Origin: Pusillimonas sp. T7-7
Lineage (GTDB): Bacteria > Pseudomonadota > Gammaproteobacteria > Burkholderiales > Burkholderiaceae_B
Assembly (NCBI RefSeq): GCF_000209655.1
Contig: NC_015458.1
Span: forward strand, 3,162,001-3,226,000
Length of the DNA stretch: 64,000 bases
Direction: 5' to 3'
Every line of letters begins with the position of its first letter. The first letter of the stretch is position 1. The translations under genes were made by a program, and so were the position numbers. Under the pieces are notes generated by a model. That model was not told where the DNA came from. It made no database searches and was given only the letters and a program-made list of their open reading frames with translations. This document shows positions 1 through 64,000 of this stretch, piece by piece.

Positions 1-322
1 TATTCAGGCTTGGTGCATCGCCTGCCGGGGCAACCACCACCAGATAAGGATGGTCAGATAAAGGCATGAAGGCCTGGCTGCCTTGCGGATGCCGCTCCAT
101 CATGCTGACCTGGAACGGCAGCGTGCGCGGCAAGCCGCGAAATATCGACACGATGGCCTTACCGTTGGGGCCGGGATCGATATGGGCCAAATCATGGTAG
201 CGCTCGGTATTGCCGTCGTTGATGCTGAAGTGCCTGACCTGACTGGAGGCTTCGATGACGTCTCCGTAGGGCGTGAAGGCGTCTGCAGTAAGGGGTGCTA
301 TGGGCAGGTGTGTGATGGTCAT
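1..322 (-). CDS. allA: Ureidoglycolate lyase, 3' end cut by window edge
   Basis: The minus strand reads [20 protein letters not shown] from an ATG at 322 and stays open to base 1, so about 107 N-terminal residues are visible and the C-terminus lies outside. The block [13 protein letters not shown] followed by HPYLVVVAP is typical of the AllA family. The enzyme splits ureidoglycolate into glyoxylate and urea, the last step of allantoin use in the cytoplasm. It follows uraD by 12 bases on the same strand, so the two are probably co-transcribed. The family call is firm. The length and the C-terminal residues cannot be checked. Confidence 0.9.
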
Positions 323-334
323 GGCAGATAGGCT

Positions 335-862
335 TTAACGGTAGCGGGCGTCCAGCCGGAATCGGGCGATCTTGCTGATTTCCTGCAGACAGGTGGAAAG
401 CTCGGTGTCGCGGTCGTTCAGCAGGCGCGCATCGATGGCGTCCATGATCTGATGGCGGCTCAGGCCTTTGACCGCGATGATGAACGGGAATCCGAAGCGT
501 TTGCGATAGGCGGCATTCAGTCGGTTCAGGCGTTCAAGTTCGTCGGCGCTGCACTGATCCAGCCCGGCTCCTTGCTGTTCCTGTGCTGAGGCCTTGCTAA
601 GCGTGCCTTGAATGGCTTGTTTGCCGGCCAACTCGGGGTGGGCGCATATAAGGGCAAGCTGATCAGCGGCATCCGCTTGCCTGACGGCGTCAAACAAGGC
701 TTCGTGCAATGCTTGCAAGCTGTCAAAAGGACGGGCATGCCATGCTTTCTGTGCGACCCATGGAGAGTGCTCATAGATGCCGTCCAATTGCTTGACGAAT
801 GCCTGGCAGGGCATGGCGGAAAGTTCAGCCGGCGTTGGGGCGGGTGCTTGTGTGGCTGTCAT
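335..862 (-). CDS. uraD: OHCU decarboxylase
   Basis: This 175-residue protein decarboxylates 2-oxo-4-hydroxy-4-carboxy-5-ureidoimidazoline to S-allantoin. The family hallmark HPELAG is present in mid-protein, and FGFPFIIAVKG lies in the C-terminal half. The frame is open 30 codons further upstream, but the reading starting MTATQAPAPTP at 862 fits the usual family length of about 165-175 residues, so that start is preferred. Downstream it leads into allA. Upstream it faces xdhA across about 190 bases. With uraH and puuD near 9.2-10.8 kb it completes urate-to-allantoin conversion. Confidence 0.92.
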   Translation of the reverse strand: MTATQAPAPTPAELSAMPCQAFVKQLDGIYEHSPWVAQKAWHARPFDSLQALHEALFDAVRQADAADQLALICAHPELAGKQAIQGTLSKASAQEQQGAGLDQCSADELERLNRLNAAYRKRFGFPFIIAVKGLSRHQIMDAIDARLLNDRDTELSTCLQEISKIARFRLDARYR

Positions 863-1051
863 GCGGGACTCGTGCCTGTGTCTATAGCGGTATGGTGGCG
901 CCGGCAAAAGACCGACCTGCCTAGTTTGCCCCAAGTTGCAGCCAGGCTGCAATTGAAATCACCCTGGATAGCGTGCACAATCGGAATCATATCCGGCAGC
1001 ACCTGCCGGTCGCCATACCTGGGGCAACTCTGTAAGGACGAAACCGGTTCA
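863..1051. promoter_or_regulatory. Divergent promoter region between uraD and xdhA
   Basis: About 190 bases separate the divergent starts of uraD and xdhA. A Shine-Dalgarno-like aaggacg at 1034-1040 lies about 11 bases before the xdhA ATG. I see no clear sigma-70 box pair and no strong palindrome. No regulator gene lies inside the purine cluster, so its control is not visible here. Confidence 0.4.
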
Positions 1052-2533
1052 ATGAAGACGCACAACATCCGTTTTTATTATCAGGGCAAGGTTCACGAAG
1101 TGGCTGAACAGCCAACAACGCGCACGGTACTTCAATACCTGCGCGAAGACCTGCACTGCACCGGCACCAAAGAAGGCTGTGCCGAGGGTGATTGCGGCGC
1201 CTGTACGGTGGTGGTGGGCGAGCTGGATTCCACTGGCAAGGTCGCCCTGAGGGCCGTCAATGCCTGTATACAGTTTCTGCCCGCGCTCGATGGCAAGGCG
1301 CTGTTCACCGTCGAAGATCTGCGCCAGCCCGATGGCGCCCTGCATCCGGTACAACAAGCCATGGTCGACCACCATGGCTCGCAATGCGGCTACTGTACGC
1401 CGGGGTTCGTCATGTCCATGTGGGCCATGTACAACAATCAGATGGGTGCGCGGCCCGCGCGCACAGACATACACGACGCCTTGTCGGGTAATCTGTGTCG
1501 CTGCACCGGCTATCGCCCGATCATCGATGCCGCCCATGCCATGTTTGATTTGCCGCAGGTGGCCTTTAACGATCAGGCCCTGGCCAGGCAGCTGCAAATG
1601 CTGCGTCGCACCGATACCTTTAGCTATCACCATGACGGACGGGTCTTTCTTGCGCCGCGCACCTTGCCTGAACTGGCGCGATTGTGCCTTGATTTTCCAA
1701 AGGCGCGGCTATTGGCGGGCAGCACAGACATAGGCTTGTGGGTCACCAAGCAGCTACGCGAATTGCCCCAATTGATCCATATAGGCCAAGTGGCCGAGCT
1801 ACGCGATATTGTTGAAGAGGATGGCGTCTTGTTCATAGGCGCCGGCGCCTTGCTTAACGAAGCGTATGACGCCCTGGTGCAGCGTTATGGCCAACTGCGC
1901 GAAATGCGGCAGCGCTTTGCGTCGTTTCCCATACGCAATGCCGGCACACTGGGGGGCAATATCGCCAATGGCTCGCCCATAGGCGATTCCATGCCTGGTC
2001 TGATTGTTCTGGGTACACGGCTGGTCTTGCGCCGGGGAGATCAAACCAGAGAGCTGCCGCTGGAAGATTTTTACCTGGCCTATCAAAAGAACGCACTGCA
2101 GCCTGGCGAGTTCGTGCAGGGAATGCGCGTGCCCTTGCCGGTTCCCGGCCTGCGCTTTCGCAGTTATAAATTGTCCAAGCGTTTTGACCAGGATATCTCT
2201 GCCGTGTGTGCGGCTTTTGCCTTCAGGCTGGACGATGGCCTGATCCGCGGCGCACGTGTGGCTTTCGGAGGCATGGCCGCCACGCCGGCCAGGGCGCGGG
2301 CTGCCGAACAGACCCTGGAAAACCAGCCATGGACGGTCGATACCGCAAGACAAGCCATGGAGGCGTTAAGCCAAGACTACCAGCCCTTGTCCGATATGCG
2401 CGCCAGCAGCCGCTATCGTATGGCCGCGGCGCAAAATCTGCTGTATCGCTTCCATCTTGAAACGCGCCTGGATCAGCCCCTGGCGGCGCAGGAAACCAGC
2501 GTGTTTGCCGGTGTTCCGGCAAGCGAGGCCTAG
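1052..2533 (+). CDS. xdhA: Xanthine dehydrogenase small subunit (2Fe-2S and FAD)
   Basis: This 493-residue subunit carries the iron-sulfur and FAD part of xanthine dehydrogenase, which oxidises hypoxanthine and xanthine to urate. The plant-type 2Fe-2S cluster has Cys43, Cys48 and Cys51 (CAEGDCGAC). The second cluster has Cys112 and Cys115 (CGYC) and Cys149 and Cys151 (CRC). The FAD domain follows with AGSTDIGLW and NAGTLGGNIANGSPIGD. The open frame extends upstream to 608, but that part overlaps uraD and is not family-like. The ATG at 1052 has an upstream AAGGA and starts MKTHNIRFYYQG, as expected. The stop abuts the xdhB start. Confidence 0.96.
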   Translation: MKTHNIRFYYQGKVHEVAEQPTTRTVLQYLREDLHCTGTKEGCAEGDCGACTVVVGELDSTGKVALRAVNACIQFLPALDGKALFTVEDLRQPDGALHPVQQAMVDHHGSQCGYCTPGFVMSMWAMYNNQMGARPARTDIHDALSGNLCRCTGYRPIIDAAHAMFDLPQVAFNDQALARQLQMLRRTDTFSYHHDGRVFLAPRTLPELARLCLDFPKARLLAGSTDIGLWVTKQLRELPQLIHIGQVAELRDIVEEDGVLFIGAGALLNEAYDALVQRYGQLREMRQRFASFPIRNAGTLGGNIANGSPIGDSMPGLIVLGTRLVLRRGDQTRELPLEDFYLAYQKNALQPGEFVQGMRVPLPVPGLRFRSYKLSKRFDQDISAVCAAFAFRLDDGLIRGARVAFGGMAATPARARAAEQTLENQPWTVDTARQAMEALSQDYQPLSDMRASSRYRMAAAQNLLYRFHLETRLDQPLAAQETSVFAGVPASEA

Positions 2534-4879
2534 ATGAATACGCAATCGGATGTTTTCATGGTCAACGATACCAAGGCGGCTGAGTCGAACGCGGCTGGCG
2601 CATCGGCGCCGCACGAGTCGGCCGACCTGCATGTAAGCGGAGAAGCCGCCTATGTCGATGACCTGCCCGAACTGCAAGGCACATTGCATTGCGCTCTGGG
2701 TTTGTCAGGGAAGGCGCATGCGCGCATTGTGTCCATGGATCTCGATCCCGTGCGCCAGGCGCCTGGGGTGGTAGCGGTGCTGACTGCGAAAGACATTCCC
2801 GGTGAAAACAATTGCGGGCCGGTCGTGCACGATGACCCCGTGCTGGCCGATGACCTGGTGCAATACGTCGGCCAGCCTGTTTTTGCGGTGGTAGCCAACA
2901 GCCACGATGCCGCACGGCGTGCCGCGCGCCTGGCAGTTGTGCAGTACGAAGACCTGCCGGCCATCCTCACGCCACAACAGGCCAGGGCGCAGCAAGCCGC
3001 GGTGGTGCCGCCCATGCGCATGCGTCGTGGCGACCCGGACGCAGCCATTGCAGCGGCGCCGCAACGTCTGGCTGGCACTTTTTCGTGCAATGGCCAGGAG
3101 CAGTTCTATCTGGAAGGGCAAATATCCTATGCCATACCCAAAGAGGGCCATAGCCTGCATCTGTATTGCTCTACCCAGCATCCCAGTGAAATGCAGTCGG
3201 TGCTTGCCCACGTATTGGGTTGGCACGCGCATCAGCTAAGCGTGGAGTGCAGGCGCATGGGCGGAGGCTTTGGCGGCAAGGAATCACAGTCGGCGCTGTT
3301 TGCCTGCGTTGCAGCCGTCTGTGCCACACGCTTGAACAGGCCGGTCAAGCTGCGCCCGGATCGCGATGACGATTTCATGATCACCGGCAAGCGGCATGGT
3401 GTTTATTACGAATACGAAGTGGGTTTTGACGGGCAGGGCCGCATACTCGGCTTGAAGCTGAACATGAACCTGCGCGCCGGCTTTTCGGCCGACTTGTCGG
3501 AAGCGGTGGCGACGCGGGCCGTGTGCCACGTGGACAATGCCTATTACATTCCGCATATCGATGTGCAGGCCGTGTGCAGCAAAACCCATACGCAATCCAA
3601 TACGGCGTTTCGCGGCTTTGGCGGGCCGCAGGGCGCACTGATCACCGAGATTCTGCTGGATGCCATTGCGCGCCGGCTGGGATGCGATCCTCTGGAAGTT
3701 CGGCGCGCCAATTTCTATGGCGAACATGATCGCAACACCACCCCTTACGGGCAGCCTGTGCTCGACAATGTATTGGCGCCGCTGACTGATCAGTTGGTGG
3801 CTGCCAGTGAGTATGAAACCCGCCGTGCAGCAGTGCATGAGTTCAACCGCAACAGTCAGATACTTAAAAAAGGGCTGGCGCTCACACCCGTGAAGTTTGG
3901 CATTTCGTTCAATGTGCCGGCCTTCAATCAGGCGGGTGCTCTGGTGCATGTGTACCGTGACGGCTCTGTGCTGGTGAACCATGGCGGAACCGAGATGGGC
4001 CAGGGCTTGAACACCAAGGTGGCCCAGGTAACGGCGACCGAGCTGGGAGTGGACCTGGCCTGCGTACGCGTTACGGCCACCGATACGAGCAAAGTAGCCA
4101 ACACCTCGGCCACGGCTGCCTCGACCGGTTCCGACCTGAACGGCAAGGCGGCCCAGGATGCCGCCGCCCGCATACGCCGCCGCCTGGCCGAGTTTGCCGC
4201 AGGCCGTTGGGGCGGGGCGGTCGATGAAGTCGTGTTTGCCAATAATGCCGTGGCTGTCAACGGTCACGACTTGTCCTTTGCCCAAGTGGTGGATGCCGCC
4301 TACTGGTCTCAAGTACAGCTGTGGTCGGAAGGGTTTTACGCCACGCCGGGCATACAGTGGGACAAGCAAACCATGACTGGCCGGCCTTTTTATTATTTCG
4401 CCTACGGGGCGGCGGTGTCGGAAGTGATGATTGATACCCTGACCGGCGAATGGAAGCTGTTGCGTGCCGACCTGCTGCATGATGCGGGGCGGTCCATCAA
4501 TCCCGCCATAGACATCGGGCAGATCGAAGGCGGCTTCATCCAGGGCATGGGCTGGTTGACCACGGAAGAGCTCTGCTGGAACAGCGAGGGCAGGCTGACA
4601 ACACATGCACCGTCCACCTACAAGATTCCGGCAGTGGGTGATTGTCCTGCCGATTTCCGTGTGGCCTTGTTCGACAATCACAACGTCAAAGACACCATTC
4701 ATCGTTCCAAGGCGGTGGGCGAGCCGCCGCTTTTGTTGTCGTTCAGTGTTTTCAATGCCATACGCGATGCGGTGGCCAGTGCGCAGGACGGCCATGACGA
4801 GCCCCAACTGAATGCGCCGGCCACGCCCGAGGCCATACTGGACGCAATCAACGGCTTGCCAGGGCGGAGCACTGCCTGA
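2534..4879 (+). CDS. xdhB: Xanthine dehydrogenase large subunit (molybdopterin)
   Basis: The 781-residue molybdenum-cofactor subunit of xanthine dehydrogenase. The Moco-binding and active-site motifs of the family are in place: RMGGGFGGKESQ, AFRGFGGPQGAL, GGTEMGQGLNTK and, near the C-terminus, KAVGEPPLLL, whose Glu is the catalytic base in the family. Its ATG follows the xdhA stop directly (TAGATG), and its stop overlaps the xdhC start by one base, so translation is coupled. The enzyme needs sulfurated Moco, supplied by XdhC encoded next. Confidence 0.96.
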   Translation: MNTQSDVFMVNDTKAAESNAAGASAPHESADLHVSGEAAYVDDLPELQGTLHCALGLSGKAHARIVSMDLDPVRQAPGVVAVLTAKDIPGENNCGPVVHDDPVLADDLVQYVGQPVFAVVANSHDAARRAARLAVVQYEDLPAILTPQQARAQQAAVVPPMRMRRGDPDAAIAAAPQRLAGTFSCNGQEQFYLEGQISYAIPKEGHSLHLYCSTQHPSEMQSVLAHVLGWHAHQLSVECRRMGGGFGGKESQSALFACVAAVCATRLNRPVKLRPDRDDDFMITGKRHGVYYEYEVGFDGQGRILGLKLNMNLRAGFSADLSEAVATRAVCHVDNAYYIPHIDVQAVCSKTHTQSNTAFRGFGGPQGALITEILLDAIARRLGCDPLEVRRANFYGEHDRNTTPYGQPVLDNVLAPLTDQLVAASEYETRRAAVHEFNRNSQILKKGLALTPVKFGISFNVPAFNQAGALVHVYRDGSVLVNHGGTEMGQGLNTKVAQVTATELGVDLACVRVTATDTSKVANTSATAASTGSDLNGKAAQDAAARIRRRLAEFAAGRWGGAVDEVVFANNAVAVNGHDLSFAQVVDAAYWSQVQLWSEGFYATPGIQWDKQTMTGRPFYYFAYGAAVSEVMIDTLTGEWKLLRADLLHDAGRSINPAIDIGQIEGGFIQGMGWLTTEELCWNSEGRLTTHAPSTYKIPAVGDCPADFRVALFDNHNVKDTIHRSKAVGEPPLLLSFSVFNAIRDAVASAQDGHDEPQLNAPATPEAILDAINGLPGRSTA

Positions 4880-5685
4880 TGTACGAGTGGATTCCTGCCG
4901 CACAGCAATTGTTGTCCTCGGGTGAGCTGGCTGTTCTGGTCACTCTGGTCAAGGCCGAGGGTTCGACCCCGCGTGAGGCGGGCGCGTGCATGTTGATCAC
5001 GGCCGACAGACAATGGTTCAGCATAGGTGGCGGCCAAATGGAATGGCGTGCCACGGAGATTGCGCACGACATGCTGGCTGGCCGGCTGGGTCTTGCACAC
5101 CATACTGAACGCATGCCGCTGGGCCCCCGGTTGGGGCAGTGCTGTGGCGGCGCTGCGACGCTGGAGTTCGAGCTTCTGACACAGGCTGGCCTGGACCGCA
5201 AAAAAGAGGCCGAAGCCCGGCAGCCGCCCCGCCAGCATATTGTGCTGTTTGGTGCCGGCCATGTGGGGCGGGCGCTGGTGCCCATACTGGGCGCCTTGCC
5301 TTGCACGGTGCTGTGGGTGGATGAACGCGATACGCAGTTTCCCGAAACGTGGCCGGCCAATGTCAGTATTGAAGCCACCGACACCCCCGAAGCGGTGATT
5401 GACCAAGCGCCCCCGCGCAGCTGTTTTCTGGTCATGACGCATAGCCATGCACTGGATCAGCGTTTGTGCCGGCAGATTCTGATGCGTGACGACTTTGCCT
5501 ATTTTGGCCTGATCGGATCAAAAACCAAGCGCCATCAATTCGAGCGGCGGCTGCGCGAGCGCGGCGTGTCCGATGCCCGCCTGGCACGCATGACATGCCC
5601 TATTGGGGTGCGGGGCATTGTCGGCAAGGCCCCTGAAATCATAGCGGTGGCGGTGGCCGCCCAACTATTGCAGGTGTATTCATGA
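4879..5685 (+). CDS. xdhC: Xanthine dehydrogenase accessory protein XdhC
   Basis: A 268-residue Moco-handling chaperone. XdhC proteins bind molybdenum cofactor, promote its sulfuration and insert it into XdhB. The N-terminal XdhC/CoxI part carries VKAEGSTPREAGACMLI and GGGQMEW. The C-terminal part is Rossmann-like (VLFGAGHVGRALVPIL, then FGLIGSKTKRHQF). The start shares one base with the xdhB stop, and the end overlaps guaD by four bases, giving a tight xdhABC-guaD operon. Confidence 0.94.
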   Translation: MYEWIPAAQQLLSSGELAVLVTLVKAEGSTPREAGACMLITADRQWFSIGGGQMEWRATEIAHDMLAGRLGLAHHTERMPLGPRLGQCCGGAATLEFELLTQAGLDRKKEAEARQPPRQHIVLFGAGHVGRALVPILGALPCTVLWVDERDTQFPETWPANVSIEATDTPEAVIDQAPPRSCFLVMTHSHALDQRLCRQILMRDDFAYFGLIGSKTKRHQFERRLRERGVSDARLARMTCPIGVRGIVGKAPEIIAVAVAAQLLQVYS

Positions 5686-7025
5686 CGCAGACTGGCGCCA
5701 GTTCGGGCGAGCCCAATGGAAAGACCGCCTACCGTGCACAGTTGCTCTATTTCACGGCAGCACCCGGCCCCGAAACTGATGACGGCTCTACCGTGTATTG
5801 CTCTGATGGGATGTTGCTCGTTGAGGGTGGCTGCGTTGTGCAGCTGGGTGATTACCAGTTGCTGCGCGAGACTCTGGAGGCGGACATCACAGTGGTGGAC
5901 TGGCGCCGCAAGCTGATTGTGCCGGGCTTTATCGATACGCACATTCATTATCCGCAAACCGACATCATTGCCTCGCCCGCCCCCGGCTTGCTGCCATGGC
6001 TGGAAACCTATACCTTTCCGGCTGAAAGTCACTTCAAGGACCCTGCGCACGCCGGCCAAGTGGCGCGCTTTTTCCTGGATGAGCTGCTGCGCTGCGGTAC
6101 CACGACGGCGCTGGTGTATTGCACCGTGCATCCCGAATCGACAGAAGCCTTTTTTACGGAAAGCCATGATCGGCAATTGCGCATGGTGGCCGGCAAAGTA
6201 TTGATGGACAGGAACTGCCCCGACTCTCTGCGCGATACGGCGGAATCGGGCGCGCGCGACAGCGAGGCCCTGATTCGGCGCTGGCATGGCAAGGGGCGCC
6301 AGATGTATGCACTGACGCCGCGCTTCGCACCGACTTCAACCCCGCAGCAACTGGCCTTATGCGGCGAACTGGCGCAGCGCTACGGCGATGTGTTCATACA
6401 AAGCCATCTGGCTGAAAACACCCAGGAGCTGGAATGGGTAAAGCAGCTGTTTCCGGGTCACCGCAGCTACCTGGATATCTACGATCATTTTGGCCTGCTG
6501 CGCCGCAGAGCGGCGTATGGGCACTGCATATGGCTCGATGACACTGATCGCCGCCGCATGGCCGAAACGGGAACGCTGGCTGTTCATTGCCCGACGTCCA
6601 ATCTGTTTCTGGGCAGCGGCTTGTTCGACTTTGCCGCTGCCGGCGTCAACAAGATGCCGATTGCACTGGGTACGGATGTAGGCGGCGGCACTTCGTTCTC
6701 TATGCTGCAGACCATGGCGGCTGCGCACAATGTGGCCCGCATGTCTGGCCATCATCTGAGTGCGCACAGCCTGTTTTATCTGGCGACCGAAGGCGCGGCG
6801 CAGGGGCTGGATCTGGGCGGCCGGATAGGCACGCTGGCCCCCGGGGCCGAAGCCGACTTCATTGTGCTTGACCCGCAGGCCACGCCGCTGCTGGCGCGGC
6901 GTACGGCGCGGGCTGAAACGCTGGAGGAGTTGTTGTTCGCCTTGCTGATGCTGGGCGATGATCGAGCCGTAGCCGCCACTTATGCGGCGGGGCTGTTGCA
7001 GCACGAGCGGAGCCCGTCCGTCTAG
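5682..7025 (+). CDS. guaD: Guanine deaminase
   Basis: A 447-residue amidohydrolase that deaminates guanine to xanthine, feeding XdhAB. Metal ligands and family motifs are visible: GFIDTHIHYPQTD (HxH) with the guanine-deaminase extension LLPWLETYTFPAE, the metal-binding IQSHLAEN, YGHCIWLDD, and the C-terminal metal Asp in LGTDVGGGTSFSM. The ATG at 5682 overlaps the xdhC stop (ATGA), so it is the last gene of the xdhABC-guaD operon. The length matches bacterial GuaD. The alc gene converges on it 33 bases away. Confidence 0.95.
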   Translation: MTQTGASSGEPNGKTAYRAQLLYFTAAPGPETDDGSTVYCSDGMLLVEGGCVVQLGDYQLLRETLEADITVVDWRRKLIVPGFIDTHIHYPQTDIIASPAPGLLPWLETYTFPAESHFKDPAHAGQVARFFLDELLRCGTTTALVYCTVHPESTEAFFTESHDRQLRMVAGKVLMDRNCPDSLRDTAESGARDSEALIRRWHGKGRQMYALTPRFAPTSTPQQLALCGELAQRYGDVFIQSHLAENTQELEWVKQLFPGHRSYLDIYDHFGLLRRRAAYGHCIWLDDTDRRRMAETGTLAVHCPTSNLFLGSGLFDFAAAGVNKMPIALGTDVGGGTSFSMLQTMAAAHNVARMSGHHLSAHSLFYLATEGAAQGLDLGGRIGTLAPGAEADFIVLDPQATPLLARRTARAETLEELLFALLMLGDDRAVAATYAAGLLQHERSPSV

Positions 7026-7058
7026 CGCATTTTTGGCTGGTGTCTTACACGCCCGTCA

Positions 7059-8099
7059 CTAAACAGCCAGGCGGCCCCACAAACGTATGCGACTGATGCC
7101 GCCGTCGGGAAACATATTGACGCGCACGTGCGTAACCGGGCCGGTTTGTTGGATAAGACTGCCTTCAAAGAAATGCTGTTTGTCGGCTGCGGTCTTTTGT
7201 TCCGCCAGCAGTTCTGGCCAGAACATGGCCTGAGTGATCAGCGATTCGTCGGTGGATGTGGCCATGCATGCTGCCTGCACCGAGATGCGATCCGGATAAT
7301 TGCCCTTGAAATGTGCGGTGTCTATCTCTATTTTTTCGATGTTCGAGGCATGCCCCAGTTCGATAATGCACCAGTCGTAGCCGGGTTCACGCCGCCGTCG
7401 TGTTTCCCAGCCGTCGCCCATGTTGACGCCGCGCCCGGGCATCAGCAGGCGAAATGGCGTGCCATAGTGTGCATTGTTGCAGGCGACGATGCGGCCGCCA
7501 TTGTGCAGCGCCGACACCTCATGCAGCGCATTGGCGTCCTGGCAGGTCCAGTCGCAGGCGGGCTGGCCATACACGCGCAAGCGCGCCACGCCGCCATCGG
7601 GATAGATATGCAGTCGTAGATGCGTCCATGCCTGGTCGTTGGCAATCTCGACGAAATGATGGGCATTGCCCGATAGCGAGCGTGCCGGTACAAGCTCGGT
7701 CCAGGATGTGCTGTCGTCCGGATCGCCTTGAACGTGGCAGGCTTGGACCGAGGCGGCCGGAGGGTAGTTGCCGGTGAAATGACTGGTGTCGATGTCCAGT
7801 CCTTTGATGATGCCCGGCATACCCAGCCGGATGACGGCGTCGTCGTGGCCGCCATTGCGGCGCCTGCGGGTTTCCCAGCCGTCCATCCATTTGCCATGGT
7901 CGTCGAACTTGCCCACGATGAATACCGGCTCTGCCGCTTGCAGCATGCGCTGGGCGTTGGCAAAGAACTCATCGGTGCAGGCAAGCACCTTGGCGCCGAA
8001 ATCGGCGGAAGCCAGATTGACGTGGCGGGTGGCGAACGTAGGCAGCTCGACTGCCGCTGCATTGACGACGGTTCCATCGGGAAGATCAGTTGCGGCCAT
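7059..8099 (-). CDS. alc: Allantoicase
   Basis: This 346-residue protein hydrolyses allantoate to ureidoglycolate and urea. It shows the two homologous halves typical of the family, each with [10 protein letters not shown] or DGWETRRRR followed by a short spacer and an IDT.HF.GNYP block (about residues 72-125 and 230-270). It lies 78 bases downstream of puuE on the same strand, which orders allantoinase before allantoicase. The start MAATDLPDG at 8099 is the only ATG giving the full N-terminal domain. Its product is the substrate of AllA. Confidence 0.94.
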
Positions 8100-8177
8100 G
8101 GTGCAGGACTCCTGAAAGAAAGCGGGTGACAGTGAAGGACGGGTATGGGGGACTATAGCAATGGGCTGAAGTGGGCA

Positions 8178-9116
8178 TTAGCCTGAGACAGCATCTTGCC
8201 AGGGGTGACGCTGGATCCAATGATGTGCAATGGCAGCGCGCGTAGGGATCCAGACGCGATCGTGCCGCTGGATGTAGTCCAGAAACCGCTGCAAGGCGGC
8301 GAAACGGCCTGGACGCCCGACCAGGCGGCAGTGCAGTCCTACAGACATCATCTTGGGGGTATGTTCGCCCTCGGTGTAGAGGACGTCGAAGGCATCTTTC
8401 AGATAGGCGTAGAACTGATCACCGCTGTTGAAGCCCTGTGCCGAGGCAAAACGCATGTCGTTGGTGTCGAGGGTATAGGGCACGATCAAATGCGGCCTGA
8501 CGACGCCGTCAGACAGATCGACGGGCATCCAGAAAGGCAGGTCGTCGCCGTAGTAGTCGGCGTCGTACAGGAAGCCGCCCTCTTCCATAAGCAGCCGGCG
8601 CGTATTCGGGCTGTCGCGGCCGGTGTACCAGCCTTCGGGATGCTGTCCGATAAGTTCGCTGACCACCTGGATGCAACGTTGCATGTGCTCGCGTTCGATG
8701 TCTTCAGGAACCGATTGATAATGTATCCAGCGATAGCCGTGGCAGGCGATTTCGTGACCCAGCTCGACGAAGGCCCGGGCGGCTTCGGGGTTGCGTTCGA
8801 GCGCCATGCCGACGGCGAATACGGTGAGCGGCAGACGGCGGTTTTCAAACTCGCGCAGCAGGCGCCACACGCCGGCGCGCGAACCATATTCATAAATGGA
8901 TTCCATCGATAGGTGGCGGTCGGGGTAGGCGGCGGCGCCAACGATCTCGGATAGAAACTGTTCTGAGCCCGAATCGCCATGCAGCACGCTGTTTTCGCCG
9001 CCCTCTTCGTAGTTCAGTACGAATTGCACGGCAATGCGCGCCTTGCCGGGCCAGTCCGCCTGAGGCGGGTTGCGGCCGTATCCGATCAGGTCTCGCGGAT
9101 AATTCGTACAAGCCAT
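8178..9116 (-). CDS. puuE: Allantoinase, polysaccharide-deacetylase type (PuuE)
   Basis: A 312-residue member of the NodB/polysaccharide-deacetylase superfamily that opens the allantoin ring to allantoate. It begins YPRDLIGYGRNPPQADWPG, the classic PuuE N-terminus, and carries FVLNYEEGGENS, YEYGSRAGVWRLL and GHEIACHGYRWIHYQ, whose His residues suit the NodB-like active site. This family is distinct from the metal amidohydrolase allantoinase AllB. It is transcribed toward alc and away from uraH. Confidence 0.94.
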   Translation of the reverse strand: MACTNYPRDLIGYGRNPPQADWPGKARIAVQFVLNYEEGGENSVLHGDSGSEQFLSEIVGAAAYPDRHLSMESIYEYGSRAGVWRLLREFENRRLPLTVFAVGMALERNPEAARAFVELGHEIACHGYRWIHYQSVPEDIEREHMQRCIQVVSELIGQHPEGWYTGRDSPNTRRLLMEEGGFLYDADYYGDDLPFWMPVDLSDGVVRPHLIVPYTLDTNDMRFASAQGFNSGDQFYAYLKDAFDVLYTEGEHTPKMMSVGLHCRLVGRPGRFAALQRFLDYIQRHDRVWIPTRAAIAHHWIQRHPWQDAVSG

Positions 9117-9209
9117 GGAAACTCCGGAATCAGTAATGATTGTGTTTCAATAGTGGACTGCAGCCGTCAGTATGGTATCAATAAGGCCAGGCAACAAGCG
9201 GAGACAAGC
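9117..9209. promoter_or_regulatory. Divergent promoter region between puuE and uraH
   Basis: A 93-base spacer between divergent starts must hold promoters for both puuE-alc and uraH-puuD. The AT-richer stretch around 9125-9185 is the likely location. I cannot name individual boxes with confidence and see no convincing palindrome. Confidence 0.4.
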
Positions 9210-9563
9210 ATGGGGAAGCTTACGACTCATGTGCTGGACACCATGCATGGTGTCCCGGCGCAAGGCGTCCGGATAGAACTGCACCGTATTACCGACGAAG
9301 GCCGGCTATTGCTGCGGCAGACTCACAGTAATCGCGATGGCCGCTGCGATGAACCGCTGTTGCAGGGTCAGGACGTGCAACAGGGCACGTACGAGCTGGT
9401 CTTCCATGCGGGTGATTATTTCGCTGCCATGGGTGTGCGCGTACCCGAGCCGCGATTCGTCGACCAGATCACGCTGCGCTTTGGGGTGGCCGACCCGTCT
9501 GAAAACTACCATGTGCCGCTGGTGGTTACGCCCTGGACCTGGTCGACCTATCGCGGCAGCTAG
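9210..9563 (+). CDS. uraH: 5-Hydroxyisourate hydrolase (transthyretin-like)
   Basis: A 117-residue transthyretin-related protein that hydrolyses 5-hydroxyisourate to OHCU. The N-terminal LTTHVLDTMHGVPAQG and the C-terminal tetrapeptide YRGS are the diagnostic HIUase signatures. The frame is open further upstream, but the ATG at 9210 gives the exact family length and sits beyond the divergent puuE start. It is followed after 18 bases by puuD, so substrate flows from PuuD to UraH to UraD. Confidence 0.95.
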   Translation: MGKLTTHVLDTMHGVPAQGVRIELHRITDEGRLLLRQTHSNRDGRCDEPLLQGQDVQQGTYELVFHAGDYFAAMGVRVPEPRFVDQITLRFGVADPSENYHVPLVVTPWTWSTYRGS

Positions 9564-9581
9564 CGCCAACGGATCCTGCTT

Positions 9582-10820
9582 ATGTATACCTACGCACTTG
9601 AAGCCGGCAACTTGCTGCTGCGCTGGCTGCATGTCATTGCGGCCATCGCCTGGATAGGCGAATCGATTTACTTCGTCATGCTCGACAACAGCCTGCGGGC
9701 GCCGCGCGGCCAGCAAGCCAGGCAATCGGGCGTCCATGGTGAAATGTGGGCCGTGCATGGCGGCGGCTTCTACCATAACCAGAAATACCTGACCGACCCG
9801 GCTGAATTGCCTGACGACCTGCATTGGTCGTTCTGGAAGGCTTACACCACCTGGCTGTCGGGCTTCGCCCTGTTCGCCCTGATGTATTTGTATCGGCCCG
9901 AGTTCTATCTGGTCAACACAGCCAGCCCCTGGGCCTGGGCGGCATCGCTGAGCGGCCTGCAGGCCAGCGTACTGGCCGTGGCCTTTCTGGTGCTGGGTTA
10001 TATCGTGTATTCGCAGCTGTGCCGCCGCATCAGCCCGACCGTGCAGCGTGATGGTCTGCTCAGTGCCGCCGTGGGCGTCATGATGGTTGTGGTGGCTTAC
10101 CTGACCGTGCATATCTTTCCCGGACGGGCGGCCTTTCTGATTACCGGCGCGCTCATGGCCACCTGTATGTCGGCCAATGTATTCTTCTGGATCATTCCAG
10201 GACAGCGACGCATGGTGGCCGCCCTGAAGGCGGGACAAAAGCCCGACCCGCTGGACGGCCTGCGCGGCAAGCAGCGCTCCGTGCACAACACCTATTTCAC
10301 TTTGCCGGTGGTGTTGCTGATGCTCAGCAACCACTACTCCTTCACTTTTACCAGCTCGTGGTCCTGGGTCGTCATGAGCCTGTTCATCTTCGCTGGCGCC
10401 CTGATACGGCAGTACTTTGTGCTGCGGCACATGGGCAAGAATCAACCGGTCTACCCGCTAACCGGTGTATTTTTGCTGTTGCTGGCCTTGTGGCTGGCGG
10501 CGCCTGCCCCGGAAAGTGTTTCGGCCTCGTCCAGCAGGCAGGGCGCTGTGGCATCGATACAGGCTGCGCCGGCCGGCGGGCTGTCGCGGGTACAGGCCAT
10601 CGTCAAGGCGCGTTGCGTGCAATGCCATTCCGCCACGCCGGTTCAGGCAGGTTTCACCGCTCCGCCTGCCGGCATGGCCCTTGACACCCAGGACCAGATA
10701 TTGCTGCATGCGGCCCAGATCAAGCAGGTGGTCGCCAGCGCTTATATGCCGCTGGGCAACATCACTAAAATGACTGATGAGGAACGGGCTGTGATTGCGG
10801 GCTGGTCGGGTCTGCAATAA
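9582..10820 (+). CDS. puuD: Membrane-bound urate oxidase PuuD with cytochrome c domain
   Basis: A 412-residue membrane protein that oxidises urate to 5-hydroxyisourate. Unlike cofactor-free uricase, PuuD has an N-terminal multi-helix membrane domain (here roughly residues 10-320, with GESIYFVMLDNSLR and HGGGFYHNQKYL) and a C-terminal cytochrome c domain. The haem site CVQCH is at residues 345-349 and a likely axial Met at 389 (AYMPLGN). Electrons should therefore pass into the respiratory chain instead of forming peroxide. It is co-transcribed with uraH. The family is well known, so the call is firm. Confidence 0.94.
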   Translation: MYTYALEAGNLLLRWLHVIAAIAWIGESIYFVMLDNSLRAPRGQQARQSGVHGEMWAVHGGGFYHNQKYLTDPAELPDDLHWSFWKAYTTWLSGFALFALMYLYRPEFYLVNTASPWAWAASLSGLQASVLAVAFLVLGYIVYSQLCRRISPTVQRDGLLSAAVGVMMVVVAYLTVHIFPGRAAFLITGALMATCMSANVFFWIIPGQRRMVAALKAGQKPDPLDGLRGKQRSVHNTYFTLPVVLLMLSNHYSFTFTSSWSWVVMSLFIFAGALIRQYFVLRHMGKNQPVYPLTGVFLLLLALWLAAPAPESVSASSSRQGAVASIQAAPAGGLSRVQAIVKARCVQCHSATPVQAGFTAPPAGMALDTQDQILLHAAQIKQVVASAYMPLGNITKMTDEERAVIAGWSGLQ

Positions 10821-10931
10821 AGGGGCCGCCTTGTAAGGCCTGGCAGGGATTTGTCATATTTCAGCCAGATGATGCCGTTATGATGTAGGACTACATGGTT
10901 TTGACGACGCTTCATTCAAAGGACAGTCATC

Positions 10932-11219
10932 ATGAAGAACCAGCTGAAACTGATTGGCGCCCCATCGGCCCTGTTATTGCTCGAGGGCTGGTCGTCGACG
11001 GAAGGGCGCGATGCCATACACAAAACCTTTATTTTCAAGAACTTCAATGAGGCTTTCGGCTTCATGACGCAGGTTGCCATGCAGGCTGAAAAGCTTGATC
11101 ACCATCCTGAGTGGACCAATGTGTATAACCGGCTAAGCGTTACCCTCACCACGCACGATGCCAAGGGCGTTACCGAGCGTGATGTGGCGCTGGCTTTATT
11201 TATGGACCAACTGGCGTAA
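10932..11219 (+). CDS. phhB: Pterin-4a-carbinolamine dehydratase
   Basis: A 95-residue COG2154 protein with the active-site signature [10 protein letters not shown] and [12 protein letters not shown]. Classical members dehydrate 4a-hydroxytetrahydrobiopterin for phenylalanine hydroxylase. No phenylalanine hydroxylase gene lies in this window, and the gene stands alone after puuD with a 111-base leader. Some members of this family have been linked to molybdenum cofactor, which is of interest beside xdhABC, but that is inference. Its last 20 bases overlap the end of the convergent transporter gene. Confidence 0.9.
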
Positions 11220-12141
11220 GCCACGACACCAGCAGAGAAACCGTTACCAGCGACAATACTGTGGACAGCAGGATGGCGCGCGATGTAACGGCGGGTTCGC
11301 GTCCATAAAGCGTGGCCAGCATGAAAGGGCCTGTGCCCACCGGCAAGGCAGCAAGCAATATGGCCGTGCTGGCCCACAGCGGCGGCATATCAAATACTCC
11401 GTATACCAATACAACCGCTACCAGCGGGTGCAGAACCAGTTTCAGTGCGACGATGCGCCAGACAGTACTGTGGTGACTGGTGGACTTGCCTTTGGACAGG
11501 AACAGGCCAATGGTGACCAGCGCACAGGGGCTGGCGGCGGCTCCAAGCAAGGTGGTGAACTGCTCGACGGCATAGGGTAGCGGCCACTGCATTGCCGCAA
11601 GAATCAGACCCAGCACGGGGGCGGCCACAAGCGGATTAAGCAGCAGGGCCTTGCCCACCTTGCGCGCGGTTCGCCAGATGCCGGGTGCCGCCTGCAGGTC
11701 GATTTCGATCAACACAATTGAAAAGGCAAACAGGCCGCAGGCGGTGATGAGCGTGGCAATGACAACGGGTGGCAGGCCGGCCTCGCCAAACAGCATCAGG
11801 CATAAAGGTATGCCCATGAACCCCGCGTTGGAGTAGGATGCTGCCAGGCCTTCTATGCTGGCATCGGCCAGCCGACCCCGGCGCTTGCGGTCCAGTGCAT
11901 AAGACACCCCGAATACGACTGCAATCGATAGGACTGTTGCCGCGATATAGCCGGGTTGATTGATTTCATTCCAGGTGATCTTGGCCATGGACTGGAACAG
12001 CAGAGCGGGCAGCGCCATATAGACCACGAACTTGTTCAGGCTGTCGACAGCGCCGGCGCCCAGCAGATTGTTGCGGCCGCTCAGGAAGCCAAGCAAAATA
12101 AGGGCAAACAGCGGAAAAACAGCATTGACGATAAGGCTCAA
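11200..12141 (-). CDS. AEC-family (auxin efflux carrier-like) transporter
   Basis: A 313-residue inner-membrane protein with about ten hydrophobic segments. AEC-family cues are [21 protein letters not shown] near residues 33-53 and [21 protein letters not shown] around 105-125, the repeated broken-helix elements of the fold. Substrates of the family include organic acids and amino acids; nothing here tells which. It converges on phhB with a 20-base overlap and is divergent from amn, sharing a roughly 130-base promoter region. Confidence 0.85.
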
Positions 12142-12273
12142 GATGAGTCCCGGGCAAGGAGTTCGGATCGGGCTTATTAAAACAAATATTCAAGCCGAGC
12201 GGGTATGGATGCGTAATGATCCATATCGTGTCATAGTGGGTTTATATATTGTCTTTTTTTGTTGGTTGCAAAC
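12142..12273. promoter_or_regulatory. Divergent promoter region between AEC transporter and amn
   Basis: A spacer of about 130 bases that becomes AT-rich near 12210-12260 (runs such as ttatatatt and a T-tract). It probably carries the amn promoter and the promoter of the transporter. No clear operator palindrome was recognised. Confidence 0.35.
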
Positions 12274-13773
12274 ATGTTTGATTCATCGGACTCCATGTCT
12301 TCTACCCTTTTGCCGCCCGTGATTCCATTTACGGCATTCACCGATGCCAGGGCCGCTGTGGAACGCCTGGTCGAGATCTACTCCCGGAATACCGCTTTCA
12401 TCCGTGACGCGTTTTCCGAGTATGCGCAGGGCCGCTTGGCCGATAGGCGCGCGCGTGCTTATTACCCTGCCGTCCGTATCAAGGTCAGCACCTACCAAGA
12501 GGTCGACAGCCGCCTGTCGTACGGCCATGTGGTCGAGCCTGGCGCCTACATGACAACGGTTACCCAACCCGCCCTGTATTTTGATTATTTGCTCGAGCAG
12601 ATCGGCTTGCTGATCAAGAACCATGGCGTACCGGTAGAGATCGGCGAGTCCGATATGCCCATACCGCTGCATTTTTCCTTTGCCGACGGGCAGTATGTGG
12701 AAAGTGTTTACTCCGATTCCTTGCTGGGAGGCTCGCTGCGCGACCACTTCGATGTGCCTGATCTGGCCGTCACCGACGATGCCATTGTCAACGGCACATG
12801 GCGGGGCCGAACGGGCGAGCCTTTGCCTCTGGCGCCCTTTACTGCGCCCCGGGTCGACTATTCCCTGCATCGCCTGCAGCATTACACGGCCACGGCGCCC
12901 GAGCACTTCCAGAACTTCGTGCTGTTCACCAACTATCAATTCTATGTAGACGAATTCTGCCAATGGGCCAAGGAAATCCTGGCGCAGGGTGAGGGCGGCT
13001 ACACGGCACTGGTCGAGCCAGGCAATGTAATCACCCGAGCGGGTGCGGACGCCGAGCGCACCGGACTGCCTCTGATGCGCGGCCCTCAGATGCCCTCCTA
13101 CCATTTGGTGCGCGACAATCACAAGGGTATTACGCTGATCAATATCGGCGTCGGACCATCCAATGCCAAGACTATCACCGACCACGTGGCGGTACTGCGG
13201 CCTTCGGCCTGGCTGATGCTGGGCCACTGCGCCGGCCTGCGTACCACCCAGCGCCTGGGCGATTATGTGCTGGCCCATGGCTATGTGCGTCAGGATCATG
13301 TGCTGGACGCCGACTTGCCTACCTGGGTGCCGGTGCCGCCGCTGGCCGAAATACAGGTTGCGCTGGAGCAGGCCGTGGCTGATGTGTCGGGCTTGTCGGG
13401 ATGGGAACTCAAGAAGATCATGCGTACCGGCACCGTGGCCTCGATCGACAATCGCAACTGGGAGCTGCGCGATCACGACGAGCCGGTGCAGCAACTGTCC
13501 CAATCGCGCGCCATTGCGCTCGATATGGAATCGGCGGCCATTGCTGCCAACGGTTTTCGTTTTCGGGTGCCCTATGGCACTTTGCTGTGTGTGTCCGACA
13601 AACCTTTGCATGGCGAGTTGAAGCTGCCTGGCATGGCCAGTGACTTTTACCGTACTCAGGTTGGCCAGCACCTGCATATCGGTATCAAGGCACTGGAGCT
13701 GCTGCGTGACATGCCGCGCGAGCGCCTGCATTCGCGCAAGCTGCGCAGCTTTATTGAAACCGCATTCAAATAG
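12274..13773 (+). CDS. amn: AMP nucleosidase
   Basis: A protein of about 499 residues that hydrolyses AMP to adenine and ribose 5-phosphate. The N-terminal domain carries AYYPAVRIKVSTYQEVDSRLSYGHV. The C-terminal nucleoside-phosphorylase-like catalytic domain carries TLINIGVGPSNAKTITDHVAVLRP, MLGHCAGLR and ALDMESAAIAANGFRFRVPYGTLLCVSD, where the DMESA acidic residue is family-conserved. ATG codons at 12274 and 12295 are both possible, and neither has a strong Shine-Dalgarno. The longer is reported. It may supply adenine for salvage and links nucleotide turnover to the purine genes upstream. Confidence 0.92.
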   Translation: MFDSSDSMSSTLLPPVIPFTAFTDARAAVERLVEIYSRNTAFIRDAFSEYAQGRLADRRARAYYPAVRIKVSTYQEVDSRLSYGHVVEPGAYMTTVTQPALYFDYLLEQIGLLIKNHGVPVEIGESDMPIPLHFSFADGQYVESVYSDSLLGGSLRDHFDVPDLAVTDDAIVNGTWRGRTGEPLPLAPFTAPRVDYSLHRLQHYTATAPEHFQNFVLFTNYQFYVDEFCQWAKEILAQGEGGYTALVEPGNVITRAGADAERTGLPLMRGPQMPSYHLVRDNHKGITLINIGVGPSNAKTITDHVAVLRPSAWLMLGHCAGLRTTQRLGDYVLAHGYVRQDHVLDADLPTWVPVPPLAEIQVALEQAVADVSGLSGWELKKIMRTGTVASIDNRNWELRDHDEPVQQLSQSRAIALDMESAAIAANGFRFRVPYGTLLCVSDKPLHGELKLPGMASDFYRTQVGQHLHIGIKALELLRDMPRERLHSRKLRSFIETAFK

Positions 13774-13829
13774 CGAGCCTTGTGGGTGTTTCGCCGCTGG
13801 TTGCGGTGATGGCCCTGGCGGGAGTCAAG

Positions 13830-14327
13830 ATGAAATCTGTTTACCTGGCCGGCTTCGATGTATTCCGGCCCGACGCCCGGCAATGGGGCGCAACCTTGAA
13901 AGATTTGTGCAGCAAGTATGGTTTTATGGGTTTGTATCCGCTCGATAACGAGGCGCCCAGGAGTTTGAGCGGCTCGGAGTTGGCATTATGGATTTACCGC
14001 GCAAATATCAGCCTGATTCAGCAGGCCGATATGGTGGCGGCCAATGTCAATGCATTTCGGGGTGCGGAGCCTGATTCGGGCACGGTGTTCGAGGTGGGTT
14101 ATGCCGCGGCGTTGGGTAAGCCGGTTTGGGTGTATACCGATGATGCCAGGCCGTTGATCAAGCAGGTTCCGGTGATACGCGCACCGGGTAGTCCGGTCTA
14201 TACGGATACCCAGGGGTATACCGTTGAGGATTTCGGGCTGAACCTGAATTTGATGGTGGCCTGCAGCGCGCAGGTGGTGATTGGGTCTGTGGAAGATTGC
14301 CTTAGCGAGATGGCGGAGCATGCCTGA
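13830..14327 (+). CDS. Nucleoside 2-deoxyribosyltransferase-like protein
   Basis: A 165-residue protein starting MKSVYLAGFDVFRPDA, with FRGAEPDSGTVFEVGYAAALGKPVWVY. This matches the N-deoxyribosyltransferase fold, where the Glu in SGT.FEVGYA is the catalytic nucleophile. Such enzymes exchange bases on deoxynucleosides or hydrolyse deoxynucleotides. The ATG at 13830 has ggag at 13821-13824 and is preferred over an upstream GTG. It follows amn by 56 bases on the same strand, suggesting a nucleotide-salvage pair. The exact substrate is open. Confidence 0.85.
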   Translation: MKSVYLAGFDVFRPDARQWGATLKDLCSKYGFMGLYPLDNEAPRSLSGSELALWIYRANISLIQQADMVAANVNAFRGAEPDSGTVFEVGYAAALGKPVWVYTDDARPLIKQVPVIRAPGSPVYTDTQGYTVEDFGLNLNLMVACSAQVVIGSVEDCLSEMAEHA

Positions 14328-14415
14328 TTTTGGCGTGACTCTGGTTTGACAGGGCCGTGTTATAGACACCGAGGGTGTAACCGTTAACAAACCGTGTTTA
14401 AAAAACAGAGCCCAA

Positions 14416-14445
14416 AGCAAAACAGGAAGGGCACGCCCTTCCTGT
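14416..14445 (-). terminator. Rho-independent terminator of the first TRAP operon
   Basis: Perfect 11-base arms (ACAGGAAGGGC at 14422-14432 and its complement at 14435-14445) form a strong hairpin. On the minus strand it is followed by TTTTGCTTT. It lies 25 bases beyond the dctP-like stop codon, exactly where a terminator for that minus-strand operon is expected. Confidence 0.85.
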
Positions 14446-14470
14446 ACGCACTGCTACGGCATGCCGAATA

Positions 14471-15502
14471 TTACTTCTTGCGAGCGGCAATATCCTTCTG
14501 TGCCTGATCGACCAGATCTTCACCAATGGTCTTCTTCCATTTTTCGAATACCGGCTTCGTCACTTTAACGAAGGCGTCGTGCTGCTCGGGCGTCAGGCTG
14601 GTGACGGTGACGCCGTGGCTTTCGATGTCTTTCAGCATTGAAGGATCTTCCGGCGTTACGCCTTTACGCGCAATCACGATTTCCTGCTTGCCGGCTTCGA
14701 TGGCGGCTTCACGCACAATCTTGCGATCTTCTTCTGTCCAGGACTCCCACACCTGCTTGTTCACCACGAACACCAGCGGGTCTGCCACGTAGTTCCACAG
14801 CGTCAGATATTTTTGAGCGACGTCGTACAGCTTGGCGCCCGCATAGATGGACAGCGGATTCTCTTGGCCGTCTACGGCACCGGTGGCCAGGGCGGGTTGA
14901 GCATCAGCCCAACTCATTTGGGTGGGGTTGGCGCCCAGTGCGGTGAAGGTGTCGATATACAAAGGTGATCCAACTACGCGCAGCTTCATGCCCTTCAGGT
15001 CTTCCGGCGACTTGACCTCTTTCTTGGAGTTGCTGAGCTGGCGGTAGCCGTTCTCGCCCCATGCCAGTGGCACCACGCCTGCTTTTTCAATGTGCGTGAA
15101 TAGCTGTTTGCCGACTTCGCCGTGTATCAGGGCGTCGATGGCGGCGTAGTCGGGCATCAGGAAGGGCAGCGAGAACAGATTCAACTGCTTGACCTGGGGC
15201 GACCAATTGATGGTCGAGCCTATGGCCATGTCGATCACACCCTGGCGGATGGCGGTGAACTCACGAGTCTGATCGCCCTGCACCAGCGAGGTGCCGGGAT
15301 AGATCTTGATGTTGATGCGCCCTTCGGTGCGCTCCTTGACCAGCTTGGACCAGATCTCGGCGCCTTGTCCCCAGGGGAAGGTGGTGCCGACCACGATGGA
15401 CAGCTTGTATTCGGATTTATAGTCGGCCGCGTGGGCGGTGGATGTGGCGGACAAGGCCGCTACCGCGCACGTAATGGCGCCAAGTAGTGAACGGATTTTC
15501 AT
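14471..15502 (-). CDS. TRAP transporter solute-binding protein, DctP family (system 1)
   Basis: A 343-residue periplasmic receptor. The signal peptide MKIRSLLGAITCAVAALSAT ends at AHA-ADYK near residue 24-25. DctP-family marks include PGTSLVQGDQTREFTAIRQG, the carboxylate-clamp Arg in MKLRVVGSPL, and DGQENPLS. The ATG at 15502 has GAGGAG nearby and gives a proper signal peptide, so the upstream 10-codon extension is rejected. It is the last gene of a Q-M-P ordered operon and is followed by a terminator. The ligand is probably an organic carboxylate; its identity is not readable. Confidence 0.93.
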   Translation of the reverse strand: MKIRSLLGAITCAVAALSATSTAHAADYKSEYKLSIVVGTTFPWGQGAEIWSKLVKERTEGRINIKIYPGTSLVQGDQTREFTAIRQGVIDMAIGSTINWSPQVKQLNLFSLPFLMPDYAAIDALIHGEVGKQLFTHIEKAGVVPLAWGENGYRQLSNSKKEVKSPEDLKGMKLRVVGSPLYIDTFTALGANPTQMSWADAQPALATGAVDGQENPLSIYAGAKLYDVAQKYLTLWNYVADPLVFVVNKQVWESWTEEDRKIVREAAIEAGKQEIVIARKGVTPEDPSMLKDIESHGVTVTSLTPEQHDAFVKVTKPVFEKWKKTIGEDLVDQAQKDIAARKK

Positions 15503-15577
15503 GTAGTCTCCTCGAGGGGTGTGGCGATGCACGGAAATGCCGATGGCGCTGTGCCGACGGCGGATTAAGGGTAAGTT

Positions 15578-16876
15578 CTAAAAACCAAGGTAGCGAGGCA
15601 GCCATAGGGCAAGTTCGGGGAACAGAATGACCATGACAAGCACCGAGAACATGGAAAGCAGCAGCCACATGACCCATTGCACCGTGCTTTCCATGGGTAC
15701 CTTGGCAATGCGGCAGGACACCATCAGGTTGACGGCCAGTGGTGGCGTAAATTGCCCCACTGCAACCATCAGGGTCAGGATCACGCCGAACCAGACGGGA
15801 TCCCACTGATACGCGGCGACGATAGGCATGAGCAGGGGCACGAAAATCAGAAAGATCGAGATGCCGTCAAGAAACATGCCCAGTACGACCAGCAGCAGAA
15901 TCAGCAGCGCCATGACGCCGTATTCGCCCAGCCCCGAGTTGACGATGGCCCGGGTGATGGGGTCGATGACGCTAAGGGTGGACAAGGCCCAGGCAAAGAT
16001 GCCGGCCAGCGTCACAACCAGCATGATGACGGCGGAAAGTTCGGCTGCTTCGCGCAGAATGGTGAATAGATCGCGTATTTTAATGGTGCGATGTACGCAC
16101 ATGCCGACGAAAAGGCCATAAAAGACAGCGACCACCGCGGCCTCGGTGGGCGTGAAGTAGCCCATGCGCATGCCGCCCAAAATGATGACTGGCGCAATCA
16201 GCCCCCAGGCCGCTTCACCCAGGCTGCGCCAGAAAGGGGGGCGCGGCAAACTGCCTTCAAGGCCCCCCATGCTGTGGCGCCGTGCCAGCCAGACGGCCGG
16301 CACGATCAGGGCAATGCCCACCATAATGCCTGGAATCATGCCGGCTGCAAACAGGGCGGGCACCGACGCCTGTGGCACCAGTATGGAATAGACGATGAAG
16401 GCAATGGAGGGTGGAATCAGGATGTCGGTTGATGCGCCCGCCGCCACAATACTGGCTGAAAACGGTTTGGGATAGCCCGCACGGGTCATGGCGCCTATCA
16501 TGACGGCGCCCACTGCGGCGGCACACGCCGGGCCGGAGCCCGAAATGCCGCCCAGGAACATGGCAACGGCAATGGCCACCAGCGGCAGCATGCCGGGGCC
16601 GCGGCCGACGATGGCAATGGCGAAATTGACCAGCCGGCTGGCCACGCCGGAGCGGTCGAAAATGGACCCAACCAGCACGAACATGGGAATGGCCAACAGC
16701 GGGTATTTGGCCAGGCCGGCATAAAAGCTTTGGGGCACCGCCAGCAAGCCGAACCAGTGAGTATCCAGGTTGGACATGACTATGGCCAGCGTGCCTGCAA
16801 TGCCCAGGGCCACGCCCACCGGCATGCCGATGACCATGAGTACGACAAAAACTATGAAGAGCGTGGTGACGATCAT
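15578..16876 (-). CDS. TRAP transporter large permease, DctM family (system 1)
   Basis: A 432-residue membrane protein with about twelve hydrophobic segments that forms the ion-coupled translocation channel of the TRAP system. Typical DctM cues are GISGSGPACAAAVGAVMIGAM, PFSASIVAAGASTDILIPPS and MRMGYFTPTEAAVVAVFYGL. The start MIVTTLFIVF at 16876 overlaps the DctQ stop by four bases (ATGA). A 30-codon upstream extension of the frame runs inside dctQ and is rejected. The gene is followed after 75 bases by the dctP-like receptor gene. Confidence 0.94.
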   Translation of the reverse strand: MIVTTLFIVFVVLMVIGMPVGVALGIAGTLAIVMSNLDTHWFGLLAVPQSFYAGLAKYPLLAIPMFVLVGSIFDRSGVASRLVNFAIAIVGRGPGMLPLVAIAVAMFLGGISGSGPACAAAVGAVMIGAMTRAGYPKPFSASIVAAGASTDILIPPSIAFIVYSILVPQASVPALFAAGMIPGIMVGIALIVPAVWLARRHSMGGLEGSLPRPPFWRSLGEAAWGLIAPVIILGGMRMGYFTPTEAAVVAVFYGLFVGMCVHRTIKIRDLFTILREAAELSAVIMLVVTLAGIFAWALSTLSVIDPITRAIVNSGLGEYGVMALLILLLVVLGMFLDGISIFLIFVPLLMPIVAAYQWDPVWFGVILTLMVAVGQFTPPLAVNLMVSCRIAKVPMESTVQWVMWLLLSMFSVLVMVILFPELALWLPRYLGF

Positions 16877-17403
16877 GCTTGGGCCCGCAGCAAACGGCGC
16901 AGCATGCCGGCAATGCGCAGTGAAATGGCAAACGACAGCACGGGCATCCACATGGAGTACCACCATGTGGGCACGCCTATGGCGGGCGAGGTATCGCCCC
17001 AGTTGTATTCATCCAGCGCCATGCGCGCGGACAGAATGGTGAGCAGCACGAAGAATGCCAGGACCAGCGTATAGCTGATCAGTGCCAGCTTGCGCCGCCG
17101 CGTAGGCGTGCCACCGTCGGCGAACAGCTCGATGCGGATATGCTGGTTGCGTACAAAGGCGGTTGCCCCTGCTGTCATGGTCAGCACAATGAGCAGAAAG
17201 ACAGAGATTTCTTCAGTCCAGGCAAAGGATTGGTCCGTCATGTAGCGAATCAGCACATTGACGAAGGTGATGAGCGCCAGTACGGCCATGACGGTTACCG
17301 AGATCCAGTCCTCGATTTTCAGCGGAACTTTGACGGGAGGGTCGGCTACTTCGGGCAGTATGGGTTCTATGGGCTCTGCGCTGGACGAATTTGGGGGCGG
17401 CAT
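16873..17403 (-). CDS. TRAP transporter small permease, DctQ family (system 1)
   Basis: A 176-residue protein with four hydrophobic segments after a Pro-rich cytoplasmic N-terminus. The DctQ signature FAWTEEISVFLLIVLTMTAGAT and RNQHIRIELF is plain. The subunit partners DctM in the inner membrane. It is the first gene of the Q-M-P TRAP operon and lies about 107 bases downstream of the SET-domain gene on the same strand, with a stem-loop in between. Confidence 0.92.
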   Translation of the reverse strand: MPPPNSSSAEPIEPILPEVADPPVKVPLKIEDWISVTVMAVLALITFVNVLIRYMTDQSFAWTEEISVFLLIVLTMTAGATAFVRNQHIRIELFADGGTPTRRRKLALISYTLVLAFFVLLTILSARMALDEYNWGDTSPAIGVPTWWYSMWMPVLSFAISLRIAGMLRRLLRAQA

Positions 17404-17471
17404 GACGAAAACAGATGGCTGTTGCTTTTATGTAATAGCCGACATGCTAACGTGTCGGCGCGATTTTGATA

Positions 17472-17505
17472 GCCCGGGGTTTCCCGTGCTTGGGACAACC
17501 CGGGC
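17472..17505. other. Imperfect stem-loop between SET gene and TRAP operon 1
   Basis: GCCCGGGGTT at 17472-17481 pairs with AACCCGGGC at 17497-17505 with one bulge, and an inner TCCC/GGGA extends the stem. It sits directly after the SET-domain stop on the minus strand. There is no good T-run after it, so it may be a factor-assisted terminator or a processing site. Confidence 0.4.
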
Positions 17506-17510
17506 CCTGG

Positions 17511-18023
17511 TCATTTCGATGGTTTGCCGCCCTTCTTCTTTTTACCGGATCCGGATTTTTTCTTGGGCAGGGCCAGCATAGTGCCGCGACAGGACTCTGC
17601 GCCGCACAGGCATTGGTACTGGCTACGCAGTTTCTTGGTGATGCGTTCGTCCAGGATCAAGCCATAGTCGTAGAACAGTTCGGCGCCCGCCGGGATGTCT
17701 TTCAGAGCGATGACAAACACTTTTTTACCGCTGGAGTTTTCCTGCGTCTCGCAGTTGGGTGCGCAGGCATGGTTGATCCAGCGGGCATCGTTGCCCCGCT
17801 GACCGCCATCAATGATCTTGCCGCAACTGAGCGAAAAGAAAAAGGTGTGGAAGGGGTCGTCAGGGTTGACCGGGTGCATCTCATCGGCCTGTTCGGGCGT
17901 GATGCGTTTGCCGCGATATTCAATGATTTGCGTGCCGGACGGAATATCGCGTGCAGCGAAAACCCCATTACCATGCAAGGTGGATTTTTTGACAAGATGC
18001 CAGGGCGAGGAGGGGTCAGTCAT
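17511..18023 (-). CDS. SET-domain protein (putative lysine methyltransferase)
   Basis: A 170-residue stand-alone SET protein. Visible motifs are GNGVFAARDIPSGTQIIEYRG (SET-N), DARWINHACAPNCET (the cofactor-site NH..CxPNC block), GAELFYDYG and a post-SET zinc-binding CLCGAESCRGTM, followed by a Lys-rich tail. Such proteins transfer methyl groups from S-adenosylmethionine to protein lysines. Bacterial targets are largely unknown. The start at 18023 begins MTDPSSPWHLVKKS. Upstream codons in frame run into ilvB and are rejected. It is divergent from ilvB. Confidence 0.88.
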   Translation of the reverse strand: MTDPSSPWHLVKKSTLHGNGVFAARDIPSGTQIIEYRGKRITPEQADEMHPVNPDDPFHTFFFSLSCGKIIDGGQRGNDARWINHACAPNCETQENSSGKKVFVIALKDIPAGAELFYDYGLILDERITKKLRSQYQCLCGAESCRGTMLALPKKKSGSGKKKKGGKPSK

Positions 18024-18098
18024 GTGTGGTTTTGTGGCGCAAGATGAAAAGGTAATAAACTTCAAAGACCAATATCTTATGCAATAAAGTGCGAGACT

Positions 18099-19844
18099 GT
18101 GAATACTACTACTGAAAGCGTCACCCGCAACGGGGCCCAGGCCCTGCTTGATACCTTGATTGCCAGCGGGGTGGATACGATTTTTGGCTATCCGGGCGGC
18201 GCCGTGCTGCCTTTGTACGATGCCCTGTATTCCGAACCGCGCATACGGCATGTATTGGTGCGGCATGAGCAGGGAGCCATGCACGCCGCCGAGGGCTATG
18301 CCCGTTCTACCGGCAAGCCGGGTGTTGTCGTCGTGACGTCGGGGCCTGGCATGGCCAACACCACTTCGGGTCTGCTGGACGCCCTGTGCGATTCAATCCC
18401 CGTGCTGTGCATCAGTGGTCAGGTGGCGACCGGGGCCATAGGTACCGACGCCTTCCAGGAATGTGATGCCATTGGTATTTCCCGCCCGGTTACCAAGTGG
18501 AACGCGCAGATCCGGCGTACGGAAGACGTGGCTGCCCTGGCTGCCAAAGCCTATCAGCTGACCACCTCGGGCCGGCCGGGTCCGGTATTGCTGGATTTCC
18601 CCAAAGACATGCAAATAGGGCTGGTACCCGATCAGGCTGTCAGTGCCGAACCGTTGGAGCCGGCTGCTGTTGAAACCAACAGCCCATTGACGGAAGCGGC
18701 CATCAAGCGTGCCGCCTCGCTGATTGCCAATGCCAAACGTCCTGTTTTTTATGGCGGGGGCGGGCTGATCAATTCAGGCATAGACGCCTGTCACGCTTAC
18801 ACCAGCCTGGTGCAGGACATGGGCGCGCCTTGCACCCTGACCTTGATGGGCCTGGGTGCCTTCCCGGCCGATGATCCGTTATTCCTGGGCATGCTGGGCA
18901 TGCACGGAACCCTGGAGGCCAACCTGGCCATGCACCACGCCGACCTCATCATCTGCGTGGGTGCGCGCTTTGACGATCGCATCACCGGCCGCTTGTCGGA
19001 TTTTTGCCCGCATGCCAGCAAAATCCATCTTGATATCGATCCGGCATCCATCAATAAAGTCGTGCGTGCCGATGTGGCCATGGTGGGCGACTGCTACCCG
19101 TTGCTGCGCGCGCTACGCAAGGAATTGGGGCAGATACAGCTTGAGTCCAAGCGGCTGGATGCCTGGTGGCAGCGTATTGCCGTTTGGCGCGCCAAAGATT
19201 GCCTTAAGGTCACGCCTTCAACCGAGCATATCTTGCCGCAGCACCTGATGCAGCGCCTGGATCACATTCTGACGGGCACCGACGCCATCATTGCCACCGA
19301 CGTAGGCCAGCATCAGATGTGGGCTGCGCAATACATCAAGTTCAATCGTCCGAATCGATGGCTGACTTCTGGCGGGGCGGGAACCATGGGCTATGGCCTG
19401 CCTGCGGCCATAGGCGCGCAAATTGCCCATCCCGACAAGCCGGTGGTCTGCGTCAGCGGCGATGCATCAGTGCTGATGAACATCCAGGAGCTGGCGAGCG
19501 CCACGCAGCATCAAACGCCTGTCAAGGTCGTGCTGTGCAACAACGGGCATATGGGCATGGTGCGTCAATGGCAGGAGCTGATACACGATGGTCGCTACAG
19601 CCATAGCTATAACGCCTCGCTGCCCGATTTCGTGGCTTTGGCCAAGGCCTTTGGCTGGGGCGCCGCCCGGGTGGAAAACCCGGCCGACCTGGATGCGGCG
19701 CTGACCGAATGCATGGCTTACGATGGCCCCTTCTTCCTGGACGTAGTCGTACTGGCTCAGGAAAACTGCTTCCCCATGATGCCCGCAGGTTATGGCCATC
19801 AGCAAGTCATGCTGTCGGAAGACACCTGGTACGTTGAAGACTAG
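18099..19844 (+). CDS. Acetolactate synthase large subunit, solitary
   Basis: A 581-residue thiamine-diphosphate enzyme of the biosynthetic AHAS type. The ThDP-activating Glu is in [42 protein letters not shown] and the cofactor motif [14 protein letters not shown]...[14 protein letters not shown] follow, where GDA replaces the usual GDG. The reading starts with GTG at 18099. No regulatory subunit gene (ilvN/ilvH) or ilvC follows, so this may be a second AHAS-type paralogue and not the main biosynthetic copy. It converges on the E1 gene with a 32-base gap. Confidence 0.88.
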
Positions 19845-19876
19845 CTATTGATTCTTGCGGCGAGCTGCTTGGCATT

Positions 19877-22525
19877 TTATTGGCCTGCTACCCGCGCCGC
19901 CTCGGCTATGGCCTGCGCATCAACCTGGAAAAAACGCCGCAGCTCGCTACGCGAGTCGCTGCGACCAAAGCCGTCGGTACCCAGGGTCAGGTAGCGGCGA
20001 TCGGCCGGTAGATAGGCCCGTATGGATTCAGGTACCAGGCGTACGTAGTCGCTGGCCGCCACAATGGGGCCAGAGCTATTGGCCAGCAGGCGGGCGATGA
20101 AGCTGCCGTTGGCGGCCTGGGCATTACCCAGGTCGGCTGCAACAACGTTCTGTCCTTCGCGTGCAAGCTCGCTCCAGCTCGTCACGCTGTATACGTCTGC
20201 GGTGATGCCCTCGGCAGCCAGGCGCTCGGCAGCGCGTATGGTTTCCGTGAGGATGGCGCCCGAGCCCAGTAACGTGACGCAAGGCGCTTGCGCCGTGTTG
20301 TCGCCTTGCGCTTGGTAACGGGCATAGTGCCAGGCGCCGCGTATCACGTCGCCGTGCTTGTCTTCGGGCAAATCGGGCTGGGCGTAGTTCTCGTTCATGG
20401 TGGTGATGTAATAGAACACGTCGCGTTGCTCTTCCAGCATCTCGCGCATGCCGTGATCGACGATGACCGCCAGCTCGCCGGCAAAAGCCGGGTCGTAGGA
20501 CTTGCAGTTGGGTATGGTGGAAGACAGCAGGTGACTGCTGCCGTCCTGATGCTGCAGGCCTTCGCCGGCCAGTGTCGTGCGGCCGGATGTGGCGCCGATC
20601 AGGAAACCGCGCGGGCGCTGATCGGCGGCGGCCCAGATCAGGTCGCCGACGCGCTGGAAGCCGAACATTGAGTAGTAGATGTAAAACGGCAGCATGGCCA
20701 GGCCGTGCACGCTGTAGCTGGTGGCGGCTGCCGTCCAGCTTGAAATGGCGGCGGCTTCGCTGATGCCTTCTTCCAGTATTTGTCCGTCGGTCGCTTCGTG
20801 GTAGCTCAGCAGCGAGCCTATGTCTTCCGGCTCATAGCGCTGGCCTACGTTGGAGTAAATGCCTACTTGCTTGAATAGATTGGCCATGCCGAAGGTGCGG
20901 GCTTCATCAGCCACGATGGGTACCAGCCTTGCGCCCAGCTCGCCGTCTTTGAGCAGGCTGCCCAGCATGCGCACGAATGCCATGGTGGTGGACATTTCCC
21001 GGTTCTTGCCTTGCAGCGCAAACTGGGCATAGTTGGCCAGCGGGGGCACGGCTACAGGGGCTGCCTGGGTTTGGCGTGCAGGCAGGTAGCCGCCCAGCGC
21101 CTGCCGTTTGCTGTGCAAATACTGCAGCTCGGGGCTGTCTTCGGCAGGTTTGTAGAAATCGAGCCTGCGCGCTTGCTCGTCGGACAAAGGCAGCTTGAAG
21201 CGATCTCGAAAAGCCAGCAGATCGGTGTCTTCGAACTTTTTGTGCGAGTGGGTGGTCATGCGGCCCTGGCCGGCTGCGCCCATGCCATAGCCCTTCTTGG
21301 TGTGAGCCAGGATCACGGTGGGCTGGCCGCGATGTCCGGCCGCGGCAGCGTAGGCGGCGTGTATTTTCACCAGGTCGTGGCCCCCGCGTTTCAGGGCATC
21401 TATCTGTTCGTCGCTCATGCCTTGCGCCAGTCGCTTCAGATCAGGATTCTGGTCGAAGAAATGCTCGCGGTTGTAGCGGCCGTCCTTGGCCGCAAAGGTT
21501 TGCATTTGCCCGTCTACGGTATTGGACAAGGCTCGTACCAGCGCACCCTGCGTGTCGCGGGCGAACAGGCCGTCCCAGTCGCTGCCCCAGAGCAGCTTGA
21601 TGACATTCCAGCCAGCGCCCAGGAAATGGCGTTCCAGTTCGTCGATGATGCGCGAGTTGCCGCGCACCGGGCCGTCCAGCCGCTGCAGATTGCAGTTCAC
21701 TACCCAGACCAGGTTGTCCAGGCCCTCGCGTGAGGCCAGGGTCAGGGCGCTCATGGATTCAGGCTCGTCCATCTCGCCGTCACCGAATATGCCCCACACT
21801 TTGCGGCCCTGGCAGTCGAGCAGGCCGCGGTGCGTCAGGTAGCGCATGAAGCGGGCCTGATAGATGGAACTGATGGGGCCTATGCCCATGGAGCCCGTGG
21901 GAAACTGCCAGAAATCGGGCATCAGGTAGGGATGGGGGTAGCTGGACAGGCCGCGCGCGCCTTCGCGTGGCCCGCGCAATTCCTGGCGATAGTGGGCCAG
22001 GTCGTCCTGCTTCAGCCGCCCTTCCAGGTAGGCACGGGCGTAGACGCCGGGTGCGCTGTGAGGTTGGAAGAAGACCAAGTCGCCGCCGTGCGCGCCCGCA
22101 TCGCTATTGCGAGCCTGGAAGAAGTGATTGAAGCCGACCTCGAACAGATCCGCTGCGCTGGCATAGCTGGCAATGTGACCGCCCAGCTCGCCGTAGGCGG
22201 CATTGGCACGCACCACCATGGCCAGTGCATTCCAGCGCATCAGCGCTCCCAGGCGGGTTTCCAGGTCGAGATCGCCGGGAAAGTCGGGCTGCTGTTGCGC
22301 CGCAATGGTATTCACATAAGGCGTGCCGGTAGGCGGCACACAGGAAACCTGCATGCTGCTGGCCAGACGCAGCAGTTCCTGCAACATGAAACTGCCGCGT
22401 TCGGAACCTTGAGTGCTGATCAGGGTTTGGAAGGATTCACGCCATTCCAGGGTTTCTTCCGGATCGGTGTCTCCGTGGTGATCGGCGGGAGGCAGCAAGT
22501 GGTGCAGAGGCAAAGGCGAGTTCAT
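19877..22525 (-). CDS. Pyruvate dehydrogenase-type E1 component, solitary (possible MdeB-like 2-oxo acid E1)
   Basis: An 882-residue homodimeric-type E1 (AceE family) with the ThDP motif WGIFGDGEMDEPESMSALTLA and downstream HEATDGQILEEGISEA. AceE decarboxylates pyruvate within the PDH complex. Here neither aceF nor lpdA is nearby. Instead a divergent Lrp/AsnC gene lies 226 bases away. That layout resembles Pseudomonas mdeB with mdeR, where an AceE-like E1 acts on 2-oxobutyrate. This is inference from context. The start MNSPLPLHHLLPP at 22525 is chosen; 23 more open codons upstream are not conserved-looking, and no good Shine-Dalgarno was found. Confidence 0.85.
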   Translation of the reverse strand: MNSPLPLHHLLPPADHHGDTDPEETLEWRESFQTLISTQGSERGSFMLQELLRLASSMQVSCVPPTGTPYVNTIAAQQQPDFPGDLDLETRLGALMRWNALAMVVRANAAYGELGGHIASYASAADLFEVGFNHFFQARNSDAGAHGGDLVFFQPHSAPGVYARAYLEGRLKQDDLAHYRQELRGPREGARGLSSYPHPYLMPDFWQFPTGSMGIGPISSIYQARFMRYLTHRGLLDCQGRKVWGIFGDGEMDEPESMSALTLASREGLDNLVWVVNCNLQRLDGPVRGNSRIIDELERHFLGAGWNVIKLLWGSDWDGLFARDTQGALVRALSNTVDGQMQTFAAKDGRYNREHFFDQNPDLKRLAQGMSDEQIDALKRGGHDLVKIHAAYAAAAGHRGQPTVILAHTKKGYGMGAAGQGRMTTHSHKKFEDTDLLAFRDRFKLPLSDEQARRLDFYKPAEDSPELQYLHSKRQALGGYLPARQTQAAPVAVPPLANYAQFALQGKNREMSTTMAFVRMLGSLLKDGELGARLVPIVADEARTFGMANLFKQVGIYSNVGQRYEPEDIGSLLSYHEATDGQILEEGISEAAAISSWTAAATSYSVHGLAMLPFYIYYSMFGFQRVGDLIWAAADQRPRGFLIGATSGRTTLAGEGLQHQDGSSHLLSSTIPNCKSYDPAFAGELAVIVDHGMREMLEEQRDVFYYITTMNENYAQPDLPEDKHGDVIRGAWHYARYQAQGDNTAQAPCVTLLGSGAILTETIRAAERLAAEGITADVYSVTSWSELAREGQNVVAADLGNAQAANGSFIARLLANSSGPIVAASDYVRLVPESIRAYLPADRRYLTLGTDGFGRSDSRSELRRFFQVDAQAIAEAARVAGQ

Positions 22526-22552
22526 GTCTGGAAGCTTGAAAGGAGTTGGCGG

Positions 22553-22650
22553 TATGCTGAGCTTTCTAGCATTGTGCGATGAAAATGCCGGCATTAGGTT
22601 CTAAATCAGTATGCTGAACTATGCTTTATAAGCATAAAATGCTTATAAAG
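22553..22650. promoter_or_regulatory. Repeated operator-like elements between E1 gene and lrp-type gene
   Basis: The divergent region carries TATGCTGAGCT at 22553-22563 and a near copy TATGCTGAACT at 22610-22620. Next come the dyad ATGCTTTATAAGCAT at 22621-22635 (arms ATGCTT/AAGCAT) and a half copy ATGCTTATAAAG at 22639-22650. Clustered AT-rich imperfect dyads suit Lrp/AsnC octamer binding. The likely binder is the adjacent regulator, controlling itself and the E1 gene. Confidence 0.6.
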
Positions 22651-22751
22651 TGTATTTTTCAAGTTCTTTGTGTTTTATCTCTTCTTTTATACTGGTACAA
22701 GATGGTTTTGATGAAAGCCCACGCCTTGCGGCGGAAAACAGGGAGTGGTTC

Positions 22752-23246
22752 ATGAAGCAAGGCGTTCAGCTGGATGCGACCGATCTGCGCATTCTTGACG
22801 AGCTGCAGCGTGATGGTGGCCTTAGCAATGTTGAATTGGCGCGGCGGGTGCACTTGTCGCCTTCGCCCTGTCTGCTGCGGGTCAAGGCCCTGCAGGCCGC
22901 CGGGGTGATCACACGCTATGTGGCCCTGACCGATGCGGCCGCCTTGGGCCTGGACCTGAACGTATTTATTTCCATCAGCCTGAAGTCGCAAGACAAAGAA
23001 GCCTTGGCGAACTTCGAGCGCCGTATCGCCGAACACCCCGAGGTCATGGAGTGCTACCTGATGACAGGAGACTCCGATTACCTTATTCGTGTCGCCTTGC
23101 CCAATATCGGGGCGCTGGAGCGATTCATACTTGAACAGCTAACCCCCATTCCCGGCATCGAGAAAATACGCTCCAGCTTTGCACTGAAGCAGGTGTCGTA
23201 TAAAACGGCGTTGCCGCTGCCAGCGGAACGAACCCGCATGGCCTGA
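22752..23246 (+). CDS. Lrp/AsnC-family transcriptional regulator
   Basis: A 164-residue regulator with an N-terminal winged helix-turn-helix ([20 protein letters not shown], then [20 protein letters not shown]) and a C-terminal RAM ligand domain ([18 protein letters not shown]). The ATG at 22752 follows gggag at 22741-22745 and gives the standard family length. Members sense amino acids. It is divergent from the solitary E1 gene and probably governs it. The second TRAP operon begins 85 bases downstream on the same strand and might also be a target. Confidence 0.9.
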
Positions 23247-23331
23247 TCAAAGAAAACCCCTATACCGCACAGGCCCTGTTTTAGGGTAAAACCCTGAAGT
23301 CGCTACACAATGATCTAATGTTGGGGAAATA

Positions 23332-24312
23332 ATGCGTAATACCTGGTTTACCAAAGTCCTGTTGGCTGCCTCTGTGGCCGGCATGTTTGCCGCCGCTCCT
23401 ACACTGGCCGAAACCAAGCTGAAGATGGCCTATGCGCTGTCGACCAGCTCACATTACGGCGCAGGCGCCGACGCTTTTGCCAAGGCCATTGAAAGCTCCA
23501 GCAATGGCGAGTTCAAGCTCGAGCAGTTTCCCAATAGCGCCCTGGGCGGCGAACGCGAAGTCATTGAAGGGCTGCAGCTGGGCACCATCGACCTGGCCAT
23601 TGTGTCGACGGGCGCCACGCTGAACTTCGTGCCTAAAACAGGCGTATTCGATATTCCCTTCCTGTTCCGCGACCTGGCCCATGCCCGCAAGGTGCTTGAC
23701 GGTGAGATCGGCCAGCAAATGCTGACCGAATTTCCCAAGCGCGGCATTGTTGCCCTGGCCTGGGGCGAGCAAGGTTTCCGTCACCTCACCAATAATGTGC
23801 GCCCGGTCCATACGCCCGAAGATGCCAAGGGCTTGAAGGTTCGTACTACCGAAAACCCCATCCACATCGCCGCCTTCCGTGAAATTGGCATTCTGGCTAC
23901 GCCCATGGCCTGGCCCGAAGTCGCCACTGCCCTGCAGCAAGGCACTATCGACGGCCAGGAAAACCCCTTGTCCGTGATCGTGTCGGCCAAGCTGCCTCAG
24001 TTGCAAAAGTATCTGTCGCTGACCGCGCACGTATACGGTCCCGCCCTGGTGTTGATGTCACCCAACGTCTACGACGGCTTGTCTGACGCCGACAAAGAAA
24101 AGTTCAAGCAGGCTGGTCACGAGTCGGCCATGGCCATGCGCAAGTATGTTGACGATATCGAAGCCAGTGGCGTCGAGGCCGTCAAGAAGGAAGGCATGCA
24201 GGTCAACACGGTTGATCACGCAGCATTCGTGAAAGCCGTGCAGCCGGTGTACCCGCAATACTACAAGCAGTTCGGCAAAGAGCTGGTTGAGTCCATTCAA
24301 AACACAAAGTAA
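23332..24312 (+). CDS. TRAP transporter solute-binding protein, DctP family (system 2)
   Basis: A 326-residue periplasmic receptor with signal peptide MRNTWFTKVLLAASVAGMFA ending near TLA-ETKLK. Family marks are SNGEFKLEQFPNSALGGERE, GLKVRTTENPIHI (the Arg expected to clamp a carboxylate) and DGQENPLSVI. The ATG at 23332 has gggga just upstream. A small inverted repeat AGGGT/ACCCT at 23283-23295 precedes the gene. It is first in a P-Q-M operon and is separated from dctQ by 150 bases with a terminator-like hairpin, which should favour receptor over permease synthesis. Confidence 0.93.
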   Translation: MRNTWFTKVLLAASVAGMFAAAPTLAETKLKMAYALSTSSHYGAGADAFAKAIESSSNGEFKLEQFPNSALGGEREVIEGLQLGTIDLAIVSTGATLNFVPKTGVFDIPFLFRDLAHARKVLDGEIGQQMLTEFPKRGIVALAWGEQGFRHLTNNVRPVHTPEDAKGLKVRTTENPIHIAAFREIGILATPMAWPEVATALQQGTIDGQENPLSVIVSAKLPQLQKYLSLTAHVYGPALVLMSPNVYDGLSDADKEKFKQAGHESAMAMRKYVDDIEASGVEAVKKEGMQVNTVDHAAFVKAVQPVYPQYYKQFGKELVESIQNTK

Positions 24313-24381
24313 ATCCTGGAGCATCAGTGTCTTGCCAGCTTGAATCAATCAGGCAAGACACGACATGAGCGCCAAGACCAG

Positions 24382-24410
24382 GGCTGGCTAAATGCCAGCC
24401 TTTGTCATTT
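24382..24410 (+). terminator. Attenuator-like hairpin between dctP and dctQ of system 2
   Basis: GGCTGGC at 24382-24388 and GCCAGCC at 24394-24400 flank a 5-base loop and are followed by a T-rich stretch (TTTGTCATTTTT). A separate perfect 10-base inverted repeat (GTGTCTTGCC at 24327-24336 with GGCAAGACAC at 24352-24361) lies just before. Both sit inside the operon after the receptor gene, suggesting partial termination or 3' end stabilisation of the receptor message. Confidence 0.65.
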
Positions 24411-24462
24411 TTCGGCGCATTTTGCTTGCAGGCGCCAGGCACGACACATACAGGACAAGTCA

Positions 24463-24957
24463 GTGACAGTTTTCCGCTTTCTGGATCGATCCCTTTTTCG
24501 GCTGGTTTCGATTGTTACCCAGCTATTGATTCTTTCGGCCGTCGCCGCCGGCTTCTACCAGGTGATCGCGCGCTTCGTGTTGGAGTCGCCGGCCGATTGG
24601 AGCGAGGCCTGGACACGAGCCTCCCTTATCTGGACGGTGATGCTGGGTGTTGCACTGGCCTTCAGGCAAGGCGCCATGCTGAGCGTAGAGATGCTGCACA
24701 GCTTTCTTGGGCCGCGCAACAAGCGCTGGCTGGAGCACGTGATTCTGGTCATATGCGTGGCCTTTCTGGGCTTTATGGCCTGGGCGGGCGGCCAGATGAC
24801 GTGGCGGGTGCGTTTTCAGACCATGCCCAGTCTCGAGTTTTCCATTTCATGGGTGTATATCTCCATACCCATAGGCATGGTGCTGGCCATATTGGCTGTC
24901 GTGGCCTTTTGGGCGGAAGGTCCGCGCAAAGCCATTGTCGACGACACCGTCATTTGA
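24463..24957 (+). CDS. TRAP transporter small permease, DctQ family (system 2)
   Basis: A 164-residue four-helix membrane protein with the DctQ pattern VIARFVLESPADWSEAWTRA and ALAFRQGAMLSVEML. The likely start is GTG at 24463 (VTVFRFLDRSLFRL). An upstream ATG at 24340 would run through the hairpin region and give a non-hydrophobic, unfamily-like N-terminus. It is followed by dctM after 57 bases. Confidence 0.88.
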   Translation: MTVFRFLDRSLFRLVSIVTQLLILSAVAAGFYQVIARFVLESPADWSEAWTRASLIWTVMLGVALAFRQGAMLSVEMLHSFLGPRNKRWLEHVILVICVAFLGFMAWAGGQMTWRVRFQTMPSLEFSISWVYISIPIGMVLAILAVVAFWAEGPRKAIVDDTVI

Positions 24958-25014
24958 TGCTGCGCTCAGCGCAAGCAACAACACTATTCATAATGAACAA
25001 AACCGGGTGAAACC

Positions 25015-26289
25015 ATGCCGCAGTTGATGGTTATTTCAATGTTGCTGTTTTTTGCGCTGTCGGTGCCGGTGGCGGTTGCCATCGGCCTGGCCAGCATGCT
25101 GGGTGTTGCCTACGACGGCATGACCTGGCTGGTGATCGCGCAGCAAATTTACGCGGCGCTCGACAAGTATCCGCTGGTCGCCGTGCCTTTCTTCATCCTT
25201 GCCGGCAATCTGATGGAGGCGGGCGGAATCTCTGAGCGCATGGTCGATTTCGCCAAGAGCGTCGTGGGCGGCATGCAGGGTGGTTTGGCGTGCAGCTGCG
25301 TGCTGACATGCATGATCTTCGCCGCTGTGGCCGGATCCAGTGTGGCCACGACATTCGCCGTGGGCGCCATCCTTATTCCGGCCATGGTCAAGCACGGCTA
25401 TCCCAAGCCTTTTTCCGCATCACTGCAAGCTTCCGCAGCTGAGCTGGGCGTGATTATCCCTCCGTCAATCCCGATGATTCTGTTTGCGGTGTCCACCGAT
25501 ACGTCAGTAGGCGAGCTGTTTATCGCGGGTATAGGCCCGGGGCTGCTGATAGCGGGCGCTCTGATGATTTACGTATGGGTATACGCACGCAGGCATGGCT
25601 ACGGCAAGCAGGACGGCGCCGATCGTCTGCCGCTATGGCCCGCCTTCAAGCGCGCCTGGCTGGCCTTGCTGATGCCGGGCATCATTCTTGGCGGTATTTA
25701 TGGCGGGATATTCACGCCTACCGAGGCATCGGCGGTTGCGGTTGTATATGCCTTGATTGTCGGCATCTTCGTTTATCGTCGTTTAACGTTCAGCACTTTG
25801 TCGAAAACGCTACATAGATCAGTTGTTTCTACCGCAGTCATCATGTTTGTGATAGCCAATGCGGGCGTCTTCGGCTTTCTGCTTAATCGCGCAGGCATTC
25901 CGTCGGCCTTGGGCCAATGGTTGGGCATGGTTTTCAGCGATAAGTACACTTTCCTGATGGGCGTGAACGTAGCGCTTTTCTTTATCGGAATGTTCATTGA
26001 AACCTCAGCCTCCATCGTGGTGCTGGCCCCCTTGCTGCTGCCGGTTGCCATGCAATTCGGCGTGGATCCCGCCCACTTCGGGGTGCTGATGGTGGTCAAT
26101 CTGGCCTTGGGTATGGTGACGCCTCCTTTCGGCGTGAACCTGTTTGCCGCCTGCGCGGTGGCGAATCTACCGATAGAACGGTTGGTGAAGTCGTTGCTGC
26201 CGTTCGTGGCGGTGGTGCTGGGGTGCTTGCTGATTATCACTTACGTGCCTGAGATTTCGCTGTTCTTCAAGGAACTGGCGTACGGGTAG
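25015..26289 (+). CDS. TRAP transporter large permease, DctM family (system 2)
   Basis: A 424-residue polytopic protein of about twelve segments. DctM hallmarks are FFILAGNLMEAGGISERMVDFA, FAAVAGSSVATTFAVGAILIPAM, AELGVIIPPSIPMILFAV and IYGGIFTPTEASAVAVVYAL. It closes the second TRAP operon. About 180 bases follow before topB converges on it. The substrate is unknown. The neighbouring E1, ALS and Lrp genes would fit a 2-oxo or hydroxy acid, but that is only context. Confidence 0.94.
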   Translation: MPQLMVISMLLFFALSVPVAVAIGLASMLGVAYDGMTWLVIAQQIYAALDKYPLVAVPFFILAGNLMEAGGISERMVDFAKSVVGGMQGGLACSCVLTCMIFAAVAGSSVATTFAVGAILIPAMVKHGYPKPFSASLQASAAELGVIIPPSIPMILFAVSTDTSVGELFIAGIGPGLLIAGALMIYVWVYARRHGYGKQDGADRLPLWPAFKRAWLALLMPGIILGGIYGGIFTPTEASAVAVVYALIVGIFVYRRLTFSTLSKTLHRSVVSTAVIMFVIANAGVFGFLLNRAGIPSALGQWLGMVFSDKYTFLMGVNVALFFIGMFIETSASIVVLAPLLLPVAMQFGVDPAHFGVLMVVNLALGMVTPPFGVNLFAACAVANLPIERLVKSLLPFVAVVLGCLLIITYVPEISLFFKELAYG

Positions 26290-26397
26290 ACCGTTTACTG
26301 GTTTATTGTTTCTTGCGCGCTACGGGCGTCTGGCTCAGGGCAGACACCCGGCACACGTCATAGAACCAGCAAGACGTTTCTTAAGCACACAGACCAA

Positions 26398-26428
26398 GTA
26401 AAAAGCGGCGCCCAAAACAGGCGCCGCT
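26398..26428 (-). terminator. Rho-independent terminator of topB
   Basis: Perfect 9-base arms (AGCGGCGCC at 26404-26412 and GGCGCCGCT at 26420-26428) with a 7-base loop. Read on the minus strand the hairpin is followed directly by TTTTTACTT. It lies 40 bases past the topB stop. Confidence 0.88.
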
Positions 26429-26468
26429 GGCTATGGCTACAAGCAGATCCTTCTGCCTGCCCCATCAC

Positions 26469-29153
26469 TTAAAACGGCGGATCGTCATCCCCGGATGCCG
26501 TCACCGGCGCAGCCTTTACCGCTTTCTTCACTGCAGCCTTCTTGACCGCCGTTTTCTTGGCGGCTTTTTTCGCAGGCGCCTTAGTAGCGGCCTTCTTGGC
26601 TGCTGCCTTCTTCGCAGCCGTCTTCGTTGCAGTCTTGGCCGCGGTTTTGGAAGCCGTCTTGGAAGCAGCTTTCTTGGCCGCAGTCTTTGCCCCCGCTTTC
26701 ACAGGGCGCGGCTCGAACTCAAAGCCTATCTTGCCATTGGGCTGCTTCACCAAATACGCCTTGAACTTCCGGTTCGTACGACTGGAAACAAAACCCTCAA
26801 GCAAATCCGTCTTGCCCTCCGACAGCAGCTTGCTGACCTGCCCGGCTGAAATCTCTTGCTGCAGAATCATTTTGCCCGTTCGGAAATCGCAGGTCTTGTC
26901 CGGACCCACCGACTTCTCGCAGACATAATTCATACCGTGCTCATACACCTTGTGGTGGCATTTCGGACACTCGCCCACCGGGGTATGGCCCGAAAAATCT
27001 ACCGGCTCGGTGTCCTCGTCGTCCTTCTGGCCGAAATCGAACTCCAGCTTGTACTCATCAGTAATACGCAGCAAAGCAGCAAACGGCCGGCCCATCTTGC
27101 TGATGAAGCCAGGTAGCGGACCCAGCTCGCGCTTGGTCAGCAGCTCTTCCACCTCGTCGATCTCGAAAGTGCGTCCGCCCGGATGCTTGCCTATCGAAAA
27201 ATCACAATTCGTGCATGCATAGCGGCGGTAGTTTTCCTTGACTACGCCGCCGCATTTCGGGCAAGGCGTGCTTAGCGTGGCGTAATCGCCCGGCACGGTA
27301 TCGCGCTCGTACTCCTTGGCGCGCTTGACGATTACCTGCGTCATTTGCGCAATCTCGCGCATGAAGGCATCGCGGTCCAGCTCTCGCTGCTCGATCTGCT
27401 TCAGGCGATGCTCCCACTCACCCGTCAGCTCCGGAGACGTCAGCTCATTGACCCCCAGGCCGGACAGCAGCGTCATTAGTTGACGTGCTTTGGCGCTGGG
27501 TATCAGGTCGCGGCCTTCTCGACGCAAATAGCCTTCGTTGAGCAAACCCTCGATAATCGCCGCACGTGTTGCCGGCGTGCCCAGGCCGCGCTCGGACATG
27601 GCCTCGCGCAGCGCCTCGTCGTCGACCAGCTTGCCTGCGCCTTCCATGGCTGACAGCAGCGTAGCTTCATTGAAGTGCGCGGGCGGCTTGGTGGCCAGGC
27701 CCTTGGCCTCGACCTCGTCTGTCTTGACGGTTTCGCCTTCGGATACGGCAATCAGCGTCGTATCGTCGCCTTGTGCCTCGCGGCCATAAATGGCCAGCCA
27801 GCCCGGAGCAATCAAGACCTTGCCTTCGGTCTTGAAATGATGGCCGGACACCTCGGTAATACGCGTGGTGATCCGGAATTCTGCTGCCGGGAAAAAGACC
27901 GCCAGAAAACGACGCGTGATCAAATCGTAGATCTTGCCTTCGGCCTCGCTCAGTTCGCGCGGAACCTGCAGGGTGGGGATAATGGCAAAGTGATCCGACA
28001 CCTTCTTGTTGTCGAAAATACGCCGGTTGGGCTTGACCCACTTCTGCTTGCAGATGGTTTCTGCAAAGGGCCGTATGTTGGCTACCGCAGAGGACCCGCC
28101 TTCAGACAAGGCTTCCATGGTCTGTTGAACCGTGCTTATGTAGTCTTCCGGCAGATAGCGGGAATCAGTTCGCGGATAGGTCAGGGCCTTGTGGCGTTCG
28201 TACAGTGTCTGGGCCAGGGCCAGCGTGGTCTTGGCAGAGAATCCGAAGCGCGAGTTGGCTTCCCGCTGCAGCGAGGTCAAATCGAACAGGGCGGGCGACA
28301 TCTGAGTGGATGGCTTGGACTCTTCGGTGACTTTGCCCGATTGCCCGCGGCATGCCATGACGATGGTTTGAGCTGCCGTGTTCGACCAAAGGCGCGAATC
28401 GCGTTGCTCGGGATCACGCTCATCCTTGACGAACTTGGGGTCAAACCAACGGCCTGTATAGAAGCCTGCGGCGGCTACAAAAGTAGCGTGGACTTCCCAG
28501 TAATCGCGGGACACGAATTTGCGTATGCGTTCTTCGCGCTCGTTGACGATGGCCAGGGTTGGTGTCTGGACCCGGCCTACGGGCGTCTTGAAGAATCCGC
28601 CGTCCTTGCTGTTGAAAGCCGTCATGGCGCGTGTGCCATTGATGCCTACCAGCCAGTCGGCTTCGGCGCGTGAGCGTGCTGCCGCTTCCAGCGGTTTCAT
28701 GGTGTCGTCGTCGCGCAGGTTGGCAAAAGCCTCGCGTATGGCTGCTTGCGTCATTGAGCGCAGCCAGAGGCGCTTGACGGGCTTCTTGACGCCTGAGTAC
28801 TGCACAATGTAGCGGAAGATAAGCTCGCCCTCGCGCCCCGCGTCGCAGGCATTGATGACCGCGTCTACGTCTTTGCGCTTGAGCAGCTTGACCAGCAGCT
28901 TGAGCCGTTCGGAAGAGCGCTTGTCGGTAGGGCCCAATTCGAACTGAGGCGGGATGACCGGCAGATGCGTGAAGCTCCATTTACCACGCACGGGATCGTT
29001 GGGCGCAACCAGGCTGAGCAGATGGCCTACGCTGGAGGCCAGCACATACTGCTCGCTTTCGAAATAGTCGCCTTCCCGGGTAAAGCCCCCCAGGGCGCGG
29101 GAAATATCCAGTGCAACCGAGGGCTTCTCGGCAATAATGAGCGTTTTAGTCAT
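26469..29153 (-). CDS. topB: DNA topoisomerase III with Lys/Ala-rich tail
   Basis: An 894-residue type IA topoisomerase that decatenates and relaxes DNA. The Toprim domain holds LIIAEKPSVALDIS and NACDAGREGELIF (about 101-113). The catalytic Tyr326 is in ALTYPRTDSRYL. Two C-terminal zinc-finger-like blocks follow (CPKCGG with CTNC, and CPKCHH with a later Cys pair). From about residue 820 the protein runs into a histone-H1-like tail of AAKKA repeats ending in DDDPPF. The ATG at 29153 starts MTKTLIIAEKPS. The neighbourhood with gluQ and smg is typical of Bordetella relatives. Confidence 0.96.
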   Translation of the reverse strand: MTKTLIIAEKPSVALDISRALGGFTREGDYFESEQYVLASSVGHLLSLVAPNDPVRGKWSFTHLPVIPPQFELGPTDKRSSERLKLLVKLLKRKDVDAVINACDAGREGELIFRYIVQYSGVKKPVKRLWLRSMTQAAIREAFANLRDDDTMKPLEAAARSRAEADWLVGINGTRAMTAFNSKDGGFFKTPVGRVQTPTLAIVNEREERIRKFVSRDYWEVHATFVAAAGFYTGRWFDPKFVKDERDPEQRDSRLWSNTAAQTIVMACRGQSGKVTEESKPSTQMSPALFDLTSLQREANSRFGFSAKTTLALAQTLYERHKALTYPRTDSRYLPEDYISTVQQTMEALSEGGSSAVANIRPFAETICKQKWVKPNRRIFDNKKVSDHFAIIPTLQVPRELSEAEGKIYDLITRRFLAVFFPAAEFRITTRITEVSGHHFKTEGKVLIAPGWLAIYGREAQGDDTTLIAVSEGETVKTDEVEAKGLATKPPAHFNEATLLSAMEGAGKLVDDEALREAMSERGLGTPATRAAIIEGLLNEGYLRREGRDLIPSAKARQLMTLLSGLGVNELTSPELTGEWEHRLKQIEQRELDRDAFMREIAQMTQVIVKRAKEYERDTVPGDYATLSTPCPKCGGVVKENYRRYACTNCDFSIGKHPGGRTFEIDEVEELLTKRELGPLPGFISKMGRPFAALLRITDEYKLEFDFGQKDDEDTEPVDFSGHTPVGECPKCHHKVYEHGMNYVCEKSVGPDKTCDFRTGKMILQQEISAGQVSKLLSEGKTDLLEGFVSSRTNRKFKAYLVKQPNGKIGFEFEPRPVKAGAKTAAKKAASKTASKTAAKTATKTAAKKAAAKKAATKAPAKKAAKKTAVKKAAVKKAVKAAPVTASGDDDPPF

Positions 29154-29215
29154 GAGTTTCCAGTAACTGCGTTTCAGCAGCAATAGCGCGGATAATACGA
29201 GGTGAGAAACGCACT

Positions 29216-31807
29216 ATGCAAGTCCAGCCCCATAATAACCATTTGATACAGGGTCTTTTTTGGCCTGATTTCCTGCGTAAAACTGCTATTGGCCTAGCCG
29301 GTATCTTGCTTGCCAGTGCCGGTATTTGCTGGCTTGCAGCCAATTGGGAGCACGCCAGCGCCTTGCAGAAACTGGCGGGTATCCAGGTTTTGCTGGTGTT
29401 ACTGATTTTGTTGGCATGGCGCACCATGGGTAAACCTTCGCCCGTCGCCGGGCGCGATTTTTCCACTTTTGGGGTGCTTGCGTCTTTGGCCAGCGTAGCC
29501 GTAGGTGGTTTGCTCGCTCTCGTGGGCCAAATATATCAGACTGGGGCGGATCCCTGGCAATTGTTCCTTTTGTGGGCGGTATTGCTGCTGCCCTGGCTCG
29601 TGTTGGTGCGTACGGTATTTATAGGCGTGCTGTTCGGCCTGCTGCTCAATCTGGCGGCTATCTTGTACCTGGATGTGTTTGGCGGAAATTTTTGGTTCAG
29701 TGCAGAACTTGACTGGATGGCGGCCAGTTTGTTGCTGGCTTTGATGAATGCCGTTCTGCTGGCGCTGTGGGAGTGTGCAAGATCTCAGTTTGATGATGGC
29801 TGGCGCATTGGGCCGCGCGCGCTGGCGACGGCGCTTGCCGGATGGCTGGTTGTGGCGACGATCGCTGGCTTTGATGCACCGGCTGGTGTCGTGTGGCCGG
29901 CATCGATCGGTTTGCTGGCATGCGCCCTTATGTATGGCATTTACACCATGTGGCGTTCCGACATGGCCATGGCCTGCCTGACTGCGGCCGCAGCCTATGT
30001 TTTATTGGCCATAGTTTTGGTAAGCAGGGTGGACTCCGAGGGTGGTTTGCTGCTGGTCATTATGGTGCTGGTGGTGTTGGCGGGCCTGGGGCTGCGCCAA
30101 TTGGCCAGGCTGATACGCAGTCCTGCACGTGAATTGGCGGCCAGGACGGATACGCAAGAGGTCAAAGACGATGTAAGCGGCCTGGATCCCTGGTACTTCA
30201 GCTTGCTGCGGATAACCATCATGGGGCTGGCAGCCATTCTGGTGATCGCCTTTCTGTTTGTGACGCTGGACCTGGAGTACGAGCAGTTGTGGGTAATAGG
30301 GCTGGTCGTTTGTGGGCTGGGTCTGCTGGCGCTCAGGAGCGGCGGCAGCATCATGGGCGAGTTCGGTACGACACTCACTGTGGCAGGGCTGTTCATGACG
30401 GGGGTGGGGCTGTTCGACCTGAATGAGATCGGCTCTTTCTCCAGGGCGGGGGGTATCGTGTTGATGGGCCTGGCTGTATATTGCCTGGCGACCGGCGCGG
30501 CCCTGCGTTTTCTTTGCGCCTTTTTCGTTCTGGTACTGGCCTACCAACTGACATGGCCCGACTACCTGGACGCCATGCCACTGGACCTGCTGGATGGCGG
30601 TTCAGCTTCAACCTTGGCTTATTTTCCGGCTTACTTGCGCTTGTGGTGGCTGGCGGTAGCAGCCGTCCTGGCATTAGTTGTCGCGCAGCGTGCCGGTAAG
30701 CAGGCATTCTGGCTGCCACTGGCCTGGGCGCTGGTCTGCCTGACCCAGGCGGCTGCCTGGCTGGCGCCGGCGCCGACTGTGCTGGGCTTGGATGGGGTTA
30801 CGCAGCAAGCACCGGGCTTATTGGTGATCTGGCTGGCTTGCGCTTTGCTGCCGGTACTATCCTTGGCGGCTCTGATGTGGCGTGCGGGCCATGTGCCGCG
30901 TTGGCTGAGTGTGTCCGCGCCGCTTGCTCTGGCGGTCGCCAGTCTGGGGTGGCTGGGCGCACCCGGCGTGTCGATGGCTTTGCTGTGGTTGGTGCTGGCT
31001 TATGCCATGGGACAGCGTGCCCTGCTGGTATTTGCAGTACTGTCGCTGCTGGCTTATTTGAGCCGTTTTTACTACCAGATGGATGCCACCCTGCTGCAAA
31101 AGTCCCTGGTGTTGGGTTTGACCGGGGGCTGGTTGCTGCTGTCATGGTTCGCGCTGCGTGCCAAGGCCTCTGTGATGTCAGCTGCACATATGGGCCAGCA
31201 GACCGTCGATGCACCGCAGGCTTACGGGCAGACATCTGTAGGGAACGATGTGGGGCTGCACAGCCCTTGGGCTGTTGCAGGTTTGTGGGCGGGTCTGGCC
31301 ATAGTGCTGCTGGTCGTCAATAGCGGCATTTACCAGCGAGAGCAGATATTGACGCATGGGCAAACTGTCGTACTGGCCCTGGCGCCTGTTGATCCCCGTT
31401 CATTAATGCAAGGTGATTATATGGCCTTGCGTTTTGCCGCTGAACAGGAAACCCGGCAATGGTTGGAGCAGGCGCCGGCCCAGGTCGCCGCGGCGGTCAA
31501 AGCGCAGCGCGGCGGCTGGCTGGTATTGCGGGCCGACACCCACGGTGTCCATCACGTAGAAGCCGTGCTGGCTGTCTTTCCGGATGCCGCTGGCGGGGGG
31601 GCGGATGCGGGGCAGGGAACGGCTCCCCTGTTGCTCGAATTCCGCTTGCGCGACCGAGGCGTGCGCATAGTGACCGATGCCTGGTTCTTTCCGGAAGGAC
31701 AGGCCGAGCGCTATGAGCAGGCGGGTTATGGTGAACTACGGGTCAGCCGCAGTGGAGTCGGCCTGCTGACGAGGATGTTGGACGAGCAGCGTCAGCCCCT
31801 GCCCTAA
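29216..31807 (+). CDS. Large membrane protein with DUF2157, DUF4401 and GDYXXLXY-type regions
   Basis: An 863-residue protein, mostly hydrophobic, with well over fifteen predicted segments. The N-terminus (to about 170) resembles DUF2157 (GICWLAANWEHASALQK, ALVGQIYQTGADPWQLF). The middle from about 320 resembles DUF4401. The C-terminal soluble part from about 700 carries LMQGDYMALRF, matching the GDYXXLXY motif. Such regions are often encoded by separate neighbouring genes, so this may be a natural fusion. Function is unknown. It is divergent from topB (62 bases) and converges on gluQ (18 bases). Confidence 0.8.
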   Translation: MQVQPHNNHLIQGLFWPDFLRKTAIGLAGILLASAGICWLAANWEHASALQKLAGIQVLLVLLILLAWRTMGKPSPVAGRDFSTFGVLASLASVAVGGLLALVGQIYQTGADPWQLFLLWAVLLLPWLVLVRTVFIGVLFGLLLNLAAILYLDVFGGNFWFSAELDWMAASLLLALMNAVLLALWECARSQFDDGWRIGPRALATALAGWLVVATIAGFDAPAGVVWPASIGLLACALMYGIYTMWRSDMAMACLTAAAAYVLLAIVLVSRVDSEGGLLLVIMVLVVLAGLGLRQLARLIRSPARELAARTDTQEVKDDVSGLDPWYFSLLRITIMGLAAILVIAFLFVTLDLEYEQLWVIGLVVCGLGLLALRSGGSIMGEFGTTLTVAGLFMTGVGLFDLNEIGSFSRAGGIVLMGLAVYCLATGAALRFLCAFFVLVLAYQLTWPDYLDAMPLDLLDGGSASTLAYFPAYLRLWWLAVAAVLALVVAQRAGKQAFWLPLAWALVCLTQAAAWLAPAPTVLGLDGVTQQAPGLLVIWLACALLPVLSLAALMWRAGHVPRWLSVSAPLALAVASLGWLGAPGVSMALLWLVLAYAMGQRALLVFAVLSLLAYLSRFYYQMDATLLQKSLVLGLTGGWLLLSWFALRAKASVMSAAHMGQQTVDAPQAYGQTSVGNDVGLHSPWAVAGLWAGLAIVLLVVNSGIYQREQILTHGQTVVLALAPVDPRSLMQGDYMALRFAAEQETRQWLEQAPAQVAAAVKAQRGGWLVLRADTHGVHHVEAVLAVFPDAAGGGADAGQGTAPLLLEFRLRDRGVRIVTDAWFFPEGQAERYEQAGYGELRVSRSGVGLLTRMLDEQRQPLP

Positions 31808-31825
31808 GGTGTTCGGCTTGCTGCC

Positions 31826-32686
31826 TTACTGGCCGTAACGGTTGGCCCAGCGCTCCAGGGCGGTTTCCCAGAATGTTTTGGTGTCGTGGCTGCTCAGCGG
31901 CTCGAAGCCCAGGGCCTGCCATGCTCGATTCAAGGTGCTTAACGGGCGGGTGAGATCCATGGCAGCCGCATGATTCTGCTTGGAAAGCTTGCGGCCCGCA
32001 GCGTCAAGCAACAGGGGGACATGCATCACCGTGGGGTAATTCACGCCCAGATGCTGGGCCAGCATGCGCTGGCGCGCCGTTGATTCCAGCAGATCGGCGC
32101 CCCGTACGATGTGTGTAATGCCCTGTGCGCCATCGTCAACCACGACCACCAATTGGTAGGCCCACAGCCCATCGGCGCGCTTGATGATGAAATCGCCCGA
32201 GGTTGCCGCTACATCCTGCTGTTGCGAGCCTTGCCAGCGATCATGAAAGCATTCCACCCCCTGGGAGACGCGGAAACGCCACGCACGGGCCTTGCGGCCG
32301 GGTGGCAGGCCCTGACTGCAAGTTCCGGGGTAAGGGCCGTCCAGGGGCAGTTCCTGGCGTGTACAGGCGCATCCATAAACCTCGTCTTGCGCAGCCAGTT
32401 TGTCGAAAGCCGCCTGATACAGAGGCAAGCGTTGAGACTGCCAGACGGGATCGTCGTCCCATTGCATGTCCAACATGCGCAATTGCTGCATGATGGTTTT
32501 GTCGGCCCCGGGAACTACCCGCGGCGTGTCTATATCTTCAATGCGCAGCAACCAGCGCCCATGGTGAACCCTGGCATCCAGGAAACTGGCCATGGCTGCA
32601 ATCAGCGAGCCATTGTGCAGCGGCCCGCTGGGGCTGGGCGCAAAACGCCCGCGATAGGCATGGCTACTTGTTGATACTGATACCAT
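31826..32686 (-). CDS. gluQ: Glutamyl-Q tRNA(Asp) synthetase
   Basis: A 286-residue truncated paralogue of glutamyl-tRNA synthetase, lacking the anticodon-binding domain. It attaches glutamate to queuosine in tRNA-Asp. The class I signature appears as [15 protein letters not shown] (residues 14-28). [15 protein letters not shown], a Cys-rich zinc site (CACTRQE...CSQG) and the KMSKS equivalent KLSKQ follow. The ATG at 32686 gives the expected length. It is 32 bases downstream of smg on the same strand. Confidence 0.93.
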
Positions 32687-32718
32687 CCGACTGCAGCTAT
32701 GGCCCTGTTAATGCCTGG

Positions 32719-33180
32719 TTAGTGCGACAGGCGCGTACGGTCGTCAGCCAGAAGCTCTTCGAACACCAGGTGGTCGACCTCGGCTTCCTGGCTCCAGAGC
32801 ACCATCAGGGCGATGATTTTGATCTTGGACAGTGAAATAGGCGATTCGCCGGTGGCCTGGGCGCGCTCGATGAGAATTTCGCGCAGGGCCGGAGGCAGTA
32901 CGTCTGAGTTTTCAAGAAAAGTGATGAATCCTATGGCCTGGGTACCCAGGGTTTGGTATTCGTGATCAGTAAAAATGCGCTTGCTGTCGCCCACGGGGAT
33001 GTGAGCCAGTTCACCGCATTCTTCGGTTGTTTGCGCCAGCCCATGCAGCCAGCCTAGCGCATCGTTGATGTCTTCGTGCTCGAAGCCCACCGCCGCCAGC
33101 TTGTGCGCCAGCACATCAGCTTCGGGGCACGCCTGCGGCGTGTAATAGTTTTCGAACAAATAAACCAATATGTCGAACAT
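32719..33180 (-). CDS. smg: Smg family protein (DUF494)
   Basis: A 153-residue soluble protein starting MFDILVYLFENYYTP, the conserved Smg opening, with FEHEDINDALGWLHGL and FLENSDVLPPALREILIERA. The molecular role is not established. The family often sits beside dprA and topB, but dprA is not in this window. About 230 bases without a gene lie upstream (33181-33411). They must contain its promoter; I saw no clear box pair or palindrome there. Confidence 0.9.
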   Translation of the reverse strand: MFDILVYLFENYYTPQACPEADVLAHKLAAVGFEHEDINDALGWLHGLAQTTEECGELAHIPVGDSKRIFTDHEYQTLGTQAIGFITFLENSDVLPPALREILIERAQATGESPISLSKIKIIALMVLWSQEAEVDHLVFEELLADDRTRLSH

Positions 33181-33411
33181 AAGTGCGCGATTCCGGTTGC
33201 CGTAATGTATTTGAAACCAGTAGAAAAGTATGAGAAACCGGTAAAGTTAGGGATGACTTTACGCTGAATCTTGGTGGCAGGCAACTTGACTTTGTTGCTG
33301 CAATCAGACGCTTACAATACCTACGACTGGGGTTGCCGGCACGGGTAGCACGCAATAAACAATAAATCAGCAAACGTTACTAGACGAAGTAAGTGCTACC
33401 CAAGAAGCCAC

Positions 33412-35430
<2,019 letters not shown>

Positions 35431-35445
35431 GTCGACTCCTTGCGA

Positions 35446-37053
35446 TTACATGCGGAACACGCCGAAGCGCGTGTCTTCTATGGGGGCATTCAATGCGGCA
35501 GACAGGCTTAGGGCCAGTACGCGGCGTGTGTCGGCCGGCATGATGATGCCGTCATCCCACAGGCGTGCCGTGGCGTAATAAGGGTGGCCCTCTTCTTCGT
35601 ATTGCTGGCGTATGGGGGCTTTGAAGGCTTCCTCTTCCTCAGCGCTCCACTGCCCGCCTTTGGCCTCTATGCCATCACGGCGTACGGTGGCCAGCACGCT
35701 GGCGGCTTGTTCCCCGCCCATGACCGATATGCGGGCATTGGGCCACAGGAACAGCAAGCGGGGGCCGAAGGCGCGTCCGCACATGCCATAGTTGCCGGCG
35801 CCAAAAGAGCCGCCTATCAGCACGGTGAACTTGGGTACCGCTGCGGTCGAGACGGCCGTGACCATTTTTGCGCCATGCCGTGCGATGCCTTCGTTTTCGT
35901 ACTTGCGGCCCACCATGAAGCCGGTGATGTTCTGCAAAAATATCAAGGGTATCTTGCGCTGACAGCACAACTCGATGAAGTGCGTGCCTTTCTGGGCGGC
36001 TTCAGAGAACAGGATGCCGTTGTTGGCGATGATGCCAACCGGCATGCCATGTATATGGGCAAAGCCGGTAATCAGCGTTGTGCCGAAACGGGCCTTGAAT
36101 TCGTCGAACTCTGATCCATCGACGACGCGGGCAATGACTTCGCGCACATCGTAAGGTTTGCGTGTGTCGTTCGGGATAATGCCGTTCAGCTCTTGCGGAT
36201 CGTACAGCGGCTCGGCAAAGGGGCGGCGTTGCAGCTGGACGGGTTTGTGATGGTTCAGGCGGCCTATGGCATTGCGGGCGAGCGCCAGTGCGTGCAAGTC
36301 GTTGTTGGCCAAATGGTCGGCTACCCCTGAAAGCCGTGTGTGTACATCGCCGCCGCCGAGGTCTTCGGCCGTGACTTCCTCGCCTGTTGCCGCCTTGACC
36401 AGCGGCGGACCGCCCAGAAAAATGGTGCCCTGGTTTTTGACGATGATGGATTCGTCACTCATGGCGGGCACATAGGCGCCGCCGGCAGTGCAAGAACCCA
36501 TGACGACGGCGATCTGGGCGATGCCCTGGGCCGACATAGTGGCCTGGTTGTAAAAGATGCGGCCAAAGTGGTCGCGATCAGGAAAGACCTCGTCCTGATT
36601 GGGCAGGTTGGCTCCGCCGGAATCGACCAGGTATATGCAAGGCAAGCGGTTCTGCTGGGCGATTTCCTGCGCCCGCAAGTGTTTCTTGACCGTAAGCGGG
36701 TAGTAGGTGCCGCCTTTGACCGTGGCATCGTTGCATACGATCATGCAATCAACACCGGCTACCCGGCCTATGCCGGTAATCAAGCCTGCGCCAGGGGCTG
36801 CGTTGTCATAGACATTGTGTGCCGCCAGCGGAGACAGCTCCAGGAATGGGGTGCCCGGGTCCAGCAGCCGTTCGACGCGATCGCGCGGCAGAAGCTTGCC
36901 GCGCGCCAGGTGCTTGGCACGGGCGGATTCGCTGCCTCCTTGAGCGGTTTGCTGCAGTTTTTCAAGCAGGTCGTCGACCTGCTCCTGCATGGCGCGCGCG
37001 TTATCGGCGAACGCTTGCGATCGCGGGTTGATGCTGGATTCAATGATGGGCAT
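35446..37053 (-). CDS. liuB: Methylcrotonyl-CoA carboxylase carboxyltransferase subunit
   Basis: A 535-residue beta subunit of methylcrotonyl-CoA carboxylase. It starts [18 protein letters not shown], the usual MccB opening. Acyl-CoA and carboxybiotin sites show as [52 protein letters not shown] and [16 protein letters not shown]. An upstream extension of 38 codons is not family-like, and the ATG at 37053 is used. A terminator-like hairpin lies in the 65 bases between the thiolase gene and this one, so expression may be stepped down here. Confidence 0.93.
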
Positions 37054-37066
37054 TGCTATTCCTGAA

Positions 37067-37100
37067 AAAACGGGAAAAGAGCGCGGCGCTGACGCCGCGC
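37067..37100 (-). terminator. Terminator-like hairpin inside the liu operon
   Basis: GCGCGGCG at 37081-37088 pairs with CGCCGCGC at 37093-37100 around a 4-base loop. On the minus strand this is followed by TCTTTTCCCGTTTTTT, a good terminator shape. It lies after the thiolase stop and before liuB, so it either ends the liuA-aceK-thiolase message or acts as an attenuator. Confidence 0.7.
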
Positions 37101-37118
37101 CCGGTCCGGAAAAACGAC

Positions 37119-38300
37119 TTAGACCATTTCGATGGCCAGTGCCACAGCTTCGCCGCCACCTATGCACAGCGAAGCAACACCGCGCTTGCCGCCAGTCTTG
37201 CGTAGTGCGCCGACCAGTGTCGTAAGCAGACGCGCGCCCGAGGCGCCGATGGGGTGGCCCAGTGCGGTGGCGCCGCCGTGGATGTTGACCTTTTCATGGG
37301 GCAGCTTCAGCTCGACCATGGCGGCCATGGTGACGACGGCAAACGCCTCGTTGATTTCATACAAGTCTACGTCGTCGGCCGTCCAGCCGTTTTTTGTGAG
37401 CAGCTTGTTGATGGCGCCCACGGGCGCCGTGGTGAACCAGCCGGGCTCTTGCGAGTGTTGGGTGTGGCTGACGATGCGGGCCAGGGGTGTTGCACCCAGC
37501 TTCTTGGCCATTGATTCGCGCATCAGCACCATGGCTGCGGCGCCGTCTGATATCGATGAAGAGTTGGCTGCCGTGACCGTTCCGTCTTTCTTGAAGGCGG
37601 GTTTCAGTGTGGGGATTTTTTCCGGCATGGCCTTGGCCGGGGCCTCGTCGGTGTCGATGACGGTGTCGCCCTTGCGGCCGGCCACGGTAACGGGAGTGAT
37701 TTCCCATTTGAAGCTGCCGTCTTCAGTGGCCGCGCGTGCACGGCGCAGGGATTCGAGCGAGAACGCGTCTTGCTGTTCACGGGTAAAGGTGTATTTTGCG
37801 GCGCAGTCTTCGGCGAAGACGCCCATGGCGGTGCCGCGCTGATAGGCGTCTTCCAGGCCATCCAGCGCCATGTGGTCGTAGACGGTGGAATGACCATAGC
37901 GGTATCCCTGGCGCCCGCGCAGCAGCAGGTAAGGGGCGTTGCTCATGCTTTCCTGGCCGCCTGCAACGACCACGTCGGCGCTGCCTGCAAGCAGAATGTC
38001 GTGGCCGAACATGGCCGCTTTCAGGCCGGACCCGCACACCTTGTGTATGGTGGTGCAGCCTACACCCAAGGGCAGGCCTGCGCCCAACGCCGCCTGGCGT
38101 GCCGGAGCCTGGCCCTGGCCGGCTTGCAGCACATTGCCCATGATGACTTCATCGACGGCTTCACCCTGGATGCCGGCGCGTTCGATGGCGGCCTTGATGA
38201 CTGTGGCGCCCAGCTGGTGTGCGGCCAGGCCCGATAAGCTGCCCATCATGCCGCCCATGGGCGTGCGTGCGACAGACACGATAACAATAGGATCAGACAT
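37119..38300 (-). CDS. Acetyl-CoA acetyltransferase (thiolase)
   Basis: A 393-residue thiolase. Nucleophile Cys89 is in [11 protein letters not shown]. The catalytic His is in [16 protein letters not shown] and the second Cys in [12 protein letters not shown]. It interconverts acetoacetyl-CoA and two acetyl-CoA, the end step for acetoacetate from leucine. The ATG at 38300 lies eight bases inside the aceK 3' end, so the two are translationally coupled. A biosynthetic (PhaA-like) role cannot be excluded from sequence alone. Confidence 0.92.
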
Positions 38301-40176
38301 GTTTTGCTCCTGAAAAATGCGTCAAAGAGGGGGTATTGGTGAGTTGGGCGTCGAGCTTGCCGGCCAGACGCCGGTTGTTGTCGTAAGGGAAGATATCTTC
38401 GATACGGCCGTTTGCGGCCCTCTGGCGGCAGGCTTGCCACCAGTCCGCGTCCAGCAGTTCTGCGTGATACTTCAGGAAAGCCGCCCGCACACGTTGGTTA
38501 CCCAGTAAAAAGCTTGAAAATTCTTCTGGAAATACATCGTTGGCCCCCACCGGATACCATGGCTCGCTGGCAAGTTCGGCCTCGGGATACGGGGCCGGTG
38601 GGATGCGTCGGAAGTTCATTTCCGTCATGCGTTGAATTTCATCGTAATCATAGAACACAACCCGCCCCAGACGCGTAACGCCAAAATTCTTGAACAGCAT
38701 GTCGCCGGGGAAGATATTGGCCGCCGCCAGCTCGCGTATGGCATCGCCATAGCCTTTGACGGCCGCTTCCAGTACCGCGTCGGATGCGCGCGCCAAATAT
38801 AGATTGAGCGGAGACATGCGCCGTTCTATATACACATGGCGCAGCACGATGTTGGGTCCAGTTTCGTCGAGCAGGCTGGGCACCTGGCTGCGCAGCTCGG
38901 CCAGCAAGGCTTCAGAGAAGCGTTCTCGCGGCAGCGCCACTTGCGAGTATTCCCAGGTGTCGGCCATGCGTCCGACCCGATCATGCTTCTTGACGAGCTG
39001 ATATTTGCGCCTGACCGTGGCGTGGTCCATGCCGGGCTTGGCGATGCGGTCGCGGATCAGCTTGAACACATAAGGGTAGGATGGCAGCGTGAATACCGTC
39101 ATGACCATGCCCTTGATGCCCGGCGCAATATCGAAGGCATCGCGCGAATGCGCCAGGTGTTGCAGGAAGTCGCGGTAGAACAGCGTTTTCCCCTGTTTTT
39201 GCAGGCCTATGGTGGTGTAGATTTCGGCCTTGGGCTTGCGCGGCAGCAAGGTCGTCAGGAAGTGCACGTAGGCGGCAGGCGTTTCCATGTCGACCAGAAA
39301 ATAGGCGCGGGTGAAACTGAACAAAGTGCTCAGATCGTCGGGCGTGTGCAGCAGCGCGTCAAGGCGGATATGGCCTGATGGCGTATGCAGCAGTGCAATG
39401 GCGAAGGGGTAGGTATTGCCCTGGTTGATCAGGCGGCCAACGACATAAGCGCCTTTGTTGCGGAAGAACAGCGAATTCAGGACGTGTATCTGGCAGTCTG
39501 GGGCAATGCGCTGGCCTGCGTCTTTGGGTATCAGGCGCCGCAGCTGGTGTATGGCCCGGCGCAAGGCTTTGCGTGTGTCGGCAGGCAGGTCGTTGAAGGG
39601 CGCCGCCAAGCCGAAATCGGCAATCAGCTTGATCAGTGTCTTGTGCGGGCCTTCGGTGGACGGGTAATAAACACGATAAGAAGGCAGCTTGCTATCAAGA
39701 TATTCGGTGGCCACGGCTGGCCGCACAAACAGGAAGTCGTTATGAAAATAGTCGCGATGCAGTACGCGACACGATACTGAATTGAAGAAGGTCTCGGCGC
39801 ATTCTGGTTGCTTGTGATCGGCCAGCAGGGCCACATAATGGGCTTTGACAGCCTGCCAGAATACCGTTTGAGCCGAAGTCAGATCAGTGAGCGCCGATGC
39901 GCCTTCGGGGCTTGCCTCGCTGCCTTTCAGTGCAGAGGCCAACAGCGTGACGCACTCGCGTACGCGAGTGTCGTAGTACTCGATGCGCTCTTGTGCCAGC
40001 TGTTGAATGCCGCGCCAGTTGCCTGACTCGTACAAGGCCTTGGCGCGCTGGGCGCCGTAGCGAAATAATGAGTAATGGCGGTTGAAGCCTTCGAGCATGG
40101 TTTGCGCCACGGCCTGAGGAGCCAGGCCCGAACGCGGGAGCGGCTCGATATGCTGGTGGTCTGCGGCGTAGATCAT
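38293..40176 (-). CDS. aceK: Isocitrate dehydrogenase kinase/phosphatase
   Basis: A 627-residue bifunctional enzyme that phosphorylates and dephosphorylates isocitrate dehydrogenase, steering carbon between the TCA cycle and glyoxylate shunt. The ATP-binding APGIKGMVMTVFTLPSYPYV and catalytic-region FPGDMLFKNFGVTRLGRVVF with YDYDEI are intact. In enteric bacteria it follows aceBA. Here it sits between liuA (22-base gap) and the thiolase (8-base overlap), a layout seen in Burkholderiales. LiuR control would couple acetyl-CoA from leucine to the shunt, which is inference. Confidence 0.95.
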   Translation of the reverse strand: MIYAADHQHIEPLPRSGLAPQAVAQTMLEGFNRHYSLFRYGAQRAKALYESGNWRGIQQLAQERIEYYDTRVRECVTLLASALKGSEASPEGASALTDLTSAQTVFWQAVKAHYVALLADHKQPECAETFFNSVSCRVLHRDYFHNDFLFVRPAVATEYLDSKLPSYRVYYPSTEGPHKTLIKLIADFGLAAPFNDLPADTRKALRRAIHQLRRLIPKDAGQRIAPDCQIHVLNSLFFRNKGAYVVGRLINQGNTYPFAIALLHTPSGHIRLDALLHTPDDLSTLFSFTRAYFLVDMETPAAYVHFLTTLLPRKPKAEIYTTIGLQKQGKTLFYRDFLQHLAHSRDAFDIAPGIKGMVMTVFTLPSYPYVFKLIRDRIAKPGMDHATVRRKYQLVKKHDRVGRMADTWEYSQVALPRERFSEALLAELRSQVPSLLDETGPNIVLRHVYIERRMSPLNLYLARASDAVLEAAVKGYGDAIRELAAANIFPGDMLFKNFGVTRLGRVVFYDYDEIQRMTEMNFRRIPPAPYPEAELASEPWYPVGANDVFPEEFSSFLLGNQRVRAAFLKYHAELLDADWWQACRQRAANGRIEDIFPYDNNRRLAGKLDAQLTNTPSLTHFSGAKHV

Positions 40177-40198
40177 GGCGCCCGCCTGGTGCAGCGGC

Positions 40199-41377
40199 TC
40201 AGGCCGTCTCGTTGAACAGCTCGCGGCCTATCAGCATGCGGCGGATTTCGCTGGTGCCGGCCCCGATTTCATAGAGTTTGGCATCGCGCCACAGGCGTCC
40301 GGTGGGGTACTCGTTGATGTAGCCATTGCCGCCCAGTATCTGTATGCCCTCGCCTGCCATCCAGGTGGCTTTTTCGGCGCAGTACAAGATGACGGCGGCG
40401 CAATCTTTACGTACTTCTCGCGCATGCCCGCTGCCCAACTGATCGAGATTCTTGCCCACGGCATAGCAGAAAGCGCGACTGGCCTGCAGAGTGGTGTACA
40501 GATCGGCCACCTTGCCTTGTATGAGCTGGAATTCGCCTATGGATTGCCCGAACTGCTTGCGATCGTGAATGTAAGGCACGACGACGTCCATGACGCCCTG
40601 CATGATGCCCAGCGGCCCGCCGGCCAGCACGGCACGTTCGTAGTCCAGCCCGCTCATGAGGACTTTGACGCCGCCATTGAGTTCGCCCAGGATGTTTTCT
40701 TCGGGTACTTCGCAATCTTGAAAAACCAGTTCGCCCGTGTGGCTGCCGCGCATGCCCAGTTTGTCGAGCTTTTGGGCAATCGAAAAACCTTTATAACCCT
40801 TTTCAATAATGAAGGCCGTGATGCCGCGCTGTTTGGCTTCAGGGTCGGTCTTGGCATAGACCACCAGAGTATCGGCGTCGGGGCCGTTGGTGATCCACAT
40901 TTTGTTGCCGTTCAGCACATAGCGGTCGCCCTTCTTCTGGGCTCGCAGCTTCATGCTGACCACATCCGAACCGGCGCCAGGCTCGCTCATGGCCAGAGCG
41001 CCCACATGCTCGCCGCTGATGAGTTTGGGCAGGTATTTCTGCTTTTGCGCTTCGGTACCGTTGCGATGGATCTGATTCACGCACAGGTTGGAGTGAGCGC
41101 CGTAAGACAGGGCGACCGATGCGCTGGCGCGCGAGATTTCTTCCATGACGATCATATGGGCCAGATAACCCATATTCGTGCCGCCGTAGGCTTCGTCGGC
41201 CGTCATGCCCAGCACGCCAAGGTCGCCGAACTTGCGCCATAAATCCATGGGGAACTGGTCGCTATGGTCGATTTCAGCCGCGCGCGGCGCGATTTCGGCC
41301 TGGGCGAAGTCGTGGACTGCGTCGCGCAGCATGTCCAGGTCGGAACCCAGATTGAAGTTCAAGCCGGGAAGATTCAT
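40199..41377 (-). CDS. liuA: Isovaleryl-CoA dehydrogenase
   Basis: A 392-residue acyl-CoA dehydrogenase using FAD, with [39 protein letters not shown] and the catalytic Glu in [20 protein letters not shown]. That Glu position (with YERLVLAGGP-like context) distinguishes isovaleryl-CoA dehydrogenase from most acyl-CoA dehydrogenases. It oxidises isovaleryl-CoA to 3-methylcrotonyl-CoA. It is the first structural gene of the operon, and a perfect 22-base palindrome lies about 170 bases upstream of its start. Confidence 0.94.
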
Positions 41378-41547
41378 GACGGTCTCCGTGTCGGTGCTAG
41401 TGTGCTGTTTGGTTAATTCGAATATTCAACTTCGGCGCCAGGACTCACCATTACTGTGCTTCAGATCCGTGCGATGGCAAAGGCTATCGTGCTTGGGTCG
41501 ACACAGCTAACTTAGCAGAATTTGCCGATAATCGTACTTATATTAAA

Positions 41548-41569
41548 TTGACGTTTACGTAAACGTCAA
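41548..41569. promoter_or_regulatory. Perfect palindromic operator upstream of liuA (LiuR-type)
   Basis: The half-site TTGACGTTTAC at 41548-41558 is followed immediately by its exact reverse complement at 41559-41569. It lies between liuR and liuA in an AT-rich promoter-like region. MerR-family LiuR binds GTTWACGTNAAC-like palindromes in proteobacterial liu promoters, so this is very probably its operator. The 41378-41623 spacer otherwise shows nothing clear. Confidence 0.88.
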
Positions 41570-41623
41570 GTAGGGGTTTACGTGCTTTGAGCGTGAAGTG
41601 TGCACACGCCGGTGGGAATGACG

Positions 41624-42013
41624 CTATTGGTTCTGAGGATGCCCGGCCAGCAACGCTTCGCAATGCTTGCGCTGCTTGTCTATGGCTTTCAGGGTTTCAT
41701 CCAGGTCGCGGCGCTGCTGCTCGAGCACCAGCCTGTGCTTGTCGAGGACGGCCAGATAATGCTCCAGTTGGGCGACTGATTTGCCGGGGCCGTCATACAT
41801 ATTGATCAGGCTAAGAATTTCCGACAGTTGAAAGCCCAGGCGCTTGCCGCGCAGGGCCAGTTTCAGGCGGGTGCGATCACGGGCATGATAGACGCGATTG
41901 CGGCCGTCGCGGCTGGGGCTGACGATGCCCTGATCCTCGTAGAACCGGATGGTGCGCGGAGTGATCGAGAACTCTTGTGCCAATTCAGAGATGGTCCAGG
42001 TGGATTCAGTCAT
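41624..42013 (-). CDS. liuR: MerR-family regulator of leucine catabolism
   Basis: A 129-residue MerR protein with winged-helix N-terminus (WTISELAQEFSITPRTIRFY, then EDQGIVSP), RLGFQLSEI and a C-terminal coiled coil (LEHYLAVLDKHRLVLEQQRR). It lacks the Cys ligands of metal-sensing MerR proteins, as expected for LiuR, which senses pathway intermediates. It is the first gene of the minus-strand liu block, and its own promoter region holds a matching palindrome. The call rests on family features plus position. Confidence 0.9.
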   Translation of the reverse strand: MTESTWTISELAQEFSITPRTIRFYEDQGIVSPSRDGRNRVYHARDRTRLKLALRGKRLGFQLSEILSLINMYDGPGKSVAQLEHYLAVLDKHRLVLEQQRRDLDETLKAIDKQRKHCEALLAGHPQNQ

Positions 42014-42035
42014 GGTTCAGGCCCTAAGCTGCCGT

Positions 42036-42049
42036 TTACGTTAACGTAA
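42036..42049. promoter_or_regulatory. Second LiuR-type palindrome between liuR and MBL gene
   Basis: TTACGTTAACGTAA is a perfect 14-base palindrome 23 bases upstream of the liuR start. It shares the TTACGT core with the 41548-41569 operator. It could serve liuR autoregulation and also the divergent hydrolase gene at 42142. A GC-rich imperfect stem (42094-42100 with 42108-42114) lies nearer that gene. Confidence 0.75.
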
Positions 42050-42141
42050 CTTATGATGCCATAATATGCTGCATCAAGCATAATCAAAGGCTCCCCGCCC
42101 GGTGAAGGGGCGGGCTGCTATCTTATCGGCACGGAGACCGC

Positions 42142-43212
42142 ATGAATCCAAACGAGCAGAAACTTGAATATCCCTGGGGTGAGCAGTTGCCCGAGCCTGG
42201 CACCAGCATGGCCGTGGCTGATGGCGTACGCTGGGTGCGCATGCCGCTGCCATTTGCCTTGAACCACATCAATCTTTGGCTTTTGCGCGACCAGGTCGAC
42301 GGTCGCGACGGCTGGACCATTGTGGATTGCGGTGTCAGCCGTGAGGAAGTCCAGGCATTGTGGGAGCAGGTGTTTGAAAATGCGCTTGAAGGCTTGCCTG
42401 TGCTGCGCGTGCTGGTGACTCATATGCACCCGGATCACATAGGCCTGGCGCATTGGCTGTGCGAGCGCTGGAATGCCCCGCTATGGATGACCATGACCGA
42501 TTATGCGGTAGCCAGGCTGTGGTCCAGGCCGCCGGTTGGCGGTGTGGTGGCGGGCGGGCCCAACGGGCAATCGGCGGTCGAGCACTTTGCGCGCCATGGC
42601 TTGTCTGACCCGCAGGCGCAGGAACAGATACGCCAGCGTGCCGGCTACTACCCCAGCCTGGTGCCTGATGTGCCCGCAAAATTCACCCGCATCATGGACG
42701 GGCAGCCGGTACAGATAGGCGGCCGCGAGTGGCGGGTTATTGTCGGCTACGGTCATGCCCCCGAGCATGCTTCTTTGTACTGCGACACGCTCCGCGTGCT
42801 GATTTCCGGCGATATGGTATTGCCGCGCATCTCTACCAACGTCAGCGTGTTTGACTACGAGCCCGATGGCAACCCCTTGCCTCTGTATCTGAACTCATTG
42901 CGCGCCTACGACAATCTGCCGGAAGATACCCTGGTACTGCCATCGCATGGCAAGCCGTTCAAGGGTCTGCATGAACGCATTGCACAGCAACATGCTCACC
43001 ATGCCGAGCGGCTGGACGAGGTTATGCACGCTTGTGCGCAGCCTCAGAGTACGTCGGATATCGTGCCTATCATGTTTCGGCGTGAGCTTGATTTGCATCA
43101 GCTGACTTTTGCGATGGGCGAGGCCCTGGCCCATCTGCATGCCCTGTATTTCGAAGGAAAACTGGTACGTTATACGGGTGAGGATGGGTTGATACGTTTT
43201 CAGGTTGTCTAG
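42142..43212 (+). CDS. Metallo-beta-lactamase-fold hydrolase
   Basis: A 356-residue MBL-fold enzyme with the metal motif THMHPDHIG (HxHxDH), a later GYGHAPEHASLYC and SGDMVLPRIS (Asp ligand), and VLPSHGKPFKGL supplying the last His. A C-terminal helical or winged domain follows. The overall form resembles LACTB2/hydroxyacylglutathione-hydrolase-like proteins; the substrate is unknown. It is divergent from liuR and may fall under the LiuR site at 42036-42049, hinting at a thioesterase-like role around leucine degradation. That role is inference. Confidence 0.82.
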   Translation: MNPNEQKLEYPWGEQLPEPGTSMAVADGVRWVRMPLPFALNHINLWLLRDQVDGRDGWTIVDCGVSREEVQALWEQVFENALEGLPVLRVLVTHMHPDHIGLAHWLCERWNAPLWMTMTDYAVARLWSRPPVGGVVAGGPNGQSAVEHFARHGLSDPQAQEQIRQRAGYYPSLVPDVPAKFTRIMDGQPVQIGGREWRVIVGYGHAPEHASLYCDTLRVLISGDMVLPRISTNVSVFDYEPDGNPLPLYLNSLRAYDNLPEDTLVLPSHGKPFKGLHERIAQQHAHHAERLDEVMHACAQPQSTSDIVPIMFRRELDLHQLTFAMGEALAHLHALYFEGKLVRYTGEDGLIRFQVV

Positions 43213-43255
43213 TAGCCCTCTCGAAACAATACCGCTTTTTTGCCGGTTGAACCAT

Positions 43256-43286
43256 ACGCCGCCCTTTTAGGTGGCGTTGTCATTTT
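43256..43286 (+). terminator. Probable terminator after MBL hydrolase gene
   Basis: ACGCCGCC at 43256-43263 pairs with GGTGGCGT at 43270-43277 (one G-T pair) around a 6-base loop and is followed by TGTCATTTT. It sits 44 bases beyond the hydrolase stop on the plus strand. Confidence 0.6.
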
Positions 43287-43372
43287 GACGTAACGTTTGT
43301 CGTAAGTTTGACGCAACACGCCGAAATGGATTCCCTCCGGCTACCATATAACATTAGCTAACCATTATTCCA

Positions 43373-43424
43373 TACAAAATGGTTGGTGAAATTGTTGACA
43401 ATTTTGTATTGTTCAGTGTATATT
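43373..43424 (+). promoter_or_regulatory. GntR1 promoter with overlapping operators
   Basis: A good -35 TTGACA at 43395-43400 and a -10 TATATT at 43419-43424 are spaced by 18 bases. The dyad AAATTGT-TG-ACAATTT at 43389-43404 covers the -35 box, a form typical of FadR-subfamily GntR operators. A wider inverted pair of TACAAAAT lies at 43373-43380 and 43401-43408. Autoregulation by the GntR encoded next is likely. Confidence 0.7.
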
Positions 43425-43448
43425 TATATCACTCTCAAGGAGAGCAAC

Positions 43449-44150
43449 ATGGTCGAAAACGTTCGAAATCAACCGCGTGGGAACAGCACCAGCAGTGCTG
43501 GCGGCACGGGGCCGAGCATGGAGGAAATCGTTGGAATTCTGCGCACGCGTATTGTGAGTCATGACCTTCCTCCTGGCTCTAAACTGCGCGAAGCGGTATT
43601 GACTGAAGAGTTCAAAGTATCCCGTCCGAGGATACGTGAGGCTTTCGGTGTGTTGGAGGATCGCGGGTTGATTGAGCGAATTCCAAATCGGGGCGCTGTC
43701 GTTACGCGCCTGGAAGCCGATGAGGTGTTTGCCTTGTTTGAGGTCCGCGAAGTGCTTGAAGCGCTAGCCGTACGGTTGGCCACGGAAAAGGCCGATCCTG
43801 GGTCATGGGTTGATCTGGCCGAACGCTTTGGCAAGTCGGCGGAAGACGCTCTGGCACGTGGTGACCTGGATTTCTATGTTGACTGCGTGAGCCTGTTTCG
43901 AGAAAGAGCCATCACGGCCGCTCACAACATCATATTGGCGGAGCAAATGGAAAGCCTGTATGACCGAACGAAAGTATTGATTAGGCGCCTGGTGCTAGTT
44001 CCGGGCCGGGCTGTAGAAGGATTGCGGCAGCATCAAGAGATATTGCAGGCGATGGCCGCCGGCAATGCCGAACTAGCGGAGCGGCTCAAACGGGCCAATA
44101 TCCGTAGCTCACGCGATAGCTTCTCGCACTATCAGAAATATTTGCTGTAA
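43449..44150 (+). CDS. GntR-family (FCD domain) regulator 1
   Basis: A 233-residue regulator with a GntR winged helix (LPPGSKLREAVLTEEFKVSR, then RGLIERIPNRGAVVTRLEAD) and a helical FCD ligand domain. The ATG at 43449 follows aaggaga with good spacing. It is the first gene of operon A, 30 bases before the CoA-transferase. Its sequence is clearly paralogous to the second GntR at 57686 (shared RGLIERIPNRGA, REVLE and end ...KYLL/KYVL). It probably senses the unknown substrate or an acid derived from it. Confidence 0.92.
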   Translation: MVENVRNQPRGNSTSSAGGTGPSMEEIVGILRTRIVSHDLPPGSKLREAVLTEEFKVSRPRIREAFGVLEDRGLIERIPNRGAVVTRLEADEVFALFEVREVLEALAVRLATEKADPGSWVDLAERFGKSAEDALARGDLDFYVDCVSLFRERAITAAHNIILAEQMESLYDRTKVLIRRLVLVPGRAVEGLRQHQEILQAMAAGNAELAERLKRANIRSSRDSFSHYQKYLL

Positions 44151-44180
44151 GCGTATTGCAATGTTTGAAGGAGGTTGAAG

Positions 44181-45449
44181 GTGATCGATCAGGACAATGG
44201 CGCCAATGATAGCGCCGCCGGGCCAGGCCCACTGAGGGGTTGTCGCGTCGTGGAACTTGGATCAACCGTAGCAGGACCGTTCTGCGCCCGGTTGCTTGCC
44301 GATTTTGGTGCGGATGTCATCAAGATCGAGCAAAAGGAGGGGGATGCCGTCCGCTCAATGGGTAAGATCAAGAACGGACGATCGCTTTACGGCGCTTCCA
44401 TTCTGCGCAACAAACGCATAGTCTCTATCGATTTGCGCCTTCCTGAAGGCAGGACTCTTGCCAAGCGTTTGTGCGAGAAGGCCGACATTGTCATCGAGAA
44501 CTTCCGGCCGGGAACGCTGGAGCGTTGGGGTCTGGGTTATGGTGAACTTAGTGCCGTCAATCCGGGTCTGATTATGGTACGTATCAGCGGATACGGACAG
44601 GACGGACCATATAGCCAGCGGCCGGGCTACGGCGTGGTCTGCGAGGCCTTCAGCGGTATACGCGAAGTGACGGGCGACCCGGATCGCCCGCCCGCGCGCG
44701 TGGCGGTGTCGATGACGGATTACATCACGGGGCTTTATGGCGCTTTTGGCGCGACGATGGCCATGTTGGATCGCACCCGTACTGGCCGAGGCCAGGTCAT
44801 TGACGCTGCATTGTACGAAGCCGCCTTTAGCTTCATGGAACCCCATATCCCTGCTTTCCAGCAACTGGGCCACATTGCCAGCCGGGCAGGTTCGCGGCTA
44901 CCCGGCCACACGCCGAACTCGCTCTATACCAGTGCGGAAGGCCGTCATATCCACATTACGGCAGGATCGCAGTCTGTGTTTCAGCGCTTGGTGCAGGCGA
45001 TGGGCAAGCCGGAACTGCTGAAAGATCCGCGCTTCGCAACGCCTGTGGCCCGATCGCAAAATGACGACGAGATCGACGCCTTGGTCGATGAGTGGACACG
45101 CTCGCTGCCCATGACAGAACTGGAACGCGTGCTGGATGAGGCCGGCGTTCCCGCTTCGCGCATCTTCAATCTCGAGGATATCTTCTCGGACCCGCATTAT
45201 CGCGCTCGAAACATGCTGGTCGAGCCGGAAGATCGCGAACTCGGGCCTGTGGCGATGGCTAATGTTGTGCCGCGCATGTCGCGAACACCAGGAGCCGTGC
45301 GCTGGTCCGGCCATGACGTCGGCCAGGATACTGTGCAGATCCTCACCGAGGAGCTGGGCCTGAGTTCAAAGCAAATTGCCGAACTGTCCGAAGCGCAGGT
45401 CATTTATGGTTCCAGCGCATTTTCACCAACCAAAGCGGTAGAGGCCTGA
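44181..45449 (+). CDS. Family III CoA-transferase (CaiB/BaiF)
   Basis: A 422-residue class III CoA-transferase. The N-terminal block CRVVELGSTVAGPFCARLLA, then DFGADVIKIE, is characteristic. ADIVIENFRPGTLERWGLGY and SISGYGQDGPYSQRPGY-type segments follow. The catalytic Asp is expected in VAVSMTDYITGLYGA. A GTG at 44181 sits six bases after aaggagg and is chosen over a TTG six bases earlier. It probably activates a carboxylic acid to its CoA ester for the carboxylase encoded next. Donor and acceptor are unknown. Confidence 0.9.
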   Translation: MIDQDNGANDSAAGPGPLRGCRVVELGSTVAGPFCARLLADFGADVIKIEQKEGDAVRSMGKIKNGRSLYGASILRNKRIVSIDLRLPEGRTLAKRLCEKADIVIENFRPGTLERWGLGYGELSAVNPGLIMVRISGYGQDGPYSQRPGYGVVCEAFSGIREVTGDPDRPPARVAVSMTDYITGLYGAFGATMAMLDRTRTGRGQVIDAALYEAAFSFMEPHIPAFQQLGHIASRAGSRLPGHTPNSLYTSAEGRHIHITAGSQSVFQRLVQAMGKPELLKDPRFATPVARSQNDDEIDALVDEWTRSLPMTELERVLDEAGVPASRIFNLEDIFSDPHYRARNMLVEPEDRELGPVAMANVVPRMSRTPGAVRWSGHDVGQDTVQILTEELGLSSKQIAELSEAQVIYGSSAFSPTKAVEA

Positions 45450-45452
45450 ATC

Positions 45453-47027
45453 ATGGGTGCAAATGACTTGAAAAAAGAAAACGCAGCCGCTGAGCCCAGT
45501 GCGCCCGTCGCAGAACTGCAGCGCAGGAAGGCCCTGGCGATGGCGATGGGCGGGGAGGTAAAACTGGCTCGCCGTAAAGCCGCAGGTCTGCTGAATGCTC
45601 GCGAGCGCATTGACTACTTCGTGGACGCCGGCAGTTATATCGAAACCGGCATGCTGGGAGTGTCATCTGTCGTACCCGAAGATCGGGACACCACCCCAGC
45701 CGACGCCAAGGTAGCGGGCTTTGCTCGTGTGGGCGGCCGGCCGGTGGGGGTGGTGTCCAACGACTTCACGGTCAAGGGGTCATCGAGCAGCCTGACCAAT
45801 ATGAAAAAGATGGGTCACGTGAAGCGGGTAGCTACAGAGCGCGGCTTTCCATTAGTGTTCTTTGGCGAATCCTCGGGCGCACGCATGCCGGACAACATGG
45901 GTTCTCGTGGCATGGGTTCTTTGCTGGGCAATGACCCCCAACAGTATGTGCGCCATCGCGAAAGCCCATGGGCATCCGCCATCCTCGGTCAGTGCTATGG
46001 GTCGTCGGCTTGGTATGCCTGTCTTTCTGATTTCACCGTCATGCGCAAAGGTTCGACGCTGGCTGTCGCCAGCCCGGTGCTGGCGTCGCTCGCCATTGGC
46101 CAAACTGTTGAGCCGGAAGAGCTTGGTGGCTGGAAGCTGCATAGCGAGATCACTGGCCTTGTGGACGCAGTTGTGGAGACCGATGAAGAAGCTATAGATA
46201 TGATCAGGCGCTTCCTGTCGTATCTACCTTCTCATAATCAGGAATCGCCGCCTCGCCTTCCGGTACCGGAAGGCTCGAAGGAAGCGGCGGCGAAGCTGCC
46301 CGAAATCGTACCCGAGAACCGGCGGCGGGTCTATGAGGTGCGCAAGGTCATCAATGCCATTGTCGACAAGGACAGTCTCTTTGAGCTGAAGCCGCGCTTT
46401 GGCAGGACCGCGGTGACCGCCCTGGCTCGGCTGGACGGCCGCACGGTCGGTATCGTTGCCAATAACCCGATGGGCAAGGCTGGCGCCATGGACGTGCCAG
46501 GTTGCGAGAAGATCACCCGTTTTCTGGTCATGTGCGATTCATTCAACATTCCCATCATCATGTTGGTTGACACACCGGGATTCGTTATCGGTGTAGAAGG
46601 TGAGCGTATGAAGGCTCCGGGGAAGATCATGAATTTCATGACGGCGCTGCAGATGTGCAGCGTGCCCAAGCTTTCCGTCATCATGCGCAAGAGTTATGGG
46701 CAAGCCTACCTGAACATGGGCGGCGGTCGTAATTCGGACGATGTCGCGGCTTGGCCGACGGCTGAGGTCAGCTTTATGGATCCGGCCTATTCAGTGCAGG
46801 TCGTTACCTGGGGGCGCGAGGTCGATCAGACCGCGCAAGAGAAGCTGCGCGCCGAGATGGAGCGCGACAGCGACGTATGGAGCATCGCCGAGATGTATGC
46901 CGTACAGGCTGTCATCGAACCGCAGGAAACCCGCGATTACCTGGTGCGCATGTTGGAGGTGCACGAACTACGTCGAACGGGCGGCATAGGCAAACATCAC
47001 ATGGCCGCGTGGCCCACGACTTATTAA
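45453..47027 (+). CDS. Acyl-CoA carboxylase carboxyltransferase subunit (CT1)
   Basis: A 524-residue carboxyltransferase of the PccB/AccD5 type. The N-terminal crotonase-like half carries NARERIDYFVDAGSYIE and LVFFGESSGARMPDN. The C-terminal half carries VGIVANNPMGKAGAMDVPG, IMLVDTPGFVIGVEGE and MRKSYGQAYLNMGGG. In typical CTs the last site reads RKAYGGAY, so the substrate-proximal loops differ. It starts three bases after the CoA-transferase stop. It is one of two different CT subunits in this operon, and the acyl-CoA substrate is unknown. Confidence 0.9.
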   Translation: MGANDLKKENAAAEPSAPVAELQRRKALAMAMGGEVKLARRKAAGLLNARERIDYFVDAGSYIETGMLGVSSVVPEDRDTTPADAKVAGFARVGGRPVGVVSNDFTVKGSSSSLTNMKKMGHVKRVATERGFPLVFFGESSGARMPDNMGSRGMGSLLGNDPQQYVRHRESPWASAILGQCYGSSAWYACLSDFTVMRKGSTLAVASPVLASLAIGQTVEPEELGGWKLHSEITGLVDAVVETDEEAIDMIRRFLSYLPSHNQESPPRLPVPEGSKEAAAKLPEIVPENRRRVYEVRKVINAIVDKDSLFELKPRFGRTAVTALARLDGRTVGIVANNPMGKAGAMDVPGCEKITRFLVMCDSFNIPIIMLVDTPGFVIGVEGERMKAPGKIMNFMTALQMCSVPKLSVIMRKSYGQAYLNMGGGRNSDDVAAWPTAEVSFMDPAYSVQVVTWGREVDQTAQEKLRAEMERDSDVWSIAEMYAVQAVIEPQETRDYLVRMLEVHELRRTGGIGKHHMAAWPTTY

Positions 47028-47059
47028 AGCATTGCACCGTACAGCAAAGGAGAATACAC

Positions 47060-47281
47060 ATGGCAAAAACAGAAATTGGTTCACCGGTGACCGGCACGGT
47101 TTGGAAAGTGGAACGCGCCGTGGGCGACAAGGTGAAAGACGGTGACGTCATCATGATCCTGGAGTCCATGAAGATGGAAATTCCGCTCGAAGCTCCGGGC
47201 GCTGGCGTCATCGCTGAGCTTACCGTCGAGCCGGGAGCTTCCGTAGACGAGGACCAGATACTGTGCGTGATCGAGTTATGA
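47060..47281 (+). CDS. Small biotin carrier protein
   Basis: A 73-residue stand-alone biotinyl domain. The motif ESMKMEIPLEAP places biotin on Lys38. The whole protein is one lipoyl/biotin-fold domain without the Pro/Ala-rich linker of AccB. The start at 47060 follows aaagga. Codons upstream in the same frame overlap CT1 and are not used. It would shuttle carboxybiotin between the biotin carboxylase and the two CT subunits. Its stop overlaps the next start (ATGA). Confidence 0.93.
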   Translation: MAKTEIGSPVTGTVWKVERAVGDKVKDGDVIMILESMKMEIPLEAPGAGVIAELTVEPGASVDEDQILCVIEL

Positions 47282-48879
47282 CGGCGGCAGTCACTTCAAA
47301 CTCACCGGACGAGCAGCCAGACAACGAGCTGATCGCCGAACTACAGTTTCGTCGACAGCAAGGCCAACTGATGGGGGGGCAGGCTGCCATCGAGCGTCAG
47401 CACGCAGCGGGTCGCCTGACGGTGCGCGAACGCATCGCCGCGCTGATCGACGCCGGCAGTTTTCGCGAAGTAGGCAGCTTGGCGGGCACCGGACAGTACG
47501 ATGAAAACAATCGACTGGTGTCCGTGACGCCCGCGCCGTATGTCGGCGGGTTGGCTAAAATAAACGGCCGTCCGGTGGCATTGGGCGGGGAGGACTTTAC
47601 CGTTCGCGGCGGTACGACATTTGGCAGCACGCGCCGCAAAGGCGGACAGGGCGGTTTTGTCGAAGACTTGGCTCATCATTACCGTATTCCCCTGGTTAAT
47701 CTGATTGATGGCGCCGGCGGTAGCGTGACCTCGCTGAAGCGGCGCGGCCACAGCGTCTTTCCCGGCGTTCACGGGTTCGAGCGTTCTGTTGGTCTGCTGG
47801 GTACTGTGCCGGTTGTCTCGGCCGTCCTCGGTACGGCAGCGGGGGGCCCTGCGGGCCGCGCCATACTGTCGCATTTTTCCGTCATGGTACGCGGCACCAG
47901 CCAAGTGTTCGCCGCCGGGCCACCCGTGGTGAAACGCTCGCTGGGCCAGGTAATCGACAAAGACGCCCTGGGTGGACCGAAAGTTGCCGTCGACAAGGCC
48001 GGCACCATACACAATGCCGCTGCAAATGAAGAAGAGGCGTTCGAGCAGATCCGCCGCTTTCTAAGCTTTATGCCATCCAACGCATGGGAACTGCCACCGG
48101 TTGTGCAGAGCGCCGACCCTATAGAGCGCTGCGACGAACGCCTGGCGAGCATCGTGCCGGAAAAGCGCACGCAAGCCTATAACATGCACCGCCTGCTCCG
48201 TATGGTTATCGACCAGGATTCCGATTTCGAAATCCAGCCCACTTACGGCAAATCCGTAGTTACAATGCTGGCGCGCCTGGACGGGCGTCCGGTGGGTATT
48301 ATTGCCAATAATCCCATGGTCTATGGCGGAGCCATGGACGTGCATTCGGCGCGTAAGCAGATCCACTTCATGGAACTGTGCGACACCTTCCATATTCCGT
48401 TGGTGTTTTTTGTGGATGTACCCGGGTTCATGGTTGGTCTGAAAGCCGAAGAGGAAGGCACGCTGCGAGAAGGCATGCGCGCCGTCTATATTGCCGGCAA
48501 TCTACGCGTGCCTACCATTACGTTGGTTATCCGCAAATGTTACGGGATGGCCGGCATGGCCACCTGCAACAAGAACGACGTGGACATGAAACTGGCGTGG
48601 CCTTCGGCGGAATGGGGTTCCCTGCCGGTGGAAGGCGGCGTGGCGGCTGCGTTCCGTCGCGAGATCATGGCTGCGCCTGATCCCGCGGCCAAAGAAAAGG
48701 AGATGGAAGCCGAACTGAAGCCTTACGCCTCTCCCTTCCGCACCGCAGAAGCTTTTGCAGTCGAGGAAATTATCGATCCGCGCGAAACGCGTCCTGTGCT
48801 GTGCGAATGGATCGCGCTGGCCGAAATGCGTCTGCGCGGCGATCTGGGCCCCAAGGCTCGTAGCGGCGTACAGCCCTAG
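47278..48879 (+). CDS. Acyl-CoA carboxylase carboxyltransferase subunit (CT2)
   Basis: A 533-residue second carboxyltransferase, clearly different from CT1. It carries TVRERIAALIDAGSFREVGS, LIDGAGGSVTSLKRRG (where common CTs have a GGARI-type loop), VGIIANNPMVYGGAMDVHSA, FFVDVPGFMVGLKAEEEGT and VIRKCYGMAGMATCN. The ATG at 47278 overlaps the biotin carrier stop by four bases, and a GTG five codons earlier is less likely. Two CTs around one carrier suggest a hetero-oligomeric complex, comparable in idea to mycobacterial AccD4/AccD5, or one CT acting in reverse. Confidence 0.88.
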   Translation: MTAAVTSNSPDEQPDNELIAELQFRRQQGQLMGGQAAIERQHAAGRLTVRERIAALIDAGSFREVGSLAGTGQYDENNRLVSVTPAPYVGGLAKINGRPVALGGEDFTVRGGTTFGSTRRKGGQGGFVEDLAHHYRIPLVNLIDGAGGSVTSLKRRGHSVFPGVHGFERSVGLLGTVPVVSAVLGTAAGGPAGRAILSHFSVMVRGTSQVFAAGPPVVKRSLGQVIDKDALGGPKVAVDKAGTIHNAAANEEEAFEQIRRFLSFMPSNAWELPPVVQSADPIERCDERLASIVPEKRTQAYNMHRLLRMVIDQDSDFEIQPTYGKSVVTMLARLDGRPVGIIANNPMVYGGAMDVHSARKQIHFMELCDTFHIPLVFFVDVPGFMVGLKAEEEGTLREGMRAVYIAGNLRVPTITLVIRKCYGMAGMATCNKNDVDMKLAWPSAEWGSLPVEGGVAAAFRREIMAAPDPAAKEKEMEAELKPYASPFRTAEAFAVEEIIDPRETRPVLCEWIALAEMRLRGDLGPKARSGVQP

Positions 48880-48908
48880 TCAACACATAAACAGGAAATG
48901 CTAAGAAA

Positions 48909-50288
48909 ATGGCTAAGAAACTGCTGATCGCCAATCGCGGCGAGATTGCTTGTCGTATCATTTCCAGCAGCAAGAAGCTGGGGCTGCAAACGGTGGCGGT
49001 CTACTCCGAAGCCGACGCCAATGCCATGCATGTCGAGTTGGCCGATGAGGCTGTACTGGTAGGCGCTGCGCCCGCACGGGAAAGCTATTTGCGGACCGAC
49101 GTGATTCTCGATGCTGCGCGCCACAGTGGTGCCGACCTGATTCATCCGGGTTATGGTTTTCTTTCCGAGAACGCAAATTTCGCGCAGGCCGTCATGGATG
49201 CCGGTTTGGCCTGGGTGGGTCCGGCACCGGCCTCCATCGTTGATATGGGCGACAAGGAACGCGCGCGCGAGATCGCCCGCATCGCCGGCGTACCGATACT
49301 GCCCGGCAGTCGGCGCTTTGCCCTGGGACAGACTGATGACTTGCTGGAGGCTGCTCAGCAGGTCGGTTACCCGCTACTGGTAAAGGCGGCGGCAGGCGGC
49401 GGCGGCATAGGCATGCGTCGTGTCGACGAGGCGGCTCAGTTGCTATCGGTCGTCGAGGCCACACAGTCCATGGCCGGCAAGGCCTTTGGCGATTCCAGTG
49501 TGTACTTGGAGCGCTATGTTGCCGCGGCACGGCACATTGAAGTACAGGTGTTTGGTTTTGGGGATGGCCAAGGCGTGCATCTTTATGATCGCGATTGTTC
49601 CGTACAGCGACGTTTTCAGAAGATTATCGAGGAGGCGCCAGCGCCTGACGTTCCCGATGGTGTGCGGGCCGAACTGTATCGCGCCGCGCTTGCCCTGGTC
49701 GAGCAGCAGCGCTACAGCGGTGCCGGCACGGTCGAGTTCATTTACGACAGCGAGCGCCAGCAAGCCTACTTCCTGGAGATGAACACGCGCATACAAGTCG
49801 AACATCCTACGACCGAAATGGTGACCGGCGTGGACCTTGTGGCATGGCAGATATGCCATGCACTGGGCGAGCTTACCCCGGTACGCCAGGATGCCATCGC
49901 GCTAAGCGGCCACTCCGTCGAGTGCCGCCTTTATGCCGAGCGTCCGGAAAAGAATTTCCTGCCTTCACCAGGGCTGATAGAAACGCTGGACTGGCCCGTG
50001 AAGCAAGAAGGGCTGCGCGTCGATACAGGCGTACGTGCGGGTGATCGTGTTACGCCCTACTACGATCCTATGATCGCAAAGCTGGTCGCGCATGGTGCCG
50101 GCCGCAGCGAAGCAATCGCGCGACTACGGCAGGCGCTGGAAGGATTGACGGTCGCAGGGCTCTCGACCAATGCCGAGTTCCTGCATCAGGTTCTGTCGGA
50201 CGCCGATTTTGCGGCGGGTGGCGTTACGACGGGTTATGTGGGTGATTTTGTTGCGCGGCGGAACGGGGCATTGAGGAAGGCGAGTTAA
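48909..50288 (+). CDS. Stand-alone biotin carboxylase
   Basis: A 459-residue AccC-like ATP-grasp enzyme that carboxylates biotin with ATP and bicarbonate. It shows LIANRGEIACRIISS, HPGYGFLSENANFA, the glycine-rich loop AAAGGGGIGMRRV, RDCSVQRRFQKIIEEAPAP and the catalytic FLEMNTRIQVEHPTTEMVTG. The length matches a lone BC without biotinyl domain, so the small carrier at 47060 must be its partner. It is the last gene of operon A, and its stop overlaps the end of the convergent dehydrogenase gene by four bases. Confidence 0.93.
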   Translation: MAKKLLIANRGEIACRIISSSKKLGLQTVAVYSEADANAMHVELADEAVLVGAAPARESYLRTDVILDAARHSGADLIHPGYGFLSENANFAQAVMDAGLAWVGPAPASIVDMGDKERAREIARIAGVPILPGSRRFALGQTDDLLEAAQQVGYPLLVKAAAGGGGIGMRRVDEAAQLLSVVEATQSMAGKAFGDSSVYLERYVAAARHIEVQVFGFGDGQGVHLYDRDCSVQRRFQKIIEEAPAPDVPDGVRAELYRAALALVEQQRYSGAGTVEFIYDSERQQAYFLEMNTRIQVEHPTTEMVTGVDLVAWQICHALGELTPVRQDAIALSGHSVECRLYAERPEKNFLPSPGLIETLDWPVKQEGLRVDTGVRAGDRVTPYYDPMIAKLVAHGAGRSEAIARLRQALEGLTVAGLSTNAEFLHQVLSDADFAAGGVTTGYVGDFVARRNGALRKAS

Positions 50289-51172
50289 AGCGACCAGAAC
50301 TCGGCGAGATTGGAGATATCTTTCTTCGAAAGACCCAGCACCTGAGCAAGCTGGAGAGTCTGGTGTGCGGCGGCAGAAACCAGAAAGGGCTTGCCGGTTT
50401 TTGCAGCCAGTTCTTGTGACAGGAAAAGATCTTTTGCTGCCAGCTCGATACGAAAATTCACTTTACTGTGATCGCGAGAAATAAAGCGTTTACCGAAGGC
50501 TTCGATCGTACCGCTCTTGCCGTTTCCTGCCATGACCGCGTCGTAGAACGCCTGTATGTCCAATCCGGAGTCTCTGGCCAGCTCGGTGGCCTCCGCCACA
50601 ATAGCCACCGTACTCAGGCTGATCATATTGTTCAGTATTTTGGCTGTATGTCCTGTGCCTGCGGGTCCGAAGCGGAAATAATCAGTGCCCATCACGCGCA
50701 GATATGGCATGACGTGTTCTACGTCCTTGTCTTCACCACCGATAAAAAAGGCCAGTGTCCCGTCACGGGCGCCTTGAACGCCGCGTGATACGGGTGCATC
50801 GACCAGGCCGATGTCCCGGTCTTTCAAGACTTCAGCTAAGCGGCGTGTGCTTGTCGGGTCGCTGGTCGAGCAATCGATCAGTATGGAGCCGGGCGTGAGG
50901 GCGCCGATGATGCCGTCTTTTCCCAGGACCACATTTTCTACTTCCGTAGATGAGGGCAGCATCAACAGGGTGACACCGGCTTGGGTCGCCGCCTCGTAGG
51001 AGGATGTGGCCACGACCGCGCCGAGCTGACCAAGCCGGTGTATTGGATCCCGATTGTGATGACCAGCGACGATGACCGAGAAGCCGTGTTTCAGTAAGTT
51101 GGCGGCCATGGGTTCCCCCATGGATCCCGCACCGATTAGCGCGAGGCTGGGTTGAGAGGAGACGGTACCCAT
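50285..51172 (-). CDS. Beta-hydroxyacid dehydrogenase (3-hydroxyisobutyrate dehydrogenase family)
   Basis: A 295-residue NAD(P)-dependent oxidoreductase. The Rossmann start LALIGAGSMGEPMAANLLKH, the substrate motif DAPVSRGVQGARDGTL and catalytic Lys178 in AGTGHTAKILNNMI are present. In most relatives the substrate motif reads DAPVSGG; Arg130 here is unusual and may alter substrate choice. The family includes 3-hydroxyisobutyrate, tartronate-semialdehyde and L-threonate dehydrogenases. It is the last gene of operon B, 26 bases after the TAXI receptor, with AAGGGG before its ATG. Confidence 0.87.
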   Translation of the reverse strand: MGTVSSQPSLALIGAGSMGEPMAANLLKHGFSVIVAGHHNRDPIHRLGQLGAVVATSSYEAATQAGVTLLMLPSSTEVENVVLGKDGIIGALTPGSILIDCSTSDPTSTRRLAEVLKDRDIGLVDAPVSRGVQGARDGTLAFFIGGEDKDVEHVMPYLRVMGTDYFRFGPAGTGHTAKILNNMISLSTVAIVAEATELARDSGLDIQAFYDAVMAGNGKSGTIEAFGKRFISRDHSKVNFRIELAAKDLFLSQELAAKTGKPFLVSAAAHQTLQLAQVLGLSKKDISNLAEFWSL

Positions 51173-51198
51173 GTTGCCCCTTAAGAATGAAAACTTGC

Positions 51199-52176
51199 TT
51201 ATTTGACCAATCCCTTGGCTTTGAAGAACTCGATGGCGCCGGGATGTGGGGGTATTGGGTAATCAAGCGCGCGTACGGCGTTTTCCATATTTAGCTGACT
51301 GCCAATGGGATGTGACTTCGCGAGAGCCGCGGTATTTTCGGTAACGATCCTGAGAAAGTCCTGGACTTCGTCATCGGGCACGTCCTTGTGAGCGAGAAAA
51401 CTCTGGAGCATGGCAACTGCGGGAACAGGCTCTTCTATGCCTTTGTATACTTGTGCCTTGTAGGTGTACGGCACTACCCCTAATTTATCCTTGACTGCGG
51501 CGATGGCTTCTTCGCTCTCGATCGGGATCATGCGTATCGGGAATAATTCAGCCATCTGCATCATGGCGGGCGACGGTGGGGCGGCCCATTGCATCGAGAC
51601 ATCGATGCGCTCGTTTTGCAGGGCCTCTACCGCCTGACTGAAGTTAATGGGAATGATGGTGTAGTCTTTCTCTGCCTCCAGGCCGTAAGCGGATAGCAGG
51701 GTGGTCATAACGGTGCGTGACGTCCCGCCCATTGGCATGGAGATTCGCTTGTCGCGAAAGTCTTCGACCTTATGGATATCCGAATCGGCGCGCACGACAA
51801 AAGTGCCCGGATTTACGTATCCGACCATCATCGTGCGCAAATTGGTATAGGTCTTGGTAAACGGCGCTGTGCCGTTAAAAGCTGCCATGTCCGAAGGCGA
51901 TGCTCCCATGCCCATTTTCATTTGGCCGGAGTCGATGAGCGGCATGTTGGCGTTTGCTCCCGAAGTGGACGTGGCTGTCAACTGTATTTTGTCGCTATTA
52001 TTATTGATTAGATCGGTCACCGCAGCGCCCAGGATATGATAAGTGCCTCCTTGACCTGCGGTAGCGAACGCATATCGGTTGGCGGCCTGTGCATCCTGAT
52101 GGCCTAGCGTCGTAGATAAGATCAACAGAGATCCTGCCAGTATGCCGATCTTGCGGTAGAGGAATTTTGTGTTCAT
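51199..52176 (-). CDS. TAXI-family TRAP solute receptor
   Basis: A 325-residue periplasmic protein with a signal peptide ending near AQA-ANRY (residue 32). TAXI hallmarks are YAFATAGQGGTYHILGAAVT and the TSTSGANANMPLIDSGQMKMG block, followed by NLRTMMVGYVN. TAXI receptors deliver small organic anions to fused TRAP permeases, and the permease gene precedes it directly (34 bases). The start has GGAGCAGACA before ATG. The ligand is presumably the island's substrate or a co-substrate. Confidence 0.92.
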   Translation of the reverse strand: MNTKFLYRKIGILAGSLLILSTTLGHQDAQAANRYAFATAGQGGTYHILGAAVTDLINNNSDKIQLTATSTSGANANMPLIDSGQMKMGMGASPSDMAAFNGTAPFTKTYTNLRTMMVGYVNPGTFVVRADSDIHKVEDFRDKRISMPMGGTSRTVMTTLLSAYGLEAEKDYTIIPINFSQAVEALQNERIDVSMQWAAPPSPAMMQMAELFPIRMIPIESEEAIAAVKDKLGVVPYTYKAQVYKGIEEPVPAVAMLQSFLAHKDVPDDEVQDFLRIVTENTAALAKSHPIGSQLNMENAVRALDYPIPPHPGAIEFFKAKGLVK

Positions 52177-52210
52177 TGTCTGCTCCGTCTTTGTGGTTTA
52201 TCGATTAGGT

Positions 52211-54100
52211 TCAGATTGGATTCAATCGCGACCTGCGTGCTTTCTGAAGCTGCCAGAGAAACAGCAGGACTAACATCGCGACTGCGATACTACTGCTTAC
52301 GCCATCCGGTAGCACCAGCAGCGCGGAGGCCCCCGCGACCGCACATCGCTCCCAGAATGCCATCTTCCCCAACCACATGCCAGCCAGGGCGATAGTCATG
52401 GCAACAAGGGCCAGCGTCGCAGCCGCTATCCTGATGAGGTCGACGCCTGCATTGTCTGCAAACAGTAGGCTGGGCGAATAAACGAAAAGAAAAGGAATGA
52501 CGAAGCCGGCGGCCGCCAATCGAAACGCGGCGATACTCGTCGCGGTAGGGCTGGAGTCAGCCAAGCCTGCTGCTGCAAAGGCGCTGATTGCCACTGGCGG
52601 CGTGATCGTCGACATAATGCCAAAGTAGAAGATGAACATGTGCGCGGCCAGTGGTGTGATGCCTAGGTCGATTAGCGCGGGCGCTACGAGAATTGCAAGG
52701 ATCAGGTAGACGCCGACTGTGGGCATACCCATTCCTAGCACGATGGCGGCGATTGCTGTAGCGATCAACGTAAGCAACAGATTTCCAGCCGTTGCTTGCA
52801 GGATCAGCGTTGAAAATTTGCTGTCCAGGCCGGTGGAGCCAATGACACCAATAATGATCCCGGCTGCGGCGACGGCAATCGATACCTGCAACATGGCGAA
52901 CGCACCGGTTCGGAAAGCGGTGATCATACGTGGCAGGAAACGCCAACCGATGATCACGAAACCTACTGCCGCTGTAGCAAGCAAAGTATACAAACCGGCT
53001 AGCGTGGCGCTGATGCCAGTAATCATCAATAAGTACACGAGTAGCAGAATGGGGCTAAGCAGGAACCAGGATCGCAAAGGTACGTCCTTGAGCTTTGGTA
53101 GGTCCTTTACCGGTATGCCGCGAATGCCGGCGTTTTTCGCCTGCAAGTCTACGGCGATCAATAAACTGACGTAGAACAGCACGGCTGGGATGACCGCGCC
53201 TAAGGCGACGTCGGCGTATGGTATGCCCAGGATTGCTGCCATGATAAAGGCTGCTGCGCCCATGACCGGCGGCATGATTTGCCCCCCGGTAGAAGCTGCG
53301 GCTTCTATTCCGCCTGCATTGCTGCCAGAGAACCCGGTGCGCTTCATCAACGGAATCGTGAGCGACCCTACGGTTACGACGTTGGCCACGGCCGCGCCGG
53401 ATATAGTGCCGAAAAGACTGCTGACCAGGACCGACATTTTTGCGGCGCCGCCCCGGGTCCAACCCAACGCCCGCTGCGATACTCGCATCAACAAGTCGGT
53501 GCCATCTGTAGCTTCCATGAATGTGCCAAATAATACGAATAGCATTACGTACGATGCTGCTACCATCATGGGCGTCCCGAAGATCCCGTCTGGACTCATG
53601 AAGAGATGGCTGATGATGTAGCTATTGCTCATCTCGACATGGCCGGCAAGGCCAGGAATGAGATGGCCCAAGTAGGCATATGCCAAGAACACTGCTACCA
53701 GCGTGACCAGCCCCATGCCCATGACTCGGCGGCACCCGTCGATCACAAGCAGGACAGCTAACGTGCCATAGATGGTGTCTCGCGGCTCGAACATGCCAAT
53801 ACGTGCGGAAAGCCCGTAGATCTCTTTGCAGATATAGAAAGCTGTGGCAATGGTGAGCACGATCTCGATGGTGCTGATGACAATGCCTACGGTACGGGCA
53901 CGACCGGCCATAAGAGGAAAACGGATAAACACCAATGTCAGGGCGAAGGCTAGGTGAACGGCACCCAACCTAATCGGATCGAGAAAAGGGTCGTAAGCGG
54001 TATAGAGCTGGAAAACACCCCAGACCACCGCAATAATGGTAACGGTTACGTCCAGAACTTTCTTTGGCCAACATGGTAATGCGCTTGTGGTCGTCGGCAT
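52211..54100 (-). CDS. Fused TRAP permease (4TM/12TM, TAXI-associated)
   Basis: A 629-residue inner-membrane protein in which the small DctQ-like part (about the first 150 residues) is fused to the DctM-like channel. Channel marks are SSLFGTISGAAVANVVTVGS, GIEAAASTGGQIMPPVMGAA, IVLGMGMPTVGVYLILAIL and FYFGIMSTITPPVAISAFAA. This arrangement pairs with TAXI receptors, and one is encoded next. It is third in operon B, 63 bases after the ThDP enzyme gene, with AAAGGAGAA before its ATG. Confidence 0.94.
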   Translation of the reverse strand: MPTTTSALPCWPKKVLDVTVTIIAVVWGVFQLYTAYDPFLDPIRLGAVHLAFALTLVFIRFPLMAGRARTVGIVISTIEIVLTIATAFYICKEIYGLSARIGMFEPRDTIYGTLAVLLVIDGCRRVMGMGLVTLVAVFLAYAYLGHLIPGLAGHVEMSNSYIISHLFMSPDGIFGTPMMVAASYVMLFVLFGTFMEATDGTDLLMRVSQRALGWTRGGAAKMSVLVSSLFGTISGAAVANVVTVGSLTIPLMKRTGFSGSNAGGIEAAASTGGQIMPPVMGAAAFIMAAILGIPYADVALGAVIPAVLFYVSLLIAVDLQAKNAGIRGIPVKDLPKLKDVPLRSWFLLSPILLLVYLLMITGISATLAGLYTLLATAAVGFVIIGWRFLPRMITAFRTGAFAMLQVSIAVAAAGIIIGVIGSTGLDSKFSTLILQATAGNLLLTLIATAIAAIVLGMGMPTVGVYLILAILVAPALIDLGITPLAAHMFIFYFGIMSTITPPVAISAFAAAGLADSSPTATSIAAFRLAAAGFVIPFLFVYSPSLLFADNAGVDLIRIAAATLALVAMTIALAGMWLGKMAFWERCAVAGASALLVLPDGVSSSIAVAMLVLLFLWQLQKARRSRLNPI

Positions 54101-54163
54101 GCTGTTCTCCTTTCTGCTCCGCTTTATTGTTATTGACGTCTGTTGTCGGCGTCCTTCGAACCC

Positions 54164-55873
54164 CTAGCGCTCAAATTGGAATGGCCGTCCGGCCAATTGG
54201 CGGATACGGACATCCAGAACTGCCGGACCGGTACAAGCAATGAAGTCGTCTATGACCTCATCCAGCTTATCGGGATCGCTGACATGAAAGCCTCGTGCGC
54301 CAACCATCTCTGCGAACGCGTCGTAACGGATATCGGGCAGCTCGCATCCGACGGCCTTGCCGTAATCTCGCAACTGCAGTCGCTTTTCAATGCCCCAGGC
54401 AGCATCATTGCCAACGATGACTTTGATGGGTAAGCCCATTTGGACAGCCGTCACGAGTTCCCAACTATAGAAGCTGAAGCCGCCGTCACCCAGAAATATC
54501 CAGACCGGGTCCTCTGGTGCTGCCAGTTGAGCCCCCATACCGAGAGGTAGCCCTGCACCCAGTGCACCAAAGGTGCCGCCGTCCATCCATCGTCCTCGAC
54601 CTCGAGCGGGGAAGAAAGATCGTGCCCAATGAATGAAGTCTCCGGCATCGACGGTGATGGTGGTGCGGTCAGTAAGGTGGCGCTCCAGGCTGATACAGAC
54701 TTTGAGCGGATGCATGGCGGCTTGCGGTTCTGATTGCTCGGCCACGGAAAGCACTGTCTGCCACGAGTTGCGCTCTTGCTGATAGGCATCGCGGAACCGC
54801 GCCATCCAGTCTGCTTTGCGGACGGATGCCCCATTGTCTGACGATTCGGCAAGGTAGTTCAGAAAGGGCTTTACCGGTCCGCAGAACGAAGCGGCGTTGC
54901 TGCGATTCATGCCGATTTTGTGCGCGTCCCTATGGGCTTGGATAAAGCGGGTGTTTTCAGCAAAAAAATGCAGTCGTCCCATGACTTGATGGCAATCGAC
55001 CTGCGCTCCAATTAAGATGACGAGGTCTGCACCGCGTGCTTCTCGGAAGCTTGTACTGAAAAAGGGATCTCCATAGCCGAAGCAAAGCTGCCCATCGTCC
55101 GGCAGTAGACCACGGGCTAATTCAACAGTGAAGACCGGTATGTTCAGCAAGGACGTTACGCGAGCGATTTCGTCTTCCGAATATTCAAAGAATGCGCCGC
55201 TGCCCAGAATCAAGATGGGTCGTTGGGCCTGCGCAAGCAGAGCCACGGCGTCATCCATCTGTTTGCCGCCGCCCTTGTAGTCGGGCCGGCACGCTAGTTC
55301 CGATCGATAGCTTGGTGTTCGACCATCGACCCCGGCTTGGCGCATACCCAGCAAGGTATCCAGCGGGGCATTCAGGTTCACCGGCCCTGGCGTGCCGTCT
55401 TGCGCGATTTGCAAGCTGCGGATGCAAAATTCGCCATAGTGGTCGGACGCCGCAATTTCATGAGAGAACTTGGTGATCGGCCGTGTCAGGTCGCTTTGCG
55501 GAAGAACCTGCATCCCGCCGCGTTCGCGCTGTTCCAGCGGGGTTGCCCCGGAGATCAACAACACTGGCGAACCGGCATGCTGCGCGCAAGCCAGGCCGGT
55601 TATCGTGTTGGTATGGCCGGGGGCTCCGGTGACCACTGCTACGCCTGGCTGCCCTGTTGCGCGAGCCCAGCCATCTGCCATATGCACCGCAGCCGACTCT
55701 TGATGCACGCTGACAATCTCTACGCCGTTTAAGTCCAGGGCGCGGTAGAGATGATTGATATGGTCTCCGCATAGGGCAAAGACGCGATCAATACCGGACG
55801 ATTTCAGCGTCTGTGCCAACAGCTCTGCGCCAGAACCTTCGATTCGCTGTTGTCCCTCACTTACTTCTGGCAT
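54164..55873 (-). CDS. Thiamine-diphosphate-dependent enzyme (ALS/2-hydroxyacyl-CoA lyase-like), substrate unknown
   Basis: A 569-residue ThDP enzyme. The activating Glu59 (VHQESAAVHMADGWARATG) is kept, so it is not a glyoxylate carboligase, which has Val there. TGAPGHTNTITGLACAQHAG, and the cofactor motif from GDGG at 462 to Asn489, complete the fold. Resemblance is spread over acetolactate synthase, oxalyl-CoA decarboxylase and 2-hydroxyacyl-CoA lyase; I cannot choose. It lies between aldehyde dehydrogenase and TRAP genes, so production of an aldehyde is plausible. The start at 55873 has AGGAAG. A 132-codon upstream extension overlaps the dehydrogenase and is rejected. Confidence 0.82.
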   Translation of the reverse strand: MPEVSEGQQRIEGSGAELLAQTLKSSGIDRVFALCGDHINHLYRALDLNGVEIVSVHQESAAVHMADGWARATGQPGVAVVTGAPGHTNTITGLACAQHAGSPVLLISGATPLEQRERGGMQVLPQSDLTRPITKFSHEIAASDHYGEFCIRSLQIAQDGTPGPVNLNAPLDTLLGMRQAGVDGRTPSYRSELACRPDYKGGGKQMDDAVALLAQAQRPILILGSGAFFEYSEDEIARVTSLLNIPVFTVELARGLLPDDGQLCFGYGDPFFSTSFREARGADLVILIGAQVDCHQVMGRLHFFAENTRFIQAHRDAHKIGMNRSNAASFCGPVKPFLNYLAESSDNGASVRKADWMARFRDAYQQERNSWQTVLSVAEQSEPQAAMHPLKVCISLERHLTDRTTITVDAGDFIHWARSFFPARGRGRWMDGGTFGALGAGLPLGMGAQLAAPEDPVWIFLGDGGFSFYSWELVTAVQMGLPIKVIVGNDAAWGIEKRLQLRDYGKAVGCELPDIRYDAFAEMVGARGFHVSDPDKLDEVIDDFIACTGPAVLDVRIRQLAGRPFQFER

Positions 55874-55916
55874 GTCGTACTTCCTTAGTGGTCGATTATC
55901 GATTATTAATGTGCGC

Positions 55917-57410
55917 TCAGTGGGAAGGATTGCCTTCGCCTTGATATACGATGACAGTCTTGAGCTGGGTGTAGTCATGGATTGCCGCAAGGCCTTTTTC
56001 ACGACCGAAGCCGCTATTCTTGTACCCACCGAAGGGCGCTTCGACGCCCACTGGCTGGTAGTCGTTGACATAGACTTGGCCGGCCTCCAATAGCCCTGCC
56101 ACCCGATGGGCGCGACCGACATCTGACGTCCATACGGCTGCTGCCAGGCCAAAGTCGTTGTCGTTGGCCATAGCAACGGCTTGCTCTTCATCATCAAAAG
56201 GGATGAGGACACCCACGGGGCCGAATATTTCTTCGCGGGCAATTCGCATTTGATTGGTGACATCGACAAAAAGTGCCGGCTCGATGAAGTGGCCGCCTGT
56301 GCCTAGTAGTGCGGAGGGCTTATTGCCGCCATAAATCAGGCGGGCGCCTTCCTGGCGACCGATGTCGAGATAGCCACATACACGTTCTAGTTGCCGTGCC
56401 GAAACGACCGGTCCAATGGCAGAGTTATCCGTGCCGGCGCCGATAGTTACCTGCTTGAGTTCGTCGATAAGCAGTGCTGCAAATTTTTCTTGTACGCTAC
56501 GATGAACCAGTAGGCGTGTTCCGGCTGAACAGATTTGCCCGGTATTGAAGACGAAGGCTTTGCGTGCCAGTGTGGCTGCGCGTTCCAGGTCGGCATCTGG
56601 AAAAATAATAAACGGTGATTTCCCGCCTAGCTCGACGGTCACGGGAATGATTCGCTCGGCGACGCCATGCAAAACTTCTCGGCCCGTTTCGACGGACCCG
56701 GTAAAGCTGATGCGGCGCACGCCCATGTTATCGACGAGAGCCTTGCCCGCTTCCGCGCCATAACCGGTAACGACGTTGACGACGCCGGCTGGCATTCCCG
56801 CTTCGATACACAGCCTGGCAAGTTCCAGAGTCGTGATGGACGTTTCCTCGGCAGGCTTCAAGACGACGGAGTTTCCGGCGCACAACGCAGGTGCGGCTCC
56901 GCGTCCGGCTTGTGTGATCGGCCCGTTCCACGGGATGATATGGCCGGTCACGCCGTACGGTTCGCGTATTGAGTAGGTGATGTGCGTATCGGTCGTTGGT
57001 ACGACTTCGCCCAGGATTTTGTCTGCGGCGCCACCGAAATATTCGAAGTATCTGGCACAAGTTTCTACGTCAGCCCTCGCAACCCATAAAGGCTTACCCG
57101 TATCAAGACTTTCCAGGTAAGCGAGCGAATCCAGATTATCTAAAAGCAAGTGACTGATGCGCAGCATGATGCGACCGCGCTGCAGAGGTTTTAGTGCGCG
57201 CCAAGCCCGATAGCCTTGTTGGGCGCTGGCGACGGCCTTGGAGATATCCGAGGCGTTGCCCCGGGCGCACTCTGTCAGTCGGCCACCGGTGGACGGGTTC
57301 TCGACCTCGATATATTGCCCTCCGGAGGGCGCTTGATGTTGCCCGCCAATAAAGTGCTCATAGCGGGTGCGTACGGGGATATCACCCACTAAAGTCGCTG
57401 ATGCATCCAT
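55917..57410 (-). CDS. NAD(P)-dependent aldehyde dehydrogenase
   Basis: A 497-residue ALDH with Asn162 (PWNGP), Glu260 (VELGGKSP) and catalytic Cys294 (FNTGQICSAGTRL), plus EEIFGPVGVLIPF and PFGGYKNSGFGREKG. All catalytic residues are intact. It is the first gene of operon B, 43 bases before the ThDP enzyme, and probably oxidises an aldehyde from that enzyme or from the dehydrogenase. General sequence character is betaine/4-aminobutyraldehyde-dehydrogenase-like, so the substrate is open. The start has AAGGAACG immediately before ATG. Confidence 0.9.
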   Translation of the reverse strand: MDASATLVGDIPVRTRYEHFIGGQHQAPSGGQYIEVENPSTGGRLTECARGNASDISKAVASAQQGYRAWRALKPLQRGRIMLRISHLLLDNLDSLAYLESLDTGKPLWVARADVETCARYFEYFGGAADKILGEVVPTTDTHITYSIREPYGVTGHIIPWNGPITQAGRGAAPALCAGNSVVLKPAEETSITTLELARLCIEAGMPAGVVNVVTGYGAEAGKALVDNMGVRRISFTGSVETGREVLHGVAERIIPVTVELGGKSPFIIFPDADLERAATLARKAFVFNTGQICSAGTRLLVHRSVQEKFAALLIDELKQVTIGAGTDNSAIGPVVSARQLERVCGYLDIGRQEGARLIYGGNKPSALLGTGGHFIEPALFVDVTNQMRIAREEIFGPVGVLIPFDDEEQAVAMANDNDFGLAAAVWTSDVGRAHRVAGLLEAGQVYVNDYQPVGVEAPFGGYKNSGFGREKGLAAIHDYTQLKTVIVYQGEGNPSH

Positions 57411-57466
57411 CGTTCCTTAGTCTCCTTTGTCACGACGGAGCGCAGCGTCGTTTGTAAAACTTATTG

Positions 57467-57492
57467 AACAATAAATTGTTAATTATTTTGTA
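57467..57492. promoter_or_regulatory. Operator-like dyad upstream of aldehyde dehydrogenase operon
   Basis: The dyad AACAAT-AA-ATTGTT lies at 57467-57480. The octamer TACAAAAT (minus strand) lies at 57485-57492, 75 bases before the dehydrogenase start. The octamer also occurs at both GntR promoters, so a GntR protein may bind here. Confidence 0.5.
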
Positions 57493-57541
57493 GCCATAAA
57501 TGTAGACCTATTCTGAGAGCTAGTCAATAAGGAGAAACTCA

Positions 57542-57645
57542 TACTCTTATCACGATGCTGTTGAAGAGTAAGGACTACCGTTTTATAAGTTTACAGGTCG
57601 ATTGACGGTATCAATACAAAATAGTTGACAAAATGGACGTCAACT
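57542..57645. promoter_or_regulatory. Inverted repeats and TACAAAAT element upstream of GntR2
   Basis: Three elements are visible. TACTCTT at 57542-57548 has its complement at 57564-57570. TACAAAAT lies at 57615-57622. AGTTGAC at 57623-57629 has its exact complement GTCAACT at 57639-57645. The last dyad covers a TTGACA (57625-57630) that could be a -35 box. This suits autoregulation of GntR2 and control of the divergent operon B. Confidence 0.55.
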
Positions 57646-57685
57646 TATATCGTTCGTTCAAGCGTCCACTAGAGTGGAGTCACGT

Positions 57686-58396
57686 ATGGCGTCCAGCACC
57701 AAAATTAAAGAGGCAACATCGGCCCTGCCTACGTTGCGCAAGATGGCTGCAAAGTCCACTGGTCGGCCCGACGTGCTCGCCACTTTGCGAGAACGCATTG
57801 CGCGTTACGAATTGCCGCCCGGTTCGAAGCTGAACGAGTACGAGTTGGCTAGCGAATTTGATGTACCCCGCACACGCATACGCGATGTCTTCACGGCGCT
57901 GGAGCAACGTGGCCTTATCGAACGTATACCCAACCGCGGTGCGATGGTCGCTCGGCTTGAGCCACAGCAAGTTTTCCATATTTACGATATGCGGGAAGTG
58001 CTGGAAGGCCTGTGCGCACGATTGGCCTGCCAAAACGCAGATCCTGCCTCGTGGCAGGATCTGCTGGATCAGTTCTCGGGACCCGTGGAAGTTGCGGTGA
58101 AGAATGGCGATTTTGAGGCTTATACCGAGATCTATGACAGCTTCCGGCGCCGCTGTATCGAGGCCGCCGCCAACCCCGTCCTGGCGCAAGCGCTGGACAA
58201 CATCTACGAAAAAACGCAAGTTCTTATCCGCCGCATCATCATCTTGCCGGGTCGCGGTGAAATCGGCGTGCGGGAGCATCGGGCAGTTCTGGAAGCCATG
58301 CGCCGCGGCGATTGCGATGCGGCTGAACAACTGCGCCGAGCCAACATACGCAACGCCAAGGCTTTTTTGGCGCGCTACATCAAATACGTCCTTTAA
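57686..58396 (+). CDS. GntR-family (FCD domain) regulator 2
   Basis: A 236-residue paralogue of the regulator at 43449. It has a winged helix with LPPGSKLNEYELASEFDVPR, then RGLIERIPNRGAMVARLEPQ, and the same helical FCD domain ending ARYIKYVL. The ATG at 57686 has ggag six to nine bases upstream; a GTG four codons earlier is less likely. It is divergent from operon B and heads the ABC transporter operon, so it is placed to govern both. Confidence 0.92.
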   Translation: MASSTKIKEATSALPTLRKMAAKSTGRPDVLATLRERIARYELPPGSKLNEYELASEFDVPRTRIRDVFTALEQRGLIERIPNRGAMVARLEPQQVFHIYDMREVLEGLCARLACQNADPASWQDLLDQFSGPVEVAVKNGDFEAYTEIYDSFRRRCIEAAANPVLAQALDNIYEKTQVLIRRIIILPGRGEIGVREHRAVLEAMRRGDCDAAEQLRRANIRNAKAFLARYIKYVL

Positions 58397-58485
58397 CGAT
58401 AAAGCGCTACACAGACGAGCGCAATAAAGCAGTGCACACCGAGCCGCCCTGCAAATAGCGGTTTATCTATCCAAAGGAGAACGCA

Positions 58486-59496
58486 ATGAAGACGAAAAAA
58501 TTCATGCACTACGCCGCAGGCGCTCTATGCGCAATCATGATGGCCGGTGCAGCGCACGCTGAAACCGACGAAGTCACACTGGCGCGCCAGTTCGGGATCG
58601 GATATTTGCCCTTAACAGTAATGAATATCAATGGGCTGGTACAGAAGCAACTTAAAGAAGCGGGTCTGACAGACACTAAGGTGACTTGGTCACGGTTCGG
58701 ATCTGGTTCAGCCGCCAACGATGCACTGCTTTCCGGTCAGCTTAACTTCGCTGCTGGCGGCACCGGTCCGGCGATCATCCTCTGGGACAAGACCCGCACT
58801 AATGTGAAGGTACACGGGGTTGCCGCGCTGAGCTCGATGCCCAACATGCTGGTCAGTATCGCGCCCGAAATTAAATCCATTGAAGACTTCACCGATAAAG
58901 ACAAGATCGCAATGGCGGGCGCGGGCTCGTCGGTCCAGACCGTGTATTTGCAGATGGCGGCAGCCAAGAAGTGGGGCTTGGACAACTACAAGAAGCTCAA
59001 TCCATTAATGGTCAATTTGCCGCACCCGGAAGGACTTAACGCTGTGTTGTCGGGCTCGGCCGGAATACGGTCCACTTTTACAAGCCCGCCCTTTCAGTAC
59101 ATGGCGCTGGAGAATGAGGGCGTACACGTCGTACTGAACTCGTATGACATCATGGGTGGTCCCACTACCTTCCTGATGGTTTGGGGTACCGACAAGTTCC
59201 GCACTGAAAATCCGAAGACCTACAAGGCCGTTCTGGCTGCGTTGAACGAAGCAACAGACTGGATCAACGCCAACCCGCGTGAGGCTGCGGAACTCTATGT
59301 GAAGGATACCGGCGGTAAAGACAGGGTTGAGTTCATCGAGAAAATGGTCCGCGATCCACAAATCAGATACAAGCTCGCGCCTGACCGTATTCTGCCGTTC
59401 GCGCAGTTCATGAACGACGTGGGTACGATCAAGAATCGTCCAGAAGCCTGGAGCGATCTGTTCTTTCCCGAAATACACGATCTAAAGGGAAGCTAA
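58486..59496 (+). CDS. ABC transporter substrate-binding protein (SsuA/TauA/NMT1-like)
   Basis: A 336-residue periplasmic binding protein with signal peptide MKTKKFMHYAAGALCAIMMA ending at AHA-ETDE. The pattern FGIGYLPLTVMNINGLVQKQ, FGSGSAANDALLSGQLNFAA and AGAGSSVQTVYLQMAAAKKW is that of receptors for sulfonates, nitrate or aromatic acids. It follows the GntR2 gene by 89 bases and precedes the ATPase and permease genes. An aaaggag lies before its ATG. The ligand is unknown. Confidence 0.9.
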   Translation: MKTKKFMHYAAGALCAIMMAGAAHAETDEVTLARQFGIGYLPLTVMNINGLVQKQLKEAGLTDTKVTWSRFGSGSAANDALLSGQLNFAAGGTGPAIILWDKTRTNVKVHGVAALSSMPNMLVSIAPEIKSIEDFTDKDKIAMAGAGSSVQTVYLQMAAAKKWGLDNYKKLNPLMVNLPHPEGLNAVLSGSAGIRSTFTSPPFQYMALENEGVHVVLNSYDIMGGPTTFLMVWGTDKFRTENPKTYKAVLAALNEATDWINANPREAAELYVKDTGGKDRVEFIEKMVRDPQIRYKLAPDRILPFAQFMNDVGTIKNRPEAWSDLFFPEIHDLKGS

Positions 59497-59552
59497 GGTT
59501 GCTTCGGCGCGCCAGTACCTTTACTGGCGCGCCAATCGGATAGAGGTTGCAA

Positions 59553-60353
59553 ATGAATCAGCATGATACGCAGTCGCCGCTGCTGGATGTTCAGGGCGTG
59601 ACGCTGCAATATAAGACCGTAGAGCATCTGATTACGGCAACGTACAAGGTCAGCTTCAGTGTGGAGTCCGGTGATCGCTTCGTGCTGCTGGGTCCCTCGG
59701 GCTGCGGCAAGTCTTCATTATTGAAGGCGGTCGGCGGTTACCTTACGCCTATTGAGGGAAGCATCCGGCTGCAAGGCCGCGAAGTGCAGCGGCCCGGCCC
59801 CGACCGCATGATGGTCTTCCAGGAGTTCGACCAGTTGTTGCCCTGGAAAACCATCTGTGAGAACGTCGCTTTTCCCTTACACGCCAGCGGAAAAATGGGT
59901 AAACGCGAAGCGCGCGAGAAGGCGATGGAGTATATCGCCAAGGTGAATCTCACCAAGTTTGCCGACAGTCATCCTCATATGCTGTCTGGTGGAATGAAGC
60001 AACGCGTGGCGATCGCACGTGGCATGGCCATGGAACCAGCCATCTTGTTGATGGATGAGCCTTTTGCAGCATTGGACGCCCTGACCCGCCGCAAGATGCA
60101 GGACGAATTGCTGCAATTGTGGGACGACACTAAATTCACCGTCCTGTTTGTAACGCATTCCATTCCCGAGGCCATACGGATAGGTAGTCGCATACTGTTG
60201 CTGACACCCCATCCGGGCCAGGTAAAGGCTGAACTCAACAGCCTGTCGCGAGGCGAATTGGACCCGGCTCTGCATCAGGTATTGGAAGACAAGATTAACA
60301 ATATGCTCTTCGCAGAAAAAGTGGAAGACGAACGGGAGACACACCATGCCTGA
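59553..60353 (+). CDS. ABC transporter ATP-binding protein (SsuB/TauB-like)
   Basis: A 266-residue ATPase with Walker A GPSGCGKSS, Q-loop VFQEFDQLLPWKT, signature LSGGMKQRVAIARGMA, Walker B ILLMDEPFAALD and the switch His in FVTHSIPEA. These features fit the nitrate/sulfonate/taurine uptake class. The ATG at 59553 follows agagg; a TTG two codons earlier is less likely. The gene overlaps the permease start by eight bases. Confidence 0.94.
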   Translation: MNQHDTQSPLLDVQGVTLQYKTVEHLITATYKVSFSVESGDRFVLLGPSGCGKSSLLKAVGGYLTPIEGSIRLQGREVQRPGPDRMMVFQEFDQLLPWKTICENVAFPLHASGKMGKREAREKAMEYIAKVNLTKFADSHPHMLSGGMKQRVAIARGMAMEPAILLMDEPFAALDALTRRKMQDELLQLWDDTKFTVLFVTHSIPEAIRIGSRILLLTPHPGQVKAELNSLSRGELDPALHQVLEDKINNMLFAEKVEDERETHHA

Positions 60354-61224
60354 CTCTATGGAAATGAGGCGGCCACGTCCCGAAGTCCACTACGAGCCGA
60401 TCGCCTCGGAGTCTTTCGGGATAGTCGAAAAACCGTTGTCCGGGTGGGAGCGCGTGACCAACATCGGCGGCGTTCGCAAGCTTTTCCTTCTGCTTGTGCT
60501 GGCGCTGATTTGGCAAATCTATGCCACCAATTTGAACAATCCCCTAATATTTCCCACCTTTATTGAAACCGTCAAGGCGCTGTTCGAAGGTATTGCTTCG
60601 GGCGGACTGTTGCTTAAGGCCTGGACGTCCATACGCGTATTGCTGGTGGGTTACGCGGCAGGCATCGGCCTGGCTGCCGTGCTGACCGTGTTGGCTATTA
60701 CCACCCGTATCGGCACGGACATCCTTGAAACACTGACGGCCATGTTCAATCCGCTACCCGCTATTGCCTTGCTGCCGCTGGCCCTGATCTGGTTTGGCCT
60801 GGGCGAAGGCAGCCTGGTATTTGTGTTGGTGCACTCCGTGCTGTGGGCCGTTGCATTGAACACCCATTCGGGCTTCTTGTCGGTGTCGCCCACGTTGCGG
60901 ATGGTGGGACGCAACTACGGCCTGACCGGATTCTCGTATGTTCGGCAGATACTTATTCCGGCGGCCTTTGCCAGCATACTGTCCGGTTTGAAGATAGGCT
61001 GGGCATTTGCCTGGCGAACCTTGATTGCCGCTGAGCTGGTCTTTGGAGTAAGTTCGGGCTCCGGCGGTTTGGGCTGGTTCATTTACGAGAATAAAAACAT
61101 GCTTGAAATACCCAGCGTCTTCGCTGGTCTATTCATGGTGATTTTGATCGGTTTGTTTGTAGAAAACGTGATATTCAATTCCTTGGAGAAATGCACGATT
61201 CGTCGCTGGGGCATGCAAAGCTAA
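60346..61224 (+). CDS. ABC transporter permease (SsuC/TauC-like)
   Basis: A 292-residue inner-membrane permease with about six helices. It carries the BPD_transp_1 region, with the EAA-like loop near VGRNYGLTGFSYVRQILIPA and AGLKIGWAFAWRTLIAAEL-type sequence next to it. An unusually long hydrophilic N-terminus of about 45 residues precedes the first helix. It overlaps the ATPase gene by eight bases and is followed after ten bases by the TauE/SafE gene, so all four genes form one operon. Confidence 0.92.
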   Translation: MPDSMEMRRPRPEVHYEPIASESFGIVEKPLSGWERVTNIGGVRKLFLLLVLALIWQIYATNLNNPLIFPTFIETVKALFEGIASGGLLLKAWTSIRVLLVGYAAGIGLAAVLTVLAITTRIGTDILETLTAMFNPLPAIALLPLALIWFGLGEGSLVFVLVHSVLWAVALNTHSGFLSVSPTLRMVGRNYGLTGFSYVRQILIPAAFASILSGLKIGWAFAWRTLIAAELVFGVSSGSGGLGWFIYENKNMLEIPSVFAGLFMVILIGLFVENVIFNSLEKCTIRRWGMQS

Positions 61225-61234
61225 GTAGAACTAC

Positions 61235-61999
61235 ATGATCCCCGACTGGGTACTCCAGCAACTGCCATCGCTGCCGATATTCGCCGTACTGGCAGGCGCT
61301 ACCTTTGTCGGTAGCGTCATGCGCGGATTCTCCGGGTTTGGCGCGGGGCTGTTGATGGCTCCGGTGTTCAGCCTACTGATGTCGCCTACCGATGTCGTGG
61401 TGCTGGTGCTGGGAATCAACCTATTGACCACTTTCCAGATGTTGCCCGACGCTTTGCGCAACGTGAATTGGCGGCTTGTTCTGCGGTTGTTCATTCCATC
61501 ATTGATCGGTTTACCCATCGGTCTTGCCATGCTGCATATGGTCGACGCGGCCATCATGCGCAAGACGGTAGCCTTTATCGTGATACTGGTCGCCTTGCTT
61601 ATGTTGGCGGGATGGCATTACCGGGGCCGGCGCGGTCCGGCTCAAGACTCGATGGCCGGAACATTAAGCGGTTTCATGACAGCCATCGCGGGCATAGGCG
61701 GACCGCCGGTCATCCTGTACATGCTGTCGGATCGTGCTTTGCCGCTTGCAGTCATGCGGGCAGTCAGTCTGGTGTATTTCAGTATGGCGCAGGTCGCAAC
61801 GCTGGCACCGCTGGCGTTGAGCGGATCTCTCACAGCGCAGCAGGGCATCTATACGTTGCTCTTGCTACCGGTGGCTATTCTCGCCAGCCTGTTGGGCGCC
61901 CAGTTACACCGGTGGTCGATGGGCCAGCACCAGGAACGAGTCAGAAGGATCTCATTGTTCATGCTGCTGGCCATCGGCATTACGGCTTTGGTGATGTAG
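61235..61999 (+). CDS. TauE/SafE family permease
   Basis: A 254-residue membrane protein with about eight helices, containing GSVMRGFSGFGAGLLMAPVF and the second-half counterpart GTLSGFMTAIAGIGGPPVIL, which are the repeated halves of the TauE/SafE (DUF81) fold. Members move sulfite, sulfoacetate or other small anions, usually outward. Placed directly after an SsuABC-like importer, it may export an anion released during catabolism of the substrate. It ends in a hairpin that includes its stop codon. Confidence 0.9.
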   Translation: MIPDWVLQQLPSLPIFAVLAGATFVGSVMRGFSGFGAGLLMAPVFSLLMSPTDVVVLVLGINLLTTFQMLPDALRNVNWRLVLRLFIPSLIGLPIGLAMLHMVDAAIMRKTVAFIVILVALLMLAGWHYRGRRGPAQDSMAGTLSGFMTAIAGIGGPPVILYMLSDRALPLAVMRAVSLVYFSMAQVATLAPLALSGSLTAQQGIYTLLLLPVAILASLLGAQLHRWSMGQHQERVRRISLFMLLAIGITALVM

Positions 62000-62017
62000 T
62001 CCGATGTGAATCGGACT
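61998..62017. terminator. Hairpin at the end of the TauE/SafE gene
   Basis: AGTCCGAT at 61998-62005 pairs perfectly with ATCGGACT at 62010-62017 across a GTGA tetraloop, a stable GNRA-type loop. It overlaps the plus-strand stop codon and adjoins the stop of the decayed minus-strand gene. T-runs on either side are weak, so termination is probable but not certain. Confidence 0.55.
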
Positions 62018-62193
62018 TACCGTTTCTCGATACCTGATTCTTTTACGATGTCGCCGTACTTGTCCATTTCGGCTTCGATAAAAGTTTTGAATTCCGGCGA
62101 GCTAAGATACGCAGGGTTGGCACCGATATTGGTAAACGCCTTTGATTTTTCCGGATCCGATAAGATATCAACGTTTGCTTGCCGATCAAAATT
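62017..62193 (-). pseudogene. Decayed 3' end of a Bug-type (TctC) solute receptor gene
   Basis: The minus strand is open from 62193 to a TAA at 62017-62019 and reads ...DILSDPEKSKAFTNIGANPA, then YLSSPEFKTFIEAEMDKYGD and IVKESGIEKR. This is the characteristic C-terminal helix pair of Bug/TctC tripartite tricarboxylate receptors (…F..F...E..K....VK.SG). An in-frame stop lies at 62194-62196, and no receptor-like sequence was seen further upstream, so about 58 codons of a protein near 320 residues survive. It marks an old deletion at the right edge of the catabolic island. The remaining 62194-62250 holds nothing I recognise. Confidence 0.75.
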
Positions 62194-62250
62194 TTAGGCA
62201 AGGAAAAATGCATACTCGTTACGTGGAGGATTCATTCAGATAGTGCTGGG

Positions 62251-62877
62251 TTAACGCTGAGATAGCGCCAGCTTGACGGCCAGGCCCAGGAACACAAGGC
62301 CTGCGACGCGGTTAAGCAGGCGTTGCAGGGCGTGCGATTTTTGTAGGCGCTCGCCCAGCGTTCCCGAAAACCAGGCCAGTGCGCCAAAGACCAGCAGGGT
62401 AGCCAACATGAACAAGGCGCCCAGGGCCAGTGTTTGCAGGGCTACCGAGCCCCGGTCGGGAGAGGTGAACTGAGGTAGAAACGCCAGGAAGAACAAGGAT
62501 ACCTTGGGGTTGGTCAGGTTCATGATGATGCCGCGCCGGAACAGGGCGGAGGTAGCGAGTTTCGGTGCAGGCGCTACGCCTTGTGCCCGCCCCTGTGCCC
62601 GAAAGGCGCCCCAGGCCAGGTACAGCAAATACAGGGCGCCTGCCAACTTCAGCACCATGAAGGCTGCCTCGGAGGCGGCAAAGACCGCCGCCAGCCCAAC
62701 GGCTACCGCCAGCGTATGGCCAATCAGGCCTGTGCACAGGCCCAGCACCACGATCAGCCCCGATCTGCGCCCCCACATGGCCGACTGCATCAGCACGAAC
62801 AGGTTATCGGGTCCTGGCGCCAGTGCAAGCAGTACGGCAATGCCGAAGAAAGACAGCGCCAGATCGTAGGTCAGCAT
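62251..62877 (-). CDS. LysE/RhtB-family amino-acid exporter
   Basis: A 208-residue membrane protein with about six helices. LysE-family marks are ALAPGPDNLFVLMQSAMWGR near the N-terminus, LKLAGALYLLYLAWGAFR, and FRRGIIMNLTNPKVSLFFLA in the centre. Such proteins export amino acids or homoserine-type metabolites. A TTG at 62895 would add six residues, but the ATG at 62877 is preferred. It is divergent from the metC-like gene with 149 bases between, which may link it to sulfur amino acid turnover. Confidence 0.9.
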   Translation of the reverse strand: MLTYDLALSFFGIAVLLALAPGPDNLFVLMQSAMWGRRSGLIVVLGLCTGLIGHTLAVAVGLAAVFAASEAAFMVLKLAGALYLLYLAWGAFRAQGRAQGVAPAPKLATSALFRRGIIMNLTNPKVSLFFLAFLPQFTSPDRGSVALQTLALGALFMLATLLVFGALAWFSGTLGERLQKSHALQRLLNRVAGLVFLGLAVKLALSQR

Positions 62878-63026
62878 AAGGTTCGCCAGGAACAAGAGTA
62901 GGAAACGGGATGGCAGGCGCCGGCCGGCCAGGCTGGCGACACACTTGCCAGCTATCCATTATCATCGGGTTGATGCCGTATCTGTGCGCATCATCCCGAC
63001 GTCCTCAATTTTAAACCTATAAGATC

Positions 63027-64000
63027 ATGGCCAAATCCCCTTCTGCTCATCTGGATACTCAGCTGCAACATGCCGGCACTGCCCAGTTCGATCCTGTTTC
63101 GGGCGCAGCGCCCGTTGCCTTGCCCTCCATGCGCACCAGCACGGTACGGTTCCAGAATCTGGACGCCCTGGACAGAGCGCAGGCGGACAAGGCCAGGGGC
63201 GACCGCAGCGTGACATACGGGCGGGTGGGCATGGATACCCACGCCGCGCTGGAGCAGGTGTTTTGCGACCTCGAAGGCGCCGAGCGCGCCTTTCTGGCGT
63301 CGTCTGGCTTGGGCGCCGTTACGCTGGCGCTGTTCAGTGTGCTCAATAGCGGCGATCATGTCATTGTGGCCGATTGCGCCTATGGCCCGGTACGCTATCT
63401 GGACAAAACAGTGTTGAGCCGCATGAATATCGAGGTGAGCTACAGCCGTGCCGTGGTGGCCGAGCTGGCCGGCCAGTTGCGCCCCAATACGCGTGTGCTG
63501 TATGTGGAATCGCCCGGCTCGCTATTGTTTGAAATGCTGGATATTCCCGCATTGGCGGAATTTGCCCGTCAACACAATCTGATATTGGCCACCGACAACA
63601 CCTGGGGCTCGGGCTATGTTTACCGCCCGCTGGATCTGGGGGCCGACATTTCGGTGGTGGCGGGCACCAAGTATGTGGGCGGCCATTCCGATCTTATGCT
63701 GGGCGCCGTCATGGCCAAAGATCCTGACATCATCCGTCGTCTTAACGACACGCACTATGCCATGGGCTATTCCATCAGCGCCGATGACGCCTGGCTGGCC
63801 ATACGTGGTGCGCGTACTCTGCCCATACGCATGAGGCATACCGCCGAGCATGCGCTAGAGGTCTGCCGTTTTCTGTCCGGCCGCGCCGAGGTGGTCCGCA
63901 TCTTTCATCCGGCGTGGCCAGATGATCCCGGCCACGCTCTGTGGCAGCGCGACTGCACGGGTTCCAATGGCATGTTGTCGGTGGAGCTCAAGCTTGGCCA
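63027..64000 (+). CDS. metC: Cystathionine beta-lyase-like PLP enzyme, cut by window edge
   Basis: The frame from ATG 63027 (MAKSPSAHLDTQLQHAGTAQ) stays open to the window end, giving 324 residues of a protein expected near 390. It is a Cys/Met-metabolism PLP enzyme: TYGRVGMDTHAALEQVFCDL, ASSGLGAVTLALFSVLNSGD, YVESPGSLLFEMLDIPALAE, LATDNTWGSGYVYRPLDLGA and the PLP-Lys motif AGTKYVGGHSDLMLGAV. It cleaves cystathionine to homocysteine, pyruvate and ammonia if truly MetC. Gamma-lyases share the fold; the SGY.YRPLDLGADIS.V form favours MetC. Confidence 0.87.
   Translation, partial: MAKSPSAHLDTQLQHAGTAQFDPVSGAAPVALPSMRTSTVRFQNLDALDRAQADKARGDRSVTYGRVGMDTHAALEQVFCDLEGAERAFLASSGLGAVTLALFSVLNSGDHVIVADCAYGPVRYLDKTVLSRMNIEVSYSRAVVAELAGQLRPNTRVLYVESPGSLLFEMLDIPALAEFARQHNLILATDNTWGSGYVYRPLDLGADISVVAGTKYVGGHSDLMLGAVMAKDPDIIRRLNDTHYAMGYSISADDAWLAIRGARTLPIRMRHTAEHALEVCRFLSGRAEVVRIFHPAWPDDPGHALWQRDCTGSNGMLSVELKLG

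Follow-up and report, generated by a model that had tools for sequence, protein, structure and literature searches.

Comparison of the 64-kb window (the whole stretch of DNA analysed here) with related genomes indicates that two of its catabolic operons, one for a CoA-transferase and a biotin-dependent carboxylase (operon A) and one for an ABC importer (operon C), are a single conserved system, and that operon B between them is a module acquired separately and inserted between the biotin carboxylase gene and the second GntR gene. The reading we favour, at slightly better than even confidence, is that A and C constitute a carboxylating catabolic cassette and that B is an inserted module feeding A under the same pair of GntR regulators.

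Gene content of the three operons

Operon A (forward strand) encodes the FCD-type regulator GntR1 (43449..44150; Pfam GntR and FCD domains), a family III CoA-transferase (CoAT, 44175..45449), a carboxyltransferase subunit (CT1, 45453..47027; Pfam Carboxyl_trans), a 73-aa biotin carrier protein (BCCP, 47060..47281; Pfam Biotin_lipoyl) with the biotinyl-Lys motif ESMKM, another carboxyltransferase subunit, sharing 35% identity with CT1 (CT2, 47278..48879), and a biotin carboxylase (BC, 48909..50288; Pfam Biotin_carb_N/C and CPSase_L_D2). Operon B (reverse strand) contains the genes for a beta-hydroxyacid dehydrogenase (HADH, 50285..51172; Pfam NAD_binding_2 and _11, NCBIfam matches below cut-off), a TAXI solute-binding protein (51199..52176) and a fused TRAP permease (52211..54100), which exceed the cut-offs of TIGR02122 and TIGR02123, respectively, a ThDP enzyme (54164..55873), and an aldehyde dehydrogenase (ALDH, 55917..57410; Pfam Aldedh, 519 bits with the betaine-aldehyde dehydrogenase model against a cut-off of 668.6). 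Operon C (forward strand) encodes the FCD-type regulator GntR2 (57686..58396), an SsuA/NMT1-type substrate-binding protein (SBP, 58486..59496; 93 bits with SsuA_fam, below the cut-off of 163.5), the ATPase (59547..60353) and permease (60346..61224) of an ABC importer, and a TauE/SafE-family permease (61235..61999; Pfam TauE, 101.7 bits). Judged by eye, the likely true starts are 43449 for GntR1 (listed ORF from 43383), 57686 for GntR2 (listed ORF from 57674), 55873 for the ThDP enzyme, 47060 for BCCP and 47278 for CT2.

The Pfam and NCBIfam matches agree with the families named in the initial annotation, including the carboxylase in four parts (CT1, BCCP, CT2 and BC) and the paralogy of the two regulators, which share 47.7% identity over 218 aa. 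The same annotation described operons converging end to end; this holds for A and B, whose stop codons overlap by 4 bp, whereas C is divergent from B, at a distance of 263 bp measured to the annotated GntR2 start. Among the matches listed, no enzyme of the three operons reached an NCBIfam equivalog cut-off, so that the profile matches point to no particular substrate.

Linkage of A and C, insertion of B and operator-like sites

Positions 41645-50242 and 57615-61999 of the window align at ~80% identity to a locus of another genome (L038, in G005), where ~110 bp separate the two aligned blocks, versus 7.4 kb in the window; this 7.4-kb stretch, between BC and GntR2, is operon B. G005 possesses A and C and lacks B, and locus L058 exhibits the same empty site at 75-77% identity, with A contiguous with C as in L038. 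In a close relative (L039), the genes of A and C are interleaved. An SBP of at least 70% identity occurs in 4 of 150 relatives (own genome included), all of them with CT1 and CT2, the next best SBP having 48%. Among 59 loci of relatives with CT1, CT2 and CoAT, 12 contain a C-type SBP (at least 50% identity), which in 11 of these 12 is the next mapped gene after CT2; TauE is found in only four of the 59, and neither the ThDP enzyme (at least 40% identity) nor HADH (at least 30%) in any. The ThDP gene was detected in 2 of the 150 relatives versus 20 for CT1 (own genome counted in both), and we found no genome with A, B and C together besides the window's own. Thus, of the single inherited island initially proposed, together with a search for co-occurrence and synteny, A and C stand (L038, L058 and L039) and B falls away.

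The cassette occurs in records titled as Beta-, Alpha- and Gammaproteobacteria and combines its CoA-transferase and biotin carboxylase with organic-anion importers of three interchangeable types: ABC, TAXI-TRAP and tripartite tricarboxylate. A protein of the marine cassettes (c18), tried as an enzyme, was dropped for want of a Pfam hit and its appearance, by eye, as a membrane protein; it is likely a permease.

The operator of FadR-subfamily GntR regulators is described as an A/T-rich palindrome in which 2-3 nt separate the TKGT/ACMA boxes (PMC4494728). We trained an operator matrix on the GntR promoters of relatives, leaving the window out. Its top three matches in the 64 kb were the promoters of A (43387..43406, 24.4 bits), C (57617..57636, 22.5 bits, conserved in L038 and L058) and B (57471..57490, 15.15 bits), scores that were matched in 0, 1 and 10 of 5000 promoter shuffles, respectively. 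The predicted cores are TTGT-TG-ACAA in A, with both boxes, TAGT-TG-ACAA in C, with one box off, and TTGT-TA-ATTA in B, with one box broken; judged from sequence only, the TKGT/ACMA palindrome is complete in A alone. The B score was reached somewhere in 5 of 30 whole-window shuffles. When the matrix was permuted, 21 of 2000 versions attained this score in absolute terms and 47 of 300 ranked the B promoter as high, so rank alone fails to support it. For the A, B and C sites jointly, the permutation control gave 0 of 2000 matrices, and pairwise promoter comparison (300 shuffles) lent modest support, with 1 shuffle for A-B, 3 for A-C and 2 for B-C. The matrix overlaps the -35 box. Two 15-mer patterns (TACAAAATDRTTRRY and TACAAAATNRTYRAC) had own-genome matches at A, B and C only; since they were derived from these very sites, this was circular and they were replaced by the matrix built from relatives. 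These results support co-regulation through a putative GntR-family operator shared by A, C and, more weakly, B, whose site is insecure when taken alone. The idea of one pathway under shared regulation therefore keeps its regulatory side, with the weaker site at B, and loses the co-inheritance of B.

Outside the window, where test promoters were picked after scanning all loci, ThDP operons beyond the training set carried the site twice in L042 (15.5 and 14.6 bits), in L062 (18.3) and in L063 (25.7). The site precedes 5 of the 6 ThDP genes counted, the exception being L117; a weak ThDP-like ORF without site in L054 was left out of this count. At L169, a 15.6-bit site precedes an ALDH gene that is the first of a run continuing with GntR-CoAT-CT2; no site accompanies the ALDH genes at L054 and L072. 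The cassette runs of L119 and L090 include an aconitase and a PrpB-family lyase; in L164 these two genes adjoin the run, with a 26.5-bit site between them and the lyase leading into CoAT-BCCP-CT2-BC. In L090 and L164, the aconitase and isocitrate-lyase-family enzyme stand behind the operator-like site; no site of at least 14 bits was detected in L039 or in L119, L107 and L122, which have the aconitase in the cassette run. The site suggests aconitase, PrpB-family lyase, ThDP enzyme and ALDH as further pathway members. We dropped the possibility that the cassette-side aconitase is merely the housekeeping copy: it has 3, 6, 4 and 5 matches in the genomes of L119, L107, L090 and L122, and 5 in G026, some of them partial, and is probably not the sole copy there.

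Candidate substrates and direction of flow

The co-occurrence of BC, a carrier with the biotinyl-Lys motif and carboxyltransferases identifies a biotin-dependent acyl-CoA carboxylase. The CoA_transf_3 domain covers residues 20-386 of the 424 of CoAT, placing it in family III; Asp182, in the motif TDYITGLYG, is by eye a candidate equivalent of the catalytic Asp169 of Frc. The best NCBIfam models for CoAT, those of succinate-glutarate and mesaconate CoA-transferases, both scored below their cut-offs.

From these families, we infer the reactions, the substrate and the direction of flow as follows. The SsuA-type ABC importer would take up a small organic acid, on which CoAT would load CoA, the likely donor being the carboxylated product or succinyl-CoA. 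The CoA ester may then be carboxylated by the biotin carboxylase with one or other of its alternative subunits, CT1 and CT2, and the product would enter central metabolism directly or via aconitase and lyase steps. In B, the TAXI-TRAP system might import a hydroxy or oxo acid, which HADH and the ThDP enzyme would turn into an aldehyde that ALDH oxidises to an acid. Operon B probably supplies A and probably answers to the same two GntR proteins; it may have come from outside and been recruited into a regulon already in place. The order initially suggested, carboxylation before ThDP cleavage, found no direct support, and B more plausibly makes the acid that A activates and carboxylates.

In a more specific version, to which we give little credence, the cassette would degrade unsaturated C5 dicarboxylates by carboxylation, taking itaconate or mesaconate to aconitate. 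The imported acid would become a CoA ester through CoAT, the ester would be carboxylated at the methyl or methylene carbon to aconityl-CoA, and the CoA would pass to the next substrate molecule, freeing aconitate for the TCA or glyoxylate route. The acid itself would come from B, through which a 2-oxo acid would be oxidatively decarboxylated. Such a route would account for the retention by some relatives of an aconitase and an isocitrate-lyase-family enzyme within the cassette or next to it.

The most serious competitor of a B module feeding A, though we hold it doubtful, is that B is an unrelated passenger: a chance insertion by GntR2 whose AT-rich promoter mimics the site, with A/C and B serving different substrates. 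Its absence from L038 and L058 would fit, as would the lack of a similar ThDP enzyme or HADH at any of the 59 cassette loci, the insecurity of its site and the setting of its TRAP orthologue in G073 (70% and 78%): this belongs to another cluster, alongside TauE, Ldh_2 and a galactarate/altronate-type dehydratase, and has no operator-like site (best 9.3 bits). However, the B promoter is the third best operator match in 64 kb, and ThDP or ALDH operons of L042, L062, L063 and L169 also carry the site.

Two further alternatives concern the substrate. It is unlikely that A/C degrades an organosulfonate-linked acid, with TauE exporting sulfite and the relatives' sulfite dehydrogenases, ComA-like protein and Xsc-like ThDP enzyme in the route. 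TauE does belong to operon C, SorA/SoxC-like genes occur at 7 of 80 CT1 loci, a ComA-like gene below cut-off lies in L068, Xsc models are the best match, albeit below cut-off, of the second ThDP enzyme in L062, and the G073 TRAP orthologue adjoins, besides TauE, a sulfolactate-dehydrogenase-like gene (303/500 bits). Yet the window operons lack a desulfonating enzyme above cut-off (as regards Xsc and SuyAB of sulfolactate and sulfoacetate degradation, the ThDP enzyme has 215 bits against the Xsc cut-off of 676, and A, B and C contain no UxaA-type gene), TauE is rare at cassette loci, every family involved has non-sulfonate members, and carboxylation has no clear chemical link with sulfonates. 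More improbable still is an ordinary propionate or acetate route, in which CoAT would form propionyl- or acetyl-CoA and the carboxylase methylmalonyl- or malonyl-CoA. The top-scoring solved structures for CT2 (311 bits) and CT1 (278 bits) are indeed propionyl-CoA carboxylase beta chains, but Asp at the position corresponding to 422 of S. coelicolor PccB, the specificity position of propionyl-CoA carboxylase, occurs in none of 105 CT1 and 85 CT2 rows, which include one record twice. Leu420 of the window's CT1 and Met427 of its CT2 have the commonest residues there (CT1: L 63, I 22, V 18, S 2; CT2: M 71, G 14). Moreover, the three operons have no gene for a mutase or an epimerase and no prpC, and a dedicated importer with two CTs exceeds the needs of propionate.

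Comparison with known systems

As the initial annotation had anticipated, the titles and abstract openings of the literature searched disclosed no pathway or cassette joining these parts. A Variovorax cluster induced by isoprene is reported to have carboxylase subunits and biotin genes (PMC9804861). In the itaconate degradation cluster (PMC12290011), a CoA-transferase acts first on a small dicarboxylate, a possible parallel; the window has a carboxylase instead of the hydratase and citramalyl-CoA lyase, and the genes at 43.3-62 kb gave no MaoC or CitE-type Pfam match. The methylcitrate or dimethylmalate lyase route is paralleled by the aconitase and PrpB-family lyase of L119, L090 and L164, but we saw no prpC at these loci, which have CoAT and the carboxylase, and the window operons are without aconitase and lyase.

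The solved structures nearest to the ThDP enzyme are 2-hydroxyacyl-CoA lyase and benzaldehyde lyase, with the Glu and the GDG motif aligned by eye, although it remains below the NCBIfam cut-offs among the matches listed (25 of 51). The Frc-Oxc oxalate pair fits poorly (ThDP enzyme 201/739 bits with TIGR03254; CoAT 198/504 bits with TIGR03253). Two different CTs on one BC are known from the mycobacterial long-chain acyl-CoA carboxylase, with AccD4 and AccD5, to which the structure chains matched by CT1 and CT2 (9t97_D4a and D5a) presumably correspond, by their names; in contrast, the window has a separate BCCP, no epsilon subunit that we could see, and a catabolic operon context. Finally, the BC, BCCP and CT beta functions of propionyl-/acetyl-CoA carboxylases are all present in the window, whose enzyme differs from these in its separate 73-aa BCCP, its two CTs without Asp at the specificity position and its association with a CoA-transferase and an importer; if its substrate is found, the cassette would define a CO2-adding catabolic route.

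Layout of the island and insertion of operon B

Profile matches over the three operons bore out the gene families named in the initial annotation. Operon A (43449–50288, + strand) reads GntR1, CoAT (a family III CoA-transferase), CT1, BCCP, CT2 and BC (biotin carboxylase); operon B (50285–57410, − strand) reads ALDH (aldehyde dehydrogenase), the ThDP enzyme, a fused TRAP permease, a TAXI protein and HADH (hydroxyacid dehydrogenase); and operon C (57686–61999, + strand) reads GntR2, SBP (an SsuA-type substrate-binding protein), ABC ATPase, permease and TauE. Operons A and B converge as proposed, their stop codons overlapping by 4 bp, and B and C are divergent. The two regulators are indeed paralogues (47.7% identical), and CT1 is 35.0% identical to CT2. 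GC content is 0.59–0.60 across most of operon A and about 0.55–0.56 across both B and C, and thus gives no separation of B from C. AceK (isocitrate dehydrogenase kinase/phosphatase) lies close upstream of the island, at 38296–40176.

The proposal that all three operons are one inherited island did not hold: operons A and C are one unit and operon B is an insertion, missing between A and C in the relatives' loci L038 and L058. L038 (genome G005) reads GntR1-CoAT-CT1-BCCP-CT2-BC-GntR2-SBP-ABC-permease-TauE without B; the window DNA aligns with it at ~80% until near the end of BC and again from ~110 bp further on, where the window holds 7.4 kb. The junction is the same in L058 (Alcaligenaceae bacterium CGII-47), at which GntR1 was not found, and the A and C genes are interleaved in a single run in L039 (G040). 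The island is accessory, since CT1 finds no match in congeners G001 and G002 and only one, of 44%, in G003.

A predicted operator shared by the promoters

Fifty GntR upstream regions from relatives, including one duplicate pair (L041 and L115, one record fetched twice) and excluding the window, L038, L056, L057 and L058, gave a palindromic 20-bp matrix (consensus CAATATTGTTAACAATATTG), the final version of which uses the best 35 of the 50 sites. It shows the TKGT-N2-ACMA form given for FadR-subfamily regulators in PMC4494728. The predicted sites of A, C and B take the top three of 63,981 matrix positions in the window, scoring 24.4, 22.5 and 15.15 bits, respectively. The fourth (14.2 bits, 24141–24160) is away from the island. 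Promoter dinucleotide shuffles attained these scores in 0 (A), 1 (C) and 10 (B) of 5000 cases. The predicted B site, in which one ACMA box is lost, is insecure alone because 5 of 30 whole-window shuffles attained its score and 47 of 300 permuted matrices ranked it equally high (A, 15/300; C, 8/300). None of 2000 permuted matrices matched A, B and C jointly, whether by rank or score.

Scanning 117 fetched loci (2.03 Mb, training loci included) at 14 bits yielded 113 clusters, 80 of them close ahead of a GntR, CoAT, CT, BC or BCCP gene; 18 of the sites listed lie inside genes or have no recognised target. At least one site occurs in 48 of the 59 cassette loci (relatives' loci with CT1, CT2 and CoAT, training loci among them). 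Sites also precede importers (e.g., L041, L042, L051, L058, L060, L062, L063, L164), an AcnA/PrpB-family pair (L164) and, at promoters chosen after the scan, the ALDH of L169 and the ThDP operons of L042 (two), L062 and L063, the last three loci having contributed no training sequence; the scan found none at the ThDP operon of L117 or the ALDH of L054 and L072. One operon of L042 (G087) combines ALDH (63%) and ThDP (50%) orthologues, an aldo-keto-reductase-like gene and a tripartite tricarboxylate SBP; a second, ThDP-GMC operon adjoins it, and both promoters carry an operator-like site.

Distribution and the two carboxyltransferases

Among 150 relatives, own genome always counted, CT1 occurs in 20 (E 1e-110 or better) and CT2 in 18 (1e-150), 9 of which also have CT1. 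SBP occurs in 38 (1e-60), reaching at least 70% identity in only 4, all with CT1 and CT2. The window's TAXI protein (1e-60) and ThDP enzyme (1e-110) are each found in 2. No such ThDP enzyme was found outside the own genome in overlapping samples of 399 (order), 398 (phylum) and 369 (class) genomes, with up to three candidates scored per genome. Of the best 80 of 165 CT1 loci, 59 qualify as cassette loci (CT1 ≥50%, CT2 ≥55%, CoAT ≥45% identity). Gene counts in these are lower bounds, as many loci stop at contig ends: TAXI protein 18, tripartite tricarboxylate SBP 14, C-type SBP 12, another ThDP enzyme (ThDP2) 3, ALDH of at least 30% 1 (L072, cut by a contig end), and window-like ThDP (≥40%) and HADH (30%) none. 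Several cassettes (L059–L062, L074, L076, L077, L079, L084) share a conserved ~460-aa protein, probably a permease; the one tested had no Pfam domain.

CT1 and CT2 look like two exchangeable subunits serving one BC/BCCP. CoAT and CT2 occur without CT1 in L163–L165, L167–L171, L176 and L177, and CT1 without CT2, adjoining a CoA-ligase-like gene, in L051–L053, L055 and L140. At the column that holds Asp in propionyl-CoA carboxylase, the residue is L, I, V or S in CT1 rows and M or G in CT2 rows. A second CoAT-CT-BCCP-BC operon of the own genome (L048, G000:C1:3395000-3414900; CoAT 54%, CT 46% to CT2) comes with a GntR and a tripartite tricarboxylate SBP, and its CoAT is preceded by an operator-like site of 15.2 bits. 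In L177 (Cupriavidus sp. P-10 plasmid), bioA, bioF, bioD and bioB adjoin the CoAT-BCCP-CT2-BC cassette.

Possible pathway and substrates

Most likely, import would be followed by CoA transfer, carboxylation and then either hydration and cleavage or TCA cycle entry, with operon B making an acid upstream, as suggested by L169, where ALDH is the first gene of the CoAT-CT2 run. Unsaturated C5 dicarboxylates are candidate substrates, to which CoAT's best family models (though below cut-off) and the aconitase and lyase of some relatives point. Aconitase lies within the CT1 run in L107 (contig shared with L044), L090, L119 and L122. A PrpB-family lyase accompanies it in L119 and L090; in L066 and L068, BC is followed by a two-subunit AcnX. 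AcnA of L119 and L107 scores above the NCBIfam AcnA cut-offs, and the L119 lyase below that of prpB. Among aconitase loci, L090 and L164 have an operator-like site; the matrix scan found none in L107, L119 or L122.

Sulfonate-linked acids are also candidates, given TauE, sulfite dehydrogenases and the G073 cluster. In Burkholderiales MAGs (L118, L130, L135, L045–L046), CT1/CT2/BC are grouped with a CoA-ligase-like protein, ETF subunits and SorA/SoxC-like sulfite dehydrogenases, to which L046/L118 and L135 add a fluoroacetyl-CoA-thioesterase-like protein. The TRAP transporter most closely related to B's, among those seen, lies in L166 (G073) next to TauE, a sulfolactate-dehydrogenase-like Ldh_2 dehydrogenase and a galactarate/altronate-type dehydratase.

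The combination of these enzymes with a dedicated operator was not found in the literature searched, which included few subscription papers; the enzyme kinds of the cassette are themselves already known.
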